The notes under the pieces are model-generated. The model had not been told where the DNA came from and made no database searches. It worked only from the letters and a program-made list of their open reading frames with translations. A stretch of DNA of 64,000 bases from Pontiella desulfatans (GTDB lineage Bacteria; Verrucomicrobiota; Kiritimatiellia; Kiritimatiellales; Pontiellaceae). The position numbers and the translations under genes were made by a program. The stretch covers positions 2,604,001-2,668,000 of the forward strand of contig NZ_CAAHFG010000001.1 in assembly GCF_900890425.1 (NCBI RefSeq), given 5' to 3'. Positions 1-64,000 of this stretch are shown here, piece after piece; within the stretch, counting starts at the first letter, position 1; every line of letters begins with the position of its first letter.

Positions 1-40
1 ACAGTCCGACAAGGTATAGATCTCTTTTTCTCATGCTCAC

Positions 41-88
41 AGCCTATTGCGAGCCAGAGAATCCGTCATGTCACCAAAAGTGGTGACA
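41..88 (-). promoter_or_regulatory. Promoter with shared 24-bp element (site I)
   Basis: The element at 65-88 reads, on the minus strand, TGTCACCAC, TTT, TGGTGACATGAC. Its first 20 bases are a perfect dyad, TGTCACC-N6-GGTGACA. A weak -10 candidate TAGGCT (41-46) lies 21 nt after the TGACAT core, the same offset as at the other sites. It points off the left edge of the window, so the controlled gene is not visible. It lies just downstream of the response regulator stop. Confidence 0.55.
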
Positions 89-97
89 AGGGCATCC

Positions 98-742
98 TTA
101 GTGGAACCCGGTGAGTTTGGCGATGGCTTCCGTGCGGGAATGAACGTGGAGTTTTTCGTATATGCGGCGGATGTAGGTGTGAACGGTGTGGATGGAAATA
201 TCCAGTTCGTCGGCAATCTCCTTGTAGAGCCGCCCGCGGGCGAGCAGATTCAGCACCTGCGTTTCCCGCTCCGAGAGTTCGTCAAGTTCGCTCGGGAGCT
301 TGTTGCCATTCGGTTTCTGGAAAGACTGCACCACCTTTCGCGCAATGGTGCTGTCCATGGGCGACCCACCCGACGCCGCATCCTCCAAGGCCAGGAGAAG
401 GTCGGTTACAATGGTACGCTTGAGCAGATAGCCGACCGCTCCGACTGCCAGTGCCTCAAAGATGTATTCCGCCTCGTCATAGACCGTCAGGATCACAAAG
501 TTCGTCGCGGGCAACGATGGCTTGAGTTGCCGGATGCATTCGATGCCGTTCGCTCCCGGCATATTGATATCCATAAGTACGATATCCGGGGCGTCGGCCG
601 GAAGCCCGGCAATGGCTTCCTCGGCATTGGGATAGAGGTTGAGGCAGGAGAACCGATCCTTTTCCTCGCTAATCAGCTCGGAAATCAGTTCCCGTGTTCC
701 GCGGTCGTCGTCGACAATGCAGACGGTTATGTTTTTTTTCAT
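98..742 (-). CDS. NarL/LuxR-type response regulator (RR1)
   Basis: The 214-residue protein has a receiver domain (about residues 5-120) followed by a LuxR/NarL helix-turn-helix (about 150-210). The acidic pocket is visible (VDDD near the N-terminus), the phospho-acceptor is the D of VLMDINMPG, and there is a lysine in LLKRT. The HTH reads [28 protein letters not shown]. It is expected to be phosphorylated by the kinase encoded directly upstream, with which it overlaps by 4 bp (ATGA), and then to bind DNA. It is a close paralog of the regulator at 30878-31525. A regulated promoter with the shared 24-bp element lies upstream of the kinase, so the pair may be autoregulated; that link is inferred. 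Family assignment is firm, target genes are not. Confidence 0.93.
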
Positions 743-3609
743 TCGAAGTCCTTGTTGTTGCGGGGCAGTAGAAACTCCACATTGGTTCCACCCTCGCTGT
801 TTGATCGGATTGAAAAACTGCCGCCGATCATTTTCATGCGGCGCTTCATGTTTTCGAGTCCGCGCTGGAAGCGTTCGCTTTTGAGGTCGCCGATTCCCCT
901 GCCGTTATCGCTGATGGTGATGCGGATGCTCGCCGGCTGGATCGCCACCCCGAAAACCACCCGCTTGGCGGCGGCATGCTTCGTGATGTTGTTAAGCGCC
1001 TCTTTAATGGCCAGAAAAAGATTATGGCGGACTGGCCCCGGAACGGTTTGGGTCGGCAGCTCCATGGGAATATCCAGATCGCAGCCCATTTCGGTTTCAC
1101 GCAGGAAATTGCCCACATACTTGGAAAGGTAGGCCACCAGGCTGTCGAGCGTGTCGTTGATGGGGCGCACCACCCAGACAATCTCATCCAAAGACTGTAC
1201 CAGCTTTGCCGAGACGCGCTCCATCTCGCTGATGTGCCGCGGTGCGTTGGTGGAATCGTTCCTGCGCATCGCACTCGTGATGCGATTGCACAGCAGCGTA
1301 ATTCGGGTGAGCTCGGAGCCGATCTCGTCGTGGATATCCATGGCAATGCGCGTGCGCTCCTGCTCCACGGCGTGGAGGCTTTCGGCCCGGATCAGACGGC
1401 GGCGGTTGATGCGCTCGGCCACCCCCAGCGAAATCAGCACAATCAGGAAGAACCCGCCCATATACAGGGCCGTCTTGAACCACCAGGTTTCCCAGTAAAA
1501 AGCGGCTACCGAAAAAGAGAGAAATGCCGGTTCCGGATTCCAGACCCCGTCACTGTTTGAAGCCATCACCTCGAACCGGTACCGGCCCGGCGGCAGATGC
1601 TGGTAGCTGACGATGCGGCGCGTGCCCATGTTTACCCACTCGTCGCTGGCCCCCACCATCCGGTATTTGAAACGAATGCGCTGCGGGGCAATGTAGCTGA
1701 GCGCCGAATAGTTAATGTTCATGCGGTGAACCCCCGGTTCAAGCTCGATGGCATTGACGGTGTTGAGCCGGATCACCTCATCGTTAACCAGGGTATCTTT
1801 AATGACCACCGGCACCGCTTCCGTTCGCCGTTGGATATCCGATGGAACAACAATGGACAGATCACGACCGGAGGCAAACCATAGGCGCCCGTCGCTGCTG
1901 CGGCACGCGGTTGAAAACCCGGTGTCGACATACAGGGAGGGTTCCAACCCGTCGTTTGCATCCATAATGATCGGTGTACCGATGGCGCGCATCTCGCGCG
2001 CCCGGCCATAGAGCGCGTTGCGCTCCAGCACGGTAATGCCCTCCTCCACAACCATCCAGAACCGTTTCTTTTCGTCCTGCAGGATGTTCCCAATAATGTT
2101 TTGCGCCATCGGCACCGGATAGAAAACACCATCCTTCCATAGCAAAAGCCCGTTGCCGCAGGTTCCCACCCAGAGTCCGCCCCCGTCGGGATCGATATAA
2201 AGTGCTGTAATGTGCGGGTTCGGCAATCCCTCGTTTTTCCCGTAACGCGTCAGAATACCGTCACGTAGCGCAGCCAGTCCTCCGGTTTTCATGCCGAACC
2301 ACAGCGTGCCATTCTCGCTGCTTGCCATGCATTGGATATCCGAAACGCCATCGGCTTCCGAACAGACCATCCGCCACAAATCATTTTCCCCGCGCCACAG
2401 GCCGGTTTCCCCGCCAGCCCAGAGCACACCGGCATGATCTTCGTGAAGCGCCCAGACCCTATCCCCGGATCCTTCTGCCGGAAGAACCGCATTCGCCCCG
2501 TCAGAGCCTATCCGCATTAAGAAGCCGTTATCGTTATTGAGCCAAAGGGTTCCCGTTCGGTCTTCGATCAAGGCACGCACACTCCCGGAGGGTTCCAAAC
2601 CGGTAAGCTCGCACACCGAGCCCATATCAACCGAAAAAACCTGTCCCTTGCGGGTTCCCGCCCAGATCCCGCCGGCGCGGCGCGGAGCAATGGAGCGCAG
2701 TGTCTGAAAACGCCATTCACCGGTTTCGATTCCTGTATGCCGTTTCGTCCGGACGGCATTGAGCGCGTCAGTTGTGCCAACCCAAAGGGTTTGTTCATTA
2801 TCCTCGAAGAGCGAGAGCACCTGGTTGGCGGAAAGTCCTGTGCGTCGCTGCAGTTGTTCAAACGAACCATCCCGGTCGATAATGAAAAGTCCACCGAAGG
2901 TCGTGCCGATCGCGACGCTTCCGTTTGAGAGCTCAAGCAAATGGATTTTCTGCGTGGTTTTCCAGGGAACCTCGCCGAGGCTTTCGACCTCTTCATCACC
3001 CTCTAAACGAATGAGCTTCATGCGCCTTACCACCCACTCCCCACCCGAGCGACTGGGCGCAGCAGACGTTTTCCTGACATCGGAGACGCTCTCTTCAAAA
3101 GCGGCCGTCCCTTCCACGCCCACCCGCAGCACGCCGCCCGCTTCGTTGACCGCCCAGAGGACTCCCTCTTCAGTTTCGATGAAGTCGATGATGGGCAAGC
3201 CCGGCCAGCCTGGCGGCAGCGGAGCGGTAAAGAAATCGTTGTCCACGCGGAACGAAACATGCCCGGTATCATGCCCCATCCAGAGAATGTCGCGGGCATC
3301 TTCGTGCAACGAACGTATCCGGTTATCAGGGAGGTTGGGACTGTTCACGACATTGAAGGGCTGGAAGCGGATGCCGTCGAAGCGTGCGGCTCCGTTGAGG
3401 GTGGCCACCCAGATGAATCCGTTGCGCCGCTGGATGATATCGCCAACCTGCCCGAACGGCAACCCATCGCCCACCCGCCAGGTGCGGATCAGGAACGGGC
3501 TGATGCTTTCGCTGGGCACAACCTCGGTTGAAATGCCTGAAAAAGCCCCCAGTGCCATCCCGCAGCACAGGCCGGTTACCCGCAGCATCCAATATCTACC
3601 CCATCGCAT
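739..3609 (-). CDS. Membrane sensor histidine kinase with beta-propeller sensor and Y_Y_Y domain (HK1)
   Basis: The protein (956 aa from the first start) has an N-terminal signal or anchor segment, then about ten Reg_prop beta-propeller blades with repeats such as [29 protein letters not shown] and [17 protein letters not shown] domain ([10 protein letters not shown] ... [10 protein letters not shown]), one transmembrane helix, a HisKA_3 dimerisation domain with the phospho-histidine in [11 protein letters not shown], and an HATPase_c domain ([17 protein letters not shown]) follow. This resembles the sensor half of hybrid two-component systems that detect oligosaccharides in the periplasm, but the regulator is a separate gene. 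Met8 (3588) is an alternative start: the bases before it (TATTGGATGC) match those before the sialidase start at 6145. The ligand is unknown, presumably a fragment of the target polysaccharide. Confidence 0.92.
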
Positions 3610-3651
3610 AACCAGTACATATACTCCATTTGGCTTGCTAATAGAAGCCGC

Positions 3652-3675
3652 GACATGTCCCCAAAACTCGCTACA
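3652..3675 (-). promoter_or_regulatory. Shared 24-bp promoter element upstream of HK1/RR1 (site H)
   Basis: The minus strand reads TGTAGCGAG, TT, TTGGGGACATGTC. It lies about 43 bp upstream of the kinase start and 4 bp downstream of the sulfatase stop codon. No good -10 is seen at the expected 21-nt offset (CCAAAT), so this site may be weak or may need an activator. Confidence 0.6.
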
Positions 3676-3678
3676 TGG

Positions 3679-5061
3679 CTAGCGGGCGTTGGTTTTGCTG
3701 GCGCGATACATTTCCATGGTATCCGCTCTGGCTCCGGGGTCGCCCTGCGAGGCCATCCAGGCATCGAGTTCCTTCGAGAGCCGCGCCAGCGCTTCGGCGT
3801 GCTCGGGATTTTCCGTAAGATTCTCGAGCTCAAACGGATCGCGGTCAGTACGGTAAAGCTCTTCCGCAGGGCGATTCATGTAGCGACTCACCAACATGGC
3901 AATATGCTCATCGTTCCAGGAACTGAACATCCACTGCCCCCAATAGGCATTGCGGTTTTTCGAAAGACCGTCGTAGCTCATCACATATTTCTGAGTGTAA
4001 AGCGCATCGGGTGTCAGGTTGCGGATATAACGATAGGTTCCGTCGGTGACCGTCCGGCTCGGATAGGCCAATCCCTCGGGAATGTTGTTGTGGATGCCGT
4101 AGGCAAAGGGTCGGTGTTCCGTTTTCTTTCCCGCCAGCACTGCGGCAAAGCTTGAACCATCCAGACCCTTCGCCTGGCCGCCGCCCAGCTCCATGAATGT
4201 CGGAACCACATCCACATATTGCACAATAGCATCCGTCCGTTTTCCGGCCGGCACCCTGCCCGGCCAGCGGGCAATGAGCGCGGTGTGCAATCCCGTGTCC
4301 CAGACTGTCCATTTGCAACCGGGGAACTGGGAACCCTGCTCCGAGGAAAACATAACCAGTGTACCATCCGCCTGCCCGCTTTCTTCCAATGCCTGGAGAA
4401 TCTCGCCGACCTGCCCATCCATATACGTGATCTCCGCAAGATACTTCGCAAAGTCGCGCCGCGTCAGCTCGGTGTCGGCAATGTTCGGCGGGAGCTTGAG
4501 TTCATCAACCGGATATTTCGACGCATCGCCCATCACCCACGGAACATGCGGCTCGGTCAGGCACACGAAAAGGCAAAACGGCTTCTCCTTGTTCGCCATG
4601 AATTTCGTGATCCCGGAAACATCGTGCGGCTGGGTTGGATTCCGAACACAGTTGGAATCGAATCCCGGCACCACCTTGAAGGGAAAGACCGAATTCGGTT
4701 TAACGTGCATCTTACCGGAAATCCCGACGCGATAGCCAAGATCACGCAGATAGTGCGAGATACTTTTCAGTCCCTTCTTGCTGGCGGAATGATTATATGC
4801 AGCCCCGTTACGCCACGGAAACAGCCCGGTATAGAGCGCGGAGCGGCTCGGCTGGCAGATCGCCTGGCTGACATAGGCGCGGTTGAATACCAGCCCCTCG
4901 CCCGCCAGCTTATCGATGTTCGGCGTCCGGGCATTTTCTCCGCCGTAAACCGGCAGGTCGTTATGGGTGCAATCATCCGCGATGATAAACAAAAAGTTGG
5001 GTTTTGCTGATACCGCCAAAGCGGCAGATAAAACCATTACTGATAACACTGTTGTTTTCAT
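3679..5061 (-). CDS. Secreted type I sulfatase (heparan-N-sulfatase-like)
   Basis: A 460-residue S1-type sulfatase with a cleavable signal peptide (MKTTVLSVMVLSAALAVSA). The metal-binding pair sits in IIADDCTHND, the formylglycine motif is CQPSR within SQAICQPSRSALYTG, and SGKMHV and LTEPHVPW carry the expected Lys/His residues. The length and the motif layout (ADDCTHNDLPVYGG) resemble sulfamidase-like sulfatases that cleave sulfate esters or N-sulfate from sugars in the periplasm or outside the cell. It ends directly before the kinase promoter and starts 1 bp after the stop of the sialidase-like gene, so the two are co-transcribed. The actual substrate is not readable from sequence. The Cys-type motif needs conversion by a maturase encoded elsewhere. 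Confidence 0.93.
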   Translation of the reverse strand: MKTTVLSVMVLSAALAVSAKPNFLFIIADDCTHNDLPVYGGENARTPNIDKLAGEGLVFNRAYVSQAICQPSRSALYTGLFPWRNGAAYNHSASKKGLKSISHYLRDLGYRVGISGKMHVKPNSVFPFKVVPGFDSNCVRNPTQPHDVSGITKFMANKEKPFCLFVCLTEPHVPWVMGDASKYPVDELKLPPNIADTELTRRDFAKYLAEITYMDGQVGEILQALEESGQADGTLVMFSSEQGSQFPGCKWTVWDTGLHTALIARWPGRVPAGKRTDAIVQYVDVVPTFMELGGGQAKGLDGSSFAAVLAGKKTEHRPFAYGIHNNIPEGLAYPSRTVTDGTYRYIRNLTPDALYTQKYVMSYDGLSKNRNAYWGQWMFSSWNDEHIAMLVSRYMNRPAEELYRTDRDPFELENLTENPEHAEALARLSKELDAWMASQGDPGARADTMEMYRASKTNAR

Positions 5062-5062
5062 T

Positions 5063-6145
5063 TCACTGTCCCGTTATTTTTCCATCAATAATCCAGATTC
5101 CCGACTGGCCGTCAATGCGTGTTCCGGACACCGCGGTGACCGTATTTGATTCCTTCACGAAAAGCGAATTCCACATGCTTGCCGCAGCGCCTGCCATGGA
5201 AAACGGCTTGGAGCCGCTAGTGAAGTCCCTCGCCTGTTCATTACCCAGATAGACCACCATCTGCTGGACACCTTCCGCGTTTTCCAGTTGTGATGAAAGG
5301 ACGGTGATGCCCGTCGGCATCTGAACCAGATAGGGCGCGCCAAGGTAGGTCATGGGCGGAAGTTCATTCTTGAGCGCATATTCCCTGCGCTTGCTGACGG
5401 CATCGATCCTGCCCTCCTTCCATCGCTGTCGGGTGCTCGAAAAAAGAACAACCGGCTTCATGCGTCCGCGTTCGTCGTTCCACCTGCTGTCCTCGATGGC
5501 CATGGCAACGGTTTTCCCATCATTTAAAAGGCACGGCACCGACATGCCATCGCGCGCATTGTCGCGCCGTGAAACCGTCCATACCTTAGAAGGCTTCTTG
5601 GAAGAGATCATAGAGATTTCCTGCTCGTTGGTTTCGGTGTACGGCTTTTCGTTGGCGAAGAAAACCTGCACCTCGCCATCGGGATATTGAAGCGCAACCG
5701 GCTCCCAGCATCCATCATCCTTGGTCAGCCCGGCAGTGAACAACCGTTTCGCCTCTCCCCACGTGCGTCCGCCGTCATCGCTGAGGACAGTCATGATAGA
5801 AAAAGGATGCCCTTCCGAGTGAGGCCGTTCGTTGTAGCAAAGCAGTACGCGGCCATCGCGGAGCTGTCGCAGCTCCGGATTGGCGGCAATCCCATGGCGG
5901 TAATCCGTCACCAAGACTTCCCCATCCCAGGTGCTTCCGTTGTCTAGGCTACGCTTTACCCGGCTTTGCCCTCCGCGCTGATAGCAGCAGAGCAATTCCC
6001 CCGAATGCAGCCGGATGATCCGTGCATAGACGGATTTTTCCGACACCAGGCGCAGCGTCGCTGGATCCCATTCAATCCGATACCGGTCGTGATCCAATGC
6101 CACCGCAGTACACTCCAAAAATAATAGTAACAATAATATACGCAT
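5063..6145 (-). CDS. Sialidase-like (BNR/Asp-box) secreted protein
   Basis: I place the start at the ATG ending at 6145, because it begins a clean signal peptide (MRILLLLLFLECTAVA) and lies about 55 bp downstream of a regulated promoter; the longer open frame runs back through that promoter. The 360-residue protein has at least two Asp-boxes (SLDNGSTW, SDDGGRTWG) and the six-bladed propeller pattern of the exo-alpha-sialidase (GH33-like) superfamily. Many such proteins from sulfatase-rich loci are not true sialidases, so the sugar cleaved is uncertain. It is translationally linked to the sulfatase at 3679-5061. A fragment of a paralogous gene's 3' end survives at 14571-14645. Confidence 0.82.
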   Translation of the reverse strand: MRILLLLLFLECTAVALDHDRYRIEWDPATLRLVSEKSVYARIIRLHSGELLCCYQRGGQSRVKRSLDNGSTWDGEVLVTDYRHGIAANPELRQLRDGRVLLCYNERPHSEGHPFSIMTVLSDDGGRTWGEAKRLFTAGLTKDDGCWEPVALQYPDGEVQVFFANEKPYTETNEQEISMISSKKPSKVWTVSRRDNARDGMSVPCLLNDGKTVAMAIEDSRWNDERGRMKPVVLFSSTRQRWKEGRIDAVSKRREYALKNELPPMTYLGAPYLVQMPTGITVLSSQLENAEGVQQMVVYLGNEQARDFTSGSKPFSMAGAAASMWNSLFVKESNTVTAVSGTRIDGQSGIWIIDGKITGQ

Positions 6146-6175
6146 CCAATACCTAGCCTTACCCCGAAACCCATA

Positions 6176-6223
6176 ATTATAGAGATAAGCCCCTTCCCTG
6201 TCATGTCCCCAAAACCAGCTACA
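6176..6223 (-). promoter_or_regulatory. Promoter with shared 24-bp element, sialidase-sulfatase operon (site G)
   Basis: The minus strand reads TGTAGCTGG, TT, TTGGGGACATGAC at 6200-6223. Exactly 21 nt after the GGACAT core lies a perfect -10, TATAAT (6176-6181). This is the clearest copy of the promoter architecture and fixes the phase for the other sites. The start codon is about 30 bp downstream. Confidence 0.75.
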
Positions 6224-6275
6224 ATAAAATGGTGTCAGTACTGAATGGTACCTTTTCTCGGGGCAAAAACGGCGC

Positions 6276-8078
6276 CTACATAGAAGGAAGTACTTGCAGA
6301 CGATAGTATTTCGATGACTCAAGAGGCACCACGGCCTGTTCATTGGTTGAAAAACCTTCGTTGGCGCCCACGGACGGAAGCGTTATGTCAGTCCATGATG
6401 TTAGATTGGAGCTGACCTGCATCTGCAGTATTGCGTCCGCGGTATAAAGCGGATCGATGTAGCGCAGCACGAGGTTGTTAAACGCCAGGGCATCCGCTCG
6501 TTCGTGCGCAACCGAAGGGTCAAGACCCAGAGCATACTTCTCAAAATTTGTAAATTCGTCCGTGGGCTTGTCTTCCCCGGCCTGTACCCCGGCCGGCAGG
6601 TTAAAGCGTTCGATCCAGTGGTTATATGCGAGCTTGTTTTCCCTGATCTTTACATTGCGGAACTTGATATCGGCGCCCTCCGCCTGCAGACAGATATACC
6701 CGCTTGTTCGTTCGCAGTTGATCCCCTTGTTCACGAAAACGTCATTGATCCACACACTGATGGTACTTCCCTGGTTCGTTGTCACTTCCGTAACGATCCG
6801 CACCGAGTGCCAAACACCATGGGTGTTCCCCTCCGGATTGGCGCGTCGAATGATCCGGTGATCCGGTCTATTCTGATCCGGAGCCGTCGGCCAGCCTGGT
6901 TCAGCTTCCAGATAAAGCTGCTTGCGAAGCAGGTCGCCTTCGTACCCCTTGCGCAACTGCATCTCGATGGAAGCCGGAAACGCCTCAGCGGAATCAACGA
7001 AATCCGGACCGCCCAGAATCCAGATTCCGCTGTTTCCGGTAGAGGGTCCTTTGTCCAATTCCGTGTACATATACTCGAGTGTAAGTTCGTAGCTTCCGTA
7101 ATCCTGACGAAGCGTATACAGGGCACTTTGACGCTGCCCGTCAGCCGCCGCAAACGCGGAGTCGTCGCTGGTGGAAATTTCCCAGATGTCGTCGCCGATC
7201 GTGCTGCCCGAATTATTCTGGATGGACATACCCCACTCGTTGAAGTTGCTCCCGTTAAACAAATCCACCATAACCTCTTCTCTGGTGACCGGGCCCAGCC
7301 AGCTGCTTTCTGCAAATCCGAGCGAAGCGTGAAGATCCTGCACCTCCTCGAACGAAAGCGCACGATCCTCCAGAATCACGGTTTTGAGATGGCCCGTGAA
7401 ATAGGCCCGATCCGTTGCGCTGCCCAGGATATTGCATCCGAAGTTAATGCTGTCGGCCGGCAGGTTTATCGTGACATTCTGCTGCCCGCGGACCGCCCGT
7501 CCGTCGACGTAAAGTGTTCTGTTTTCATCCGTGGTGCTGAATGTAACCGTCGCTGCATGCCACTCGTGATCGGCCATGGGATAGTCCTGCCAAATGCAGC
7601 CGGTCGATATCGAACCGCCATTGCCGCAGACCAATTCATCCTCCGCGTTCATGAAGATTCCCCAGTCGCCTTCGTCGGCTCCCGGCAGTTCACGCCCCAC
7701 CAACGCGGCATTGCTCCACCAGTGGCGCAGGTTATTGGGTTGCGGATTGCTGGGTCGGGTCGCCCCGCCCTGACCCAGCGTTGAATCAGCCTTGAAGACA
7801 ACCGTCGCGGTCCATTCCGCCTGACCGGCGAGAAAGTTGGAACCGGACGGGACTTCCAGCGCATCGTTGCCGTCGAAATATACGCCGTCCGCGTCCTTGG
7901 TCGGATCGCCTCCGTTGGCAGCCGGCAACGATGCCGTGGTGCCAAGTTCACCTTGCGATACCCACGTGATGACGGCCCCGTCATCCAGGTCCGATGCTTC
8001 CCATCGCTGGATCGCCGCATCCACTGAATACATGATACCCGCAACAGCCAGATAGACCCCGCATTTGCTCAAGTGCAT
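6276..8078 (-). CDS. Secreted LamG plus DUF1080 (3-keto-disaccharide hydrolase-type) protein
   Basis: Read from the ATG at 8078 (MHLSKCGVYLAVAGIMYSV) the protein has 600 residues: signal peptide, a LamG-like concanavalin domain (about 30-240), a DUF1080/3-keto-disaccharide hydrolase-type domain (about 245-485, with VDLFNGSNFNEW, GNSGIWILGG and GVWHSVRI), and a C-terminal tail of the SNLTSWTDI ... YYRL type shared with other secreted proteins here. An IS element sits immediately in front of this start: the native ribosome binding site (AAGGAGG) is now about 1.4 kb upstream at 9481-9487, beyond the IS. A fortuitous GAGG 8 nt before the ATG comes from the IS end, so some translation may persist. 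Expression is probably reduced. Confidence 0.85.
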   Translation of the reverse strand: MHLSKCGVYLAVAGIMYSVDAAIQRWEASDLDDGAVITWVSQGELGTTASLPAANGGDPTKDADGVYFDGNDALEVPSGSNFLAGQAEWTATVVFKADSTLGQGGATRPSNPQPNNLRHWWSNAALVGRELPGADEGDWGIFMNAEDELVCGNGGSISTGCIWQDYPMADHEWHAATVTFSTTDENRTLYVDGRAVRGQQNVTINLPADSINFGCNILGSATDRAYFTGHLKTVILEDRALSFEEVQDLHASLGFAESSWLGPVTREEVMVDLFNGSNFNEWGMSIQNNSGSTIGDDIWEISTSDDSAFAAADGQRQSALYTLRQDYGSYELTLEYMYTELDKGPSTGNSGIWILGGPDFVDSAEAFPASIEMQLRKGYEGDLLRKQLYLEAEPGWPTAPDQNRPDHRIIRRANPEGNTHGVWHSVRIVTEVTTNQGSTISVWINDVFVNKGINCERTSGYICLQAEGADIKFRNVKIRENKLAYNHWIERFNLPAGVQAGEDKPTDEFTNFEKYALGLDPSVAHERADALAFNNLVLRYIDPLYTADAILQMQVSSNLTSWTDITLPSVGANEGFSTNEQAVVPLESSKYYRLQVLPSM

Positions 8079-8079
8079 C
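8075..8079. repeat. Left copy of IS target duplication GCATC
   Basis: GCATC here is repeated at 9470-9474 and flanks the IS on both sides. On the minus strand it is GATGC and contains the ATG start codon of the DUF1080 gene. Confidence 0.7.
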
Positions 8080-9469
8080 CGCGTTGCCTCAAAAATAAAT
8101 GACACCGTAGAGGTGCGGATGAGGAGTCGTTTGACTGCATTAATGGGTACCCTCTAATTCGGGGGTTGTCAAGGTGGGGAGGCAGTCGGGGAACCCGGGT
8201 TCCCCGACTGCGGCGGACTCGCCGGTTTTCTTCATTTTTTCGATCTTGCGACGTCGGCGCTGGATGCGATTGCCCAGCTCGAAAGGGTCGAGCGTTTCGT
8301 ATTCGCGTTGCAGAGCAGCCTCCTGTTGTTCGCCAAGGATGCCGCTGACCTTCAGGCGGTCAAAGGGCGTGGCGGGGGCATCGTATTTCTTTTTGTACCG
8401 GCTTTTGACGCGAACCTTGCTTTTTAGCTTGAACGAGGGTTTGAAGAAGTTGTTGAGCCGTTCCCAGTCGCGGTAGAGTGCGTTGAGCTCTCTGATCATG
8501 GCCGGGTTGTCGAGCCGGTCGTAGCCGAGCAACTCGCGCACGTGCGTCCAGTTCTTTTGTTCGACATGGGCGTTGTCGTTCTTGTGGTACGGTCTGCTGC
8601 GTGTAAAACAGACGGGCTGTTTGCGTTGCAGGAAGTAGCGCGTGAGATGGTGGTTGAGGAACTCGCTGCCGTTGTCGCAGTCGAAGCCCAGGATGGCGAA
8701 GGGCAGCTTGTTTTCCACGTCGTGGGTTTGGTGCATCACGCCTTCAGCGCCTTTGTTCCAGACCGCGCGGGTTACCGTCCAGGTGCTTATGATGTCCGTA
8801 TAGGTGATCGACCAGATGAAGTCCCCGCTCATCGATCCGCCACAGTGGGCTACTGTGTCGGCTTCGAGATAGCCGGGCCGGTCGATGTCCTCGGTGGAGG
8901 TGCGGAGTGGGATCTGATTCTTGAGCAGCGAGCCGGGCTTGGTACCGGTATTGCGCCTTCGCTGGTACTGCGCTTTGAAGGGTTTGAGCACCCGGTCGAT
9001 GCTTGCCGGGCTGATTCTCAGTAGCTTTTCACGGCATTCGGTCGATAGCGGTTCGTAATGTTTTTCATAGTGCTTCAGCCAATGTGGCATAGCAGGCTTG
9101 AGGCGCTTCCCGCACAGTTGTCCAGAACGAAGCCACAGAGTTTTGAGGGTCTTGCGCAATTCAGCAGAGTCGTACTCGCCTTTGCGGCCGCGTTTGCCCC
9201 TGGAGGGCGTAAACGAGTCGTTGAGCAGCTTGGTGGCATGCTTGCGATCATAGCCGCATACCGCGCATACTTCATCGAGCAACCGGGTCTTGTAGGCCTT
9301 TTCCGCGCGCCTATAGCGGCGTTTTTGTACCGCGATGTATTCCATTCTGGTTTCGCAACTCATCTCTTTCATCCTCCCTGTATACAGGGTGTGATTTTTT
9401 GTGAGTCAACGAATCCTTTCCGCCCGCATCCTATCGGATGCTTCGGTGTCATTTAATTTGAGGCAACTC
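8080..9469 (-). mobile_element. Insertion sequence with DDE (rve) transposase
   Basis: The element spans about 1390 bp and encodes a single transposase. Its ends form an imperfect inverted repeat of about 25 bp: GTTGCCTCAAA ... AAATGACACCG on the left (8083-8107) matches the reverse complement of 9444-9467 with one extra base and one substitution in the middle. It is bounded by the 5-bp direct repeat GCATC. The exact terminal base is uncertain by 1 bp. It is inserted at the start codon of the downstream gene. Confidence 0.8.
8140..9363 (-). CDS. IS transposase, integrase-core (rve) DDE type
   Basis: The protein carries an N-terminal helix-turn-helix-like segment with a CxxC pair (CAVCGYDRKHATKLL) and an integrase core with the catalytic triad visible as the D of YLEADTVAH, the D of GFDCDNGSEF and the E of NAHVEQKNW. 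I prefer the second ATG (9363), because GGAGG lies 8 nt ahead of it and is immediately adjacent to the first ATG (9372). A 14-bp perfect palindrome, CCCTGTATACAGGG (9376-9389), precedes the ribosome binding site. The gene appears intact. The IS family name is not assigned. Confidence 0.9.
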   Translation of the reverse strand: MSCETRMEYIAVQKRRYRRAEKAYKTRLLDEVCAVCGYDRKHATKLLNDSFTPSRGKRGRKGEYDSAELRKTLKTLWLRSGQLCGKRLKPAMPHWLKHYEKHYEPLSTECREKLLRISPASIDRVLKPFKAQYQRRRNTGTKPGSLLKNQIPLRTSTEDIDRPGYLEADTVAHCGGSMSGDFIWSITYTDIISTWTVTRAVWNKGAEGVMHQTHDVENKLPFAILGFDCDNGSEFLNHHLTRYFLQRKQPVCFTRSRPYHKNDNAHVEQKNWTHVRELLGYDRLDNPAMIRELNALYRDWERLNNFFKPSFKLKSKVRVKSRYKKKYDAPATPFDRLKVSGILGEQQEAALQREYETLDPFELGNRIQRRRRKIEKMKKTGESAAVGEPGFPDCLPTLTTPELEGTH

Positions 9470-9474
9470 GCATC
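9470..9474. repeat. Right copy of IS target duplication GCATC, holding the displaced start codon
   Basis: On the minus strand this reads GATGC, 5 nt after an AAGGAGG Shine-Dalgarno (9481-9487). It is the original start of the DUF1080 gene. Translation from here now gives only M-R-V-A-S-N and a stop inside the IS. Confidence 0.7.
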
Positions 9475-9536
9475 TGAATCCTCCTTCTGGAATACCTGGT
9501 AACCAGATACTTCATAGTTGTTTAATTGCCGAGCTG

Positions 9537-9584
9537 ACCATATCCCTGAATCTCGTCACGGTCATGTCACCAATTCAGGGGACA
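9537..9584 (-). promoter_or_regulatory. Promoter with shared 24-bp element, DUF1080 gene (site F)
   Basis: The minus strand reads TGTCCCCTG, AA, TTGGTGACATGAC at 9561-9584. The first 20 bases form a near-perfect dyad (TGTCCCC-N6-GGTGACA). The -10 TATGGT lies at 9537-9542, 21 nt after the TGACAT core. It now reads into the IS instead of directly into its gene. Confidence 0.7.
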
Positions 9585-9593
9585 CTCGTATGA

Positions 9594-9933
9594 TTATATT
9601 AAGCGAATCATGATGCGGATGAACAGCGACGAAGCCTCCTCGACCAGTCCCGCCGGAACACGCACACGTTGCTCCTCGTGAGTCGCTGAAATCAACTCAC
9701 GGCTCACCAGTTCCGGTGTAAACGAGTCCCATTGACCTGCAAGGCTGGTTGCACAAAGGAAGTCGTAATCCAATCCGGCTGCCGCCTGAATCGGCATCAT
9801 CCACCCTCCCCCCGTTGTACAGCAAACTGGGCAATATCGGGGAAAGATCGGTCAGATTCTCTGCAATCCCATGATGCGGAACGCAAAAGACACCCAAAAC
9901 CAAACCGATAAACAGCACATAAGATCTTATCAT
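9594..9933 (-). pseudogene. Remnant of a secreted protein: signal peptide joined out of frame to a C-terminal tail
   Basis: From the ATG at 9933 a signal peptide is encoded (MIRSYVLFIGLVLGVFCVP, then HHGIAEN). A second frame ending at 9594 encodes a tail of the type found at the end of other secreted proteins here: LDYDFLCATSLAGQWDSF near its start and SLFIRIMIRL at its end, comparable with YYLETSTNLVSNVW ... TFIRLIIE at 57839. The two frames meet near 9800 (DDADSGGS / IQAAAGLDY). The simplest reading is a large internal deletion plus frameshift. The original function is not recoverable. It follows the GH43 gene by about 20 bp. Confidence 0.65.
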
Positions 9934-9952
9934 ACTATCTCCCGGCACGGGC

Positions 9953-11572
9953 TTACCGCTGATCGGCTCTTATGAGAACGTCGTCGAATGCCGCTTCACC
10001 CGAAACGATGCGCAAACCGCAATAACCGCTTGTATACTCATCGTCCACCGCATCGATGACCAGCTTTCCATCCACGAAAAACTGGATCATCCCGTCACGC
10101 ACACAGACCTCCAGTGTATATTCTTTTCCAGCCTCAACCGACAGATCAGCCCGCTTGATTTCAATCCATTTTCTGCCGTTCATTTTCCCCAGAATCGCAC
10201 GGTCGGCTCCGGGCATAATTCCTGCAAAATAGCCTTTCATCGCATCGTAGCCCACGGCGGGATGCTGAACGCGAAAGACCAAGCCGGCATCGCGTTCCCC
10301 CTTCACAATTTTCGTTTTTGCGCTGAAGGTGAAGTTGTCCCATACCGCATTTCGGACCATGGCTTTTTCGCCGCAACGATAGTTGTTGGCGGTTCCCCAC
10401 CCCGGATCGATGCCCAAGTGCAACTGACCATTCCGGACATCGATGAAACGGTTATAGCCGAAATACTGCCAGCTATCCCACAACCCATCGTCAAAAGAAT
10501 CGGTAAAGGAGGTCCCTTTGACCGGCGGCTTTTCGCCGGATGGCTTTTTCAGCACCGTTCCTTCGGTCGTCGGGATCGGGAACCGGGGAGAGCCGTCCGC
10601 GTTCCAATCGAACTTTTCGATACGCACATTGCGCTGCCATCCGCGCTCTTTGGAAATCTTGGAATGATAAACCATCCAATCCTCAGTGCCGTCCGGCGAT
10701 GATGTAAAGCTGGCATGCCCGACACCGTGTACCGTGTCTGTGCCGGCACAGACCGGCTCGGCTTTCTTCACCCAGTTTTCCGGATTCATCGGGTCCTGCC
10801 CCGCCCGAATCGATAGCTGCCCGAGCTTATACGTGTGTTCCCATGAACCGCTGCACGAATAGATGACAAAAATCTGATCTTTGTTACGAAGAATCTGAGC
10901 TCCTTCATTCAGCCCTTTTTTATTCGGCGACTCACTTACACGCACCCACACATAGGTATCGTTCGGTGCAATTTTCACGCGATTGGATTTTACCGTCCAC
11001 GGATTCTCCATCTCGGCAATGAACAGCGACTGGTTATTGTCGTCATGCCCGTCCCAGCCCGACCAGATCAGGTAGAGTTTGCCATTCATTTCCAGGGGGG
11101 TGGCGTCGATCGCCCAACGGTTGTTTTTCCCCGTCTCGATTTCATCTCCGGTATAGATTACACCCAGATCCGTATATTCCCCCTGGGCATCCTGCGTTTT
11201 ACTCTGAAGCACGCCGGTTCGATGATCGATGTTCTTTCCGCTGTCGGCCGCATAGTAGATATACCACCTGCCCTGAAGATAGTGCAGCTCAGGAGCCCAG
11301 ACCTGCTTCGAGTTCCACCCCTTGTCCGGCGCTTTCCAAACCAGCCTTTTGATGCCTTTATCGGTCAACTTGTCGGATTTCCATATGGCCACCCCCCGGT
11401 CGCCTTCCGACTGGCAAAAGTAATAGAGGCCATCGGTATGCCTGTACACAAACGGATCGGCGCCCTCGTAGACGGGATTTGTAAACGAATCAAATCCCCC
11501 TGCATTCACCCATCCGAGCATCGAGATATGGCAAAAAATAACCACCGACAAACGACTACACGATTTCTTCAT
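9953..11572 (-). CDS. Secreted GH43 glycoside hydrolase with C-terminal lectin-like domain
   Basis: A 539-residue protein: signal peptide (MKKSCSRLSVVIFCHISMLG), GH43 five-bladed propeller (about 30-340) and a concanavalin-like C-terminal domain (about 355-535). Catalytic candidates are the D of EGADPFVYRH, the D of AIDATPLEM and the E of GLNEGAQIL. GH43 enzymes remove arabinose, xylose or galactose units from polysaccharides; which one applies here cannot be told. The C-terminal domain (SFDDGLWDSWQYF ... YCGLRIVSGEAAFDDV) probably binds carbohydrate. It lies 101 bp downstream of the chimeric sulfatase, with no own promoter element of the shared type, so it is probably in that operon. Confidence 0.88.
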   Translation of the reverse strand: MKKSCSRLSVVIFCHISMLGWVNAGGFDSFTNPVYEGADPFVYRHTDGLYYFCQSEGDRGVAIWKSDKLTDKGIKRLVWKAPDKGWNSKQVWAPELHYLQGRWYIYYAADSGKNIDHRTGVLQSKTQDAQGEYTDLGVIYTGDEIETGKNNRWAIDATPLEMNGKLYLIWSGWDGHDDNNQSLFIAEMENPWTVKSNRVKIAPNDTYVWVRVSESPNKKGLNEGAQILRNKDQIFVIYSCSGSWEHTYKLGQLSIRAGQDPMNPENWVKKAEPVCAGTDTVHGVGHASFTSSPDGTEDWMVYHSKISKERGWQRNVRIEKFDWNADGSPRFPIPTTEGTVLKKPSGEKPPVKGTSFTDSFDDGLWDSWQYFGYNRFIDVRNGQLHLGIDPGWGTANNYRCGEKAMVRNAVWDNFTFSAKTKIVKGERDAGLVFRVQHPAVGYDAMKGYFAGIMPGADRAILGKMNGRKWIEIKRADLSVEAGKEYTLEVCVRDGMIQFFVDGKLVIDAVDDEYTSGYCGLRIVSGEAAFDDVLIRADQR

Positions 11573-11673
11573 TTACATCTCCTGATCAAAAACATGTTTT
11601 TACTTACGCACTGAACGCCTGCCTGTTTCCGGGCCTATCTCGCAACCACCATGCCTCCGTAAATAAGTAAAAC

Positions 11674-14511
11674 CTACTTAAGGCGAAAGAAACGCGCGGC
11701 ACCCTGATCGTCTGTCGGCTGCAGCCATTGGATGGTGCCGAACTCATTGGTTACCAGCCCATGCGATATCCAGTCGATCAGATTGGTACTGCTCTGCGGT
11801 TCGTACACCGATGCGGGCTGGGCATTCCAGTGGATGCGGTTCGGCCCGATCGAAGAGAACGAAAGCCGTGGCGGGTAGGTATATGAGACGGTTGGCCCAC
11901 CCACTTCTGTGACTTCCAACTTAACCTCGTCGTAATATATATACCCCTCGTGCGCAGCCGTATCAAAAATCAGATAGCGCGCCGAGGAGGAACCGTTGAA
12001 ACGGAAGGAACCGGAATCGACGGAAGCGCCGTTCACAAAGATTTCGTAGCTTGAGGCATAGTCGGTGGTATTGCTGTTGAAGTCCTGTACGACGATCTTC
12101 AAATCCAACGGCGTTCCGATAGCGTAACCGCTCGCAATCATCGTGTTGACATCGCTCCCACCACTGTTCGAACCGGCATTCATCCGCTTGAAGACGCCCA
12201 GCCCACCGGCCCCATCGGTTCCGATCTGGATGCCGAGATCAATCTCTTGAATGGCGAGACCGGACGCATCCGCCAAACTCAGCGACATCCGTTGGGCATA
12301 GGTCGCGCCGACCACATCGACGTCCATCTGCACGGAGAGTTCATAGGTGTTGCCGGCCAGCCAGGAGCCGAAATCGAAGCCGGTACTGCCGTTGGCTGAA
12401 AACTCGAACCGGGCATTGGCATTATCAGGAATGGCTGAAAGCCGGTTGCCGGTAATACTGAAATCCGTGGCCGGACGGCTACCGGTGTTGTACCAATACC
12501 CCGTCAGGTTGGTTGCGGCCATGCCGCTGACGCGCGATGCAAACTCATAGTTTACACCGTCATTGGCACCGAACCCGGGGTTGGGCGCGTTGCCGCCGGT
12601 CACCGTGTAGTCGTCGTAGATGACCACGCCGGGCGAAACCGCGGCATTCGTGACCGACACCGGCTCGCCGATTTCCCCCAGCACGACTTCATGGTACCAG
12701 GCTGTGAGTTGCGCCTGCATATCAGAGATTTCGGACTGCAGTCCGGCATCGCCGATCAGGTTGTTCGATTCCTCCTTATCTACTGATAAATCATAAAACT
12801 GTGCGTTCGAGCCATCGGGATTGATCAGCAACTTATAGTTCCCGTTGCGCATTGCCAGCTTAGGAGAGGTGGTTGGCGCGCCCGAAACAGAGGCATATTC
12901 CCAAAACAGCGGCTTTTGCCGCGCACGGGTAGAGCCGGCGAACACATCACTCATATCCTCCCCGGCAAACGGAGCATTCGGCAATTCAATCCGGGAAAGA
13001 GCCGCATAGGTCGGCAACAGGTCGAGTGTTGAAACCGCCGTGGAATCATTCACGATTCCCGCAGGAACCAGCCCGGGACAGCGGATGAAGAACGGTTCGC
13101 GGAAACCGCCTTCCCACAAACTGCCCTTACCGCCGCGCAAGCCGCCGTTGCGGTTCAGAATCGCATTAACGGCATCATCCGGGGCTCCATTGTCTCCCAC
13201 AACCACAACAAGCGTATTGCCCCCTGCTCCCAGATCATCAATCGCCTGCACCAGACGCCCGATCTCCTTATCCAGTTCATTCAACTCCGAAAGGAAAAGC
13301 TGCGCGGTGGTATTGCCGGTAATATGATCGAAGTCGCTCTCCTTTCCGGGATCGGTGTTATAGGGCGAGTGGGTGTCGTTATACGGCACATGCACATAAA
13401 AGTTTTTGTTCGACTCAACAGCCCGGGCGATGAAGTCGATCGCGGCATCCGTATGCAGGTCGGCACTTTCATGCCACTCCGCCCAGGTGATATCTCCTGG
13501 CACATCGGCATTCGCACTGGAGAGTCCATGCCCGATGGGCATCACGCGATCCCCCATACCTTCGAATGCGACAACGGACTCCTGAAACCCGTAGGCCTGC
13601 GGAAACGGCGCATGGTTCACATCGCGCCCGCCGCCCATGTGCCATTTCCCGAACTGCCCGGTCATGTAGCCGGCATCGCGGAACAGGCGCGGCGCGGCCA
13701 CGGTGTAGGGATCCAGCCAGTCGTTCATATTCCGGTTATCGTTTTCCGTTTTGCTGCTCAGGAAGCTGTAAATTGCATAACGCTGCGACTCGATCCCCGT
13801 CAGCACGCAGACGCGGTTGATGAAGCGGCCTCTATATTTTTCAATATCCTCCGGCCTGGCGTGGAGCGGCCAGTGGGCGGCGTCGTAGGCGGCATACATG
13901 AAAAACGGTTTGTCCTGTTTCCGCGCGTCGTCGATGAACCCGACCGCCTGCCGATCCATCTCCTCCGTCGAATAAAAGCTGCCCGGATCGGGGCAGACCC
14001 ACGGCTTCCCGTCGAGTTCGTAGATGTCGTGCTTGAAATAATCCACCTTGCCCTCGCGCGTCCAGCTGCGGTCGAAGCCGCGCAGATCAGGCATCACCCC
14101 CTTTTTGCGATTGCCGACATGCCACTTGCCGAGCTGGCTGGTGTGGTAGCCTGCCGTCCGCAACACTTCGCCGAGGGTCACGCAGGTATCGAGCAGATGG
14201 CCGCTATAGGCCGGCGTTCCCCAGTCGCCCGCCATGTGGCCGATGCCCGCCTGATGCGGATGCAGGCCGGTCAGCAGCGAGGCCCGCGTCGGCATGCAGC
14301 GCGCCGAGTTGTAGAATTGTGTAAAGCGGATGCCGCGCTTCGCCAGCCCGTCCAGCACCGGCGTCTCCGCATCGCCGCCGAAGCAGCCGATGTCCGACCA
14401 GCCCATGTCGTCCGACAGGATCAAAAGGATATTCGGGCGTCCCGCCGATCGGGCCAAGGCCGATGCAGCCCAGCCGCCCGCAAGCCCCATCATGAAATTG
14501 CGTCTTTTCAT
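11674..14511 (-). CDS. Chimeric sulfatase: N-terminal part of one S1 sulfatase fused to the body of another
   Basis: I choose the ATG at 14511 because it opens a Tat-type leader (MKRRNFMMGLAGG). In this 945-residue frame residues 24-230 are an S1 sulfatase N-terminus (LSDDMGWSD, formylglycine motif CMPTR at C72, GKWHVG, AAHWPLHA). At about residue 231 (base 13820) it switches to a second sulfatase, beginning inside its own nucleophile region: RVCVLTGIESQRYAIYSF aligns with RVSVMTGLMPQRFAIHDF of the gene at 19490-22861, just after that protein's CSPS. A second GKWHMGGGRD, HSPY and DNGAPDD then follow, so the middle is duplicated while the second CxPSR is lost. Beyond about residue 560 it matches the ancillary domain and tail of the 19490-22861 protein. 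An in-frame deletion between two neighbouring genes explains this. Activity is doubtful. Confidence 0.85.
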   Translation of the reverse strand: MKRRNFMMGLAGGWAASALARSAGRPNILLILSDDMGWSDIGCFGGDAETPVLDGLAKRGIRFTQFYNSARCMPTRASLLTGLHPHQAGIGHMAGDWGTPAYSGHLLDTCVTLGEVLRTAGYHTSQLGKWHVGNRKKGVMPDLRGFDRSWTREGKVDYFKHDIYELDGKPWVCPDPGSFYSTEEMDRQAVGFIDDARKQDKPFFMYAAYDAAHWPLHARPEDIEKYRGRFINRVCVLTGIESQRYAIYSFLSSKTENDNRNMNDWLDPYTVAAPRLFRDAGYMTGQFGKWHMGGGRDVNHAPFPQAYGFQESVVAFEGMGDRVMPIGHGLSSANADVPGDITWAEWHESADLHTDAAIDFIARAVESNKNFYVHVPYNDTHSPYNTDPGKESDFDHITGNTTAQLFLSELNELDKEIGRLVQAIDDLGAGGNTLVVVVGDNGAPDDAVNAILNRNGGLRGGKGSLWEGGFREPFFIRCPGLVPAGIVNDSTAVSTLDLLPTYAALSRIELPNAPFAGEDMSDVFAGSTRARQKPLFWEYASVSGAPTTSPKLAMRNGNYKLLINPDGSNAQFYDLSVDKEESNNLIGDAGLQSEISDMQAQLTAWYHEVVLGEIGEPVSVTNAAVSPGVVIYDDYTVTGGNAPNPGFGANDGVNYEFASRVSGMAATNLTGYWYNTGSRPATDFSITGNRLSAIPDNANARFEFSANGSTGFDFGSWLAGNTYELSVQMDVDVVGATYAQRMSLSLADASGLAIQEIDLGIQIGTDGAGGLGVFKRMNAGSNSGGSDVNTMIASGYAIGTPLDLKIVVQDFNSNTTDYASSYEIFVNGASVDSGSFRFNGSSSARYLIFDTAAHEGYIYYDEVKLEVTEVGGPTVSYTYPPRLSFSSIGPNRIHWNAQPASVYEPQSSTNLIDWISHGLVTNEFGTIQWLQPTDDQGAARFFRLK

Positions 14512-14518
14512 AACTGCA

Positions 14519-14566
14519 TTTATATTCCAACCCGCTGTAAATGTCATATCCCTTGAATTGGCTACA
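14519..14566 (-). promoter_or_regulatory. Promoter with divergent copy of the shared element (site J)
   Basis: The minus strand reads TGTAGCCAA, TT, CAAGGGATATGAC at 14543-14566, a weaker match. It has a good -10, TATAAA (14519-14524), at the standard 21-nt offset. The -10 ends only 7 bp before the ATG at 14511, so a transcript started here would be leaderless or nearly so. Confidence 0.5.
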
Positions 14567-14570
14567 GCAC

Positions 14571-14645
14571 TCATTCTGTCCCTATCATCCCATCGATAAT
14601 CCAAATGCCCTGCGTCCCTGCGATCCGTCTGCCGGAAACCGCCGT
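14571..14645 (-). pseudogene. 3' fragment of a deleted sialidase-like gene
   Basis: In one minus-strand frame these 75 bases encode TAVSGRRIAGTQGIWIIDG then MIGTE and a stop. The intact sialidase at 5063-6145 ends TAVSGTRIDGQSGIWIIDG then KITGQ and a stop. Upstream, the frame meets a stop codon (TAG) within two codons, so only the last 24 codons remain, next to the end of the PhoD-like gene. Confidence 0.7.
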
Positions 14646-14664
14646 CGGCTACGCCCATGCTGCA

Positions 14665-17600
14665 TCACTCGGCCTGTAGCTGAACGCGGTAGAAGCCTTT
14701 TGTTGTTGAAGACGGGAGAGCGGCGTCTGAGGCGAAACCCAACGTATCGGTTTGGTTTGCACCGCCGGACTGGGCAACGCCGGTGCTGAGCATCTGCACG
14801 ACGTCGAGATCGAACCAATCGACCAGATCTTCCGAATACTGGACAACATAGCGCGCGTTGTTGACCTGAAGGATGCCGCGTGCGGTCATTTCGAGGAACA
14901 GGGTTCCCGCCGCGCCCTGCGGGTCAGGCACAATATTCAGGTTCGGCAGCGCGCTGCGCGAGTCGGCCCACGGGTCGGTCATCATCACATATTCGAGAAT
15001 GTTGGCTATGCCGTCTTTGTCGGGGTCGGCATCGTCGGCGCTGATCGCCGGATTCAGCAGTTCGCCCGGAGTAAAGTGGACGGCCTGCCATTGTTCCAAG
15101 GTCTGGAAGACGCGGACGAGCACCGAAGCCTGCTCCGTTAGCGTTGAATTGGTCGTGGTCAGTGTGTAGGCCGTGTCCGCGGTCGGAGCAACCTCCAAGG
15201 AACCTACTCCATTGAACATGCGGCGAGAAACATCGCCGATGCCGGAGTCGATCGCGGCACCATCAGCGCCCGGCGCATCCCAGAGCAGGCGGGTCTGTTC
15301 GCCGATGATGATGTAGGGGTTCTCCGCCTCGAAGGTGCGCAGCAGCTCCGAAGAAGGCGTCATGGCCTGACCATAACGGGTCACCCACGTATCGGTTTCC
15401 GGATCGCCGTAGCGCACGGAGTAGGTGGTGTTGCTGAAGACATGCGGCCGGAAGCGCCGCCCCTGCGCCCGGATGGAATAGACCAGCTCACCACTCGTTT
15501 CATCAAGCACTTCCACCACCGGCTCGTTGAACTGGAGATCTTCAATCACCGGCAGGTAGCCGACGGCATCGCGTCCATAGTTGTCGGACTGGCGATGAGT
15601 GACCGGCCACCCGTCGAACTGCCCCCTGGCAGGATCGTTGAGGTCGCCGAGGATGCGCCAGCATTCAATGGTGACATCGCGCGTGCGCTTGTTGAAACGC
15701 ACCACGCCGAAGCCGGACGACTTGCGGTCGAGCATGTCCACATCGCCGGCGGTGTTACCGCCCCAGCGGTCGGGATTGGCGGCGGCCACCATGGTCAGCG
15801 GATGGTTATGGCGGCTGCGGTAGCGACCGAGATAGCGCTTGCCGTCATAGGTCGGGCTGGTGGAAAGGAACGCATCGACATAGTCCGGCCAGCCGGGTTG
15901 CCAGGACGATTCGATGGCCGGATCCTCTACGGGATCCCACTTGCGCGGATAACCGGCGGCGATGGACGGACAGGAAAAGGAGACGCCGGCATCCTCCCAA
16001 TCGTCGATGCCGATATGGGCAACGGTCGGCAGATGATTATCGCCGCCGATCATATTGGCAAAGGCCTTGCGGATGCGGGTCACCGACCGAGTCCGGGCTG
16101 GAGACGGCCATCCGTTGGCATCCTCGTCGGCGCCCTTCGGCGTATATTCATTGGCTTCGCCTGCGTGGGAATGGCACTGGTCGAAAACGGTCTGATGCAG
16201 CGTGGCCTTCATGTCGGCTCCGCTCCAGTCGCGCGCCCAGGCATCGACGAAGGCCAGCTGGCGGTCGCCGAGCTGGATCTTGTCCTCCAGCGGGATCTCA
16301 CCATCGGAACCGGTGAAGCCGCTCTTGAACTTGCGGTCTTCGAGGATGGCGAAACTGACGCGGCCGTAGAGCAGGTCGGTGAAATAGGCCCCGATCCCCT
16401 GCTCGATCGGCGCGGGATCGTATGGGTCGGGCAGATTGGCCGTCTGCGTGCGCTCCATCATATTGACCCATTCGCCGGGCATCAGGTAGCCGCCGTCATT
16501 CACCTTGGTGGTGTAGTTCCCGCCGGAGCCGAACAGGTTGGCGCCCCACGCGTCGTGGTCGTCGGGAATGGTGATGGTCGGTCGGTCGCGCATCACATCG
16601 CGGAACGCCCAGCCGAAGAAATACCATTTGCGCAGGTAGTCGAGCGTCGCCTTGTCGACAGGACTCGTGACCTTGCCACCGAAGGCATAGTCGTTTTCGT
16701 AGAGCTGGTCGCCGGTGAAGAAGAGCATATCCGGGTTGTACTGCGCTACGCGGCTGACAATATCGTGATTCGGAAAGGCGATGCTGGTGTTTCCGGTAAA
16801 GACCGCGACGGAGAGTTCGTCTTCATCGACCGGATCGCGCCGGACGGTGCCCGGGAAAAAGTTGGTGGAACCGTCCAGCTCGTACACCACACGGTAGGGC
16901 GTGTCCGCCGTGTCGTCCCAGCCCGGCACCTTGAAGAGCGCCACGCGCGCCTCGTCGTCGATCAGTGCCGAGGCCACCTGCGACCAGCCGGAACCGGTAT
17001 CGATTTCCAATGTGGCGGTGTGGTTGTCGTTCGTGGCGATGGGCGGGAACTGGGCGGTCAGTTTGAGCGTGCCTTTGCTCAGCGTATGCTGCGCCCAGAG
17101 GATGGGGCCCCACGATTCGCCGGCGCGCAGATTGGAACCCGAAACCTGCCAATCGTCGAACAGCACCAGTGGCGAGCCATACTGCCCGTCCGAATCGGCT
17201 TCGCACATCAACGCCAGGTTGCCGGACATATCGCTCGAGGGGTAACTCTTCTGGACAGAGGCGACGGTGAGGGCTCCGTTCTTCAGCACCAACTCGGCAA
17301 GGTGGCTGCCGCCGGATGGCATTAACGAAAATTCCAGCGTGTAGGTCGTTCCCGGTTCCCATTCGGCGGCCACTTGCTGATCGCCGACAAAAAGCGTGCC
17401 GTCCGTCCGGAGTCCGGCATCGTAGCCGGAGCCATGGACGATGTTGTGGCGGAAGTCATCGAGTAGCGCGCCGCGAATGGCGAAGCGGAAACCTGCCGCA
17501 CCGGCAAAGGCCGCATCCACCCGGGCGATCTTCACGCTTGTGTTGAGTGCGCTTGAAGGCTGGAGCTGGTTCGGGAGATAGTGCACCACCCGCCCCGCAC

Positions 17601-19365
17601 CGGCCTTGATGCAGGCATAGGTGCCGTTGATGTTCTGCCAGTCGTAGAGCGGCACGGAAAAATGGTCGGGACTGAGCCACGGCCGAACAACATCGTTTGT
17701 TCCGGATGCGCGCGCAAAACAGATGTCGCGTACTGCTTCGACGGCCCCGGCAACGGTTTTGAAGGTGAGCGTGACTGTGAGCGGCACAATGCCACCCGCG
17801 GCATAAACATCGATCGTTCCGCTGGTTGCCGTCCCGGTTTGGTTGCTGAAGCTCGCCGGATAGTCGGATGAAAACTCCACACTTCCAAACGCTGTAACTT
17901 CGGTGGTTTCCCAACTGATGGTGATCGGCAGCCCTTCGCCGATCTCCATGGCGCCGGCGTTTACGCGCGTGTAGACCGAGGTGGGCGCGACAAAGGATGC
18001 GTAGTCGTTCCAATACATTGCGCGAACGATGTTGCACGGCAGCTGCAGCCCGGAGGCCTGGGTGACGTCGAAAACGCCGAAGTCGCCCGATGAGTTGTTG
18101 CCGGAAAGGCCGCCCGTGGAACCGTTGTTCGACTTGATACCCACCGACAGCGTCTCGTTGCCCGACCAGTCATCGGCACTCCCCGTCGTGGCAAAGGTAT
18201 CGGGTACCACGGAGCTTCCGTCGAACACCGCCAGCCCGAGGATACCGGCATGATCCCAGGTGGCCGCCAACGTGTATTCCGTTCCGGCGGAGAGCGCGCC
18301 GTAGGTCGACTGCACCGCAACGGCGGGCAGCCCGGTGTCGGCCAACGAATCCTGCACCACGCCATCGCTGCTTCCCTGTTTGGAAATGAAGGTCGGAACA
18401 CCGTTGACCAGATAGATACCCGATCCATTGGAGGTTCCGCCGATCTCCGCCACCATTACCGTGCCGTTGGAATCGGCCGTCGACGGGATGAAGGTGACGT
18501 TGAAGGCAAAGCCGTTTTCCAGCACGGGCTGAGTGATACCCGATGCGCTGCCGCCGGAGCCGCCGTCATCCACCGCCCCGCCGTCATAGGCCGCCAGCGC
18601 GGGATCGAGACCGACCAGCAGCACGGGAGGCGTGGTCGGATCGGCGGCGTGCGCCAGGGAGACGACGTGCACGTTATCGATATAGCCCTGGAAGGTTGCC
18701 GGATCGTCAGGATCGGCCATCTCGAGGAACAATCCGCAGGCCAGCCCGTCCGCCAGATTGCCGCCGGAGAGATCCTGAGCGGAAGCAATTCCCGCCGCAA
18801 CCTCCGTCCCCGTTTCCAGGTTGGTGATTGCCCAGGCAAAATCGTAGAAGCCTGGAGCGGTCAGGATGAACGTCCCGCTGAAGTGCTGCCAGATATCCTG
18901 CCCGGCATTCGGGGAGGCATGATCCGCTCCGTTGATCTTGATGGTTCCATCGCGGTCGTTGCGCAGGAAAAAGGCATTGGCGTCATCCGCCGAGTTGCGC
19001 AGGGCGACGCGGACGCCTTCGTTGGCATTACCGCCGTTGTTGGCGCAGTAGAAGTCGTAGGCGATGGAGAGGCCGTCGATGGGCTGGCTGCCGCCGGCGA
19101 AATAGAGGACGCCCTGATTGAAGTTGGCGGTCTGGTCGCCGCCGAACAGCACCTTGGCACTGGTGTTCCCGCTCGCTTCCGGATTGGCCTGAACCGACTG
19201 GTCGCCGCCGCCGGCGACGTAGGCACCGCCGATATCGCCGGTGCCCGACATGGCCGGATCGCTGCCGATGGTGTCGGCCTCGAGGTCCGTGTTCAGCACA
19301 ACGGTTGCGCCACATGTCCACGAAGCCAGCAAAAAGGCCGCCGTCAAGATTCCTGATGCTTTCAT
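14665..19365 (-). CDS. Giant secreted PhoD-like metallophosphatase with shared N-terminal module
   Basis: A 1566-residue protein. Signal peptide (1-20), then the roughly 215-residue module shared with the next three genes (about 22-237; NFNQGVLYFAGG, NANEGVRVALRNSADD, FFLRNDRDGTIKING). Next comes a LamG-like domain (about 240-450), further beta-sandwich segments, and a PhoD-type calcineurin-like phosphoesterase (about 840-1330) with metal-binding motifs FFTGDQLYEND, TIPDDHDAWGAN and LEDRKFK. The C-terminus has a calcium-type spacer (DDADPDKDGIANILEYVM) and the FYRV tail. PhoD proteins hydrolyse phosphodiesters or phosphomonoesters; in a sulfatase locus this one might act on a phosphorylated or sulfated glycan, which is speculation. 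Three hairpins occupy the gap to the preceding sulfatase gene. Confidence 0.82.
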   Translation of the reverse strand: MKASGILTAAFLLASWTCGATVVLNTDLEADTIGSDPAMSGTGDIGGAYVAGGGDQSVQANPEASGNTSAKVLFGGDQTANFNQGVLYFAGGSQPIDGLSIAYDFYCANNGGNANEGVRVALRNSADDANAFFLRNDRDGTIKINGADHASPNAGQDIWQHFSGTFILTAPGFYDFAWAITNLETGTEVAAGIASAQDLSGGNLADGLACGLFLEMADPDDPATFQGYIDNVHVVSLAHAADPTTPPVLLVGLDPALAAYDGGAVDDGGSGGSASGITQPVLENGFAFNVTFIPSTADSNGTVMVAEIGGTSNGSGIYLVNGVPTFISKQGSSDGVVQDSLADTGLPAVAVQSTYGALSAGTEYTLAATWDHAGILGLAVFDGSSVVPDTFATTGSADDWSGNETLSVGIKSNNGSTGGLSGNNSSGDFGVFDVTQASGLQLPCNIVRAMYWNDYASFVAPTSVYTRVNAGAMEIGEGLPITISWETTEVTAFGSVEFSSDYPASFSNQTGTATSGTIDVYAAGGIVPLTVTLTFKTVAGAVEAVRDICFARASGTNDVVRPWLSPDHFSVPLYDWQNINGTYACIKAGAGRVVHYLPNQLQPSSALNTSVKIARVDAAFAGAAGFRFAIRGALLDDFRHNIVHGSGYDAGLRTDGTLFVGDQQVAAEWEPGTTYTLEFSLMPSGGSHLAELVLKNGALTVASVQKSYPSSDMSGNLALMCEADSDGQYGSPLVLFDDWQVSGSNLRAGESWGPILWAQHTLSKGTLKLTAQFPPIATNDNHTATLEIDTGSGWSQVASALIDDEARVALFKVPGWDDTADTPYRVVYELDGSTNFFPGTVRRDPVDEDELSVAVFTGNTSIAFPNHDIVSRVAQYNPDMLFFTGDQLYENDYAFGGKVTSPVDKATLDYLRKWYFFGWAFRDVMRDRPTITIPDDHDAWGANLFGSGGNYTTKVNDGGYLMPGEWVNMMERTQTANLPDPYDPAPIEQGIGAYFTDLLYGRVSFAILEDRKFKSGFTGSDGEIPLEDKIQLGDRQLAFVDAWARDWSGADMKATLHQTVFDQCHSHAGEANEYTPKGADEDANGWPSPARTRSVTRIRKAFANMIGGDNHLPTVAHIGIDDWEDAGVSFSCPSIAAGYPRKWDPVEDPAIESSWQPGWPDYVDAFLSTSPTYDGKRYLGRYRSRHNHPLTMVAAANPDRWGGNTAGDVDMLDRKSSGFGVVRFNKRTRDVTIECWRILGDLNDPARGQFDGWPVTHRQSDNYGRDAVGYLPVIEDLQFNEPVVEVLDETSGELVYSIRAQGRRFRPHVFSNTTYSVRYGDPETDTWVTRYGQAMTPSSELLRTFEAENPYIIIGEQTRLLWDAPGADGAAIDSGIGDVSRRMFNGVGSLEVAPTADTAYTLTTTNSTLTEQASVLVRVFQTLEQWQAVHFTPGELLNPAISADDADPDKDGIANILEYVMMTDPWADSRSALPNLNIVPDPQGAAGTLFLEMTARGILQVNNARYVVQYSEDLVDWFDLDVVQMLSTGVAQSGGANQTDTLGFASDAALPSSTTKGFYRVQLQAE

Positions 19366-19400
19366 GATATTTCCCTTCCTCGTTCCTTGCCTCTCAACTT

Positions 19401-19467
19401 CCCGCTATCGTGCGGGAGCCACCTCATAGCGGCGGCTCTACTCGGTAAATCCAGCGCTACGAGCTGG
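19401..19467 (-). other. Cluster of three short inverted repeats between two large genes
   Basis: Three successive dyads occur: CCCGC/GCGGG (19401-19416), GAGCCACC/GGCGGCTC with one mismatch (19416-19438) and CCAGC/GCTGG (19451-19466). None is followed by a T-run in the minus direction, so a simple intrinsic terminator is not supported. They may mark RNA processing or stability sites between co-transcribed genes. Confidence 0.4.
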
Positions 19468-19489
19468 CTTCCCGTCGCAAATGACCCAA

Positions 19490-22400
19490 CTATCTTAGCC
19501 GGTAGAATTGTTGTGCAGCTTCACCTGCTCCCGTTTCCAGCCATTGGATGGTGCCGAAGTCGTTGGTGACCCGCCCGTGGGAAGTCCAGTCGACGAGGTT
19601 GGAGCTTCTTTGCGGCTCGTAGACCGAGCCCGGCCGCGCGTTCCAGTAGATGCGGCCGGGGTCGATGGAGGCGAACGCAAGGCTGGGCGGATAGAACGTT
19701 GTGACGCTGCCGCCGTTCACCTGCATTACCTCGAGCTTCACATTGTCGTAGAACACAACGTCCTCGTGGGCGGCGTTGTCGAAGATGAGATACCGTCCCG
19801 ACATCGAACCGTCGAAGCGGAAGGCGCCGGAATCGACGGACGACCCATTCACGAAGATTTCGTAGGTCGAGGCATAGTCCACGGTGTTGCTGTTGAAGTC
19901 CTGCACCACCATTTTGAGGTCGATGGGTGTTCCGATGGGATAGCCGGAAGCAACCATGGCGTTGATGTCGCTCCCGCCGCTGTGCGAACCGGCATCGATG
20001 CGCTTGAATACGCCGAGTCCCCCGGCTTCGTCGGTGCCGACCTGGAGGCCGAGATCGACGCTGCCGACCACGAGGCCGGCCGCATCGGCCAGGCTGAGCG
20101 ACATGCGTTGGGCATAGGTTGAACCGATGGCATCGACATCCATCTGCACGGAGAGCTCGTAGGTGTTGCCGGCCAGCCAAGAGCCGAAATCGAACCCGGT
20201 GGCGCCGTCGGCGCTGAACTCGAAGCGGGCGTTGGCGTTGGCGGGGATGACGGACAGGCGGTTGCCCGTGATGGAGAAATCCGTTTCGGGGCGGCTGCCG
20301 CCGCCGTAGGCATACCCGACAAGATTACTGGCAGCCATGCCGCTGACACGGGATGCAAATTCATAGTTCACGCCGTCGCCGGCGTCAAAGCCGGGATTGG
20401 GCGCGTTGCCGCCCGTCACAGTGTAGTCGTCGGATATGACCACGCCGGGCGAGATCGCGCCGTTGGTGACCGACACCGGCTCGTCAACCTCGCCAAGCAC
20501 CACTTCGTGGAACCAGGCCGCGAGTTGCGCCTGCATGTTAGAGACGGTTGATTGGAGCCCGGCATCGGCGATCAGGTTGATGGATTCCTCCTTGTCGGTG
20601 GCTATGTGGTAGAGCTGTGCATCGGAACCGTCGGGCTCCATCAGGAGCTTGTAGTCGCCGTTGCGCATCGCCAGGGTGGGTGCCCCGTTGTTGATGGCGC
20701 CGGAAAAATAGGCGCGCTCCCAGAAGAGCGGGCGCTGGCGGGCACGGGAGGAGCCGGTGAACACATCGCTCATGTCCTCCCCGTCGAACGGCGCATTGGG
20801 CAACTCCAATCCGGCGAGCGCGGCATAGGTCGGCAGCAGGTCGAGCGTCGACACCGCCGTGCCGGAGTTGACCCGCCCCGCCGGAACAATCCCGGGGCAG
20901 CGGATGAAGAAAGGTTCGCGGATACCGCCCTCCCAAAGATCCCACTTGCCGCCGGTCAGCGAGCCGTTGCGGGAAAGCAGCGGCGTGACGCTGTCGTTCG
21001 GCGCACCGTTGTCGCCCACAACCACCACCAGGGTGTTGTCGGCGGCACCGAGGGCATCGAGCGCATCCATGAGGCGGCCGATCTCCTTGTCGAGCTCATG
21101 AAGCTCGGAGAGGAACAGCTTGGCGGTGGTGTTGCCGGTGATGTGGTCGAAATCGTTTTCCTTGCCCGGATCGGTGTCGTAGGGCGAGTGGGTGTCGTCG
21201 TGCGGGACGTGCACATAGAAGTTGCGGTTGGAAGCGACTGCGCGCGAGATGAAACCGATGGCGGCATCGGTGAACCGATCCGCGCCGATCTCCCACTCGA
21301 CCCACTCGATGGAGCCCGGCACGTCGGCGTTCTGGCTCGAAAGGTTGTGCGTTGCGCCGTCGTCGAGATAGAGGATGCGGTCGCCCATGCCTTCGAACGA
21401 CGTGAGCGATTCGTCGAATCCGTAGTCCTGCGGAAACGGCGCATCGTCCACATCGCGCCCGCCGCCCATGTGCCACTTACCGAACATGCCTGTGGCATAG
21501 CCCGCGTCGTTGAAAAGGCGCGCGGCACTGACGGTGCCAGCCTGCAGCCAATCGTTCTGTTTCTTATCATCATTCGTACTTTTGTTTGCCAGGAAATCGT
21601 GGATGGCAAAACGCTGCGGCATCAGGCCGGTCATGACGCTTACCCGCGAGGGCGAGCAGACCGGCGCGGAGACATAGCCATCGGTGAAGCGGATGCCGGC
21701 GGCGGCGATGGCATCGAGGTTCGGGGTGATGACTCCGCCCGCCTTGTTCGTGACGGTGCTGCCATAGCACGACAGGTCGCCCCACCCGATGTCGTCGATG
21801 AAAATAAACAGGATGTTCAGGTCGTTCGGCGGGTCGTAGCTGACGGAGGCCACCAGTGTAGACGCCTCGGTCGAAAGCGCGGATTCGAGCCCATTGGACA
21901 CGCAGGATACGGCATAGCGGTAGAGCGTGAACGGAGCGGCCGTGGTGTCGGTAAAGAAGGGAGCGGTCACGCCGGCCTGCAATGGTGCATCAAAAGTGCC
22001 GCCGAGGGTTGTGCGGTAAACGGTGTAGGAATCGACCCCGGGAACGGGCAACCAGTCGACACGGATCTGCGTACCGTTGGTGGCTGCGGCCTGCACCCCT
22101 GCGGGCGGCTGCGGAGCGGCCTGCACGGTTTCAAGCGTGACGGAGATATGGTCGACCATGCCCGTGAAGCCGGCGGCGTTGGAGGGATCGGCAAATTCGA
22201 TGAACAGGCCGGCGCTTTGGCCGTCGGCAAAAACCCCGGCGGCTTGGGAAAGCGAAATGCCGGCGGCCACCTCGGCACCGGTTTCGAGGTTGGTGATCGA
22301 CCAAGCAAAGTCATAGAGGCCGGGAGCGGCCTGGATGAACGACCCGCTGAAGCGCTGCCAGGTGTCCTGCCCCGCGTTGGGGCTCGGATGATCCGTTCCG

Positions 22401-22861
22401 TTGATCTTGATGGTGCCGTCGCGGTCGTTGCGGATGAAGAACCCGTTGCTAGAATCGGCGGAATCGCGGAAGCCGATACGCACGCCTTCGTTGGCGTCGC
22501 CGTTGGAACCCGCGCAATAGAAGTCGTAGGCGATCCGCAGGCCCTGGACGTTCTGCGCCCCCCCGGCAAACAGCAGGACGCCCTGGTTGAAGTTGGCGGC
22601 CTGGTCGCCGCCGGCCAGCACCTGCGCACTTCCGTTTCCGTTCGCTGCCGGGTTCGCCCCGATCCATTGCACGCCACCCCCGGGGGAATAGGTCGCACCG
22701 ACATCGCTACCCGCCGGGAACGCCGATTCCAACCCGGCTCCTGCCGATGTGGAGGCCACCTGCGCATAGCTCTCGAAATCCGCATGCAGAATGAGCGCCT
22801 GCGCACACAGGCTTGACGCCGCGAGCGAAAGAAGAACCGCAAACCACACGACTTTGTTCAT
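19490..22861 (-). CDS. Large secreted S1 sulfatase with shared N-terminal module and Fn3 domain
   Basis: A 1123-residue protein: signal peptide, shared N-terminal module (about 20-245), one fibronectin-III-like domain (about 250-340), a full S1 sulfatase (about 350-785), a beta-sandwich domain (about 800-1050) and an FYRL-type tail. The sulfatase keeps FIDDIGWGDLSCYG, the formylglycine motif CSPSR, FGKWHMGGGRD, HDDTHSPY and GDNGAPND, so it should be active once matured. From RVSVMTG onward it is the intact paralog of the C-terminal part of the chimeric gene at 11674-14511. A strong hairpin terminator precedes it, so its expression depends on read-through or on a promoter I do not recognise. 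Confidence 0.88.
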   Translation of the reverse strand: MNKVVWFAVLLSLAASSLCAQALILHADFESYAQVASTSAGAGLESAFPAGSDVGATYSPGGGVQWIGANPAANGNGSAQVLAGGDQAANFNQGVLLFAGGAQNVQGLRIAYDFYCAGSNGDANEGVRIGFRDSADSSNGFFIRNDRDGTIKINGTDHPSPNAGQDTWQRFSGSFIQAAPGLYDFAWSITNLETGAEVAAGISLSQAAGVFADGQSAGLFIEFADPSNAAGFTGMVDHISVTLETVQAAPQPPAGVQAAATNGTQIRVDWLPVPGVDSYTVYRTTLGGTFDAPLQAGVTAPFFTDTTAAPFTLYRYAVSCVSNGLESALSTEASTLVASVSYDPPNDLNILFIFIDDIGWGDLSCYGSTVTNKAGGVITPNLDAIAAAGIRFTDGYVSAPVCSPSRVSVMTGLMPQRFAIHDFLANKSTNDDKKQNDWLQAGTVSAARLFNDAGYATGMFGKWHMGGGRDVDDAPFPQDYGFDESLTSFEGMGDRILYLDDGATHNLSSQNADVPGSIEWVEWEIGADRFTDAAIGFISRAVASNRNFYVHVPHDDTHSPYDTDPGKENDFDHITGNTTAKLFLSELHELDKEIGRLMDALDALGAADNTLVVVVGDNGAPNDSVTPLLSRNGSLTGGKWDLWEGGIREPFFIRCPGIVPAGRVNSGTAVSTLDLLPTYAALAGLELPNAPFDGEDMSDVFTGSSRARQRPLFWERAYFSGAINNGAPTLAMRNGDYKLLMEPDGSDAQLYHIATDKEESINLIADAGLQSTVSNMQAQLAAWFHEVVLGEVDEPVSVTNGAISPGVVISDDYTVTGGNAPNPGFDAGDGVNYEFASRVSGMAASNLVGYAYGGGSRPETDFSITGNRLSVIPANANARFEFSADGATGFDFGSWLAGNTYELSVQMDVDAIGSTYAQRMSLSLADAAGLVVGSVDLGLQVGTDEAGGLGVFKRIDAGSHSGGSDINAMVASGYPIGTPIDLKMVVQDFNSNTVDYASTYEIFVNGSSVDSGAFRFDGSMSGRYLIFDNAAHEDVVFYDNVKLEVMQVNGGSVTTFYPPSLAFASIDPGRIYWNARPGSVYEPQRSSNLVDWTSHGRVTNDFGTIQWLETGAGEAAQQFYRLR

Positions 22862-22882
22862 ATCCGACTTCCCAACCTTAAT

Positions 22883-22910
22883 GGAAAAGGGGCTCGAAAG
22901 CCCCTTCTCC
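22883..22910 (-). terminator. Intrinsic terminator with UUCG tetraloop
   Basis: The minus strand gives GGAGAAGGGGCT-TTCG-AGCCCCTTTTCC: a GC-rich stem of about 9 bp, closed by a UUCG loop and followed by a short T-run. It lies between the stop of the Fn3 gene (22934) and the start of the sulfatase (22861). Confidence 0.75.
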
Positions 22911-22933
22911 GTTTTAAACTGCAGCGGGAGGTT

Positions 22934-25150
22934 TTACTCCCCGGTCACGCGATAGAACGACTGAGCCTGCGCTGCCGTGGTAGTGACCGACAACGTGCCA
23001 TCGATCCCGGCGATGTCCGAGACAATATTGCTCCAGCTTCCGAAGACCAGATTATCCTTGACCTGCAGGGCATAGGTGCCGAGTTCTTCAGCCGCCCAAG
23101 AGAGCTCGTAGTCGTTCGCGCCGAGCGGGACGATGGCGAGGTCGCCGATGGCCGTGATGGCGGGCAATACAGCAAACGCCCCGACGATGGTGCGGTCACC
23201 ACTGAAGTCGGGAAGCTGGAAACTGCGGCTGCCTGGCCCGTCGATGTAAGCCTCCAGTGAAACCCACGATTCGATCTGGCCGCTCCCCGGCACCTGGAAG
23301 TACGGTAGGTTTCCGGAAATGTTGGTGTATGAACCAACGTTATTGGGAACATCGCCGCCGCCATAATAGAAGTTGGCCTTGTTTCCGCCATAGGTTGCAA
23401 CATTCGTCACATACGGGGTATTGCTCACGAAGTCCGTGAGATTGGAATATAGCGCCACATCACCATCGGGCGCGCCACCGCCGTCGAATTCAAGGACGGT
23501 GTAGAAGCCCTTGGTGGCGGGATCATAGCTCGCACCATGGATGCGTTCCGTGCTGGCACCTTCCGGAGCATAGGTTCCTGTGGCAACCGTGGTCGCCGCG
23601 CCTTCGCCCGTCAGGAAATCGGCCACATTACTCCAATGCAGCACGTCGCCTGCGGCATCAATGCCATAGATTTCCCAGTTGGGCAGGTTGGCAAACGCCT
23701 GATAATTGCTGTAGGCCGGAATATTCGCCAGCAAGGTGCCGTTGGTCATTACGCCAGCCGCCATGGTGCTCCAGCCATTGGAAGCAATGGAGTTAAATCC
23801 ATAAACATCGCCGTCGGCCAGTACGAAGAAGAGCTTGCTCCCGGCATCGCTAACGGAACCGGCAACCTCGCCGCTCCCGACACTTTCGTTCCCGATGGTG
23901 TCTGTGGCCGTAACGACATAGTAATAGGATTCGCCGACGGTCGGTGCGCCGGTGCTGAAGGCGTTGGTGGTCAGGCCGGATGCAAGGGGGGCTCCAAAAG
24001 AGCCGCTGGTCGTGGAACGATAGACCGAGTAGGACGCCAGATCCGGTTCGGCATTGGCATCCCATGTCAGTTCGAACATGGCCATGTTGGTGGCGATGAC
24101 CAGGTTGGACGGCGCGGCGGGCGGCTGGGTATCGGTCTGGATGGCCACCTCGGGGCTGAAGCCGCTTTCGTTCAGCGAGGCATCAATGCTGGAGACCACA
24201 TAGTAGTAGGTCTTGCCGGATTCCGTGGTGCCGTCGACATAAGACGTCCCGGAAATGCCGGTCGCCAACGCGGCACCATAGGAACCGCTGTTGGTGGAGC
24301 GATAGACGTTGTAGGTGTTCGCAAGGAATCCGCCCGACCAGGACAGCGCAACATCCGTCCCGTTGGTCAGCGATGCGTCCAGCGAAGCCGGAGGGAGCAC
24401 ATCCGTCAGCAGCACCACGGAGACATTGTCCACCATGCCGGTGAAGCCGACCGGGTCGTTCGGATCTGCAATTTCGAGGAACAGACCGGCCGAATAGCCA
24501 TCGGCAAACGCACCCGGAGCCTGGCTGGCGAGAATGCCGCTCGTAATCTCGACCCCGGTTTCAAGATTGGTGAGCACATAAGTGAAATCGTAGGATCCCA
24601 CGACACCGGGAGTGCTTTCAACAAATGTTCCAGAGAAATGCTGCCAGGTATCCTGCCCAGCGTTTGGCGTTGGGTCATCTGTGCCGTTTATCTTGCATGT
24701 ACCGTCGCGGTCGTTGCGGATGAAAAAGCCCGAGGCATCATTGGCCGAGTTGCGAAATGCGACACGCACCCCTTCATTGGCATTACCGTTACTGCCGGCA
24801 TTGTAGAAGTCGAAGGAAATATTAAGACCGTTCACCGATTGGCTACCGCCGTCGAACAACACTATACCCTGATTGAAGTTGTCGGACTGATCCCCGCCGG
24901 CCAGCACCTGGGTACTTGAATTCCCCGTCGTGTCGGGATTCGCCCCCACCCATTGCACGCCTGCTCCCGCCGTGAAGGAATCGCCCGTGTCCCCTGAGGG
25001 GAAGGCATCCACCAAACCATCGATGGCCGCTGAGGTGTTGGTTTGAACATAACCCTCGAAGCCCGTTTCCAGCACCGTCGTGGCGCCCTGGGCTGCGATT
25101 CCACCTGCAATAAAACAGGCTGCCAACCATTGTTTTTTCTTTTGCATCAT
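22934..25150 (-). CDS. Secreted Fn3-repeat protein with shared N-terminal module
   Basis: The start at 25150 is chosen because AGGAAGG precedes it and a signal peptide follows (MMQKKKQWLAACFIAGG). The 738-residue protein has the shared module (about 22-245; NFNQGIVLFDGG, FFIRNDRDGTCKING), two fibronectin-III domains (about 250-430; each with TYYYVVSSIDASLNES or SYYYVVTATDTIGNES), a roughly 220-residue region I do not recognise (FFVLADGDVYGFNSIASNG; LPYFQVPGSGQIESWVSLE), and an AQSFYRV tail. No catalytic motif is evident; a binding or scaffold role is likely. The gene directly follows the PEP-CTERM gene by 43 bp and is probably co-transcribed with it. Confidence 0.78.
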   Translation of the reverse strand: MMQKKKQWLAACFIAGGIAAQGATTVLETGFEGYVQTNTSAAIDGLVDAFPSGDTGDSFTAGAGVQWVGANPDTTGNSSTQVLAGGDQSDNFNQGIVLFDGGSQSVNGLNISFDFYNAGSNGNANEGVRVAFRNSANDASGFFIRNDRDGTCKINGTDDPTPNAGQDTWQHFSGTFVESTPGVVGSYDFTYVLTNLETGVEITSGILASQAPGAFADGYSAGLFLEIADPNDPVGFTGMVDNVSVVLLTDVLPPASLDASLTNGTDVALSWSGGFLANTYNVYRSTNSGSYGAALATGISGTSYVDGTTESGKTYYYVVSSIDASLNESGFSPEVAIQTDTQPPAAPSNLVIATNMAMFELTWDANAEPDLASYSVYRSTTSGSFGAPLASGLTTNAFSTGAPTVGESYYYVVTATDTIGNESVGSGEVAGSVSDAGSKLFFVLADGDVYGFNSIASNGWSTMAAGVMTNGTLLANIPAYSNYQAFANLPNWEIYGIDAAGDVLHWSNVADFLTGEGAATTVATGTYAPEGASTERIHGASYDPATKGFYTVLEFDGGGAPDGDVALYSNLTDFVSNTPYVTNVATYGGNKANFYYGGGDVPNNVGSYTNISGNLPYFQVPGSGQIESWVSLEAYIDGPGSRSFQLPDFSGDRTIVGAFAVLPAITAIGDLAIVPLGANDYELSWAAEELGTYALQVKDNLVFGSWSNIVSDIAGIDGTLSVTTTAAQAQSFYRVTGE

Positions 25151-25193
25151 CTTCCTTCCTCCGTTTGGTTTTTGGTTTAACATCGTTTGTTGC

Positions 25194-26021
25194 CTAGATA
25201 TTGAACCGGCGCCGGATCCACAGCATGGCGCCGCCTGCAAAGGCCACAATGCCCAGCGTTGCCGGCTCCGGAACGGCATCCACCACGATGTTGTCCACAT
25301 AGCCCTGGTAAAGAATCGGATTGTTCGGATCGGATATTTCAACAAAAAGTCCGCTGACGAGACCGTCGGCCAGATTGGCTCCGGCGTTTTGATCCAACAG
25401 GGTCGAGCTCAGGATCTCGCTACCGCTTTCGAGGTTGGTGATGGCATACGCGACGTCATACAACCCATCTGTTCCATCGAGCGTGAAGTTGATGGTGAAA
25501 TGCTGCCAGACCCCCTCGCCTGCATTTGCAGTCGCATCGTCCGTTCCATTGATTTTAACCAGCCCGTCGCGGTCGTTGCGCAGGAAAAACCCCTGTGCGG
25601 CGTCGGCCGAGTTCCTGAGCGCAATGCGGACGCCCTCGTTGGCGTTGCCATCGGTTCCGGCATTGTAGAAGTCATAGCTAATGGTCATGCCATCGAGCAG
25701 CATATTTCCGCCGAAGTAAAAGATGCCCTGGCTAAAGTTCACGGTCTGGTCGCCGCCGCCGAGCGCCTGTAAACTGGTATTCCCATTCGCCTCCGGGTTG
25801 GCTGCAACCCATTGCTGGCCGCCGTTTCCTGAATCGGCGAAAGAACTCCCGACATCCGAACCTCCGGAAAAAACGGATTCCAGCCCGGTCGTCGGCGTGG
25901 TCGTCGCGGTCTGGGCATAGCTTTCAAAGTCCGTGCTCAACACCACATCTGCCTGGCAGGCCAGTACCATCGCACCGGCGACTCCGATTATGATCCATTG
26001 TTTTTGAACTCTCGTTTCCAT
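25194..26021 (-). CDS. PEP-CTERM protein consisting of the shared module
   Basis: This 275-residue protein is the minimal form of the module found at the N-termini of the three following genes: signal peptide (about 1-25), module (about 26-245; NFSQGIFYFGG, NANEGVRIALRNSADA, FFLRNDRDGLVKING) and a PEP-CTERM sorting signal (VPEP, hydrophobic stretch ATLGIVAFAGGAMLW, then RRR). PEP-CTERM proteins are processed by an exosortase and exported to the surface; no exosortase is in the window. It is first in its operon, behind a promoter with the shared 24-bp element. It might supply a surface-anchored version of a domain that the larger enzymes carry in soluble form. Confidence 0.88.
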   Translation of the reverse strand: METRVQKQWIIIGVAGAMVLACQADVVLSTDFESYAQTATTTPTTGLESVFSGGSDVGSSFADSGNGGQQWVAANPEANGNTSLQALGGGDQTVNFSQGIFYFGGNMLLDGMTISYDFYNAGTDGNANEGVRIALRNSADAAQGFFLRNDRDGLVKINGTDDATANAGEGVWQHFTINFTLDGTDGLYDVAYAITNLESGSEILSSTLLDQNAGANLADGLVSGLFVEISDPNNPILYQGYVDNIVVDAVPEPATLGIVAFAGGAMLWIRRRFNI

Positions 26022-26088
26022 CCTTCATTCTCCTTTTGGTTGCTACCATGGAAGCGCGTTGCACGCTTCCTCGTTCATTGAGGGAAAG

Positions 26089-26136
26089 AACATATCGCGG
26101 AACAGGATTTCCGTCATGTCACCAAAATTAACTACA
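26089..26136 (-). promoter_or_regulatory. Promoter with shared 24-bp element, module array (site E)
   Basis: The minus strand reads TGTAGTTAA, TT, TTGGTGACATGAC at 26113-26136, with -10 TATGTT (26089-26094) at the 21-nt offset. Between the -10 and the start at 26021 there is a hairpin, GGAAGCG/CGCTTCC, in the predicted leader (about 26050-26072). Confidence 0.72.
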
Positions 26137-26242
26137 CGATCACAACCTGTGTATTTTCAGTGGATAACGAATGCCGGCAAAGCACGGGAAGCGCATTGCC
26201 GTGCGACAAAACGTGTGCGGGTGGTAACTGCGTTGAATCCCG

Positions 26243-29200
26243 TTATGGAGCAACGGTTCCGCGGATGAAGAGGTGTTGTTTTCCGTCCGTGATTCCGTTG
26301 CCGACTTCAAGCTCCACATCTTCGTAGTTGCCATTGCCGGCCACGGGTGTGGCCCCCAGCTCGACCGGGACAAAGGAGACCCAGTCGACCAGGTTGCTCG
26401 ACCAGTGGACAGGATAGTTCACGCCCAATGCTTCGTGGTCGACCAATCTGCGCTGCTCGAAGGTAAAGCCCGACTCCGAAGCGGCCAGCAGTTGGATAAA
26501 CTTGATCGGGATGTTGCCAACCATCATATCCGAACCTTTCGCCCATTCAACATAGCTGCTCTCACCATCGTTGTCCGGGTCGGCATCCGGTGCGGCGTCC
26601 GCACCGGACAATCCGGCATCGAAGGCGATTTGTGCAAACATTGCGTTGTACATCGGGAATGTGCGGATTGCCAGATGATCGAGATCCACATAGTTAGATG
26701 CCCGGCTGCTGAGCCCGATATAGTTGGCATTGTTGTTCTGCCAATTGAACGTCTGCGAGTTCGAATGGACGTCGCCGGGATTGATGTCAACCAACACCCC
26801 ATCGAGGAAAACCGTCACCTCGACCGCGTCCGAGGTGGAGAATCCATTACATGCAAATCCGGCCGTCAGGGTGCCGACTTCAACACCGACGGGTACGGTG
26901 GCCAGCGGAACCCCGTGGCGCCATACGACCACGTTGTTTTCCTTGTTCAGCTCCACGAAGAAATCAGCCGTACCGGTAATCACTCCGTCCTTGCCGCGGA
27001 ATGAGCCATTGGTTCCGATGTCCTGCCCCGCCGTCGCTTCCGCCTGCGTCAGGCCCACCGCGAAACCGGCGAAGCGGTCGGTGAGCGGGGTGGCGGAATT
27101 GATTTCGGCCACGTTGATTTCAACCGAGAAGCCGCCGGCATCCACAATCGACTGGTCGATAAAGTTATGCATCAGCCCGCTTTCACTCATGCCGCTTCCG
27201 TTGGCCATGCGCAGCATGGCGGCGGCGACCTGAATGGAATCGGGAAGGCCGGAGCCTTCGAACCCTTCGTAATAGGTTGCCCCCGTTCCCAGCGAGGAGA
27301 GCAGGCTCCCCGACATGCCGCCGTCGTCCGAGTCGGCATCGTCGCTGTTGTAGCGCCAGAACGTGTCGTAGAACAGATCGCCCGCGCCGGCCGCCGGCGA
27401 AACATCGGGAGGCAGCTCGCCCAGAATAATGGAGGCCGTACCGGAGTAGGTTCCAAGATGATAGAGTGTCTCGCTCGAGGTTAGCCACAACTGGATGGTT
27501 TCGCCCTCGTCATCGAATGCATCGCTGAACGCAGCGACAGGCAGATCGACATAGGCCAGCCCGGCCGGAATGGTGATGTCGCCCGGCAACACATCATAGT
27601 CTGTACCGTGCAGTGCGGTGCCGAGCGCGTTGTATTCCACATAAAGCGCATCCTGCAGATCGCCCGTCCGCAAGAAGCGGAACACCGCGGGATCCGAGCT
27701 GGCTTCCGCGGCAACAGGATCGATCGCCTCGATGGAAACCTCAGCGATATCGTCGTCGGCGATGTACAGGGCGGGATCCTTCTGGCTGTCCTTGATATAG
27801 GAGCCGTTGGCCAGCTTGATCTGGATTTTTTCGCGGCCTTCGGTTTCCGCATCATCGATGCCTTGCAGCACGATATCCACCGAGGACTCGCCGGCGGGAA
27901 TGGTTTGGGCCAATCCCCCCACGACACTGAAATCAACGCCATGCACCGCATCCCCCGTCGAGCTCAGGTTGATGGTCAGCGGTGCCGCCGTGTCGCCAAA
28001 GCGTGTGGCACGGATGAGCTCCGTCCCTCCGTTTTCCTGGACGATTCGACCGACCGGTGCAAGGCGAACGCGCGGCAGGGCCGATTCCGCGTCGTCGATC
28101 CAAATGGTGCCATGCACGGAACCGACCAGGCTGAGCTGGCGGTTCAGTTCGAAGGCCAGCGTGATATCCTCCGGCCCCTCGGTGGCGGAGTCCGGCAGCC
28201 CCGTTACCGTGATGGAAATCGAAGGCACTCCGCTCGGAAGATTATACTGCCCGTCGGTCGGCGGCGGCGTGAGGGTGAAGTCGGCATCAAGAACGGCCTT
28301 TCCAATCACCCGAACCGGAATGTTGTGGTTGCCGGTATAGCTCGGATCGCGCCGGATCGTGAAGGTGGCAGTCCCCCCGTCCTCGGCAATGCTCGATGAG
28401 GAGGGCACGATTTCCGCCGTGCGCAGTACATGGTCGACCCCCGACACAGCCGCTCCCGAAACGTTGACGGGGTTCGAGCCATTGATGCGGTCGCCCGTAT
28501 CCCCATAGACGCGGGCAAGCGGGCTGTAGTCGCCGTTGTCCAGGCGGGTGAGCGTATAGATGCCGTTGGTATCCGTGAGGGTTGAGCGATGCCCGGAAAT
28601 CAGGTTGTTGCCGTCGTCCGTCATGGGTTTGCCGTTATCCACCGGTACGCTGCCGACCGGATTTCCCCATTTGTCGACCACCTGCCCGGTGATGTAATAG
28701 TCGGTGGGCGAACCCACGGTAATCAGCAGCTGTGCGGTGACGGTTCCGCCCTTCATGTCGGTGACGGTGCAGATGACCGAACGATAGGAGTCGGCCGACC
28801 AACTGAAACTCGCTGCCGGCTGGTTCAGATCCCGGTGCCAGTCGCACCCGTCCTCGTCGAAATACCAGTGGTAGGCCAGTTCATCCCCGTCGGGATCGGA
28901 AGCGGAGATGGAAAAGTTTACGGTCTGGCTGGTTCCCGGGGTCGCATCGCTGGCCGTAAAACTTCCAATGACCGGAGGCCGGTTGGACGGATCGAAGCCA
29001 TGATGCACATGGACATCCATCCAGCTGCGGTCGGCGGCCCGCGCCAGCGGCGTGATAAAGACACCCTCTTCCTGATCCTGGAACGTCCACCCTATCGGAA
29101 TATTGGCATCCTGCCGTTCATGCTTCGACCAATAGGTGGCATCGATCAACACCGGCTTGATGCCCGACCCGGCCAACGGCTCGTTGAGCACTTCCAGACG

Positions 29201-30760
29201 GGCGCCGTTTTCATGGGCATGGGCGTTGGGGCTTTTCGCTATGTTTTTATAGTAGGAAACATAGTATTGCTTCCCGTCGCTGCGCACGAATTCGATGGCA
29301 TAGCGCCTGTCGTGCCGAACGGTCTCTTCGTCGAACGCATGAATCCGGAAAGTGCCTGAATCGCGGAAGGCATAGATTTCGTTGGCATGCAGCCAGTTCC
29401 ACTTGCGTGCGGCGGCGGCGCAAAAATGGGATTCGTCGAAGTTGGCGTTGCCACCCACGGTGCTCCAATGGCCCATGTGGTCGAAGGGATTGCCGTATTC
29501 CTCGTGGGTTCCGAGGTCGATGCTTCCGGCATAGTTATCCTCCGCGCCCTGGTCTTTCAGGAAGCCGGAGTGATGGAAATTCATGTTGTGCCCCAGCTCG
29601 TGGTAGGCGGTGCTGTTGCTGGTGGTTTTCAGGCTGAGCGCGGATCCCGGCAGGCTGGCCAGCCCGCCAAAGGTGCCGGGGCCGTTCTGCCAGTAGATCA
29701 CCTGATGGCCGTAGTCGGAGATATCGTAGCCATAATGCTTTTCGGCCACATCCTTGACCGCGGCGCGCAGGCCGTTCACATCGTAGGTCGAGATGTCCGG
29801 CGAATGGCCATAGGTTGCGGCGTGAGCCTGCATATCGATGACCGGCGTGACGGTAACGAGCACCTGGTAGCGGCCCTTCGAGTTTTTCATCAGCAGGTCG
29901 TTGACGGTGCGCCACTGGTTATACGCCGCGCTTTCCGACTGGTTGTTATTCCAGCCATCGAACGAGGTGCGCATGTAGAGCAGTTCGCGCCATCCTTCGT
30001 TAACATTGTCGGTCGGTCGCGACAGGAATGGCAGGGCGTCCTGCAGCCCACCGGCCGATTCCTCCGGCGCGGCCGCAACCTCCCCCTCGTCTTCCGGAAA
30101 CTCGGCTCCGGGTATCGCCGCGCAGACGGTGATGTCGTCGAGGCGGTAGCCTTCCAGGGCGATACCTTTGGGATTCCCCATCTCCTCCAGCCTGCCGACC
30201 GGGATCGCATATTCCGGTTCGCCCCCCTCGAACTCCACCTCGTAGAACGTGCTGAAATCAAGGTTCGGATCCATGCAGACCGCGCTCGGTTGCCAGTCGG
30301 CCCTGCCGGAAACCGGCTCGGCCAGCAGCGCCGCCACTTCAGGCGGAAGCCCGCTGCGCCCGGAAAGAGGGACGAAAAAATCCCACGCTTTTTCCGGGTT
30401 CAGCCTGGCCAGCGCATTGAGCGAAACCCGGCGCGCCTTCGCCAGCACGATCCCTTTCGCCGCATCGCGCTCCTCCGAAACGATCCAGTTATTGAATGAC
30501 TCCAGTGCCTGGAAATCGACGTCCGCCGGATCGGCGGCATAGGCGGCTTTTAGCTGCCGCGTCCAGGGATCCAGCTTCGGCTCCACCGGCACATCGGCTA
30601 CCGATAAAGCGGCATGGGGTTGCAGCTCGTTTTCGGAAGGCGCTGCGACCGGCCCTGCGGCGGGACTGCCTTTCGAAGATTCCTGCGTGTTCCGCTCTGG
30701 GAGCAGAAACGCAATCAGTGCGAGTAATGGAATGGAAACGGCAACGACCGACTTTTTCAT
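26243..30760 (-). CDS. Giant secreted metzincin-type metalloprotease with PKD and Calx-beta domains
   Basis: A 1505-residue protein: signal peptide or N-terminal anchor (VVAVSIPLLALIAFLL), a long pro-region, and a zinc protease domain with HELGHNMNFHH (residues 387-397). The HExxHxxNxxH spacing with Asn at the usual Gly position recalls the gametolysin (M11) branch of metzincins; a possible Met-turn is FDHMGH, about 30 residues later. Behind it lie a PKD-like domain (DPDGDELAYHWYF), a carboxypeptidase-regulatory-like domain (GNPVGSVPVDNG), about three Calx-beta repeats (AEDGGTATFTIRRD and similar), a LamG-like domain, a calcium-binding spacer (DADPDNDGESSYVEW) and a C-terminal SSNLVDWVSF tail. 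It has its own promoter with the 24-bp element. A role in releasing glycan from glycoprotein or algal matrix is plausible but inferred. Confidence 0.82.
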   Translation of the reverse strand: MKKSVVAVSIPLLALIAFLLPERNTQESSKGSPAAGPVAAPSENELQPHAALSVADVPVEPKLDPWTRQLKAAYAADPADVDFQALESFNNWIVSEERDAAKGIVLAKARRVSLNALARLNPEKAWDFFVPLSGRSGLPPEVAALLAEPVSGRADWQPSAVCMDPNLDFSTFYEVEFEGGEPEYAIPVGRLEEMGNPKGIALEGYRLDDITVCAAIPGAEFPEDEGEVAAAPEESAGGLQDALPFLSRPTDNVNEGWRELLYMRTSFDGWNNNQSESAAYNQWRTVNDLLMKNSKGRYQVLVTVTPVIDMQAHAATYGHSPDISTYDVNGLRAAVKDVAEKHYGYDISDYGHQVIYWQNGPGTFGGLASLPGSALSLKTTSNSTAYHELGHNMNFHHSGFLKDQGAEDNYAGSIDLGTHEEYGNPFDHMGHWSTVGGNANFDESHFCAAAARKWNWLHANEIYAFRDSGTFRIHAFDEETVRHDRRYAIEFVRSDGKQYYVSYYKNIAKSPNAHAHENGARLEVLNEPLAGSGIKPVLIDATYWSKHERQDANIPIGWTFQDQEEGVFITPLARAADRSWMDVHVHHGFDPSNRPPVIGSFTASDATPGTSQTVNFSISASDPDGDELAYHWYFDEDGCDWHRDLNQPAASFSWSADSYRSVICTVTDMKGGTVTAQLLITVGSPTDYYITGQVVDKWGNPVGSVPVDNGKPMTDDGNNLISGHRSTLTDTNGIYTLTRLDNGDYSPLARVYGDTGDRINGSNPVNVSGAAVSGVDHVLRTAEIVPSSSSIAEDGGTATFTIRRDPSYTGNHNIPVRVIGKAVLDADFTLTPPPTDGQYNLPSGVPSISITVTGLPDSATEGPEDITLAFELNRQLSLVGSVHGTIWIDDAESALPRVRLAPVGRIVQENGGTELIRATRFGDTAAPLTINLSSTGDAVHGVDFSVVGGLAQTIPAGESSVDIVLQGIDDAETEGREKIQIKLANGSYIKDSQKDPALYIADDDIAEVSIEAIDPVAAEASSDPAVFRFLRTGDLQDALYVEYNALGTALHGTDYDVLPGDITIPAGLAYVDLPVAAFSDAFDDEGETIQLWLTSSETLYHLGTYSGTASIILGELPPDVSPAAGAGDLFYDTFWRYNSDDADSDDGGMSGSLLSSLGTGATYYEGFEGSGLPDSIQVAAAMLRMANGSGMSESGLMHNFIDQSIVDAGGFSVEINVAEINSATPLTDRFAGFAVGLTQAEATAGQDIGTNGSFRGKDGVITGTADFFVELNKENNVVVWRHGVPLATVPVGVEVGTLTAGFACNGFSTSDAVEVTVFLDGVLVDINPGDVHSNSQTFNWQNNNANYIGLSSRASNYVDLDHLAIRTFPMYNAMFAQIAFDAGLSGADAAPDADPDNDGESSYVEWAKGSDMMVGNIPIKFIQLLAASESGFTFEQRRLVDHEALGVNYPVHWSSNLVDWVSFVPVELGATPVAGNGNYEDVELEVGNGITDGKQHLFIRGTVAP

Positions 30761-30809
30761 GCGTGAAATCCTCTTTAGGTATCCCGGACTGCTTTTCTCA
30801 ATCCATAAG

Positions 30810-30856
30810 AAAGTACCATTTAAAGAAAAGTTGTCATGTCGCCGAAACTAACTACA
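30810..30856 (-). promoter_or_regulatory. Promoter with shared 24-bp element, metalloprotease gene (site D)
   Basis: The minus strand reads TGTAGTTAG, TT, TCGGCGACATGAC at 30833-30856. A TACTTT -10 candidate (30810-30815) sits 20 nt after the CGACAT core, one base closer than at other sites. The gene starts at 30760. Confidence 0.65.
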
Positions 30857-30877
30857 GAGGGGGGCTTGAAAAAAAAC

Positions 30878-31525
30878 CTATTCCAGGCCGACAAACTTGG
30901 CCACGGCCTCCGAGCGGGAGTGGACATGGAGCTTTTCGTAGATGCGGCGGAGGTAGGTGTTGACTGTGTAGGGCGAGATGTCGAGCTCGTCGGCGATCTC
31001 CTTCGCGAGCCTGCCGCGGGCCAGCAACCGAAGCACCTGCATTTCGCGTTCCGAAAGTTCATTGAGTTCATCCGATTGTCCGGACGCAGGCGCAGGTTGC
31101 TGGAACGATTGCACCACCTTGCGGGCAATGTCGCTGTCCATCGGAGAGCCGCCCGCCGCCACTTCGTCCAATGCGGGCAGCAGGTCGTCGACCACGGAGC
31201 GTTTCAGGAGATAGCCCACCGCACCGGCAGCCAGCGCCTGGAAGATGTAGTCCGTCTGGTCGTAGACGGTCAGCATCACGAAATCGGTGTCGGGCATTTG
31301 GGGCTTCAGCGCCGTTACGCATTCGATGCCGTTTTTGCCGGGCATGTTGATGTCCATAAGGATGATGGACGGGCGGAGCCGCGGGAGTTCCTCCACGGCC
31401 TGGGCCGAATCGCCGAAAACACCGATGCATTCATATTTGGACTCGTCCCGAATCAAATCCGCAATCATCTCGCGCGTGGCCTCATGGTCATCCACGATGG
31501 CAATCGTAACCGTCTTATCACTCAT
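30878..31525 (-). CDS. NarL/LuxR-type response regulator (RR2)
   Basis: The ATG at 31525 ([19 protein letters not shown]) overlaps the kinase stop by 4 bp (ATGA), which decides the start over a longer open frame. The protein has 215 residues: receiver domain with phospho-acceptor in [12 protein letters not shown] and LLKRS, then a NarL-type HTH ([28 protein letters not shown]). The two receiver/HTH proteins of the window are near-identical over the recognition helix region ([29 protein letters not shown] versus [20 protein letters not shown]), so they may bind the same DNA site. It is a candidate binder of the 24-bp element. Confidence 0.93.
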
Positions 31526-34401
31526 TTGATGTTCTCCGGAATGGGCATCATAAATTCGGCGGTGGTGCCGCCGCCCTCGTTGCTGCGGATATCGCATTGC
31601 CCCTTCATGATATCCATCCGGCGGCGCATGCTTCGCAGCCCGCGCTTGAACCGCTCGCTCTCGAAAGAGTCGAGCCCCTTGCCGTTGTCCGTAATCCTGA
31701 CCGTCAGCCTGCCGTCGGCGATGGCCGCGCTAAACACCACCTTGCTTGCATCCGAGTGCTTCACGATGTTGTTGACCGCCTCCTTGACCGCCAGGAAGAG
31801 GTTGTGCCGGACATGCCCGGGAACGGGGGTAAGCGGCAGTTCGAGCGGCAGGTCGATCTCGGGCCGGATATCGGTGGTGCGGAGATAGCTGGAGACATAT
31901 TTCGCGAGATAGCCCACCATGTTGTCCACGTTGTCGTTCCCCGGGCTGACCACCCAGACAATCTCGTCGAGCGAAAAGACCAGCTTGCGCACCACCTGAT
32001 CCATTTCGCCAATGCCGGCCAGGGCGCGCGCCACCCCGTCCGTTGCAGCAGTGCGTTGAACCTTATGGCAGAGCAGTTGCATGCGGGTGAGCTCGGAACC
32101 GATTTCGTCGTGGATGTCCATGGCAATGCGGGTGCGCTCCTGCTCCACCGCCTTGGCCTGCTCGGCGAGGATCAGTCTTTTCCGGCTCATCCGTTCGGCA
32201 ATGCTCAAGGAGATGAACGCCACAATTCCCACCCCGGCGGAATAGCATAGGGTTTTGAACCACCAGGTTTCCCAGTAGTGCGGCTGGATGTTGATATCCA
32301 GCCCCAATGGCTCCCGGTTCCAAACCCCGTCGCGGTTGGCCGCGGTGAGTTCGAAACGGTAGCTGCCCGGCGGAAGCCGCTGGAATGTGGCGAACCGCCG
32401 GCTTCCCAGATCGATCCATTCCTCGCCGATCCCCTTCATCCGGCAGCGGAACCGCAGGCTGGTCGGGGTGCCATGGCTCAGGGCGGCGAAGTGGATGTCC
32501 AGCCGGTTGACCCCGGGCGCCAGCCCCAGTTTTTCCCGGCCCTCGACCGCGATCGGGCTTTCGTTCACCACGGCGTCCGTAACCCGTAGCGGCACGCTGT
32601 TGCTCCATAGGCTGATGGCCTCGGGGTAGAAGGTTGCAACCTGGCGATCGGCGGCGAACCAAAAACAGCCTGCGCCTCCCTGGCAGGAGGTGGATAGCCC
32701 CGCATCGATATCGATCGGCGCATCGAAGCCATCCTCCTTCCCGAACAGCACGTGGACTTCGATTGTTTCGCCGGTTCCGGCGGCGCGCCGGGCCATCGCC
32801 TTATCCACGACGGCTACGCCGTGCTCGCCCACCACCCACAGGCGCCCCGCACCGTCGTCCAGGATATGCGACACGATAAGCTGGCCAAGCGGCACCTCTA
32901 AAATGCGGCCATGGCTGAGCACGGCCAGCCCGTTGCCGCATGAGCCGATCCAGAGCGTATCCGCATCCTTGTCGATGCACAGTGCCGTCACATACTCGTT
33001 CGGCAACCCGTCCGCCCGGCCATAGTGCGTCAACCGGTCATCCCGCAGCGAGGCCAATCCGCCCTCCTCCATGCCAATCCAGAGGGTTCCATCGGTCGCC
33101 TCGGCCATGCAGCGAACCTGAGCGACGTTTCGTTTCGAACCAAACGCCAGATGCCAGCGCCCTCCGGCATTGTTCCATAAGCCCTTGTCGCCTCCCGCCC
33201 AGAGCACGCCGTTGCGGTCTTCATGGAGCACCCAGATGCGCTCGCGTGCCTTCTTTGCGGACATCACCTTTTGCAGTTTCCGCCCGTTCGACCGCAAAAG
33301 GAAACCCTCGTCGTCGTTGAACCACAGCGCGCCCTCCGAATCCTCAAGGAGCGCACGGCGCACCGTTTCCCCGTGCAGTTCCGGATGGATCCGTCCCAGC
33401 CCGTCTTCATCCATGAACCAGATATTGCCCTTGTTTGTACCGATCCATACCCCGCCATCACGCCTCGGTGCAATCGAACGGACGGCCTGAAATTTCCATG
33501 CCGTACCTCCCAGACGCTGCTGCCGGAACCCGACCGGGCGGATGAGTTGAAGGCCCGACGTAGTCCCCACCCAAAGCAGGCCCTCGGCATCCTCGGCCAA
33601 ACAAAGCACCGTACTCGATGCGAGCCCCTCGGCCGCCGTAATCTGCACCGCTTCACCGCCGGAGTGCCGCAGGATGAAGGCCCCGCCGTGGGTCGACCCC
33701 GCCGCCAGGTCTCCGTTGGCGAGCTCCAGAAGAACGATGGGCTGCTCCTCGATCACCCAAGGGGTTTCGCCGCGGTCTTCGGCAACCTGCTCGTTCTCGA
33801 TCCTGACCACCCGCTCCTGCACCACCTCCCAACGAACGACCGGCTTCGGCAGGTCATCCCCGTCGACCGGCTCCGGTTCCTGCAAGGGAACCCCGTTCCG
33901 GGCAACCAGCAGGGCGCGCCCTCCAGGTGCCAGCGCCCAGACGCTCCCGGTCTCGTCTTCACGGAACCCGGTCACCGGCCTGCCCGTCCATTCGGCGGGG
34001 CAGTCGAGCACCCGGAAGCCTTCCGCCTCCCGGATCGTTACATGCCCGGTGGCATGCCCGAGGAAAAGGTTGCCCGCCCGATCCTCGTGGAGTTTGGACA
34101 CCCGGTTGTTCGGTAGCATGGGGAACATGCGTTTGTTGAACGGCTCGAATTCAACGCCATCAAAACGCGCCGCCCCGTTGAGTGTTGCAACCCAGACAAA
34201 GCCGTTGCGACGCTGAACAACATCCTCCACCCGGTTGAACGGCAAGCCGTCGCCCACCTTCCAGGTTTTGATTACGTAGCGTTGGTCTTCCCAGACTTCG
34301 CCGGCGGATAACCGGCCCGGCAGCGCCAGCAGCAAGGAAGCCAACGCAATCCCGCGGATTGCGCATGCGGCCACAGCTTCCTTTACCTGCTTCTTTTTCA
34401 T
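31522..34401 (-). CDS. Membrane sensor histidine kinase with beta-propeller sensor and Y_Y_Y domain (HK2)
   Basis: A 959-residue paralog of HK1 with the same order: signal segment, Reg_prop propeller repeats ([47 protein letters not shown]), Y_Y_Y domain ([14 protein letters not shown] ... [10 protein letters not shown]), one transmembrane helix ([18 protein letters not shown]), HisKA_3 with [15 protein letters not shown], and HATPase_c ([19 protein letters not shown]). Unlike HK1, its upstream region lacks the shared 24-bp element; it has a 12-bp dyad GGTATGTATACC (34430-34441) instead. It may therefore be expressed independently and act above the regulon; this is inference from promoter content only. 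Confidence 0.92.
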
Positions 34402-34481
34402 GGAACCTCGTTTAAAGCGTTGTTCACGGTATGTATACCGGTCGCAACCGATCCATCAAAGCGCTAAACGGCCCGCCAAAC

Positions 34482-34514
34482 GAAAAAGGCTCCACGGTGA
34501 TGCGGGGAGCCTTG
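34482..34514 (-). terminator. Intrinsic terminator after the GH43-like gene
   Basis: The minus strand forms AAGGCTCC (loop of 13 nt) GGAGCCTT followed by TTTCG: an 8-bp stem with a T-rich 3' side, 22 bp after the GH43-like stop. It separates that gene from the HK2/RR2 pair. Confidence 0.75.
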
Positions 34515-34536
34515 ACGGATCGACCTGGAACAAGGG

Positions 34537-35682
34537 TTAGAATTTCTGCACCTCGTCCGGGCCGGGCGCGGCGTAGGCCGGATCCTTGGCGCGGATATAA
34601 ATATCGCCGTCGTCCTGAATCTTTACTTCCAACGGTACGATCGTGGTACCGCGGTGGTTGATGGTCTGGGCGGTCTCGGAAAGATCGCGTTCCTGAATGC
34701 CTTCAACTTCCAGAGGCAGGACGTTCGCGTTGTAGAACGCGGTGCACCACCACTTTCCGTCGCGCGTCTGGAACGGTGTGCCATGGCCGAGGAAACGACC
34801 GGCAAACTTGCGCGGCCCGTAGGTGCCGTCGATCGAATCCGAGGTGCAATAGTACAGGTTATAGGAACCCTGCCGTCCCATGTCGGTCGACCAGGCCGTG
34901 CCGAAATGAACATACTTGTTTCCGATCTTGCGGACGGTTGCACCCTCGTGGCCGATCACTGACTTTTTCTCGCCTTTTGAGTTTACGCGGGAACCGGCCG
35001 GATCAATCCGTTTCGGATTGGCGGTGTAGGCCGTGAAATCCTTGTTCAGCGGAGCAACCTCGGTGTTGCCCCAAAGCAGCCAGTAGGTGTCGCCATCCTT
35101 GAAGAGCGACGGATCGTGACGCCCTCCCAGGTTTTTACCCATGGGATGCGTCCACGGCCCCTTGATATCCGTACCCGCACTCAATGCCAGATTGGCTTTG
35201 CCCTTCGGACAATGCACCAAGGCCCAACGGTTCATCTCTTCGATCCAGTGCACTTCCGGTGCCCAGATGACATTGCCCGGCTTTTTGTGAAAACTGTCTT
35301 CGAGCGTGAACGGTGTTCCGAGATATTCCCAGTCGATCAAATCCGGGCTGCGCCAGATCTGCACCACGCTGCCCACGGCGGACTGGTTTCCAAGACCGGG
35401 GTTGTAGGGATCGGTTTCCTCGCGCGGATCGTCGGGATTGATGGTGGTTCCGGTCAGATAATACTGGTCGTCGGGCCCCATCACAATGTAGGGATCGCGG
35501 ATCCAGCCCTCCTTGATGTAGAGCGCCTTATCGTGGCTCTTCAACCCGGCTTCGATCTCCGCCCTCGCCATGGCGGGGCGCACGGGGCCAACCAACGGGC
35601 CGTCGTGCAGCAGCATTTGCGCATCCGCCGACCCGGCGGCGGCAAGGGCGCCCAACATAAAACCACACATCATCTTCTTCAT
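34537..35682 (-). CDS. Secreted GH43-like glycoside hydrolase
   Basis: A 381-residue protein with a signal peptide (MKKMMCGFMLGALAAAGSADA) and a single five-bladed propeller domain of the GH43/GH117 superfamily. Likely catalytic acids are D in GWIRDPYIVMG, D in GGRHDPSLF and E in VIGHEGATV. The closing region (PFQTRDGKWWCTAFYNAN) is typical of this clan. GH43 members act on arabinan, xylan or galactan side chains and GH117 on agar oligosaccharides; the sequence does not decide between these. It has its own promoter (site C) and an intrinsic terminator, so it looks monocistronic. Confidence 0.85.
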   Translation of the reverse strand: MKKMMCGFMLGALAAAGSADAQMLLHDGPLVGPVRPAMARAEIEAGLKSHDKALYIKEGWIRDPYIVMGPDDQYYLTGTTINPDDPREETDPYNPGLGNQSAVGSVVQIWRSPDLIDWEYLGTPFTLEDSFHKKPGNVIWAPEVHWIEEMNRWALVHCPKGKANLALSAGTDIKGPWTHPMGKNLGGRHDPSLFKDGDTYWLLWGNTEVAPLNKDFTAYTANPKRIDPAGSRVNSKGEKKSVIGHEGATVRKIGNKYVHFGTAWSTDMGRQGSYNLYYCTSDSIDGTYGPRKFAGRFLGHGTPFQTRDGKWWCTAFYNANVLPLEVEGIQERDLSETAQTINHRGTTIVPLEVKIQDDGDIYIRAKDPAYAAPGPDEVQKF

Positions 35683-35715
35683 GCTTCTCTCCTTGATTGT
35701 TCCAATAAGCCCAAC

Positions 35716-35763
35716 ACCATAATCATTTCCGGTCGCAACGTCATGTCACCAATTCTAGCTACA
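35716..35763 (-). promoter_or_regulatory. Promoter with shared 24-bp element, GH43-like gene (site C)
   Basis: The minus strand reads TGTAGCTAG, AA, TTGGTGACATGAC at 35740-35763, with -10 TATGGT (35716-35721) at the 21-nt offset. The stop codon (TAG) of the upstream sulfatase lies inside the element, at its TGTAG end. Confidence 0.75.
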
Positions 35764-37135
35764 TGGAGATCTTCCAATCTTCGGGAGCAACAAAACCCTC
35801 GCGTCCCTCCTTGTAGGGCGGCACGGCGTTTTGTGGCTGGAGCTTCCGGAACAAAACAAGCTTTGCGAACAACTCTTCCACCGTTTCCGGGTGTTCGGCG
35901 GCGACATCCTTCGACTCGTTTGGATCGGATGCGATATGGAACAGCTCGATCTTCTGGGCGCCCACGCGCCCGCCCAGCACGTCCGGGCCATTGACGACCA
36001 GTTTCCATTCCCAGGAAATGACGGCATTGCGCTCCTTATCGCTCCCCTGCTGGCCGTGGTAAATATAAAGATCGCGTGCAGGCAGCCGATCCGTTTTGCC
36101 CGACAGCAACGGATTCAGATCGATTCCATCGAAGGGTTTCACCGGTTGTTCGACGCCTGCCAACCGCAGCAGAGTTGGCATGACATCGATGAACGCCATG
36201 CGCGCCGAAAGCTTGCGGCCGCCCGGATAGTCGGCCGGATAGCGCACGCAGGCCGGAACGCGAACACCGCCTTCGTAGGCCGAAAGCTTGGCGCCGTTCA
36301 GCGGGCTGTTGCCGCCCGAGATGCCCCCCTCGGCCCCGTTGTCGCTGAGGAACCAGACGATGGTGTTTTCAGCTTCGCCCGTCGCCTCGATGGTTTCGAG
36401 GATTTCCCCAACGGCCTCGTCCATGGCAGAGATCATGGCCAGATAGGTTTGCTTTTTCTTGTCCTTGAAACGCGCGTAGGGCGCGCGGTATTCCTCCGGC
36501 ACCTGGAACGGCGAGTGCGGCGCGTTGAACGGCACATAGCAAAAATAGGGTGCGTCGCCCTTCGCAGCATCGCGGATGAATTCCGAGGCGTGCCCGCCGA
36601 TCAGTGTCGTTGCGTACCCCTCCTCCCGGAGGCTTTCGCCATTACGGTGCCAATCGAGTTCGTCATCGCGCTCGTGGGTGAAATAATCGATCGCACCGTT
36701 GTAGCAGCCGATGAAATCGGTGAAACCGCGGTTGTTCGGGTGCCATTTTGTCTGCGCATGGCCCAGATGCCACTTGCCGAAGACCCCGCGCTTTTCATAG
36801 CCCGCCTCCGCGAGCGCGTCGGCCAGCGTGGTTTCATCCACAGGCAGGCCGAAGTCGCGCCAGGGTGGAATAACGGCACGGGCGCAACCGTAGCGGATCG
36901 GATAGCGTCCGGTCAGCAATCCGGCCCGGGTCGGACTGCACATGGGCGAGACGTAGAAGTTGTCCAGTTCAAGTCCCTCCCTGCAGAGGCGGTCGAGGTT
37001 CGGAGTCTTCACCCCATCGGGGTTATGCCACCCCACCGAATTCCATCCCAGATCGTCGGCCAGGATCAGCACAATGTTCGGAGCAACTGCCCAAGCTGAA
37101 GATGCAACCAGTAGCAGTGCCATGAGCCTTCTCAT
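35759..37135 (-). CDS. Secreted S1 sulfatase, last gene of five-sulfatase operon
   Basis: A 458-residue arylsulfatase-A-type enzyme: signal peptide (MRRLMALLLVASSAWA), metal site LADDLGWNSVGW, formylglycine motif in SPMCSPTRAGLLTG, then FGKWHLGH, NAPHSPFQ and SDNGAEGGISGGN. All active-site positions I can check are present. The short C-terminal part (SDPNESKDVAAEHPE) is typical of the family. It overlaps the preceding sulfatase by 4 bp (ATGA), so translation is coupled. The substrate position (which sugar carbon) is not readable. Confidence 0.94.
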   Translation of the reverse strand: MRRLMALLLVASSAWAVAPNIVLILADDLGWNSVGWHNPDGVKTPNLDRLCREGLELDNFYVSPMCSPTRAGLLTGRYPIRYGCARAVIPPWRDFGLPVDETTLADALAEAGYEKRGVFGKWHLGHAQTKWHPNNRGFTDFIGCYNGAIDYFTHERDDELDWHRNGESLREEGYATTLIGGHASEFIRDAAKGDAPYFCYVPFNAPHSPFQVPEEYRAPYARFKDKKKQTYLAMISAMDEAVGEILETIEATGEAENTIVWFLSDNGAEGGISGGNSPLNGAKLSAYEGGVRVPACVRYPADYPGGRKLSARMAFIDVMPTLLRLAGVEQPVKPFDGIDLNPLLSGKTDRLPARDLYIYHGQQGSDKERNAVISWEWKLVVNGPDVLGGRVGAQKIELFHIASDPNESKDVAAEHPETVEELFAKLVLFRKLQPQNAVPPYKEGREGFVAPEDWKISM

Positions 37136-38751
37136 TTTTCCCCCTTTTTCTTTTTAACCGGCTTTGGATAAACCAGGTCTTCATCCGCCCAGCGCTTCCA
37201 GGCGGCCATCATTTGCGAGGCGCGTTCGGGCTGTTCGGTAATAAGGTTGTTGAGTTCGGTTCGATCCTTCGACAGGTCGTACAGCTCCCAGAGATTCTTC
37301 TTCACGCCGACATTGGCGGCCACGCCCTTGCCGACGAGCTTCCAGTCGCCGTCCATCATGAAGGCATTGTTTTCATGTTCGGAAAACATCGGAGCGCGCC
37401 GCTGGATCGGCTTACCTTCGAAGGCGGGAGCCAACGATACCCCGCGCAATGGATGGATTTTTTTGCCACCGAACTTTTGAGGATAGGTTGCCCCGGTGAT
37501 TTCCAAAACGGTCGGCATCACATCGATGAGCTGCGCGGGTGATTCATACCACTCATCAACCGGCTTGATGCGTTTTGGCCAGTGCATGAAGAAGGGCGTA
37601 GCCGCGCCGCCCTCGTGGGTGTAGTGCTTGTAGAGGCGGAACGGCGTGCTCGAAACATTTGCCCAGGCGGCGCCATAGTTGTTGCCGGTCTCCTGGTTGC
37701 GTTTATTAACATCCATGATTTCACCGCGGCCCAGCGGCGGCCCCTCGGCGCAGGCGCCGTTGTCGGAGAGGAACATAATCAAGGTGTTGTCGAGCTGCCC
37801 GTTCTTTTCCAGGGTCTGGACGAGTTTGCCGATGTTCCAGTCGACGCGGTCGATCATGGCGGCATAAACCGCCATGCGCATATCCATTTCCTGCTGCTTT
37901 TCGGCGTCGAGCGACTCCCAGGCCGGAACCTTCGGATCGCGCGGCGAGAGCTTCCACTCCGGTTTGATCAACCCGAGCTCGATCTGGCGTTTGTAGCGCT
38001 GTTCGCGCAGGGCATCCCAGCCCTGCATGTATTTCCCGGCATAGTTGGCAATGTCCTCCTCGTGGGCCTGATGCGGCCAGTGCGGCGCGGTGTAGGCCAG
38101 ATAGAGAAAGAACGGCCGATCCTGCCCCTGCTTCTCCTCGTTGATAAAGCGGATAGCATAATCCGTGAAAGCGTCGGTCGTGTAGAACGGGCGGTCGGTG
38201 GTGCTCTTCTTTTCCGTGTCGGTTTCGTTTCCGAAAGTCATATCGCGTTCATTGAACGGATAGAAAAAGCGCGTGGCACCGGCAATGCAACCGTAGTATT
38301 TTTCGAACCCGCGCTGCAACGGCCAGCGATCCTGATCGTTATAGCCGAGGTGCCACTTGCCGGTCATCAGCGTGGCATAGCCCGCCGGCTGCAGCACCTC
38401 GGCAATCGTCACGCACTCGCGGTTGAGAAAGCCGCGGTAGTTCGGGAATTCTTCCCCGGCATCGTGTCCCTTGCTGTTCGGCGGATTGGTCATGTGGCCG
38501 ATGCCGGTGAGGTGCGAGTGCAACCCGGTCATAAGCGACGCGCGCGTCGGGCAGCAGCGCGACCCGTTGTAGAAGCGGGAGAAGCGCACTCCGTTGCCCG
38601 CCAGACGATCCATGTTGGGTGTATTGATTTCGCCGCCGTAGCAGCCGATATCGGAATAGCCCATGTCGTCGACCATAATCAACGCGATGTTGGGACGCGG
38701 CGCGGCGGCGGCGGAAAGAGCGATCAGCAGGGAGGGCAGCAGAATCTTCAT
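37132..38751 (-). CDS. Secreted S1 sulfatase
   Basis: A 539-residue enzyme with signal peptide (MKILLPSLLIALSAAAA), MVDDMGYSDIGCYGGE, formylglycine motif in SRCCPTRASLMTGLH, TGKWHLGY, TAPHWPLQ-type His region (TAPHWPHQA) and SDNGACAEG. The insertion between the GKWH and PHW motifs (GCIAGATRFFYPFNERD) and the C-terminal WKRWADEDLVYPKP with a lysine-rich end are typical of large arylsulfatase-A-like bacterial enzymes. Its stop overlaps the next start by 4 bp and its start overlaps the previous stop by 1 bp. Its N-terminal region resembles the first part of the chimeric gene at 11674-14511 (CGWSD/CYGGE, TRASL, GIGHM). Confidence 0.94.
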   Translation of the reverse strand: MKILLPSLLIALSAAAAPRPNIALIMVDDMGYSDIGCYGGEINTPNMDRLAGNGVRFSRFYNGSRCCPTRASLMTGLHSHLTGIGHMTNPPNSKGHDAGEEFPNYRGFLNRECVTIAEVLQPAGYATLMTGKWHLGYNDQDRWPLQRGFEKYYGCIAGATRFFYPFNERDMTFGNETDTEKKSTTDRPFYTTDAFTDYAIRFINEEKQGQDRPFFLYLAYTAPHWPHQAHEEDIANYAGKYMQGWDALREQRYKRQIELGLIKPEWKLSPRDPKVPAWESLDAEKQQEMDMRMAVYAAMIDRVDWNIGKLVQTLEKNGQLDNTLIMFLSDNGACAEGPPLGRGEIMDVNKRNQETGNNYGAAWANVSSTPFRLYKHYTHEGGAATPFFMHWPKRIKPVDEWYESPAQLIDVMPTVLEITGATYPQKFGGKKIHPLRGVSLAPAFEGKPIQRRAPMFSEHENNAFMMDGDWKLVGKGVAANVGVKKNLWELYDLSKDRTELNNLITEQPERASQMMAAWKRWADEDLVYPKPVKKKKGEK

Positions 38752-40130
38752 CAGGGGTTCTTCCTTTTCTTTTTGGGACTGGCCTTCTTGCCGGCGCCCA
38801 TGCGTTCGAGCGCCTTCATTTCAGTGGCCTGCCCTTCGTCGCCGCAATGCGCCATCCAGCGCTCCAGCTCGGTAGCCAGCTCCTTTTTCACTTCGTCATA
38901 TTCCGGGTTATCGGCCAGGTTGTGCATTTCGAGCGGATCGTTCACAACATCATACAACTCGATAGCCGGCCGGAACGTGTAGCGTTGCACCAGCGCCGCG
39001 GCCTTGGGATCGCCGGCGGCGGCCTTGGCCTGCCAGCTCCTGAACTCCTTCGACCGGGTGCAGGCATTCCGGAATTCCATCTCCGGCGTGAAGTTCAGAA
39101 TATATTTGAAGCGTTCGGAGCGGACGGAACGGATGCCGAAATGGTCGGAACCATTGTTGATGCCCCGCGTCGTCATTTCGCCAAAGACAAATTCCTTATG
39201 TTGCTGCTTTCCTCCAAAGACTGAGAGCAGGCTTTTGCCATCCAGCACCCCGGCCGGCGTACCGCCCGCCGCTTCAATAAAGGTCGGAAGAATATCCACA
39301 TATTCAATCATCGCCTTGTTCACCGAACCGGGCTTGATCCTGCCGGGCCAGCGGGCGAGGAAGGCGGATTGCAGGCCGTTGTCGTAGCACGTCCATTTCG
39401 CGAACGGGAACGAACTGCCCTGCTCGCTCACAACAATCACCAAGGTGTTTTCGGCCATTCCGTTTTTTTCAAGCAGCGCCAGAGCTTCGCCCACCTGCGA
39501 ATCGTAGTAGGTGATCTCCGCCAGGTAGCGCGACATCGCCTCGCGCGTTTCCGGCGTGTCCGCGAAATAGGGCGGAAGCTGGATTTTGGCCGGCGGATAG
39601 CGCGAGGCATCGCCCTTGTCCCACGGGGAGTGCGGCTCGTTGGAACAGAGTAGCAGGCAGAAGGGTTCGGACTTGCCTTTGCAGTCGGCCATGAAGGCAT
39701 CCACCTTGTCGAACTCCGGGTTGTTGACCGTGCCCAGTTTTTCCCATGCAAAGACCGAGCCGGGACTTACGTGGGTCTTGCCGCTCTGCGCCACCCGGTA
39801 GCCGAGCGCACCGAGATATTGCACGACGCTCTTCATGTCGGGATCGACATGCGTGTGGTTCGGATAGGCACCGCTCTTGACGGGATATTGGCCGGTATAG
39901 ATGTTGTGGCGCGTCGGCGAGCACATCGGAGCGGCCTGGAAGGCGCGCGTGAACTTCATGCCCTCCCGGGCCAACTGGTCGATGTTCGGCGTGTACGCCT
40001 GGCCGCCGTAGCAACCAATGTCGCGGAACGTGCAATCGTCCGCGATCATGAAAACAAAGTTCGGCTTTTCCGCCGCCCAAACCGAGGCCGCAGCCAGCGC
40101 GATAGAAACAAGCGTGATTAGTCTTCTCAT
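38751..40130 (-). CDS. Secreted S1 sulfatase (heparan-N-sulfatase-like)
   Basis: A 459-residue enzyme: signal peptide (MRRLITLVSIALAAASVWA), MIADDCTFRDIGCYGGQ, formylglycine motif in APMCSPTRHNIYTGQ, SGKTHVSPG, SNEPHSPWDKG and SEQGSSFPFAKW. The ADDCTFRD and SEQGSSFPFAKW signatures place it with the sulfatase at 3679-5061, which has ADDCTHND and SEQGSQFPGCKW, so these two are probably the same subfamily with related substrates. It is the third from last gene of the operon. The 84-bp gap to the preceding gene contains a degenerate dispersed repeat (about 40149-40199). Confidence 0.93.
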   Translation of the reverse strand: MRRLITLVSIALAAASVWAAEKPNFVFMIADDCTFRDIGCYGGQAYTPNIDQLAREGMKFTRAFQAAPMCSPTRHNIYTGQYPVKSGAYPNHTHVDPDMKSVVQYLGALGYRVAQSGKTHVSPGSVFAWEKLGTVNNPEFDKVDAFMADCKGKSEPFCLLLCSNEPHSPWDKGDASRYPPAKIQLPPYFADTPETREAMSRYLAEITYYDSQVGEALALLEKNGMAENTLVIVVSEQGSSFPFAKWTCYDNGLQSAFLARWPGRIKPGSVNKAMIEYVDILPTFIEAAGGTPAGVLDGKSLLSVFGGKQQHKEFVFGEMTTRGINNGSDHFGIRSVRSERFKYILNFTPEMEFRNACTRSKEFRSWQAKAAAGDPKAAALVQRYTFRPAIELYDVVNDPLEMHNLADNPEYDEVKKELATELERWMAHCGDEGQATEMKALERMGAGKKASPKKKRKNP

Positions 40131-40148
40131 AGTTACACCTCATTTAAC

Positions 40149-40199
40149 TGATTTTTTCACCACAGAGATCTCAGAGAACAGCGCTTCAGTGAGATTATT
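40149..40199. repeat. Degenerate copy of dispersed palindromic repeat
   Basis: The sequence CACCACAGAGATCTCAGAG ... CTTCAGTGAGATTATTCCTGTG is an imperfect inverted repeat of the same style as those at 47064-47134 and 48610-48671 (ACCACAGAGAC... type). It sits between two sulfatase genes. Relationship to the other copies is by composition and arm pattern only. Confidence 0.4.
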
Positions 40200-40214
40200 C
40201 CTGTGAATCCCTTA

Positions 40215-41831
40215 TTAGCCTTTTTTCTTTTTGTTGCCGTTTTTCTTTGGCTTGTTCCCGCTGCCCATCGCCTTGGTGCGTTTCGCCCAGGCATCCCATT
40301 CCCGTTCCAAGGTTGCCACCAACTCCGGGTGCTTCGCGGCGAGGTCTTTCGTTTCGCAGGGGTCGGCGGAAAGGTCGAACAGCTCCCAGTTTTTGTTGGG
40401 ATAGCGATCGTTGCCCTTGACCATTTTCCACGTGCCCTTCTGGATGGCCCTGGCGCCGAAGTGCTGATAGCACAGCGTGCGCGAGTTGAGCGCATTGCCC
40501 GGCCTGAACAGCGGCGCGAGGCTCACGCCTTCCATCGGTTGAACGGATTCGGGATAACGTGCGCCGCTCACATCCACCATCGTGGACATGATATCGACAA
40601 TATGCGCGGAGTCGCGCACCCAGCGGCCCGGCGCTTCGACGCCCTTTGGCCAGTGCACGATGAAGGGCGTCACAATGCCGCCCTCGTGGCAATAGTGCTT
40701 ATACATGCGGAACGGCGTGTTGCACAGGTTCGCCCAGGCCGACCCGCCGGAAATGTAGGATCCGGGCCCGCCGATGGTTTCGAGCTCCGCCACCGTGTGC
40801 AGTTTGGTGATCCCTGCGCGCGAATGCTTATCGAAGCCGAGCGGCCCCCACTCGTAGCACGCACCGTTGTCGGACAACACCATGATGACCGTGTTTTCGT
40901 AGTCGCCCGTCTTTTTAAGCTGCTCAACAATCCGCCCGATACCGTCGTCGACGTGCCTGACCATCGCGGCATAGAGCGCCATGCGGTGCGCAAGATCCTC
41001 CCGCAGGTCAGTATCAAGGTCATTCCAGGCCGGATTCGGCTCGCCGGAATAGCCGTTCGCGATCTGGTTGTTCTGTTCAACCGGCACCACCGACCGATCC
41101 GTCAGAGCCCACCCTTCGCCCTCGGCCAGCCCGATGCGCTTGAGCTTTTCAAAGCGCTCCGAGCGGAGCACATCCCACCCCTTGCGGTAGGTATCGACGA
41201 ACGGCTTGACCGATTCGATCGGCGCCTGCAACGGAAAGTGCGGCGACGAGTGCGCGAGATACATGAACCACGGCGTGTCCTTTTTTTCCGCCTGCTTCAA
41301 AAACTCCAGCGCATATTCGGTGAACACATCCGTGGCATAGAAATCCTTCACCTTGATTTCCGGCTCCCGCCCTTTCGGCAGCCGCACATATTTTCCCGGC
41401 GACCATTGGTCTTGGGAGTGCCCGGCGGGATAGCCATAGAACTCGTCGAACCCGCGGTCGGTCGGAACGTGCCCGACGTGCCATTTGCCCACCGCGTAGG
41501 TCTGGTAGCCCGCGCCGCGCATCACTTCGCCCAGCGTGGCGCAGTCTTCGACCAGCGCGCCGCCGAAATTGGGGATGCCCGTCTGGCCCGGATGCAGGCC
41601 CGTCATGAGCGAGGCGCGGCTGGGGCAGCAGCGTGCGGAGTTGGTCATGCGCGTAAAGCGCAATCCGTTATTTCCCAGCCGATCGATGTTCGGCGTTGGA
41701 ATTTCGCCGCCGTAGCAGCCGAGATCGCTGAAGCCGAGATCGTCGAACAGCACGATCATAACGTTTGGCCGTTCGGCGAACGAACCCAACCCCATCAACA
41801 TACACAGCATCGTTAACCAGTGTTTCATCAT
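40215..41831 (-). CDS. Secreted S1 sulfatase
   Basis: A 538-residue enzyme: signal peptide (MMKHWLTMLCMLMGLGSFA), LFDDLGFSDLGCYGGE, formylglycine motif in SARCCPSRASLMTGLHPGQ, VGKWHVGH, SSPHFPLQ and SDNGACYEWGP. A large insert between the two metal-site halves (LTDRSVVPVEQNNQIANGY) is shared in position with the neighbour at 37132-38751. The C-terminus is lysine- and asparagine-rich (NKPKKNGNKKKKG), also like that neighbour. It follows the first gene of the operon by only 6 bp. Confidence 0.94.
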   Translation of the reverse strand: MMKHWLTMLCMLMGLGSFAERPNVMIVLFDDLGFSDLGCYGGEIPTPNIDRLGNNGLRFTRMTNSARCCPSRASLMTGLHPGQTGIPNFGGALVEDCATLGEVMRGAGYQTYAVGKWHVGHVPTDRGFDEFYGYPAGHSQDQWSPGKYVRLPKGREPEIKVKDFYATDVFTEYALEFLKQAEKKDTPWFMYLAHSSPHFPLQAPIESVKPFVDTYRKGWDVLRSERFEKLKRIGLAEGEGWALTDRSVVPVEQNNQIANGYSGEPNPAWNDLDTDLREDLAHRMALYAAMVRHVDDGIGRIVEQLKKTGDYENTVIMVLSDNGACYEWGPLGFDKHSRAGITKLHTVAELETIGGPGSYISGGSAWANLCNTPFRMYKHYCHEGGIVTPFIVHWPKGVEAPGRWVRDSAHIVDIMSTMVDVSGARYPESVQPMEGVSLAPLFRPGNALNSRTLCYQHFGARAIQKGTWKMVKGNDRYPNKNWELFDLSADPCETKDLAAKHPELVATLEREWDAWAKRTKAMGSGNKPKKNGNKKKKG

Positions 41832-41837
41832 GACCTT

Positions 41838-43208
41838 CTATTTGTTTGAGGGTTGGATTTCATGCGGCGTCGGGCCGCTGAGCGGATAGGGCTGGTGCTC
41901 CAGTCGGATCGTATCGCCCTGTTCCTTCATCCAGTCGTCGAGCATGGCCGACATCTTCGCGATCTGCGCCTTATACTCCGGATTGCCGGCAAGGTTGATC
42001 TGCTCCTGCGGATCCTTCTCCAGATCGAAAAATTCGATTTCCGGGCGCTGGTAATATTTCTGAATGACGGCCTTCGCTTCAGGATTGTTTTTCGCGGCGG
42101 CATCCCACGAATCCCAATAGGCTCCGGCACCGTCCTTGCGATGGATATCGGAATGGTTGGAGTGGTAGCAGTCCGGATGCGTGTTGCGGATATACTTGAA
42201 GCGCTCGGTGCGCACGCTGCGCATCGGGTAGACGTTCATTTTCACGTCGCCGGTGTGCGTTGTGAAGATGGCGTCGCGATGCTTTTCCGCCTTTCCCGTC
42301 AACACATTTGCGAACGACCGGCCGTCGATATCCGCCGGACTTTCTCCGCCAACGAGTTCCAGCAGGGTCGGGAAGATATCGATCCAGCTCACCATGGCAT
42401 CCGTGCGCGTTCCGGGCTTCACCTTGCCCGGCCAGCGGACAATCATCGGCACATTGATACCGGCATCGTAGAGGTTCCACTTGCCGAAGGGCCATTGGCC
42501 TCCGTGGTCGGCGGTATACATGAAGAGATAGTCGCGGTTTCCGAAATAGGCTTCGGCCAGCTCGTCCACCCGCCGCATTTCGTCGTCCATGCCGGTGACG
42601 TCGGTCAGGTAGCGCGCCCAGTGCTCGCGCGTTTCGGGGGTATCGATGAAATGCGCGGGCAGGGTGATCTTTGCCGGATCATAGTCCATCTGCTTCGTCC
42701 ACGGCACATGCGGACGACGGTCGCCCACCATCAGGCAGAGCGGCTTTTGCGACGTCCGTTGCTTCAGGAATTTTTCGACGTTCTCCGCCAGTCCGGTCTT
42801 TTTGGGAAAGTCGTGGTCGAACCCCATCATGGTTGCATAGTTGTTGTGCGCCACTTTGCCGAATGCGACCACCTCATAACCTGCCTGCTTCAGGTGCTTG
42901 ACCATCACCTGCGTTTCGGGGCGCGGCTTAACGTGGTTGCCTTCCGCCCCGTTGCGCGCCGGCATCAGGCCACTGAGCAACGCCGACCGGCTGGGGCCGC
43001 AGGCGGGCGAAGCCACGAACGCATGATCGAAAACCAATCCGTCCTTCGCCAGCGACGCCATCATCGGAGTCCGCACCTCTCCGCCATAGACCTGGCATTC
43101 CGCCCGCCCGTGGTCGTCCGCCAAAAAAATCACCATGTTCGGTTTTTCCGCCGCCAATGCGCCCACGCAAAAAACCAAACCCAATGCCATTACCCATCGT
43201 TCATTCAT
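41838..43208 (-). CDS. Secreted S1 sulfatase, first gene of five-sulfatase operon
   Basis: A 456-residue enzyme: signal peptide (MNERWVMALGLVFCVGALA), FLADDHGRAECQVYGGE, formylglycine motif in SPACGPSRSALLSGLMPARNG, FGKVAHNN, DRRPHVPWTK and TADHGGQWPFGKW. The DHG at the second metal site and the GKVAH motif resemble sulfamidase-like enzymes, as for the genes at 3679 and 38751. It is transcribed from a promoter with the shared 24-bp element 55-78 bp upstream of its start (site B), divergent from the GH2 gene. Confidence 0.93.
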   Translation of the reverse strand: MNERWVMALGLVFCVGALAAEKPNMVIFLADDHGRAECQVYGGEVRTPMMASLAKDGLVFDHAFVASPACGPSRSALLSGLMPARNGAEGNHVKPRPETQVMVKHLKQAGYEVVAFGKVAHNNYATMMGFDHDFPKKTGLAENVEKFLKQRTSQKPLCLMVGDRRPHVPWTKQMDYDPAKITLPAHFIDTPETREHWARYLTDVTGMDDEMRRVDELAEAYFGNRDYLFMYTADHGGQWPFGKWNLYDAGINVPMIVRWPGKVKPGTRTDAMVSWIDIFPTLLELVGGESPADIDGRSFANVLTGKAEKHRDAIFTTHTGDVKMNVYPMRSVRTERFKYIRNTHPDCYHSNHSDIHRKDGAGAYWDSWDAAAKNNPEAKAVIQKYYQRPEIEFFDLEKDPQEQINLAGNPEYKAQIAKMSAMLDDWMKEQGDTIRLEHQPYPLSGPTPHEIQPSNK

Positions 43209-43238
43209 TGTTCCACCTTTCGTTATCCAAAAGACGGT

Positions 43239-43286
43239 ATGTTAGCGCAATCCCGGACGAAGATCGTGTCACTTAAACTAGCTACA
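43239..43286 (-). promoter_or_regulatory. Promoter with shared 24-bp element, five-sulfatase operon (site B)
   Basis: The minus strand reads TGTAGCTAG, TT, TAAGTGACACGAT at 43263-43286, with -10 TAACAT (43239-43244) at the 21-nt offset. It lies back-to-back with site A. Confidence 0.65.
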
Positions 43287-43301
43287 AGCCCCCGCCGCCG
43301 G

Positions 43302-43325
43302 TGTCACTCACATTGGTGACATGAC
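43302..43325 (+). promoter_or_regulatory. Shared 24-bp element, GH2 gene (site A)
   Basis: The plus strand reads TGTCACTCA, CA, TTGGTGACATGAC. The dyad TGTCAC-N8-GTGACA is perfect. It is the only copy on the plus strand, and it precedes the only plus-strand gene of the left part, 50 bp before its start. That orientation match is strong support for a promoter role. No clear -10 is seen at the 21-nt offset (TTCCCT). Confidence 0.68.
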
Positions 43326-43375
43326 AACGCCATGCGGATGTGTTTCCCTATTGGCTTTAACTGAAAGGAACAACC

Positions 43376-45253
43376 ATGAAAACTTTATTTACCATAACCA
43401 GCGCGGCACTCTGTGCCCACCTGTCGCTGGCCGGCGCTTCCGATTGGAAGCCGGCCGAAAACACCATGCTGACCCCCTGGGGCGAAAAGCTCGACCCCGC
43501 CAATGTTTGGCCGGAATATCCGCGCCCGCAAATGGAGCGGGCCGACTGGAAAAACCTGAATGGCTTCTGGAACTATGCCGTGACCGACAAAGCCGCATCC
43601 AAGCCGTCGGCCTGGGATGGCGACATCCTCGTTCCTTTCGCACTCGAAGCCCCGCTCTCCGGCGTCGGGCGCAAATTGCAGCCGTCCGAGGCGCTTTGGT
43701 ATAAGCGAACCTTCAACCATGCCCCGAAAGAGGGAACGCGCCTGCTGCTGCACTTCGAAGCAGTCGACTACAAGACCGAGGTCTGGGTGAACGGCCAGCG
43801 GGTCGGATCGAACATTGGCGGCAACCTGCCCTTCAGCTTCGACATCGGCAATGCGGCCCGGGCGGGTTCGAACGAAGTGCTCGTTAAAGTGCTCGATGCC
43901 ACCGACACGCCCGGCACCTATCAGTTGCGCGGTAAACAGGTTTTCAAAAACGGAGGCATCTGGTACACCCCGGTTTCGGGCATCTGGCAGACCGTCTGGC
44001 TCGAGACCGTTCCGGAAAACCATATCCAGTCCGTCAGGATCGACACCAGGGTTACCGGCGACATTGCCATCCAGCCGACCATCGTCGGGAAAGGTTCCAT
44101 CAAGACCACCGCCTATCTGGATGGCAAGGAGGTTTCCTCCGGCACGGAAAAGCTGAAGGTGGATGCCCCGAAACTCTGGTCGCCGAAATCCCCGGCCCTG
44201 TATGACCTGAAGGTTGAGCTGGTCGATGCAAACGGCAATGTACTGGACACCGTTAACTCCTATTTCGGGATTCGCGAATGCGGAAAGCGGCAGGATGCCG
44301 ACGGCAACTGGCGCTTCACCCTCAACGGCGAAGAGATCTTCCACTACGGCCCGCTCGACCAGGGCTGGTGGCCCGACGGCCTGCTCACGCCCCCCTCCGA
44401 AGAGGCCATGCTTTTCGACATGCACTATCTCCAGGAGGCCGGCTTCAACATGATCCGCAAGCACATCAAGGTCGAACCGCGGCGCTACTACTACCACTGC
44501 GACCGGATGGGCTTCCTCGTCTGGCAGGATCAGGTTTCCGGCGGAACCCGTGTGGGCGCCCCGAAGAATGCGCCCCCGATAAAAAAGAAGGAAGCCCAGG
44601 CAAAATCCGAGTGGCCGGAATGGAAGCGCCTGCACCAGCCCGACTCCCCCATCACCGAACTCGACAAGGCATGGCCCGACTGGGCGCATGAGCAGTGGAT
44701 GGCCGAACTCAAGGGCATGGTCGATCACCTCCACAATTACCCATCCATCGTAGTCTGGACTCCCTTCAACGAACGTTGGGGCCAGCACCGCACCATGGCC
44801 GTCGGCGAATGGATCGCCCAATACGATCCTTCCCGTTCGATCAACATTGCCAGTGGCGGCAACTTTTTCCCCGTAGGCGACATTGCCGACCACCACCAAT
44901 ATCCCCATCCCATGTTCCCGATGGACGACCCGGCATTCAACGGCTACCTGAAAGTGGTCGGCGAGTATGGCGGGCACGGCTGGCCCGTGGATGGCCACAT
45001 CTGGAAAATCCAGAACCGCAACTGGGGCTATGGCGGACTGCCAAAGACCCTCGATGAATACAAGGCCCGCTTTTCCGAGTCGGCGCGCATCCTCGGCGAG
45101 CTGAAGAAACAGGGCGTCTCGGCAGGCGTCTATACCCAGACCACCGACGTCGAAGTCGAGATCAACGGCCTCATGACCTACGATCGCAAAGTGCTCAAGA
45201 TCCCCGCCGCCGAACTGAAAAAACTTCACAAGGCCAACGGGCTTGCGGAATAA
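43376..45253 (+). CDS. Secreted GH2 family beta-glycosidase
   Basis: A 625-residue protein: signal peptide (MKTLFTITSAALCAHLSLAGA), N-terminal jelly-roll domain (LWYKRTFNHAPKEGTRLLLHF), an immunoglobulin-like domain and a TIM barrel. The acid/base glutamate is in VVWTPFNERWGQ and the nucleophile probably in VVGEYGGHG. GH2 enzymes are exo-acting beta-galactosidases, beta-glucuronidases or beta-mannosidases; specificity is not decided here, though galactosidase fits the alpha-galactosidase and sulfatases nearby. A GAAAGGAA ribosome site precedes the ATG. It is divergent from the five-sulfatase operon and both promoters carry the shared element, so the glycosidase and sulfatases are likely induced together. 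Confidence 0.92.
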   Translation: MKTLFTITSAALCAHLSLAGASDWKPAENTMLTPWGEKLDPANVWPEYPRPQMERADWKNLNGFWNYAVTDKAASKPSAWDGDILVPFALEAPLSGVGRKLQPSEALWYKRTFNHAPKEGTRLLLHFEAVDYKTEVWVNGQRVGSNIGGNLPFSFDIGNAARAGSNEVLVKVLDATDTPGTYQLRGKQVFKNGGIWYTPVSGIWQTVWLETVPENHIQSVRIDTRVTGDIAIQPTIVGKGSIKTTAYLDGKEVSSGTEKLKVDAPKLWSPKSPALYDLKVELVDANGNVLDTVNSYFGIRECGKRQDADGNWRFTLNGEEIFHYGPLDQGWWPDGLLTPPSEEAMLFDMHYLQEAGFNMIRKHIKVEPRRYYYHCDRMGFLVWQDQVSGGTRVGAPKNAPPIKKKEAQAKSEWPEWKRLHQPDSPITELDKAWPDWAHEQWMAELKGMVDHLHNYPSIVVWTPFNERWGQHRTMAVGEWIAQYDPSRSINIASGGNFFPVGDIADHHQYPHPMFPMDDPAFNGYLKVVGEYGGHGWPVDGHIWKIQNRNWGYGGLPKTLDEYKARFSESARILGELKKQGVSAGVYTQTTDVEVEINGLMTYDRKVLKIPAAELKKLHKANGLAE

Positions 45254-45422
45254 TCCGCAGCCCGTACGAAACCCAGGGTTAATCCTGGAAACGTACATGA
45301 ACCACATATGAGGAACTTGCAAAACCTCTGGTTTTGCCGCTCCTGTTATCAGGTACTGGTTATTGGTTATCAGGACAAGTCATACGCAACCAGTGGTTTA
45401 GCCCAATAACCAATGACTTTTA

Positions 45423-45464
45423 ACAAAAAACCGCCTCGCAAACTCGAAGGGTTTTGCAAGAGGC
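45423..45464 (-). terminator. Intrinsic terminator of the symporter-sulfatase operon
   Basis: On the minus strand GCCTCTTGCAAA and TTTGCGAGGC pair, with a 2-nt bulge, around a loop of about 10 nt, and are followed by GGTTTTTTG. It lies about 170 bp downstream of the last sulfatase stop (45634). Confidence 0.72.
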
Positions 45465-45561
45465 TCAAATGAATGCGGATAAAATCAGATACCCAAACAG
45501 GACATCCATAACCCACGGGGAAGGCGGGACAGCTTTCGTATCTTTATGATTATCCGCGTCC

Positions 45562-45583
45562 ATCCGTGTTCATCCGTGGTTCC
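45562..45583. repeat. Dispersed repeat (CATCCGTGTTCATCCGTGG type)
   Basis: The unit CCATCCGTGTTCATCCGTGG is related to the complement of 50314-50356, where a variant of it (CTGTGTTTATCCGTGG) encodes part of a signal peptide. I recognise this as a sequence style that recurs in many bacterial genomes, but I cannot count copies outside the window. Confidence 0.5.
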
Positions 45584-45633
45584 ATGCCCGAGTGAAGGTG
45601 AATATCCCGCGGCTTGCTGCGGGGTGTTTTCAT

Positions 45634-47160
45634 TTAATGCGGCATGTCTTTATTGCGTGCCCGTTCGGGGCCGTGCTTAAACCATTTGGGATTCGTCTTT
45701 AAGGTCGGCACCCATTTGGCGAGTCGTTTTTTGACCACGGTATATTCGGGATTGTTCGCCAGGTTGGTAAACTCGTCCGGATCTTTGGAATGGTCGTAGA
45801 GTTCTTCGGAACCATCGCGATAGACAATGTAGTTCCACTGATCGAGCACAATGGAATAGTCGGGCCCGTAGTGGTCGGTAATCACCGCCGGCACCTTCCA
45901 ATCCCTGGAAGGATCTTTCAACAGCGGAACAATACTCTGTCCCTCCAGTTCCGGGCGGATCGGCAAGCCGCACAGCTCGGAAAGCGTTGGATAGATGTCG
46001 AGAAACGTCGCCGCGCGCTCGCAGCGCGAACCCGGCTTCGTCAGCCCGGGCACCTTATAGATCAGCGGTGAATTGGTGCCTTGGCGCCAAAGCGAAAACT
46101 TTTCCCAACGGTGCTTGTGCCCCAGCTGCCAACCATGATCCGTCCATAGGATAATGATCGTGTTGTCGGCGTTCGGGCTGTTTTCCACGGCGTCGATCAC
46201 GCGCCCGACGCAGTCGTCGGCGAAGGCCATGCAGGCGAGGTAGGCCTGCACCGCCTTTTTCCATTCGCCCATCTCCTTCACACCCTTGAGGAAAAAGTTT
46301 GAGCTGAAGTTGCGGTGCGCAATCTTCGGGATATCGTCGAAATCATCTTCCGGCACGTTCGGCAGTTCGATTTCATCGAGCGGGAACATATCGAAATATT
46401 CCTGCGGCGCCAGCAGCGGTTCGTGCGGGCGGAAGATGCCGCACGCCGCGAAGAACGGCTTGTCGTGTTTTTGGGCCACATAGTCGGCAATGTAACCCGC
46501 CGCATTCCAGTCGCCCGTCTCCTCCTTCGGTTCCGGACACGGCCCCCAGACGCCGAACTTGCCGAGATAGTTGCCGAATCGGCCGTTGTGCCACTTGGCC
46601 CAGCCTTCGGCGTTCAGATAGTTTTCGTGGCCTTCGGTGCCGTGCTCGCCCACCCATTGGTCGTTCCATGAAACCGGATCGGAAATCGGGTTGGGCTCCT
46701 CCAGCGACTGCCGTTCCTTATGGAAAATCTTTCCGGCGGCCACCGCCTCGTAACCGTGTTCGCGGAAATGCTGCGGAATCGTCACCCATTGTTCGCCGCC
46801 GGGGCGCAGGCGGAAATCCCCTTCGTTGCCGAACTGCCCGGTGGTTTCCGGACGGAGCCCGGTCATGATCGCCGTACGCGACGGATTGCAGGCGGGCACA
46901 ACGCAGTAGGCGTTGGAAAACAGCATCCCCTGCTTCGCCAAACGGTCAATGTTCGGCGTCTGCGCCCTGCCTTCCAGACAACCCACCCAGTTGTTCATAT
47001 CGTCGATCGCAATCATCACGACGTTCATTGGCTTCTCTGCAGCGATCAATGCGTCGGGATTCAACCACAAAGACACGAAGAACACGAAGGAGCAAACCTG
47101 CATCACCTTCGTGTTCTTAGTGCCTTCGTTGTTAACGATCTGTTTAGTTTGTTTTTGCAT
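45634..47160 (-). CDS. Secreted S1 sulfatase, iduronate-2-sulfatase-like
   Basis: A 508-residue enzyme. The mature part begins near AAEKPMNVVMIAIDDMNNWVG; the formylglycine motif is in VPACNPSRTAIMTGLRPE, followed by GKIFHK, FRPHEPLLAP and LWTDHGWQLGHKHRWEK, all hallmarks of the iduronate-2-sulfatase branch. The N-terminal 37 residues (VNNEGTKNTKVMQVCSFVF then FVSLWLN) are encoded by a dispersed inverted repeat. Its start overlaps the upstream sulfatase stop by one base (TAATG). It is a tandem duplicate of that gene (same motif set, same length). Confidence 0.93.
   Translation of the reverse strand: MQKQTKQIVNNEGTKNTKVMQVCSFVFFVSLWLNPDALIAAEKPMNVVMIAIDDMNNWVGCLEGRAQTPNIDRLAKQGMLFSNAYCVVPACNPSRTAIMTGLRPETTGQFGNEGDFRLRPGGEQWVTIPQHFREHGYEAVAAGKIFHKERQSLEEPNPISDPVSWNDQWVGEHGTEGHENYLNAEGWAKWHNGRFGNYLGKFGVWGPCPEPKEETGDWNAAGYIADYVAQKHDKPFFAACGIFRPHEPLLAPQEYFDMFPLDEIELPNVPEDDFDDIPKIAHRNFSSNFFLKGVKEMGEWKKAVQAYLACMAFADDCVGRVIDAVENSPNADNTIIILWTDHGWQLGHKHRWEKFSLWRQGTNSPLIYKVPGLTKPGSRCERAATFLDIYPTLSELCGLPIRPELEGQSIVPLLKDPSRDWKVPAVITDHYGPDYSIVLDQWNYIVYRDGSEELYDHSKDPDEFTNLANNPEYTVVKKRLAKWVPTLKTNPKWFKHGPERARNKDMPH
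47064..47134 (-). repeat. Palindromic dispersed repeat inside a signal-peptide coding region
   Basis: The arms AACACGAAGG (47081-47090) and CCTTCGTGTT (47106-47115) are perfect inverted complements. The outer parts (ACCACAAAGACACGAAG and CTTAGTGCCTTCGTTGT) extend the dyad imperfectly. The repeat is in frame with the sulfatase and supplies its leader. Confidence 0.7.
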
Positions 47161-48701
47161 TAATGTTTACCCATGGCTTTGTTGCGTTCGCGTTCTTCCT
47201 CGTGGTTGCGCCAGTCGGGGAATTGCTCCTTCGTCGGCAGCATGGCCGCGAGCCGGGCCTTGACCGCACCGTATTCCGGATGGTTCGCGAGGTTCGTGAA
47301 TTCGTCCGGATCCTTGGAATGGTCGTATAGCTCCTCGTCACCGTTGTAGTAGCGGATATAGTTCCAATGTTTGTAAACCACCGAACGGTCGGCGCGCTGT
47401 GTGTCGGTCACGATTGCCGGATGGTTCCAATCCTTGGAAGGATTCTTCAGCAACGGCACAAGGCTGTTGCCCTCCAACTCGGGACGCTTGGAAAGACCAC
47501 ATAGTTCTACCAGCGTCGGATAGATATCCAGAAACGAAACCGATGCATCCGACGCCTTGCCTTTAAAGGCCATATCGGGGGAAGCAAAGATCAGCGGCGC
47601 ATTCGAGCCCTGCTTCCAGAGCGAAAATTTTTCCCAGCGGTGCTTGTGCCCCAGTTGCCAGCCGTGATCCGTCCAGAGCACAACAATGGTGTTGTCGGCA
47701 TAGTCACTTTCTTCCAAGGCTTGGAGAACGTGACCGACGCAATCGTCGGCGAACGCCATGCAGGCCAGATAGGCCTGCACCGCCTTCTTCCATTGCCCCA
47801 TCGGTCTCACGCCATCGAGGAAGAACGGCGTGCTGAAGTTTTCGTGCGCCACCTCCGGAATGTCGCCGAAATCGTCATCCGGTACGTTCGGCAGTTCGAT
47901 TTCATCGAGCGGGAAGCGATCGAAGTATTCCTTCGGTGCCAGCAATGGTTCGTGCGGGCGGAAGATGCCGCACGCCGCGAAGAACGGTTTCCGATGATCC
48001 TGCTTCAGGTAGTCGGCAATATAGTCCGCCGCCATCCAGTCGCCGGTTTTTTCCTTTGGCTCCGGGCACGGCCCCCAGACACCGAACTTGCCGAGATAGT
48101 CGGTAAACTTCCCGCCGTGCCATTTGGCGAACCCATCCTCATTCAGATAGTTGGCATGACCGCCCGTCCCCGTTTTACCCTTGTACTGCGCATCCCACGA
48201 CTTGGGATCGGACGCCGGCTCAGGATTGTTTCCGCCCCCGCGCGGTTTATGGAAAATCTTACCCGCCGCCACCGCCTCGTAGCCGTTGTTGCGGAAGTGC
48301 TGCGGCAATACCACGATGCCGTCGCCGCCCGGGCGCTGCCGGAAATCCCCCTCGTTGCCGAACTGCCCGGTCGTCTCCGGACGCAGCCCCGAAAGCAGCG
48401 CCACGCGCGACGGGTTGCAGGCCGGCACCACGCAATAGGCGTTGCTGAACAAACGCCCCTGCCCGGCCAGCCGATCAATATTGGGTGTCGTCGCCTGCCC
48501 GCCCATGCAGCCGACCCAGTTGTTCATGTCGTCGATGGCAATCATCAATACATTCATCTTTTCCGCAGAGACACCAGAAACGAGAGCAACTGATACAACG
48601 AAAATCAATGACCGCAAAGACGCGAAGATACGAAGATTCACATCCCATTGCGCCTTCGAGTCTTTGCGGTCATCTACATCAGGTGGAATGAGAATTTTCA
48701 T
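47160..48701 (-). CDS. Secreted S1 sulfatase, iduronate-2-sulfatase-like
   Basis: A 513-residue enzyme with MIAIDDMNNWVGCMGG, formylglycine motif in VPACNPSRVALLSGLRPE, GKIFHK, FRPHEPLLAPKEYFDRFPL and LWTDHGWQLGHKHRWEK. It is very similar to the gene directly downstream, a recent tandem duplication by appearance. Residues 8-35 (DDRKDSKAQWDVNLR and IFASLRSLIF) come from an in-frame dispersed palindrome, so the leader looks like an insertion product; the hydrophobic stretch SLIFVVSVALVSGVSA still forms a plausible signal peptide. The start overlaps the preceding gene by 4 bp (ATGA). Confidence 0.93.
   Translation of the reverse strand: MKILIPPDVDDRKDSKAQWDVNLRIFASLRSLIFVVSVALVSGVSAEKMNVLMIAIDDMNNWVGCMGGQATTPNIDRLAGQGRLFSNAYCVVPACNPSRVALLSGLRPETTGQFGNEGDFRQRPGGDGIVVLPQHFRNNGYEAVAAGKIFHKPRGGGNNPEPASDPKSWDAQYKGKTGTGGHANYLNEDGFAKWHGGKFTDYLGKFGVWGPCPEPKEKTGDWMAADYIADYLKQDHRKPFFAACGIFRPHEPLLAPKEYFDRFPLDEIELPNVPDDDFGDIPEVAHENFSTPFFLDGVRPMGQWKKAVQAYLACMAFADDCVGHVLQALEESDYADNTIVVLWTDHGWQLGHKHRWEKFSLWKQGSNAPLIFASPDMAFKGKASDASVSFLDIYPTLVELCGLSKRPELEGNSLVPLLKNPSKDWNHPAIVTDTQRADRSVVYKHWNYIRYYNGDEELYDHSKDPDEFTNLANHPEYGAVKARLAAMLPTKEQFPDWRNHEEERERNKAMGKH
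48610..48671 (-). repeat. Palindromic dispersed repeat inside a signal-peptide coding region
   Basis: The 18-bp arms GACCGCAAAGACGCGAAG (48610-48627) and CTTCGAGTCTTTGCGGTC (48654-48671) are complementary at 17 of 18 positions, separated by 26 bp. They lie in frame near the 5' end of the sulfatase gene. Confidence 0.75.
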
Positions 48702-50371
48702 TTCGACTGCTTGATGGTGTAGGTGGTTTTGACGCCGCCTTTATCAATGACTTCAATGGTGACGGTGCCGGGATTGCGGATGGAACGCTCGCGCGTTTCC
48801 TGCCCGTTGATCTTCACCGAGCGCGCTTCGCCTTCATAGTTCCAGCGGACGTTATCGCCCTTGAACGTGAAGGTGTATTCGGTGACCTCCTGCGAAAACT
48901 CCGGCACCAGCCGGCCCTTTTTCCCTTTGTTGTGGTGGATTCCGGGATGGACATATTCCTCGCGTTCGACCTCCTTGGCGACGGCTTTCGGAACGAACGT
49001 TTTCAAACGGGCCTTCACCTCGGCAAATTCGGGGTTGTTGGCGAGGTTCGTCCACTCCTGCGGATCGTTGTTGTGGTCGTACAGCTCCTCGGGCCCGCCC
49101 TGGCGGACAATGTAGCGCCAGCGTTCGGTGCGAAGGCTGTGGTTGCCCGCGCCCATGGTGGTAATCGCCGGGTGCGCCCATTCCGCCACCGGATTCTCCA
49201 GCACGGGCACAATGCTTCTGCCGCTCAAGCCGTCCTTCTCCGGCAGGCCGCACAGCTCGACGAGGGTCGGGTAGAGATCAATCAAACCGACGGGGCAAAC
49301 CGTGCGCCCCGGCGTCATTCCGGGCACCTTGATGAGGAACGGCATGCGGGCGGACTCTTCCCAGAGGGTGAATTTCTTATAGCGCTGTTTTTCGCCGAGG
49401 TGCCAGCCATGGTCGCCCCACAGCACCACAATGGTGTTGTCGCGGTAGGGGCTTTTTTCAAGCGCGTCGAGAATCACACCGACGCAGTCGTCGGCATAGG
49501 CGCAGTTGGCCAGATAGGCCCAGGCCGCCTCTTCGCGCAGGCCGTTCTCGAGCGCATAGGTGTATTCCTTGCTCGGCGACTGCCCCGGAATATCGGCAAG
49601 ATCGTCGTCCTTGATCGGTGGCAGCCGGGTCTTATCCAGCTCAAAGCGCGCATAGTATTCGAGTGGAACATTCCACGGCAGGTGCGGGCGGAAAATACCG
49701 CACGCCAGAAAAAACGGCTGCGGTGTTTCCTGCTTCGCGGAATCGGTCAACCACTGCGCCGCCCAGAGCGCGTTCTGGTAGTCGGCGGTGGTTTCCTTCG
49801 GCTCCATCGTGCCCTTCCATCCAATCGGCACACCGCCGCCCACGGCAAGCTGGTTGGATACCTTCATGTCTTTGTAGGGCGACATGTCGGTCGTCTGCCC
49901 GATCGGCACCGGCCGCTTGTCCGTGCGCGGGTCGCTGAAGATATCCCACGACTGCGGGTCGGCCCAGTCGCCCGACGGATGGTGGAAAATCTTGCCGCGC
50001 ACCATCGAGGTGTAGCCATGGTTGCTGAAATAACGCGGGAGGGTGACGGCATTTTTCAACACGGCGCTGTCGCGCATGAAATCGCCGTTGCCGTACACCC
50101 CCGAAACATAGGGGGCGATGCCGCTCATCGTCGCCGCGCGCGAGGGATTGCAGACCGAGGCCGCGCACTGCGCGTTTTCGAACACCATGCCCTGCGCCGC
50201 CAGCCGATCCATGTTCGGCGTCTTCGCCTGCGGATGCCCGCCCAGAAAACCGACCCAGTCGTTCAGATCATCCACCGCGATCATCAAAACATTCATCGGC
50301 TTTTCCGCAGCGCGAACCACGGACAAAAGAACCACGGATAAACACAGATAGACACCGATTTTTTTATTCAT
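48698..50371 (-). CDS. Secreted S1 sulfatase, iduronate-2-sulfatase-like, with C-terminal extension
   Basis: The start at 50371 (MNKKIGVYLCLSVVLLSVVRA) is 1 bp after the stop of the preceding gene. The 557-residue enzyme has MIAVDDLNDWVGFLGGHPQ, formylglycine motif in ASVCNPSRAATMSGIAP, GKIFHHPS, FRPHLPWNVP and LWGDHGWHLGEKQRYKK. After the sulfatase fold it carries about 60 extra residues (FSQEVTEYTFTFKGDNVRW ... VEVIDKGGVKTTYTIKQ-like) that look like a small beta domain. Its signal peptide is encoded by a variant of a dispersed repeat (50314-50356). Confidence 0.92.
   Translation of the reverse strand: MNKKIGVYLCLSVVLLSVVRAAEKPMNVLMIAVDDLNDWVGFLGGHPQAKTPNMDRLAAQGMVFENAQCAASVCNPSRAATMSGIAPYVSGVYGNGDFMRDSAVLKNAVTLPRYFSNHGYTSMVRGKIFHHPSGDWADPQSWDIFSDPRTDKRPVPIGQTTDMSPYKDMKVSNQLAVGGGVPIGWKGTMEPKETTADYQNALWAAQWLTDSAKQETPQPFFLACGIFRPHLPWNVPLEYYARFELDKTRLPPIKDDDLADIPGQSPSKEYTYALENGLREEAAWAYLANCAYADDCVGVILDALEKSPYRDNTIVVLWGDHGWHLGEKQRYKKFTLWEESARMPFLIKVPGMTPGRTVCPVGLIDLYPTLVELCGLPEKDGLSGRSIVPVLENPVAEWAHPAITTMGAGNHSLRTERWRYIVRQGGPEELYDHNNDPQEWTNLANNPEFAEVKARLKTFVPKAVAKEVEREEYVHPGIHHNKGKKGRLVPEFSQEVTEYTFTFKGDNVRWNYEGEARSVKINGQETRERSIRNPGTVTIEVIDKGGVKTTYTIKQSK
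50314..50356 (-). repeat. Dispersed repeat encoding the signal peptide of a sulfatase
   Basis: The minus strand reads GGTGTCTATCTGTGTTTATC then CGTGGTTCTTTTGTCCGTGG. It is related to the 45562-45583 copy and encodes GVYLCLSVVLLSVVR in frame. Confidence 0.55.
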
Positions 50372-50372
50372 T

Positions 50373-52787
50373 TTATTGTTCCAATGGTTGGAAACCACCG
50401 AGATTGATTTCGCCGCCCTCTTCACGAATCTTCTGGGGGCCAATGCTCGACGTCACATTCGTGAAATCGATGGCACCGCTGTTGCTCGTGTGCAGCACGA
50501 GTCGACCTAAATCAACATTCGTCCCCGTTGCCACCGCATTGTTCCGGACATGGAACTCACCGGTGGAGCCATCATCCACCCAGTCCAGCGGACGGGCCAG
50601 GCGCACGTCCTGAAGTTGAAGCTTTGCCTCGTTATGAAGATCGAGCGTGGTGCAGGTGACGGTCATATCCTGCATCTTCACGTTACCGGCCCACTGCATG
50701 TGCTCGCCGATCACCGCGGGCCCCTTGATGTGCGCGTCGGTTTTCTCGCCCGTAAAATAGGTGCCCCACTGGTAGGCCCAGGGATAAAACTGATCGCCGC
50801 GCTTAATCGTCAGGTTGGCGATCTTCAGCGGTTGCTTGAAATCGAAGCCGAGCTGCACATCGCCGGCAATGTTGTGGCCGAGCAGGTGCGGCAGAAAGTT
50901 CGGGCAGTCGTTGAGCGTCACGACGCATTCGGGTTTGCCCGGCTCGATGCGGCGGAAAAAGACGAACCATTGGCTGGGCACGAGATGGTTGTTCAGCTCC
51001 AGCGAATAGTCGGCGGGTAGGTTGGAGGAATCGTACTTCGCCGAAAAGCGACGGTTGACCGGGAGATCGAGCGCGTATTCCCCGCCCTTCAGGCAGTAGA
51101 GCGCAAGGCCCACCACAAACTGGCTGTCCGTCAACACCACATCGGCCTTTCCCGAAACAATCACGCTGTCCGGACTCGGCCCCTGCCGCAAACGCGTTGC
51201 ACGGAATTTACCAACGGTTTCCTGGCTGAAGGTGATGCCATAGGAATACTGAACCGTCGTATCGACCGCATCCCATTCGCCATCATTCAAATTGAAGATG
51301 GTATTCGCGTATACCCCATCATGCACACCGCCGCCGACCGTCGAGTTTCTGGTGATGAGTTTTCCGCCCTTCCAATAGATCTGACGATGCCGGGAATATT
51401 CGCCTTTGATTTCCAGAATGCAGTCGTCCAGCTCAAGCTCGCCGCCTTTTTCAAACGTCAGATTGCCGTCAACCACCAGATGTTTATTCACAAACGACTG
51501 CTGGTCGGCAATCTTCCAATCGCTGGAAACCGTGACCACCTCCCGCGGTTCCTTGAAAACAATCTTCCCGCCGTTTTCCTTTGTTTTGACTTCCGCCTTC
51601 TTTTCAAAATCCCGGAACTCGATCGTTCCGTTGCCTTCGGTTTTCACGATCAGCGAACCCAGATCGACATGGTTGGCCATGATTTTTCCTTCATCCTTGA
51701 TGATGACCTGGCCATTGCCCTGCTCGCGGCCGAGTACGGCGTGGTCGATCTCCAGCACGCCGGTGCCGTGGACATCCAGCGTGGTGCAGCCCAGGAAAAT
51801 ATCTTTGGAATTATTGCCCGCTACCTGAACTTTTCCACCCCAGAGCATCAGCTCGGCAATTTTTGCAGGGCCGGTGATTTTAGCATCGTTTTCCTTGCCG
51901 GAAAAATAGAGCCCGCCATACATGCGCAGGTTGACGGGGCCTTTGCCCTTCATCACTTTCACACTGCCCATCCGAACATCGGACGAAAGATCCGGCGAAA
52001 GACTGACCGCGCCGGTCACATTATGACCCAGCAGGCTGAGCATCAGGTTTTCGCAGCGGTCGATGGTGATCTCGCTCTTCGGGTTGTTTGGCCAAATGTT
52101 GCGCACGAAGACAAACCAATGCGGCACGGTTACGTTTTTCAGCTCGGCGCGGAACGGCTCGGCCCCGCAGAGCGTGGATTTGTCGAACGTGCGCGTCAGC
52201 GCTTCGCCGCACGGCAGATCGAGGTTCACCTTGCCGCCCTGCTCCGTATGGAGGCCAAGCGACAGCGGAAAGGTGCTGTCTTCCAGCACGATGTCGGCGC
52301 CGCCGGAAATAATGATCGAGTCCGGATTGGGGCCGGCGTTGAATCGCTTGCCGCGCAGCACGCCGCGGAAGTCGCCGTTCCAATGGAACGTGATGCCATA
52401 GGTGTTTTGCACCGTGGTATCGACGCCGTCCCAGCGACCGTCCTTCAGCGCAAAGTTGCTGGCGCGAAGCCGGTTATCCACCTTGATGCCGCCGACCGTG
52501 CAGTTGGTGGTGATGAAGGTTCCGCCGTTCCAGCGCATTTCAAACTCGCGGGAAAAGTTGCACATCACCCGCACTTCGGAGTTGGAGAGTTTCCAGACGC
52601 CGTTGGTTTCGAGCACAATGTTGCCGTGGATTTCGTAGAGCGTATCGGCGGCCTCGACCGTTTCGCCGATATGCCAATCGCCGAACACCTCGATCTTCCT
52701 GCGCCCGTCCACCAACGATTCCTTAAACTCAGGAGCCGCAAACGCGCCAAGAGCCAGACTGAATAAAACTAGAAAGCAATTTCTCAT
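50373..52787 (-). CDS. Secreted protein of unknown family with internal duplication
   Basis: I take the ATG at 52787 (MRNCFLVLFSLALGAFA, a good signal peptide); the longer frame upstream runs through a repeat. The 804-residue protein consists of two homologous halves of about 390 residues. Matching landmarks include DGRWDGVDTTVQNTYGITF and DGEWDAVDTTVQYSYGITF; GPNPDSIIISGGADIVLEDS and GPSPDSVIVSGKADVVLTDS; LLGHNVTGAV and LLGHNIAGDV; CTTLDVHG and CTTLDLHN. Short beta-strand turns throughout suggest a parallel beta-helix or similar all-beta fold. I do not recognise a catalytic signature. It sits between the GH27 gene and three sulfatases in one operon, so it is likely to bind or cleave the same glycan. 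It may be a new lyase/hydrolase or a binding protein. Confidence 0.75.
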   Translation of the reverse strand: MRNCFLVLFSLALGAFAAPEFKESLVDGRRKIEVFGDWHIGETVEAADTLYEIHGNIVLETNGVWKLSNSEVRVMCNFSREFEMRWNGGTFITTNCTVGGIKVDNRLRASNFALKDGRWDGVDTTVQNTYGITFHWNGDFRGVLRGKRFNAGPNPDSIIISGGADIVLEDSTFPLSLGLHTEQGGKVNLDLPCGEALTRTFDKSTLCGAEPFRAELKNVTVPHWFVFVRNIWPNNPKSEITIDRCENLMLSLLGHNVTGAVSLSPDLSSDVRMGSVKVMKGKGPVNLRMYGGLYFSGKENDAKITGPAKIAELMLWGGKVQVAGNNSKDIFLGCTTLDVHGTGVLEIDHAVLGREQGNGQVIIKDEGKIMANHVDLGSLIVKTEGNGTIEFRDFEKKAEVKTKENGGKIVFKEPREVVTVSSDWKIADQQSFVNKHLVVDGNLTFEKGGELELDDCILEIKGEYSRHRQIYWKGGKLITRNSTVGGGVHDGVYANTIFNLNDGEWDAVDTTVQYSYGITFSQETVGKFRATRLRQGPSPDSVIVSGKADVVLTDSQFVVGLALYCLKGGEYALDLPVNRRFSAKYDSSNLPADYSLELNNHLVPSQWFVFFRRIEPGKPECVVTLNDCPNFLPHLLGHNIAGDVQLGFDFKQPLKIANLTIKRGDQFYPWAYQWGTYFTGEKTDAHIKGPAVIGEHMQWAGNVKMQDMTVTCTTLDLHNEAKLQLQDVRLARPLDWVDDGSTGEFHVRNNAVATGTNVDLGRLVLHTSNSGAIDFTNVTSSIGPQKIREEGGEINLGGFQPLEQ

Positions 52788-52809
52788 CGGGTTAGTAATG
52801 AGCCTCGAG

Positions 52810-52856
52810 AGACGCAGGGAACTCAAAGAATTGTCCTTTGCGAACTTTGCGTTCTT
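52810..52856 (-). repeat. Palindromic dispersed repeat in front of a gene
   Basis: GACGCAGGGAACTCAAAG (52811-52828) and CTTTGCGAACTTTGCGTTC (52836-52854) form an imperfect inverted repeat of the same style as those at 47064 and 48610. It is open in the frame of the downstream gene (KNAKFAKDNSLSSLRLSRL), which creates a false N-terminal extension. Confidence 0.55.
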
Positions 52857-52872
52857 TTGTGGCCAATCTCCG

Positions 52873-54171
52873 CTATTTAGGTTCAACGCTGAAGAGTGCA
52901 CTTCCATGGGCTGGAAGTTCGACCTCAAAATGGCGCTCCGTGCATGCCGGCGTTTCCCCCGACCAAAGTTCGGTAAACTTCGCGCCGCCTTTAAAGCCGA
53001 TCTCTTCCAGCGTTACCCCAACCACATCAATGTCATCGTTAAGGTTGAACATGGCCAGGTATTTCACACCGTCATCCCCATCGGCCAGCCAGGAAACGCG
53101 GCTGACGTTGCGGGCGAGCTGGTGTCCGTTGCGGCTGTTCTGATTAACCGCCAGCACATCCTTGTTGGTCAGCAGCTCCTTGGTGAATTCGTCCATGTGG
53201 AGCAGGCAGCCGCCGAACATGAGCGGCGAACGGAAGATGCTCCACATCGTCATGAGCGTGCGTTGCTCCTCCTTGGTAAAGTCGCTCGACCGTTCCTCGC
53301 GCATCGGGCCGCACATGGAGAGGCGGCCGATCGGAATCATGTCGGCATCCGGCCAGCTGCCTTCCGGCACGCGGCCGCTCCAGGCGTTGCAAAGGTCGAA
53401 CTGCGCCTTAAGCTTCCACCACTCGTCCCAGAAATCCATCGAGATGCGCCACATGTTGGCGTGGGCGGAAAGGTGCGCGGCATGGTGGACGGGCGCGGGG
53501 CCCGGCGAGAGACTCAGCACCATCGGGCGGCCGCATTGGTCGATCGCCGTGCGGATGGCCTCGACCTCTGCGGCGTGGTACGGGCCGGGATAATCGACGA
53601 GAATGTCGTCGGCCTTGATGAAATCGACGTCCCACGAGGCATAGAGTTCGAAGAGCGAATGGTAGTATTCCTGTGCGCCGGGCTTCGCCATATCGACCCC
53701 GCCCATCTGGTTGAGCCAGGTGCACTGGCTGTTGGGATCGACGATGTCGGCGGCGGTTTCGACGGCACCTTTGATCGGCGCATTTTGGGCAACGGCCTGG
53801 TGCGGGATGCCGCGCATGATATGGATGCCGAACTTCAGCCCCTTGGCATGCACATAGTCGGCCAGCGGCTTGAAGCCCGCACCGTTTGCGGCAGAGGGAA
53901 AACGAGCAGGATGCGGGAAGAGACGGCTATATTCATCCATCTCCAGTGCCGGGGAATCGCCATCAACGTTCGGATTGGCGACCGGGCCCGGATCGGGATG
54001 CGACCAGCAGAAATCGACGACCGCGTATTGCCAGCCGCATTCCTTAAGGTTGTCGGCCATCCAGTCGACGTTGGCCTTGAATTGTTCTTCAGTGACGGAA
54101 GACCCGTAGCAGTCGAAACTGTTCCACCCCATTGGAGGCGTCTTCGTGAGTTCGTGATGTTTATATTCCAT
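52873..54171 (-). CDS. GH27-type alpha-galactosidase, probably cytoplasmic
   Basis: A 432-residue TIM-barrel enzyme. The N-terminus KTPPMGWNSFDCYGSSV is the classic GH27 start. The nucleophile is D in VDFIKADDILVD; a candidate acid/base is D in ANMWRISMDFWDEW. There is no signal peptide (MEYKHHELTK), unlike the other hydrolases in the window, so it probably acts inside the cell on imported sugar. GH27 enzymes release terminal alpha-galactose or alpha-N-acetylgalactosamine. It lies 74 bp after the symporter gene and is preceded by AGGAGA. This pairing of uptake and intracellular hydrolysis supports a galactose-containing substrate. Confidence 0.9.
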   Translation of the reverse strand: MEYKHHELTKTPPMGWNSFDCYGSSVTEEQFKANVDWMADNLKECGWQYAVVDFCWSHPDPGPVANPNVDGDSPALEMDEYSRLFPHPARFPSAANGAGFKPLADYVHAKGLKFGIHIMRGIPHQAVAQNAPIKGAVETAADIVDPNSQCTWLNQMGGVDMAKPGAQEYYHSLFELYASWDVDFIKADDILVDYPGPYHAAEVEAIRTAIDQCGRPMVLSLSPGPAPVHHAAHLSAHANMWRISMDFWDEWWKLKAQFDLCNAWSGRVPEGSWPDADMIPIGRLSMCGPMREERSSDFTKEEQRTLMTMWSIFRSPLMFGGCLLHMDEFTKELLTNKDVLAVNQNSRNGHQLARNVSRVSWLADGDDGVKYLAMFNLNDDIDVVGVTLEEIGFKGGAKFTELWSGETPACTERHFEVELPAHGSALFSVEPK

Positions 54172-54245
54172 GTTTCTTCTCCTATCGAAAGTGACGAGTG
54201 ATTCGTGACTCGTGAATTTCAGTTTCCGATTTAAAATTTCAGGTT

Positions 54246-56528
54246 TCAGCCCACCATCCCATCATCCGAGTCGTCGCGCTGGGCGGCATCGAGATCGCGG
54301 AACATTTCCTTCATGTTTTTGAGCGCGCCCGTAACGAGCCAGACGGCGCCGACAAGGACATAGGCAAAATTGATGTATGTGCTGATCTGGAAATATTTGG
54401 CCCACACGCCGTCCGGGATGCCGATCAGCCATTGGCATAGGCAGCCGATGACGAAAACGAAGAACCAGAAGATGCCCCAGCCGGTGAGGATGAAAAAGAC
54501 CAGCTTGTCGCCAAAGGTGAATTCCCGGGTGATATTGAAGAGTTGATACCAAACGTTCTCGAACTTTTCGTGTTCGGCTTCCCCTTTTTCGGAGGCGTAG
54601 TCGCCGCGATGCAACAGTTGATCGAGGTTGAATTCCGGCACCTTGGCCACCAGCGAATCGATCCAGGAAACAGCGATGAAGATGACGGCGAGAATGAGGT
54701 AGATCCAGAAGCCCATGTTCCAGCCGTCGCCTTGGAAGATGCCGTCGATTTTCTTGAGCGATTCAACGATGAAACGGTGGTAGCCGGGTTGTTTGAATTC
54801 GAAGCCTCCGCCCGAGGCCTCGGCCACGAGCAGGTCGTCGGGATCGAGGATGGAAATGGTTCCGGCTCCGGCCTTGACGGTCTGCGCATCGATCTCGGCC
54901 TTGGCGGCGCCGCCGCGGGAGGTCAGGCGCGCTTCAAGCGGAACGTCGACCACCTCGTAGGCTTCGGCACCGAAGCGCCACACGAGCGAACCACCGGTCG
55001 CCTCGCCGGGGGCGATGGTGTAGGAGCGGCTCTTGAAATAGAGCGTGTGCTCGTTCCATTTTCCGGAGCCGAAGGTGTCGCCGAGGTTGGGGATGCTGGC
55101 GTTGCGGACGAGGTCGAACGCGCCGAACGTGAGCAACAGACCGATGATGGCCGTAATCCATGCGGCGCGCATGGTGCCGCGCTTCCAGTAGAGGGCGGCG
55201 AGGAAGGGAATGTATAGGCAGCCCGCCACGCTCGCCCACACCAGCGCGAAGAACATCTGCATGTCCTGCTTTTGGTTGAATACGATGCTGAGGCCGAAAT
55301 AGAGAACGGCGACGGCCACGATGGAGATGCGCAGCAACCGCATGTGCGCCTTCGGCCCCAGGGTCTTTTTCCGGAGCGGCAGCACCACGTCCTGTGCAAA
55401 CATGCCGCCGAACTGGAGCAGGTAGGAATTGTTGGTGGAGATGAAGGTGGCCAGCGCCAGCGCGGCGAAAAGCCCTTTCACGCCGATCGGCAAAAAGTTG
55501 GCGAGCAGCACGGGCACGCGGATCTGGCGCATCACCTGATCCTCCTGCCCGGCCAGGGCGCCCGTCACGCTTTGCTGGAGGTCGGCGTATTCGGGCAGGT
55601 GCAGCAAGGCGTAGGCGAAGATCGGGACGATGAAGAGCGTGCTGTAGATGATGTGGTTGCGGACGTTGGAAAGTACGATCGACATGCGGCTCTCGTGCGG
55701 CGTCTTGGCCGAGGCGGTCGCCGCCTGGTTCCAGCCGCCCGCGGGCCAGATGAAGATCATGTAAAACGCGAGGATGAAATAAAACTTCGGGCTGTAGAGA
55801 TAGGTGCCGCCCATCTTGAAGGGATTAACCTTCGAGGCATTCTCGGGCGCCGCCGCCAACCCCTCGGTCAGCGCCGACCAGTCCAGCTTGAACAGGAGCA
55901 GCCCGAAGATCAAAGCGAAAACAATCATGGTGAACATGGCCTGCATCGAGTCGGTGACGATGACGGTGATCTGCCCGCCGATAAAGGTGAAGGCCAGCGC
56001 GAGGAAGAGCAGCATCGATACGATCAGGTAGAAGGTCGGCACATCGAATCCGAAGAGCGGAACAAATTCCGGCAGACCGAGATAGTTCACGAAAAAGCGC
56101 GTCGCGACCGTCGGGAAAATACTGAGCCCGAACAGCTGCGTGGCGAAAACAACAATGCCCGTGAAGATGCGGTAGCCTTTGCCGTAGCGCATTTCGAACA
56201 GCTGCGCCTGCGTCAGCACGCGCGTTGCGCGCCAACGGTAGACCACCCAGCCCGAAAGCGACACGGCCAGCCCGATCGGGATCGTCATCGTCATCCACCA
56301 GATGCCACCGAACCCGGCTTCATAGTAGGTCTGGAATTCCTGCACCACCTGCATCAGGCCGAGCATGCTCATGGCGTGCGCCGAGGTGAGCAGGTAGCGG
56401 TTGGCGCAGCGCCCCGCCGCCATAAAGTCGGCCACGCCGCGCATATAGGTGCGGGTGAAGAGCGCCGCTCCAGTCAGCAGCCCGAGAAATACCACGATCA
56501 ACGTCCAGTCTATCCAATGCAAGTTCAT
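54246..56528 (-). CDS. Sodium:solute symporter (SSS family) with large soluble insert
   Basis: The start at 56528 (MNLHWIDWTLIVVFLGLL) puts the first helix at the N-terminus; the longer frame starts with GTG and a basic, non-conserved stretch. The 760-residue protein has about 13-14 transmembrane helices of the LeuT-fold SSS family (ADFMAAGRCANRYLLTSAHA; FISTNNSYLLQFGGMFAQD near the sodium site). Between a helix ending near residue 475 and one starting near 605 it carries a roughly 130-residue hydrophilic, beta-rich insert (GDTFGSGKWNEHTLYFKSRS ... FEFKQPGYHRFIVESLKK). Typical SSS proteins have 450-600 residues. It likely imports the mono- or oligosaccharide released by the secreted enzymes. 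First gene of the minus-strand operon. Confidence 0.88.
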   Translation of the reverse strand: MNLHWIDWTLIVVFLGLLTGAALFTRTYMRGVADFMAAGRCANRYLLTSAHAMSMLGLMQVVQEFQTYYEAGFGGIWWMTMTIPIGLAVSLSGWVVYRWRATRVLTQAQLFEMRYGKGYRIFTGIVVFATQLFGLSIFPTVATRFFVNYLGLPEFVPLFGFDVPTFYLIVSMLLFLALAFTFIGGQITVIVTDSMQAMFTMIVFALIFGLLLFKLDWSALTEGLAAAPENASKVNPFKMGGTYLYSPKFYFILAFYMIFIWPAGGWNQAATASAKTPHESRMSIVLSNVRNHIIYSTLFIVPIFAYALLHLPEYADLQQSVTGALAGQEDQVMRQIRVPVLLANFLPIGVKGLFAALALATFISTNNSYLLQFGGMFAQDVVLPLRKKTLGPKAHMRLLRISIVAVAVLYFGLSIVFNQKQDMQMFFALVWASVAGCLYIPFLAALYWKRGTMRAAWITAIIGLLLTFGAFDLVRNASIPNLGDTFGSGKWNEHTLYFKSRSYTIAPGEATGGSLVWRFGAEAYEVVDVPLEARLTSRGGAAKAEIDAQTVKAGAGTISILDPDDLLVAEASGGGFEFKQPGYHRFIVESLKKIDGIFQGDGWNMGFWIYLILAVIFIAVSWIDSLVAKVPEFNLDQLLHRGDYASEKGEAEHEKFENVWYQLFNITREFTFGDKLVFFILTGWGIFWFFVFVIGCLCQWLIGIPDGVWAKYFQISTYINFAYVLVGAVWLVTGALKNMKEMFRDLDAAQRDDSDDGMVG

Positions 56529-56659
56529 AAGGTTCCGTATCCGGTTCGATGGTTTGAAGCTAGCCCGTCTGCGCGATTCCCGCCATCCACTGTTGCGATT
56601 AATTTTATAGATTTTGCGCAACCACTGTGGCACGGTGAAAACCCTACCAAGGAGAGGTC
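56529..56659. promoter_or_regulatory. Divergent promoter region between symporter and regulator
   Basis: These 131 bp separate divergent genes. They contain the palindrome TTGCGCAA (56614-56621) inside TTTTGCGCA and a second TTGCGA half (56593-56598). The word TTTTGCGCA recurs at 60846-60854 in the other divergent region of the right part. AGGAGAGG precedes the regulator start. The shared 24-bp element of the left part is absent. Confidence 0.45.
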
Positions 56660-57835
56660 ATGTCGAAAACCAAATTCAAGATTGCGCTGATGATCGAAAC
56701 CTCCGGCAGCTACGGCCGCGGTGTCCTGCGCGGCATTGCGCGCTATTCGCACCTGCACGGCCCGTGGTCGTTCCACGTGCTTGCGGGCCACACCAGCCAG
56801 AGCCTGCCCGACATCCATAGCTGGAAAGCCGACGGCATCATCGGCCGCATGAACACGCCGCAAATCCTAAAAGCCGTGGCGGAAAGCGGACTGCCCGCCA
56901 TCGGCCTCGACATTCCGTTCGACCAGACCGGACACGTGGGCGGCGAAAGCAGGATCAGCGAAATCCATCCCGACCCCGACGCCACGGCCGACCTGGCGGT
57001 CAACCATCTGATCGAGCGCGGCTTCAAGCAATTTGCCTTCGTGGGCGAGGGCGAGCGCGTCTGGTCGATGCGGCGCAAGCTGGCCTTTTCAAAGCGCATC
57101 GCCGAGGAAGGCCTCCCCTGCTACATCTATCCCGTCCCGAAAGCCAAGGGCGGAAAACCTTCGTGGGACAAGGAAGCGTCGTTTATGGAAACCTGGCTGA
57201 AGGAACTTCCGAAACCGATCGCGCTGATGGCCAGCAACGACGAACGCGGCCGCGAGGTGCTCGATGCCGCCATGGTGGCGGGCATCGCCGTGCCCGACGA
57301 CCTCGCAATCATCGGTGTCGACAACGACGACATCCTGTGCGAGCTGTGCGACCCGCCGCTCTCCAGCGTGGACTTCAATACAATCAAGGCCGGCTACGAG
57401 GCGGCCGAACTGATGGAAAAGCTGATTTCGGGGAAGATTAAAAAGCCCCGGACGATTCTTTCCGAACCGCTCACCGTGGTGACGCGCCGCTCCACCGATG
57501 TGTATGCCATGGAAGACCGCAAGGTGGCCCAGGCGATCGGCTTCATCCGCGACAACGCCGCCGAACCGATCCGCGTACCCGATGTGCTCAAGGCCGTACC
57601 GATCTCCCGGCGCGCACTGGAACTGCGGTTCAAGCAGGTGATGAAACACTCGATCAACGACGAAATCCTGCTCGCCCACCTGCAACGGGCCAAGGAGCTG
57701 CTGCAGTCCACCACCCTGCCCGTGGAGGAAATCGCCTACCTCGCCGGATTCAGCTCCAACAGCTACATGGGCGATGTCTTCAAGAAACGCCTCGGCACCA
57801 CCCCCGCCCGCTACCGCAAGAGTGTGCAACGATAG
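56660..57835 (+). CDS. XylR-like transcription regulator (LacI-type sensor plus AraC HTH)
   Basis: A 391-residue protein with a periplasmic-binding-protein-like sensor (about residues 8-275: ETSGSYGRGVLRGIARYSHL, NDERGREVLDAAMVAGIAVP, VDNDDILCELCDPPLSSVD) and a C-terminal AraC double HTH (about 285-388: VPISRRALELRFKQ; VEEIAYLAGFSSNSYMGDVF then KKRLGTTPARYRK). This is the architecture of the Escherichia coli xylose regulator XylR, which binds free sugar in the cytoplasm. It is divergent from the symporter operon and probably controls it. The inducing sugar is unknown; the GH27 gene suggests galactose or a related sugar. Confidence 0.93.
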   Translation: MSKTKFKIALMIETSGSYGRGVLRGIARYSHLHGPWSFHVLAGHTSQSLPDIHSWKADGIIGRMNTPQILKAVAESGLPAIGLDIPFDQTGHVGGESRISEIHPDPDATADLAVNHLIERGFKQFAFVGEGERVWSMRRKLAFSKRIAEEGLPCYIYPVPKAKGGKPSWDKEASFMETWLKELPKPIALMASNDERGREVLDAAMVAGIAVPDDLAIIGVDNDDILCELCDPPLSSVDFNTIKAGYEAAELMEKLISGKIKKPRTILSEPLTVVTRRSTDVYAMEDRKVAQAIGFIRDNAAEPIRVPDVLKAVPISRRALELRFKQVMKHSINDEILLAHLQRAKELLQSTTLPVEEIAYLAGFSSNSYMGDVFKKRLGTTPARYRKSVQR

Positions 57836-57838
57836 ATT

Positions 57839-60784
57839 CTACGGACTATTTTCGATGATGAGACGGATGAAGGTTTGGCTTTCCCCGGCCGGGATGGTGT
57901 TGGTGATGATGTCGAAGGTGCCGCCGGTCACGTTGGTGCCGACCACGGAATACCCCGCGTTTGTCCAGACATTGGAAACGAGGTTGGTGCTGGTTTCGAG
58001 GTAATAGACGAGGTCGGGATCGTTGGCCCGCTTCACGTAGATATAGTCGAACCCGCTGCCGGCATTTCCAAAGATGGGAAGAATCCCGAGGTTCAGCGCG
58101 TTGGTCGGATTTCCGCCGAGGCCGTATTCATAGAGGTTGCTCAGGCCATCGTTATCGTCATCGCCCGACTCCTCCTCCGCCAGACCGTAGAGGGTCGCCC
58201 ACATGCCATAGGGGCTTAGGCCCGTCGGAACAACCGCCGCATAGGAAGTACCCACGCGGATTTCATCGATATTCAGATCCGGCAGCGCCCCGTTGCTGTT
58301 GAGCTCGAGGGCGGAAAGCGTGGAACCGAGCTCGATGGAATAGCTCGAGATGGCGCTTCCAGGGGTTGGAACTTCCGTCAGGTTCGGATTCTTGAACACA
58401 TAAACCTGCTCATCGCCGGCTTCGTAAAAATCGATGCGAACCACATACAGGTCGTCCTGGTTCAACGGGTTGTTGTCGAACCCGCCGGCCGTGACCGCAT
58501 TGTTGTTGAACACCACCGCAAACATTCCGTTGTCGACGGCACCCGATGCACCGGTCTGATGAAAACGGATTTCCAGCGTATCGGCATCAAACGGCAAACC
58601 CAGCCACGACTGTTGGCGGTCGGAATCCTCCAGGCTCGCCATGTAGGCCACATAGGCGGTATCGCCGTCGCTGAACGAAACCGGCGAAGACAGCGCAGCG
58701 GAGAACGGCCCCTGATCGCCGACCAGCAGTCCGGCGCTGCCTTCCGTCTGCAGGGTAAAGGTTCCATCGGTGTAAGGCGCGGCGAAGGCTTCGTATTTTT
58801 TATTTTCATCCGTTCCGTTGGCATCGGCGGAGCTGTCCCAGGGCTGCAGGTTGATCGCCCCGGTCAGGACTCCGATGAAGGAATCGCCCTCGCCCAGCCC
58901 GGTGCCGTGGCTGAAGGGTTCGTAGACCAAAAGGTCTCCGGGCGGCGGCGGTTCGGGCGGCGTTCCACCTCCCAGGTCGAAATAATCATCGCCCGGTTCA
59001 AACTCGGCCACGACCGTATGATTGGCCGCCACATCCGCAAACGTCACATTCTGCAGACGCCCTTGATCCACGCCATCGACCGTTACGGTTTTGATGCGGT
59101 TTCCAGGGTTTGGAATAATGGCGACGGAGCGCGCCATGCCCTCGGGGGTCGGGAGCGCACCGGAAGGCGACAGGGTTCCGCTCCCGATGGCCGTGGCCGT
59201 CACCGTATGGATGTTGCCCTCGGTGGTGAAGCTGATGTTCGATGTCGTGTTCGGATCGATATCGAACCAGGTCGAGGCATTGGCGGCGGTGACCAGCTGA
59301 TTGCCCGCCACGATGTTGATGAATTTAAAGTCGCGGATCATCGCCTTCACCCCGTTGCGCTCAAAGCCGTGGATCGGGTTTTTGACGATGCCGCCGTTGG
59401 CGGCGGTGAAGCTCTCGATGATGATATTCCTGAAGGTGAAATCCTTAATTTCGCCCGGATTGCCCGGATCCCAGGCCGTACCGCCGTCGTATTCAATCGT
59501 CACGTTGGCCAGCAGACTAAGGTTGTTTTCGCAGTAGATATTTTCAAGAACGTTGGATTCCTGGTTCACGCCCTGGTTGAGCACGGAGCCGATAACGCCG
59601 CGGTTACGGTTATAGGAATGCCACTCGGGATTGATGAAATAGAGATTGGTGTAGGTGGTATAACCCGTGCCGAGATTATTCCAGCCCAGCTGGCCGAACG
59701 CGCCGTTGCGCATCGGCCAGATCACGCTGTTCTGTCCGGTGTGCAGATCGCGGGCATAATCGAGGTCGTCGCTCGTTTTAAGAAAGACCGCATCAATCAG
59801 CGAACCGCCGCCGGGGCGCAGGCCGTCGTGGTTGGAGGCCCAGCCGATGACCTTGACGTTGCGATAGGTGTTGCGCTTGGCGCTCGGCCAGGTGTGGTGT
59901 GTCGGGTTCTCCACAATCACACCTTCATACCGTCCGTCATCACTGCCCATAAATTCCATGAAGCCGTCCTTGGTTCCGGACTCATCGCGGATGGCGTGCC
60001 ACCATAAATGCTGCCCGGTAAAAATGCCGCGGCCATAGATGCGCAGGTCGTCCTTTCCGTTGGCGTGGATTGCGCCCTTGATGAACGCACCACCCGCCGC
60101 ATAAACCTCCTGCCCATGCTTGCCGATCGGCATCGACGACATGCGCGGGTTGGCCGGATAACGCGCCTGCAGGTCGTGCACCCCCGGCGGGAAATAGATC
60201 AGATCGGCCGATGCAAGCGCCGCCTCCGAAACGGAGGGTGAATAGACCACCACCCCGGCGGCGTTGGTGTTCGGCACATCGGTCTCCGGCGCATCGCCGA
60301 ACAGCATCAGACCGTTTTTAATATCCTTCCCGCCGCTGCCATCGTCATCCTGGTTATCAGCGCTCACAAAATTGACGCTGATGTATTCCGTGCGGTCGTC
60401 GACATTGCTCAGCTTGAAGCGAACCGTTCGACCATCGAAAAAGTAGGGGTTGATGCCATAGGCTTTCGGCTGAATCTCCACGCGCGGCGCGGTGGTGCCA
60501 TAGAGCTTGGTGACTTCCACATCGATCTCGCCGGTGAAGGCATACTGCACAAACGACATCGAGCGGTTATCGAGCACACCGGTCACGCCGTCGCCATCCT
60601 CACCGGGTGTCAGGTTCGGTTCGGAATAGTGGGTATACATGGTATTGGTCACCCCGCCCTGCCACATCCGCACCTGATACAACGAGGAAATCGGCGCCGC
60701 CGACGGCCAGGGATAGTCGACAATGGCCGCCGATGCGGCCAGCCCGCCAAACACAACTAAGAAAACCAATGCACGTCTTTTCAT
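57839..60784 (-). CDS. Secreted GH49-like parallel beta-helix glycoside hydrolase
   Basis: I choose the ATG at 60784 (MKRRALVFLVVFGGLAASA). The 981-residue protein begins with a beta-sandwich (about 20-180: MWQGGVTNTMYTHY; VEIQPKAYGIN) and a right-handed beta-helix (about 180-540) with GRGIFTGQHLWWH, HDGLRPGGGSLIDAVFLKTS and the paired aspartates of SDDLDYARDLH. This layout fits the GH49 dextranase/isopullulanase group, in which aspartates in this region are catalytic. Behind it lie an InlB-like repeat (TVVAEFEPGDDYFDLGGG), a proline linker, a concanavalin-like domain, a calcium-type spacer (DDDNDGLSNLYEYGLGG) and the TNLVSNVW ... TFIRLIIE tail. It ends 3 bp from the convergent regulator stop. 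A sulfated-glycan specificity is possible but not shown. Confidence 0.8.
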   Translation of the reverse strand: MKRRALVFLVVFGGLAASAAIVDYPWPSAAPISSLYQVRMWQGGVTNTMYTHYSEPNLTPGEDGDGVTGVLDNRSMSFVQYAFTGEIDVEVTKLYGTTAPRVEIQPKAYGINPYFFDGRTVRFKLSNVDDRTEYISVNFVSADNQDDDGSGGKDIKNGLMLFGDAPETDVPNTNAAGVVVYSPSVSEAALASADLIYFPPGVHDLQARYPANPRMSSMPIGKHGQEVYAAGGAFIKGAIHANGKDDLRIYGRGIFTGQHLWWHAIRDESGTKDGFMEFMGSDDGRYEGVIVENPTHHTWPSAKRNTYRNVKVIGWASNHDGLRPGGGSLIDAVFLKTSDDLDYARDLHTGQNSVIWPMRNGAFGQLGWNNLGTGYTTYTNLYFINPEWHSYNRNRGVIGSVLNQGVNQESNVLENIYCENNLSLLANVTIEYDGGTAWDPGNPGEIKDFTFRNIIIESFTAANGGIVKNPIHGFERNGVKAMIRDFKFINIVAGNQLVTAANASTWFDIDPNTTSNISFTTEGNIHTVTATAIGSGTLSPSGALPTPEGMARSVAIIPNPGNRIKTVTVDGVDQGRLQNVTFADVAANHTVVAEFEPGDDYFDLGGGTPPEPPPPGDLLVYEPFSHGTGLGEGDSFIGVLTGAINLQPWDSSADANGTDENKKYEAFAAPYTDGTFTLQTEGSAGLLVGDQGPFSAALSSPVSFSDGDTAYVAYMASLEDSDRQQSWLGLPFDADTLEIRFHQTGASGAVDNGMFAVVFNNNAVTAGGFDNNPLNQDDLYVVRIDFYEAGDEQVYVFKNPNLTEVPTPGSAISSYSIELGSTLSALELNSNGALPDLNIDEIRVGTSYAAVVPTGLSPYGMWATLYGLAEEESGDDDNDGLSNLYEYGLGGNPTNALNLGILPIFGNAGSGFDYIYVKRANDPDLVYYLETSTNLVSNVWTNAGYSVVGTNVTGGTFDIITNTIPAGESQTFIRLIIENSP

Positions 60785-60918
60785 GTTTCGAATATGCCTC
60801 TGGAAAAGCAGACCTTCCAGCCATGCGAGCGAAAAAGTTTCCCGTTTTTGCGCAGGATCGGGAAAAGAATGCGCGATCAAGGCTTAACAAAACCCAGCCG
60901 CTTCCCTTTTATGACGGG
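60785..60918. promoter_or_regulatory. Divergent promoter region between GH49-like and DUF1593 genes
   Basis: These 134 bp hold TTTTGCGCA (60846-60854) and a nearby ATGCGCGAT (60869-60877), spaced 23 nt apart (start to start). The same 9-base word occurs next to the XylR-like gene, so this may be a target of that regulator. A single shared 9-mer is weak evidence. Confidence 0.35.
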
Positions 60919-61956
60919 ATGCAGAAAAAATTGTTCATTCTAGCCGTTTGCTTTGTTACCGCGATCCTTCCGTGCATCGGAAAGCCCAAGGTTTGGATCA
61001 TCAGCGACATGACCGATAAGACCCTGCCGGGAGGCAACAAGGAAGGCACCATTAACGATCCGGACGACATCTCCGCCATGGCGGGTTATCTGCTGATGGC
61101 GAACGAGTTTGAAACGCTGGGCATCGTGGTGGGCAGCACCCATCGCAAAGAACATGCAACCACGCCCAACCAGGCCCAATGGGCAAACACATATTTCGGA
61201 CAGGCGTACGCCAAGGATTTGCCGGGACTGAAAACCCTCGGCGATTATCCCGCCCGCATTCCATTCATCCAATCCTCCATCAAAGAGAGTGCCGAACGGT
61301 TCAACCCCAACCGGGAATATGATTCACTCAAACCCTATCCCTCCATCGCCGCACTGTTCCAGGCTTTGGAAAAAGAAGACGGCACCGTAAACGTGCTTTG
61401 CTGGGGATCGCTCACCGAACCGGCCATCCTCGTCAACCATTGCCTGAACCATGGTCGCGACGACCTGCTGAAGAAAACCCGCTTCATCGCCCACTGGACG
61501 AACTCCTCCCTGCACCAGGGCACGCCCGAGCACCCTGAACACGTTGCCAACTGCCGCGAAGACGCCAAGGCCTGCGCCTACCTCAAGGCCATGGCTAAGG
61601 TAGGCCTCGTCGACTACCGCGAATGCGGTGCCATCGGCCAGCACGGCATCGTCAGCGGCGCGCCTAAAGGAAAAGCCTACTACGATCAGTTCCACACCAG
61701 CGCCCTCGGCACTATTTTTGTGGAAGGCAAGTTTGTCTTCAATGGCGTCGACCACTCCGACTCCGCCACCTATTGGACACTGCTCGGCGACTGGGGCGTA
61801 AAGCTCGACGATATTACCTCAACCGGCACAAACGATCCGGAAACCGAACGCGCCAACGAAGCAAAATTCAAAGCCCGCTCACACGACATCCATAACGAGC
61901 TGCTCCGCCGCTCCAACGCGGCGGGCATAGCCCATTCTCCCGCCCTGCACGATTGA
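60919..61956 (+). CDS. DUF1593 (nucleoside-hydrolase-like) secreted protein
   Basis: The start at 60919 (MQKKLFILAVCFVTAILPCIG) gives a signal peptide; the longer open frame runs back through the divergent promoter. The 345-residue protein has the DUF1593 N-terminal domain, related to nucleoside hydrolases, with a calcium-site-like motif in GTINDPDDISAMAGYLLMAN, then LKPYPSIAALFQALEKE and VNVLCWGSLTEPAILVNH. Proteins of this domain are found in polysaccharide loci and are thought to act on glycosides, but the reaction here is unknown. It is divergent from the GH49-like gene. Confidence 0.85.
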   Translation: MQKKLFILAVCFVTAILPCIGKPKVWIISDMTDKTLPGGNKEGTINDPDDISAMAGYLLMANEFETLGIVVGSTHRKEHATTPNQAQWANTYFGQAYAKDLPGLKTLGDYPARIPFIQSSIKESAERFNPNREYDSLKPYPSIAALFQALEKEDGTVNVLCWGSLTEPAILVNHCLNHGRDDLLKKTRFIAHWTNSSLHQGTPEHPEHVANCREDAKACAYLKAMAKVGLVDYRECGAIGQHGIVSGAPKGKAYYDQFHTSALGTIFVEGKFVFNGVDHSDSATYWTLLGDWGVKLDDITSTGTNDPETERANEAKFKARSHDIHNELLRRSNAAGIAHSPALHD

Positions 61957-62127
61957 CGAGTCCCCGCGGCATCCCTAGCATCCGAATTCTAAAATACATT
62001 CGAAAGGGTTGCTGCCATGAAAATGTATAAGCCGGTTTTCACCGGGTGTCTGATTCCATCGCTGCTGCTCGCGAAGGCTGCGAAAGCAAACCCATCGCCC
62101 GCCCCTGGGAAAACTAAGGCCTGCTCC

Positions 62128-64000
62128 CTATGGAGCCTCGCCAAGGGCCTGGCGCAAAAACCGGGCGGGTTCTGTGGTGTCAGCGGGAACGCGCAGGGTA
62201 CGGGTGCCGTCGCCATGGTCGATATGGGTCGCGGCATCGACCGCGCCGGGCGTGCGGGAATCCCAGATGACAGCGGACGTCCCGCCCAGGAGATTCGTTC
62301 GGGCTTCCACCTGATAGAAGATCGAGTTGCGCGAATCGCGGTAGCGGAATTCATAGTAGAGCGCGTTGCCGGATGTTCCAAGGGCTGGAAGCAGCCCGGC
62401 CAGGCCGGTGTCCGGCGTTAAAGGATCCGTTCCCAGACTGAACTCGTGAATATTGGCGAGGCCGTCGCGGTCGGGATCGGCGGCATTCGCCATGGTTCCG
62501 GCATCCTGGCCATGGCCGGAGCTGCCGAACCGGAAGTTGGTCAGATCGCCTTCACGCTCATTCGGATAGGTTCCTTCGGCCAGAGCGATATTCAGCAGTG
62601 CGATCATCTCCGCTTTCACCGAACCAAACGCATTGGAGTCCGCCAGGTTGATGAACTCCTCCGGGTCGTTATCCAGATCGTAGAGTTCGGTCTGATGATT
62701 ATCGTCGTTGTACCGAATCAGTTTAAAGCGCTCCATGCGCACCATGTTGTGCGCAACACTGCCATAGGTGGTATGCGTGGGAATATTCCAGGTGGAGCGC
62801 GGATTTTCGAGCAGCGGGGTCAGGTCGTGACCGGTAATGCGGGCGTCCGGCAGCGGAAGGCCGGCCATGGCGGCGACCGTCGGATAAAGGTCGACCAGAT
62901 TGACCGCGCGGAAGCAGCGAAGGCCGTGGCTCTGCGGATTGCGCGGATCCTTGATGAGCAACAACTGGTTTGCCGCATCGTCCCAGAGCGAAAATTTGCT
63001 CTGCTTTAGTTTTTCGCCCAGGTGATACCCATGATCGCTCCAGAGGATCACCATCGTGTTGTCCGCAAACGGACTGTTTTCAAGTCCGTCCAACAGGCGG
63101 CCGACAGCCCGGTCGGCCAGGGCACAACTGGCAAAGTAGTGTTGAAGCATGTCTTTCCAGATTGCGAGATCGCCATCCGCCCCCGCCAATGCAATGCCGT
63201 GATCGAGAATTTTCACAAACTCATCGGAACCATCCAGCCCACTCCAGTTGAGCCCCTGCCCCGGCAGGTCGTCGCCATCGGCGGCGAACTCGTTGTACAT
63301 TGCCCGGGTAACCGTCATTTCATTGGTCGGAAACAGATCGATCAGATCCTTTGTTGCATAATACGGCGTGTGCGGGCGAAAGATCCCGCAGGCGAGAAAA
63401 AAGGGTTGGTTGGTGGATACCAAGAAAACATCACTTCCGTTCACCATGGTTCCCTGTTCCATTACCCGAGCCATAAAATCGGCTTTGGCATAATCGTTCA
63501 GCTGGGAATATACCGCATCGCTTCCCCCCTCCTGGCCCCACTCAAAGCGACTGTCCGGAACAGCCCCGAAAAAGCTCGGCACTTTTGCGCCGGCTCCCCC
63601 GCCGACATTGCTCCACGTTGACCAGGAGCGCGGATAGTCCGAATCGGCCCGATCACTGCCGGAGTGAAAAATCTTGCCGGTCTCCGCCGTGTACCAGCCG
63701 TTGTTCTTCAACAGTTCCGGCAGGGTGATGGCATCGGCCATCGGCTGTTCGCCACCGTACGACCAATCGCGGAAATAGATGCCCCCTTCATTTCCGGCCA
63801 TGCCATGAACATGGGGCCGGATTCCGGTCATGAGCGAGGCGCGCGACGGGTTGCACGCCGGAACCGCACACTGGGAATTGAGAAAGGCAACCCCCTCGCC
63901 GGCCAGCCGATCCATATTCGGCGTCATGCGTGCAACCACCTTCGAGCGCAGCACGGGATCCGGATAGATCCGATGCAACAGATGCCCCGGCTGGCTCTCA
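62128..64000 (-). CDS. Secreted S1 sulfatase, iduronate-2-sulfatase-like, cut by the window edge
   Basis: The frame is open to the right edge, so the N-terminus (signal peptide and first metal-binding aspartates) lies outside. Visible are TPNMDRLAGEGVAF, the formylglycine motif in VPACNPSRASLMTGIRPH, GKIFHSGSDR, FRPHTPYYA and LWSDHGYHLGEKLKQSK. After the sulfatase domain comes a calcium-type spacer (NAADPDRDGLANIHEFSLG) and a tail ending ARFLRQALGEAP, the same arrangement as the other large secreted proteins. At least 624 residues are encoded in the window. The upstream promoter is not visible. Confidence 0.9.
   Translation of the reverse strand, partial: ESQPGHLLHRIYPDPVLRSKVVARMTPNMDRLAGEGVAFLNSQCAVPACNPSRASLMTGIRPHVHGMAGNEGGIYFRDWSYGGEQPMADAITLPELLKNNGWYTAETGKIFHSGSDRADSDYPRSWSTWSNVGGGAGAKVPSFFGAVPDSRFEWGQEGGSDAVYSQLNDYAKADFMARVMEQGTMVNGSDVFLVSTNQPFFLACGIFRPHTPYYATKDLIDLFPTNEMTVTRAMYNEFAADGDDLPGQGLNWSGLDGSDEFVKILDHGIALAGADGDLAIWKDMLQHYFASCALADRAVGRLLDGLENSPFADNTMVILWSDHGYHLGEKLKQSKFSLWDDAANQLLLIKDPRNPQSHGLRCFRAVNLVDLYPTVAAMAGLPLPDARITGHDLTPLLENPRSTWNIPTHTTYGSVAHNMVRMERFKLIRYNDDNHQTELYDLDNDPEEFINLADSNAFGSVKAEMIALLNIALAEGTYPNEREGDLTNFRFGSSGHGQDAGTMANAADPDRDGLANIHEFSLGTDPLTPDTGLAGLLPALGTSGNALYYEFRYRDSRNSIFYQVEARTNLLGGTSAVIWDSRTPGAVDAATHIDHGDGTRTLRVPADTTEPARFLRQALGEAP

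Follow-up and report, generated by a model that had tools for sequence, protein, structure and literature searches.

A composite dyad-promoter element in two gene clusters of Pontiella desulfatans and its predicted NarL/FixJ-type regulators

Genes and element copies in the window

The window, the whole 64,000-nt stretch of DNA of the marine bacterium Pontiella desulfatans that was analysed (contig NZ_CAAHFG010000001.1, positions 2,604,001 to 2,668,000), contains two kinase/regulator pairs, sulfatase and glycosidase genes, and ten copies of a 24-bp element (Table 1). These copies had been reported in an earlier note, and all 10 were located again with the same coordinates and strands. A start codon follows 30-91 nt past nine of the ten, the gene beyond the window edge included; the exception is site 9561-9584. 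GH43, HK2 and RR2 probably form a single transcription unit. For RR2, a longer ORF reaches 31597, and the shorter start gives a 4-nt overlap with the end of HK2. Two PEP-CTERM genes were found among the presumed targets of the element.

Table 1. Element copies and selected genes of the window (offsets of the TANNNT box or its variant in nt 3' of the element; C6 and T6, base 6 of the site)
Feature	Position	Strand	Remarks
Gene beyond window edge			1016-aa ORF without Pfam match; presumed target of site 65..88
Site	65..88	-	C6; perfect 7-6-7 dyad; TANNNT at 18; 9 nt past RR1 stop
RR1 response regulator	98..742	-	Response_reg, GerE; helix residue H188
HK1 sensor kinase	739..3609	-	Reg_prop, Y_Y_Y, HisKA_3, HATPase_c
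Site	3652..3675	-	C6; 42 nt ahead of HK1-RR1
Site	6200..6223	-	C6; TATAAT at 18; BNR_2 ORF 54 nt on, then sulfatase
Site	9561..9584	-	C6; TATGGT at 18; transposase-like ORF (first of at least 60 aa) starts 188-197 nt on
Site	14543..14566	-	C6; TATAAA at 18; sulfatase 31 nt on, then GH43
Site	26113..26136	-	T6; TATGTT at 18; 275-aa ORF 91 nt on
Site	30833..30856	-	T6; TANNNT at 17; 21 nt past RR2 stop; 1505-aa ORF 72 nt on
RR2 response regulator	30878..31525	-	Response_reg, GerE; helix residue N188
HK2 sensor kinase	31522..34401	-	Domains as in HK1
GH43 enzyme	34537..35682	-	First gene downstream of site 35740
Site	35740..35763	-	C6; TATGGT at 18; 57 nt ahead of GH43-HK2-RR2
Five consecutive sulfatase ORFs	35759..43208	-	Downstream of site 43263
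Site	43263..43286	-	C6; TAACAT at 18; 54 nt ahead of sulfatase row
Site	43302..43325	+	C6; divergent partner of site 43263
Glycoside hydrolase family 2 enzyme	43376..45253	+	Presumed target of site 43302
XylR/AraC-type regulator	56660-57832

Architecture of the element and its distribution in the genome

The literal pattern proposed earlier was matched with three mismatches or fewer by five of the ten copies (0 in 100 shuffles); the other five deviated, keeping the right half and varying mostly in the left. A weight matrix scored all ten window copies at 25-39 bits, having been trained on these sites, and in 400 kb of reversed control DNA it gave 11 matches with a top score of 15.7. The reading as a promoter element stood, but the core is not one asymmetric box: the element is a fusion of a 20-bp dyad with a putative -35 box, ATGAC, lying 17 bp before a TANNNT box. 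The dyad arms are of the TGTC and GACA types around a 6-bp middle (consensus TGT[CA]NNN-N6-NNNGACA), and base 6 splits the sites into the subtypes C6 and T6. Among the sites of this genome the left arm is degenerate; support for the symmetry comes from a set picked by pattern within the class, where positions 4-8 were complementary in 7-10 of 12 distinct non-Pontiella sequences; in a matrix-picked Verrucomicrobiota set, arm pairing scarcely exceeded that given by the columns alone.

The promoter geometry was of the sigma-70 type, with about 17 bp between the -35 and -10 boxes; 12 of the 26 genome sites have TANNNT at offset 18. Six window sites carry TANNNT 18 nt 3' of the element (65, 6200, 9561, 26113, 35740, and 43263), and sites 3652 and 43302 lack such a box at 17-18 nt. 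The earlier tally of -10 boxes, seven at 21 nt and one at 20 nt after the core, is reproduced provided that TATAAA is counted; for the -35 box, ATGAC extended by one base and followed by a spacer of 17 bp is preferred to CATGAC with a spacer of 18. The well-conserved -35 region and its constant distance to the -10 box could also point to recognition by an alternative (ECF) sigma factor. This reading is extremely improbable given the 20-bp dyad symmetry upstream of the -35 box, the sigma-70-type TANNNT boxes, and the lack of a sigma gene among the scanned cluster proteins, which represent part of the genes.

A profile scan of the 8.66-Mb genome, in which scoring covered 150 of 1439 first-look candidates, yielded 26 sites, all within two clusters separated by about 113 kb, and one marginal match. 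A regional scan added one further site, giving 26-27 sites within 227 kb. Three weaker matches (17.0-19.3 bits) lay outside the clusters. The regulon is thus local: the proposed promoter element with its fixed -10 offset ahead of sulfatase and glycosidase units was borne out, but a genome-wide regulon was rejected since 26 of 27 genome profile matches fall inside the two clusters. Likewise, the statement that no copy occurs from 45 kb onward is true of 45-64 kb, but the second cluster begins 92 kb past the window end.

Regulators associated with the element

Cluster 2 holds a third regulator, RR3, and a kinase that shares 45-51% identity with HK1 and HK2. RR1, RR2, and RR3 all scored above the Pfam cut-offs for Response_reg and GerE, the domain pair of the NarL/FixJ family; they are 61-63% alike, and the next full-length regulator of the genome reaches 41-42%. 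Residues D11, D12, D58, T86, and K108, which we take to be the phosphorylation-site residues, were invariant across 10 aligned regulators. Sites lie 9, 21, and 42 nt 3' of the three regulator genes. Around the genome's other regulators, the element was absent from twenty neighbourhoods (1 match versus 5 in reversed DNA), and a looser pattern gave 4 matches versus 1 in the control, too few to interpret.

The association recurred in other genomes. Within the genus, sites were present in 4 of 5 regulator-bearing genomes, and the 23 others contributed one lone match with one mismatch. Within the class, 14 of the 40 genomes with such a regulator carried the composite pattern, compared with 4 of the remaining 305, relatedness being ignored; the pattern gave 39 matches versus 3 for its reversed form. 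When the matrix from this genome was applied to 73 homologous regulator loci of other bacteria, 32 sites were detected versus 0 in reversed DNA; 17 of the 32 lay within 300 nt of the regulator gene where 1.66 were expected (relatedness again ignored), 3 of these 17 facing the regulator from its 3' side, and TANNNT followed at 17-18 nt in 21 of the 32. In this genome and around the homologues, the dyad abuts the -35 box at a fixed distance. No matrix match was obtained at 49 of the 73 loci. A generic scan for a dyad plus GAC without fixed ends returned 77 matches at the homologue loci versus 82 in reversed DNA, so the fixed ends matter, and a pattern with a 17-nt spacer was not enriched (across 345 class genomes it matched 5 times, in 4 of them, versus 6 control matches). 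In the close genome G018, whose regulator is 55% identical and has the same helix end, no site was seen in the 20 kb searched; variant sites adjoining that regulator were considered, and none fits. Genome G020 has two sites about 2 kb from regulators that are 36-37% identical to RR1 and share a 10-residue helix stretch.

These data also bear on whether the copies represent a dispersed repeat, or promoters that were duplicated, with no regulator in common. Some sites are copies together with their genes: 14543 and 2594263 lie ahead of similar sulfatases, and sites 2780216 and 2789446 are identical. Most first-cluster sites, however, have only the element and the -10 box in common, their spacers differ, and the layout recurs beside the same regulator in other lineages, which leaves duplication with a negligible probability.

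Across all 32 homologue-locus matches, with relatedness ignored, helix residue 188 (H or N) partly matched base 6 (C or T), so that the two site subtypes correspond in part to two variants of the recognition helix in the regulator. The fuller count includes exceptions, such as the adjacent site L239:10709, where N188 occurs with C6. H188 was found in 41 of 80 loci, yet H188 loci supplied just 5 of the 32 matches.

The dyad might instead be bound by another regulator, either the XylR/AraC-type protein encoded in the window or an unlinked one, with the two-component genes as mere targets. The kinase-regulator genes are indeed preceded by sites, but the XylR-type gene has no adjoining site (the nearest is 13 kb off), the adjacency of site and response regulator is kept in other lineages, and base 6 tends to vary with residue 188 in the helix of the regulator. 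We consider another binder very unlikely.

Predicted mechanism and comparison with known systems

The dyad, the promoter geometry, the confinement to two clusters, the co-occurrence and adjacency of regulators elsewhere, and the partial agreement between residue 188 and base 6 are best explained if the element is a composite operator-promoter. With good confidence, we predict from sequence that it is bound by response regulators of the NarL/FixJ type whose genes stand in these clusters beside those of Reg_prop/HisKA_3 kinases. A Reg_prop/Y_Y_Y sensor kinase would read a signal, probably breakdown products of sulfated polysaccharides, and phosphorylate its regulator (RR1 or RR2, or in cluster 2 RR3). 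As a dimer, the regulator would bind the 20-bp dyad abutting ATGAC, centred near -44.5, and aid a presumably housekeeping RNA polymerase at the -35 box and at the TANNNT box that follows after 17 bp. This would switch on the genes for sulfatases and glycosidases as well as those for the kinase and regulator.

The same regulator and operator could act by repression, the dimer beside the -35 box blocking RNA polymerase until a signal releases it. The dyad does abut the -35 box, and since that box is near consensus, the promoters might work without an activator. The constant distance from dyad to -35 and -10 boxes in distant lineages fits an activator that touches polymerase, and the kinase-regulator genes lie in site-led units; neither point is decisive, and we regard repression as improbable.

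Within the activator model, a more specific code can be proposed tentatively, and we hold it to be somewhat doubtful. Sites of the class and of Verrucomicrobiota would have a common frame (TGT...ACA ends, a TGAC -35 box, TANNNT 17-18 nt on), and residue 188 would set base 6, H reading C, N reading T, and A reading A. In the window, RR1 would read eight sites, among them that ahead of GH43-HK2-RR2, and the two sites that closely follow the RR2 gene would be read by RR2. If this is true, the sequence of a regulator predicts its regulon, and the split of sites between RR1 and RR2 forms a cascade in which one glycan sensor acts on another.

Sulfatases abound in Pontiella species. The literature searched held no description of the element and no explanation of how Pontiella sulfatases are switched on; the Reg_prop kinase/NarL-type regulator pairs inside the clusters are now likely candidates. 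With the regulator named and its operator readable, enzymes acting jointly on one polysaccharide could be predicted, here and in relatives, and the match between helix and base makes DNA recognition by NarL-type proteins testable through single substitutions.

The best profile matches of the regulator among solved structures were VraR, NarL, and DevR. Receiver and GerE domains are common to the regulators described here and to this family (VraR, NarL, DevR/DosR), in which sites close to the promoter, near -44, are known. NarL itself uses 7-2-7 sites, whereas the dyads here are 7-6-7 and fused to a TGAC -35 box, and the targets are polysaccharide enzymes. LuxR also has a GerE-type DNA-binding domain, and the lux box, like the present element, is a 20-bp dyad directly upstream of the -35 box; LuxR is an autoinducer receptor, whereas the input here is a two-component kinase.

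For the Reg_prop/Y_Y_Y sensor, the nearest solved structure was 4a2l. HK1 and HK2 have the Reg_prop/Y_Y_Y sensor with histidine kinase of the hybrid two-component systems (HTCS) of Bacteroides, such as BT4663, a group for which PMC11253607 describes a role in polysaccharide loci. In HTCS, sensor, receiver, and AraC-type domain are joined in one protein, whereas kinase and regulator are separate ORFs here, the output domain is GerE, and receiver and AraC-type HTH do not occur in the same polypeptide. The PrsK/PrsR system of Haft 2006 (PMC1569441) offers a further parallel, in which a cis element ahead of exported-protein genes was matched to a two-component pair by phylogenetic profile; the PEP-CTERM genes among the present targets add to the likeness. 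PrsR is an NtrC-type sigma-54 regulator of Proteobacteria, whereas a NarL-type regulator and sigma-70-type promoters are predicted here.

Architecture of the element

Direct reading and rescoring located the element in all ten stretches of the window where the earlier note had placed it; the literal pattern put forward there held for five of them, at no more than three mismatches, and failed for the other five. The right half, GGTGACATGAC, was almost invariant across the ten stretches, and the left half was variable, being of the TGTCA/TGTCG or the TGTAG/TGTAA type. The best left halves pair perfectly with the right half, as in TGTCACC-N6-GGTGACA at window 65-88 and TGTCGCC-N6-GGCGACA in the relative G016; the element therefore consists of a 20-bp dyad with TGAC after it. 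A -35-like box is formed by ATGAC and the next base, and TANNNT was found 18 nt past the element in 12 of 26 genome sites, compared to 0-4 sites at any other tested offset. With this -10 box set at -12 to -7, the dyad would extend from about -54 to -35 (center -44.5), the position of an activator touching polymerase at -35, for which NarL and LuxR are parallels.

Leaderless mRNAs are predicted at window 65-88, window 14543-14566, and genome site 2594263, where the distance to the start codon is 30-31 nt from the element and 6-7 nt from the -10 box. Locus L182 of the compared genome G323 carries a wholly symmetric site (13025-13052) with TGAC on either side, which could serve two divergent promoters.

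Distribution of sites and their targets

The 8,658,305-bp genome, with the window at C1:2604001-2668000, was searched with a 24-position profile built on 24 of the 26 sites known at that stage (E<=10). This gave 27 matches. One, on contig C4, was marginal; the other 26 fell into two clusters, 2591377-2647325 and 2759904-2818525. A matrix scan of 400 kb around the clusters, in which the best reversed-DNA control scored 15.7 bits, added site 2805233 (23.5 bits); three matches above this control outside both clusters are possibly weak or decayed sites (Table). All 13 first-cluster sites are oriented towards the next gene, and by rough gene calls one of 27 sites overlaps a gene. A called gene on the same strand lay within 250 nt of 19 of the 27 sites in both clusters, compared to 14% of random intergenic places; the other second-cluster sites precede ORFs missed by the gene caller or short, broken ORFs. 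Downstream proteins include sulfatases, GH43, GH2, GH106, GH92, and a PEP-CTERM protein, and several gave no match in the Pfam scan. These sulfatase and glycosidase targets and the fixed -10 offset agree with the whole-genome matrix check proposed in the earlier note; a genome-wide spread was not seen, all but one of the profile matches lying in two clusters.

A PEP-CTERM sorting signal was present in two proteins downstream of sites (Table); in the portion consulted, Haft 2006 (PMC1569441) leaves PEP-CTERM regulation outside Proteobacteria open. The weakest window site, 9561-9584, lies upstream of a transposase-like ORF (8140-9372, minus strand; no Pfam match), with a tiny ORF between, and its original target may have been replaced by an inserted element. 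Window 54246-57835 probably represents a separate sugar regulon (Table).

Coordinates of kinase-regulator pairs and other features
Position	Feature	Remark
Site 3652 (window)	Upstream of HK1-RR1	Putative operon
Site 35740 (window)	Upstream of GH43-HK2-RR2	Putative operon
Site 2805233 (C1)	Upstream of several genes, then HK3-RR3	Putative operon
C1 2685294	Matrix match	19.3 bits
C1 2883213	Matrix match	17.0 bits
C1 2886181	Matrix match	18.7 bits
L241:10772-11539	PEP-CTERM protein	Regulator locus
G000:C1:2814869-2815528	PEP-CTERM protein	This genome
Window 56660-57832 (+)	XylR/AraC-type regulator	Beside sodium:solute symporter gene and alpha-galactosidase

Candidate regulators and residue 188

By Pfam, the window contains two NarL-type regulators, each paired with a Reg_prop/Y_Y_Y/HisKA_3 kinase. 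The second cluster holds a third regulator, RR3, whose kinase HK3 was assigned by identity (45% to HK1, 51% to HK2) rather than by Pfam. RR1, RR2, and RR3 are 61-63% identical, with RR1 as reference, and the next full-length regulator of the genome reaches 41-42%. Sites follow the three regulator stop codons at 9, 21, and 42 nt, and a site is also present upstream of each pair (Table). Around other regulators of this genome (20 neighbourhoods, 400 kb), which served as negative control, one match of at least 12 bits was obtained, compared to five in reversed DNA. Directly before site 2780216, a fragment of a regulator DNA-binding end (L072, G000:C1:2780288-2780443) shares 71% of 52 aligned residues with RR1; fragment and site are probably what is left of a regulator-site pair.

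The best 80 of 360 candidate homologue loci were retained, 69 with an HK1-like kinase and 73 outside the Pontiella group, the latter labelled mostly as Verrucomicrobia or its orders and some merely as 'bacterium'. The matrix, built from this genome only, gave 32 matches of at least 14 bits in 24 of the 73 loci and none in reversed DNA, several loci being close relatives with an identical site. For 17 matches the distance to the regulator gene was at most 300 nt, compared to an expected 1.66 such matches; 14 of the 17 were on the strand of that gene. TANNNT stood at 17 or 18 in 21 of the 32.

RR1 residue 188 aligned with NarL K188, a DNA-contacting residue. In the 73 loci, where a site stood no more than 300 nt from the regulator, H188 occurred with C at base 6 (C6) in 3/3 cases and N188 with T6 in 11/12; over all 32 matches the values were 4/5 and 17/23, and those exceptions that are more than 300 nt away may be sites of other regulators. 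The site next to RR1 (H188) of this genome is C6, and those next to RR2 and RR3 (N188) are T6. C6 was found in 11 of 13 first-cluster sites, the other two being those after RR2, and T6 in all 14 second-cluster sites. Likewise, G027, with only an RR3 orthologue, had T6 in 12/12 sites, and G016, with only an H188 regulator, C6 in 4/4; base 6 was mixed in G015, which has five regulators. H188 is present in 41 of the 80 loci yet is the source of only 5 of the 32 matches, which counts against the correspondence; most H188 homologues may therefore use another operator.

Co-occurrence and comparison with known systems

Among 28 genus genomes, the element pattern occurred in G000 (this genome), G015, G016, and G027, and once in G001 with one mismatch; a reversed control pattern matched twice, both in G013. 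The regulator was detected (E<=1e-45) in G000, G015, G016, G018, and G027. Immediately 3' of the G018 regulator at C133:55077 (locus L188) lies a 19-bp dyad, TGTAGC-7-GCTACA, without TGAC after it, perhaps a drifted site in the one regulator-bearing genus genome without the element.

In the class (345 genomes, at most eight candidates scored per genome), the regulator was found at E<=1e-50 in 40. The element profile (E<=0.01) occurred in four genomes, all among these 40. A composite pattern (dyad ends, [A/T]GAC, 18, TANNNT) occurred in 18 genomes, 14 of them among the 40 (Fisher p 2e-11, uncorrected for relatedness), with 31 of its 39 matches in the 40 and three control matches. Outside the 40, G020 has three sites, two of them about 2 kb from regulators 36-37% identical to RR1, the only two sharing RR1's helix string among 14 compared of its 20 regulators; on the 9.6-kb contig of the third site no regulator was found. 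In G189, which is 79% complete, two of the three sites match sites of relatives exactly; G272 and G309 have one match each.

The literature searched contained no such operator. The main text of the P. desulfatans paper lacks 'promoter', 'regulat', and 'motif', as far as it was available; the accessible part of the P. agarivorans paper mentions kinases and response regulators in the vicinity of sulfatases, without the words 'promoter' or 'motif'. The sensors are similar to 4a2l, an HTCS sensor from Bacteroides. In the portion of Haft 2006 (PMC1569441) consulted, further motifs are described as still to be found, and a DNA element was matched to PrsK/PrsR in the same way as here, in Proteobacteria.

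Follow-up and report, generated by a model that had tools for sequence, protein, structure and literature searches.

We found that four neighbouring genes of Pontiella desulfatans encode secreted proteins built on one common module, which forms the body of a small protein with a PEP-CTERM tail and opens three larger proteins, one of them a sulfatase. Across the genome, about half of the sampled PEP-CTERM proteins share their body domain in this way with a large protein encoded nearby, and the domain differs from cluster to cluster. We give roughly even odds (a probability of about 0.5) to the reading that each cluster duplicates its own lectin-like glycan-binding module, with one copy at the surface, others on secreted proteins and a common ligand for all of them. 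P. desulfatans F1 is a Black Sea anaerobe with 521 sulfatases that grows on sulfated polysaccharides (PMC7356697).

A common module in four adjacent secreted proteins

The window is the whole stretch of DNA that was analysed, 64,000 nucleotides of a genome of 8.66 Mb. Positions 14665-26021 hold four consecutive ORFs on the minus strand, each with a homologous module of about 220 residues straight after the signal peptide. The features of these genes, and of one gene downstream, are as follows:

25194-26021, minus strand: PEP-CTERM protein, 275 aa, made of signal peptide, module and PEP-CTERM tail (ORF; TIGR02595 19.0 bits, cut-off 16; Pfam PF07589 18.8, slightly below its cut-off of 20.7)
25281-25964, minus strand: module copy 1, stand-alone, residues 20-247 (alignment; profile E 3e-117)
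25206-25277, minus strand: PEP-CTERM sorting signal, residues 249-272 (Pfam and NCBIfam scans)
22934-25150, minus strand: Fn3-like protein with N-terminal module, two Fn3-like repeats, propeller-like region and FYR-type C-terminal domain (ORF)
24395-25078, minus strand: module copy 2, in the Fn3-like protein (alignment; profile E 2e-119)
22943-23263, minus strand: FYR-type C-terminal domain of the Fn3-like protein (profile E 1e-17)
22862-22940, minus strand: strong hairpin with a 12-bp stem between the Fn3-like and sulfatase genes, a possible terminator or attenuator (MFE -29 kcal/mol, z -2.1)
19490-22861, minus strand: sulfatase, 1123 aa, with N-terminal module, Fn3-like linker, S1 sulfatase domain (about 20810-21817) and long C-terminal region (both S1 criteria: PF00884 151 bits, and the maturation motif C-x-P/A-x-R, present as CSPSR at residue 402)
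22124-22801, minus strand: module copy 3, in the sulfatase (alignment; profile E 8e-123)
14665-19365, minus strand: PhoD-like protein, 1566 aa (PF09423 22.9 bits, below the gathering cut-off of 27, hence named PhoD-like only)
18655-19311, minus strand: module copy 4, in the PhoD-like protein (alignment; profile E 1e-116)
17983-18537, minus strand: second module of the PhoD-like protein, related to the N-terminal module of an Fn3-like homologue in G004, a genome of the same genus (31% over 194 aa, E 2e-13)
14671-15042, minus strand: FYR-type C-terminal domain of the PhoD-like protein (profile E 9e-19)
11674-14511, minus strand: chimeric sulfatase gene, downstream, without the module; its C-terminal part is 72% identical to the module sulfatase (sequence comparison)

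The module copies were 49.8-56.2% identical over 228-267 residues in pairwise BLASTP, with E-values of 1e-78 to 1e-106 that exclude chance resemblance, and many columns of the four-copy alignment were invariant. An earlier note on this DNA had proposed one common module in four tandem secreted proteins, and the comparison bears it out; the motifs that it quoted (NFNQG(V/I), F(A/D)GG, NANEGVR(V/I)A(L/F)RNSAD, FF(L/I)RNDRDG(T/L)xKING and DxxxYxFxxxITNLE(T/S)G) are all present. Its sulfatase and PEP-CTERM assignments held, but its PhoD-like phosphatase fell below the Pfam cut-off and its Fn3 protein had no fn3 match in Pfam (the G004 homologue gives a weak one). It had also called the genes an operon. 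They lie on the same strand with gaps of 43, 72 and 124 bp, but the strong hairpin between the Fn3-like and sulfatase genes weakens the case for one transcript of all four. The start codon of the Fn3-like gene is preceded by a sequence resembling a ribosome-binding site.

In the chimeric gene, the N-terminal half of one sulfatase (motif CMPTR) is joined in frame to a stretch that corresponds to residues 405-1123 of the module sulfatase. The junction falls inside the CSPSR of the latter, and this downstream half has neither a module nor a motif of its own. This structure points to a deletion that fused two sulfatase genes (or to an assembly join), perhaps with the loss of a fifth module.

Two large, similar regulators (propeller sensor and histidine kinase, by eye) flank the region at 739-3609 and 31522-34401, and a similar gene heads the syntenic cluster of G004. 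An integrase-like transposase (by eye) is encoded at 8140-9372, close to a GH43 gene. Positions 35759-63978 contain many sulfatases together with GH2 (by domain match), GH27-like and symporter-like genes (by eye), and look like a sulfated-polysaccharide utilisation cluster.

Sequence relations and distribution of the module

The module had no match in NCBIfam or in Pfam (E up to 10), where only two weak hits at chance level were returned, and a PDB sequence search with the PhoD-like and PEP-CTERM proteins also gave no match. Neither the choice_anch models of NCBIfam, searched with the four window proteins, nor the SusD/SGBP-type families of Pfam and NCBIfam, searched with the window PEP-CTERM protein, were matched. 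An EF-hand or dockerin-like reading of RNDRDGTIKING, made by eye, was dropped because Asp is missing from the first ligand position and Pfam gave no match.

A profile built from the modules, the check that the earlier note had proposed, found exactly four copies in the P. desulfatans genome (G000), all in the window. Profile searches covered 97 relatives, 388 Verrucomicrobiota genomes and the genus and family of G229, roughly 500 genomes in all, and returned a single further copy, in G229, which belongs to a different family. With no Pfam or NCBIfam family matched, the view that the module lacks a named sequence family was upheld. Scans of genome contigs and of viral and plasmid sequences found no copy; the contig scans used short peptide patterns and are weak evidence of absence.

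The G229 copy is a stand-alone PEP-CTERM protein of 281 residues, 40% identical to that of the window, with no sulfatase and no further module-bearing gene in its surroundings. In a tree of the five sequences with G229 as outgroup, the window PEP-CTERM copy branched first and the three fused copies formed a clade (bootstrap 96). This small tree is suggestive of an older surface form from which the fused forms arose locally.

Predicted fold

AlphaFold2 models built on alignments of only four sequences had a mean pLDDT of 54 for the PEP-CTERM copy and 59 for the sulfatase copy. The best structural matches of the PEP-CTERM-copy model in the PDB were CBM66 and L-type lectins, which have a concanavalin A-like jelly roll, and those of the sulfatase-copy model were alginate lyases, X122 domains and L-type lectins. 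The two models aligned with their best matches at Z 12.1 and 12.6 (rmsd about 3.5 A over about 167 residues), at 6-15% sequence identity to the matched structures. From these low-confidence models, the module is likely a ConA-like or L-type lectin jelly roll.

The ConA fold spans binders, enzymes and inert domains; from fold and genomic context together, the module is a candidate glycan-binding domain. The earlier note had suggested a glycan-binding domain and a structural comparison with carbohydrate-binding modules. That comparison did return CBM66 and lectins, but from models of low pLDDT and with enzymes also matched, and the suggestion stands at the level of a predicted fold. It is quite improbable that the module is itself an enzyme, such as a ConA-fold polysaccharide lyase or glycanase supplied both at the surface and in fusions: the top matches of the sulfatase-copy model did include GH131 and the alginate lyases PL36 and PL14, but with E-values of about 1e-4 and TM-scores near 0.4, and no lyase or GH family of Pfam or NCBIfam matched the sequence.

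Local sharing of PEP-CTERM bodies across the genome

We surveyed 19-kb regions of the P. desulfatans genome around sites whose PEP-CTERM tails matched that of the window protein, and compared the PEP-CTERM bodies, without signal peptide and tail, with all ORFs. The sites were picked by the query's own matches, independently of their neighbours; the ORFs were called mechanically, and counts are therefore approximate. A local partner, meaning a large non-PEP-CTERM protein with the same body domain within 10 kb, was found for 31 of the 60 sampled PEP-CTERM proteins. When bodies were shuffled among sites, a mean of 0.35 proteins (maximum 3) had a partner. Local pairs matched at a rate of 8.2% versus 0.064% for distant pairs, all 53 body-partner links were on the same strand, and in 28 of the 31 partnered proteins the best match within the set was the local one. 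The partner lay within 250 bp in 26 of the 31, and 15 had at least two partners. As a control, a larger local relative was found for 27 of 55 PEP-CTERM proteins of 150-520 residues versus 16 of 106 signal-peptide-like non-PEP proteins (p 9e-6). The earlier note had described a domain common to a surface-sorted protein and enzymes in a single cluster; the pattern is real and general in this genome, with modules that differ from cluster to cluster.

In most links the homology ended at most 6 residues from the PEP motif, and the module is therefore the whole PEP-CTERM body. The 48 partners outside the window included 6 sulfatases, 2 GH43 proteins and single proteins with esterase, lipase, nucleotidase and other hydrolase domains, and most had no recognised catalytic domain. 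One of the 31 linked PEP-CTERM bodies matched a carbohydrate-binding family (CBM_4_9). Some partners held two or three module copies; binders that work by avidity often carry several copies of a binding module.

The module was N-terminal in 34 of 52 partner links and internal or C-terminal in 18, and the latter led us to reject a model of 5-prime capture only. These positions also bear on whether the module could be a structural spacer, or an N-terminal domain compatible with export, that has no ligand. The majority of N-terminal links and the place of the module straight after the signal peptide in all four window proteins fit such a role, but the other 18 links do not, and a spacer need not match inside a cluster and differ between clusters. 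We consider this explanation very improbable.

Paired copies had a median identity of 40%, with many pairs at 28-60%. This range is relevant to a docking model in which a module would bind other copies of itself, the surface-sorted copy would serve as the dock for secreted proteins and the module of each cluster would provide specificity. Many L-type lectins are dimers, and the same module does occur on PEP-CTERM and secreted proteins and differs per cluster. At such identities, however, little conserved interface would be expected between partners, and the window proteins had no cohesin or dockerin match in Pfam or NCBIfam (E up to 1). Docking of this kind appears distinctly unlikely.

Related clusters in other genomes

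The syntenic cluster of G004 (L061) encodes a hybrid regulator, a PEP-CTERM protein, an Fn3-like protein and a sulfatase. Outside the module, its Fn3-like protein was 42% identical to that of the window over 495 residues and its sulfatase 61% over 901 residues. The PEP-CTERM and Fn3-like proteins of this cluster have a common N-terminal module (61%) whose sequence is unrelated to the window module. The surface-plus-fused arrangement therefore persists while the module differs. At its N-terminus the G004 sulfatase carries neither of these modules but a third type of sequence, akin to the propeller-like region of the Fn3-like protein. In a second Fn3-like homologue of G004 (L062), the N-terminal module is a relative of the window PhoD-like protein's second module. 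In another genome (G016), a protein of 1577 residues (L063:10791-15524) has a GH43-like N-terminus (by eye) together with propeller-like regions and Fn3-like repeats, both related to those of the window Fn3-like protein.

Non-PEP partners were found for 7 of 33 PEP-CTERM proteins in G021 (shuffle mean 0.13, maximum 2; control p 0.045) and for 3 of 10 in G024. In G229, 5 of 43 had a partner (shuffle mean 1.0, maximum 4), with no excess over the control. The pattern is thus strong in P. desulfatans, weaker but present in the genus and, outside the genus, not above background in G229. The earlier note had made its reading depend on anchored and enzyme-linked versions occurring together in other genomes. 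For the window module this was not seen, as G229 has the PEP-CTERM form only, but for the pattern it was, with other modules, in genomes of the same genus.

One cluster could be compared between two species (G000 C3:726109 and G021 C1:2475934). The fused module was 73% and the remainder of the partner 80% identical, whereas the stand-alone PEP-CTERM copies were only 46% identical. From these sequences, the surface copy may diversify faster than the fused copy. The fused-copy values (73% versus 80%) led us to reject a general rule by which modules would always outpace the remainder of the partner in evolution.

Exchange of C-terminal ends

At one locus (L073:7544-9309), two adjacent tandem genes were 95% identical at the nucleotide level across the 680 bp that separate start codon and PEP motif. 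In the downstream copy, IPEPATLGL leads on to a PEP-CTERM tail; in the upstream copy, ISEPATPAN is followed by a different C-terminal domain. In this single case the C-terminal tail was exchanged exactly at the PEP motif.

Partners usually have this other domain, which we call the FYR-type C-terminal domain, at their end. It closes with an F-Y/I-R-L/V motif and in many cases is preceded by a D-x-D-x-D linker. A profile detected it in 45 of the 48 large partners, in none of the 60 PEP-CTERM proteins and in 73 of 303 comparison proteins, although the profile was trained on the partners and its enrichment there is partly circular. In the window proteins scanned, the domain had no Pfam or NCBIfam match. 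Judged by their distribution, the PEP-CTERM tail and the FYR-type end look like alternative sorting or display ends, and the FYR-type domain is possibly a second sorting domain.

The tail exchange belongs to the evidence for the main rival to a common glycan ligand, which is neutral local duplication. In repeat-rich clusters of secreted-protein genes, domain-sized stretches would often be duplicated in tandem and tails swapped, and modules would be shared by descent only, with no common ligand or matched function. Besides the recent tandem duplicate with its swapped tail, the in-frame sulfatase chimera adjoining the cluster (a sign of active rearrangement), the varying position of the module among partners and the unequal divergence of fused and stand-alone copies between species are in line with this. 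Neutral duplication explains how pairs originate, but it does not easily explain intact side-by-side copies at a median identity of 40%. It also sits poorly with larger local relatives being about five times commoner, by odds, for PEP-CTERM than for other signal-peptide-like proteins, and with the sharing between PEP-CTERM and Fn3-like proteins that is kept in G004 with another module. We regard it as somewhat unlikely.

Proposed mechanism and significance

We propose that the module, with its predicted lectin-like ConA fold, probably began as the body of a small PEP-CTERM surface protein sorted by exosortase, and that local duplication put copies onto neighbouring secreted proteins. The stand-alone copy would be sorted to the cell surface or to exopolymer, and the fused copies would be carried by large secreted proteins that include sulfatases and other hydrolases. 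All copies of one cluster would most likely recognise one glycan, the surface copy tethering the polymer to the cell while the enzymes are kept on that polymer by the fused copies. Another glycan would go with another module, hence one module per cluster. PEP-CTERM proteins may also be released after processing rather than anchored.

A common glycan would account for the predicted fold, the identity of the module within each cluster, its presence on unlike proteins and the tandem copies in some partners. The case for it is weakened because most partners have no recognised catalytic domain, because the G004 sulfatase lacks the PEP-CTERM module of its own cluster, because the rule is weaker in G021, holds for 3 of 10 in G024 and is at background in G229, and because local duplication alone could yield the survey statistics. 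A stronger, genome-wide version is possible but doubtful. It would give every cluster a private, replaceable lectin-like module whose surface and secreted forms bind the same ligand, or each other, and are exchanged as a set whenever the cluster changes.

Environmental bacteria have many PEP-CTERM proteins, whose bodies have for the most part been without homologues or assigned functions. About half of the bodies sampled in P. desulfatans now gain a concrete context, in that their domain also occurs on a secreted protein encoded nearby. That so many follow the rule, with a different domain per cluster, suggests cluster-specific glycan-binding tags, and the 95%-identical pair at L073 represents one route of such exchange of domains and tails. 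If the matched modules bind a common glycan, the substrate of a cluster could be read from a short, easily expressed stand-alone protein, and bacteria with more than 500 sulfatases would show a visible logic for holding enzymes and polymers together at the cell.

Comparison with known systems

In the open-access literature, which yielded no paper on PEP-CTERM together with Kiritimatiellota or choice-of-anchor domains, we found no earlier report of local sharing of PEP-CTERM bodies. The window PEP-CTERM protein resembles the substrates of PEP-CTERM/exosortase sorting (TIGR02595, TIGR02602): it has a signal peptide, PEP motif, hydrophobic stretch and basic tail, and its genome encodes an exosortase (TIGR02602 161.6 bits, above cut-off). 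Apart from the tail, PEP-CTERM proteins typically show no homology to other proteins (Haft et al., PMC1569441), whereas here about half of the sampled bodies have a nearby homologue on a large protein with another C-terminus.

The predicted fold resembles ConA-like lectin and glucanase domains (L-type lectins, CBM66, Laminin_G_3) over the whole module, at Z about 12, but the module differs from these in matching no Pfam or NCBIfam sequence model. By analogy, its role would be like that of the surface glycan-binding proteins of Bacteroidota PULs (SusD, SusE/F, SGBP), which place a surface binder beside the enzymes for one polymer. Unlike these, the Pontiella proteins would be sorted by PEP-CTERM rather than as lipoproteins, and the presumed binding module is also fused to its neighbours. 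As with cohesin and dockerin in the cellulosome, a shared tag could gather different enzymes at one surface; the cellulosome uses two different complementary domains, whereas Pontiella clusters have one and the same module on both sides. A parallel in architecture is offered by the choice-of-anchor domains of NCBIfam, in which one domain is combined with alternative C-terminal sorting regions. The four window proteins fall outside those models, and here the alternatives stand side by side in one cluster of one genome.
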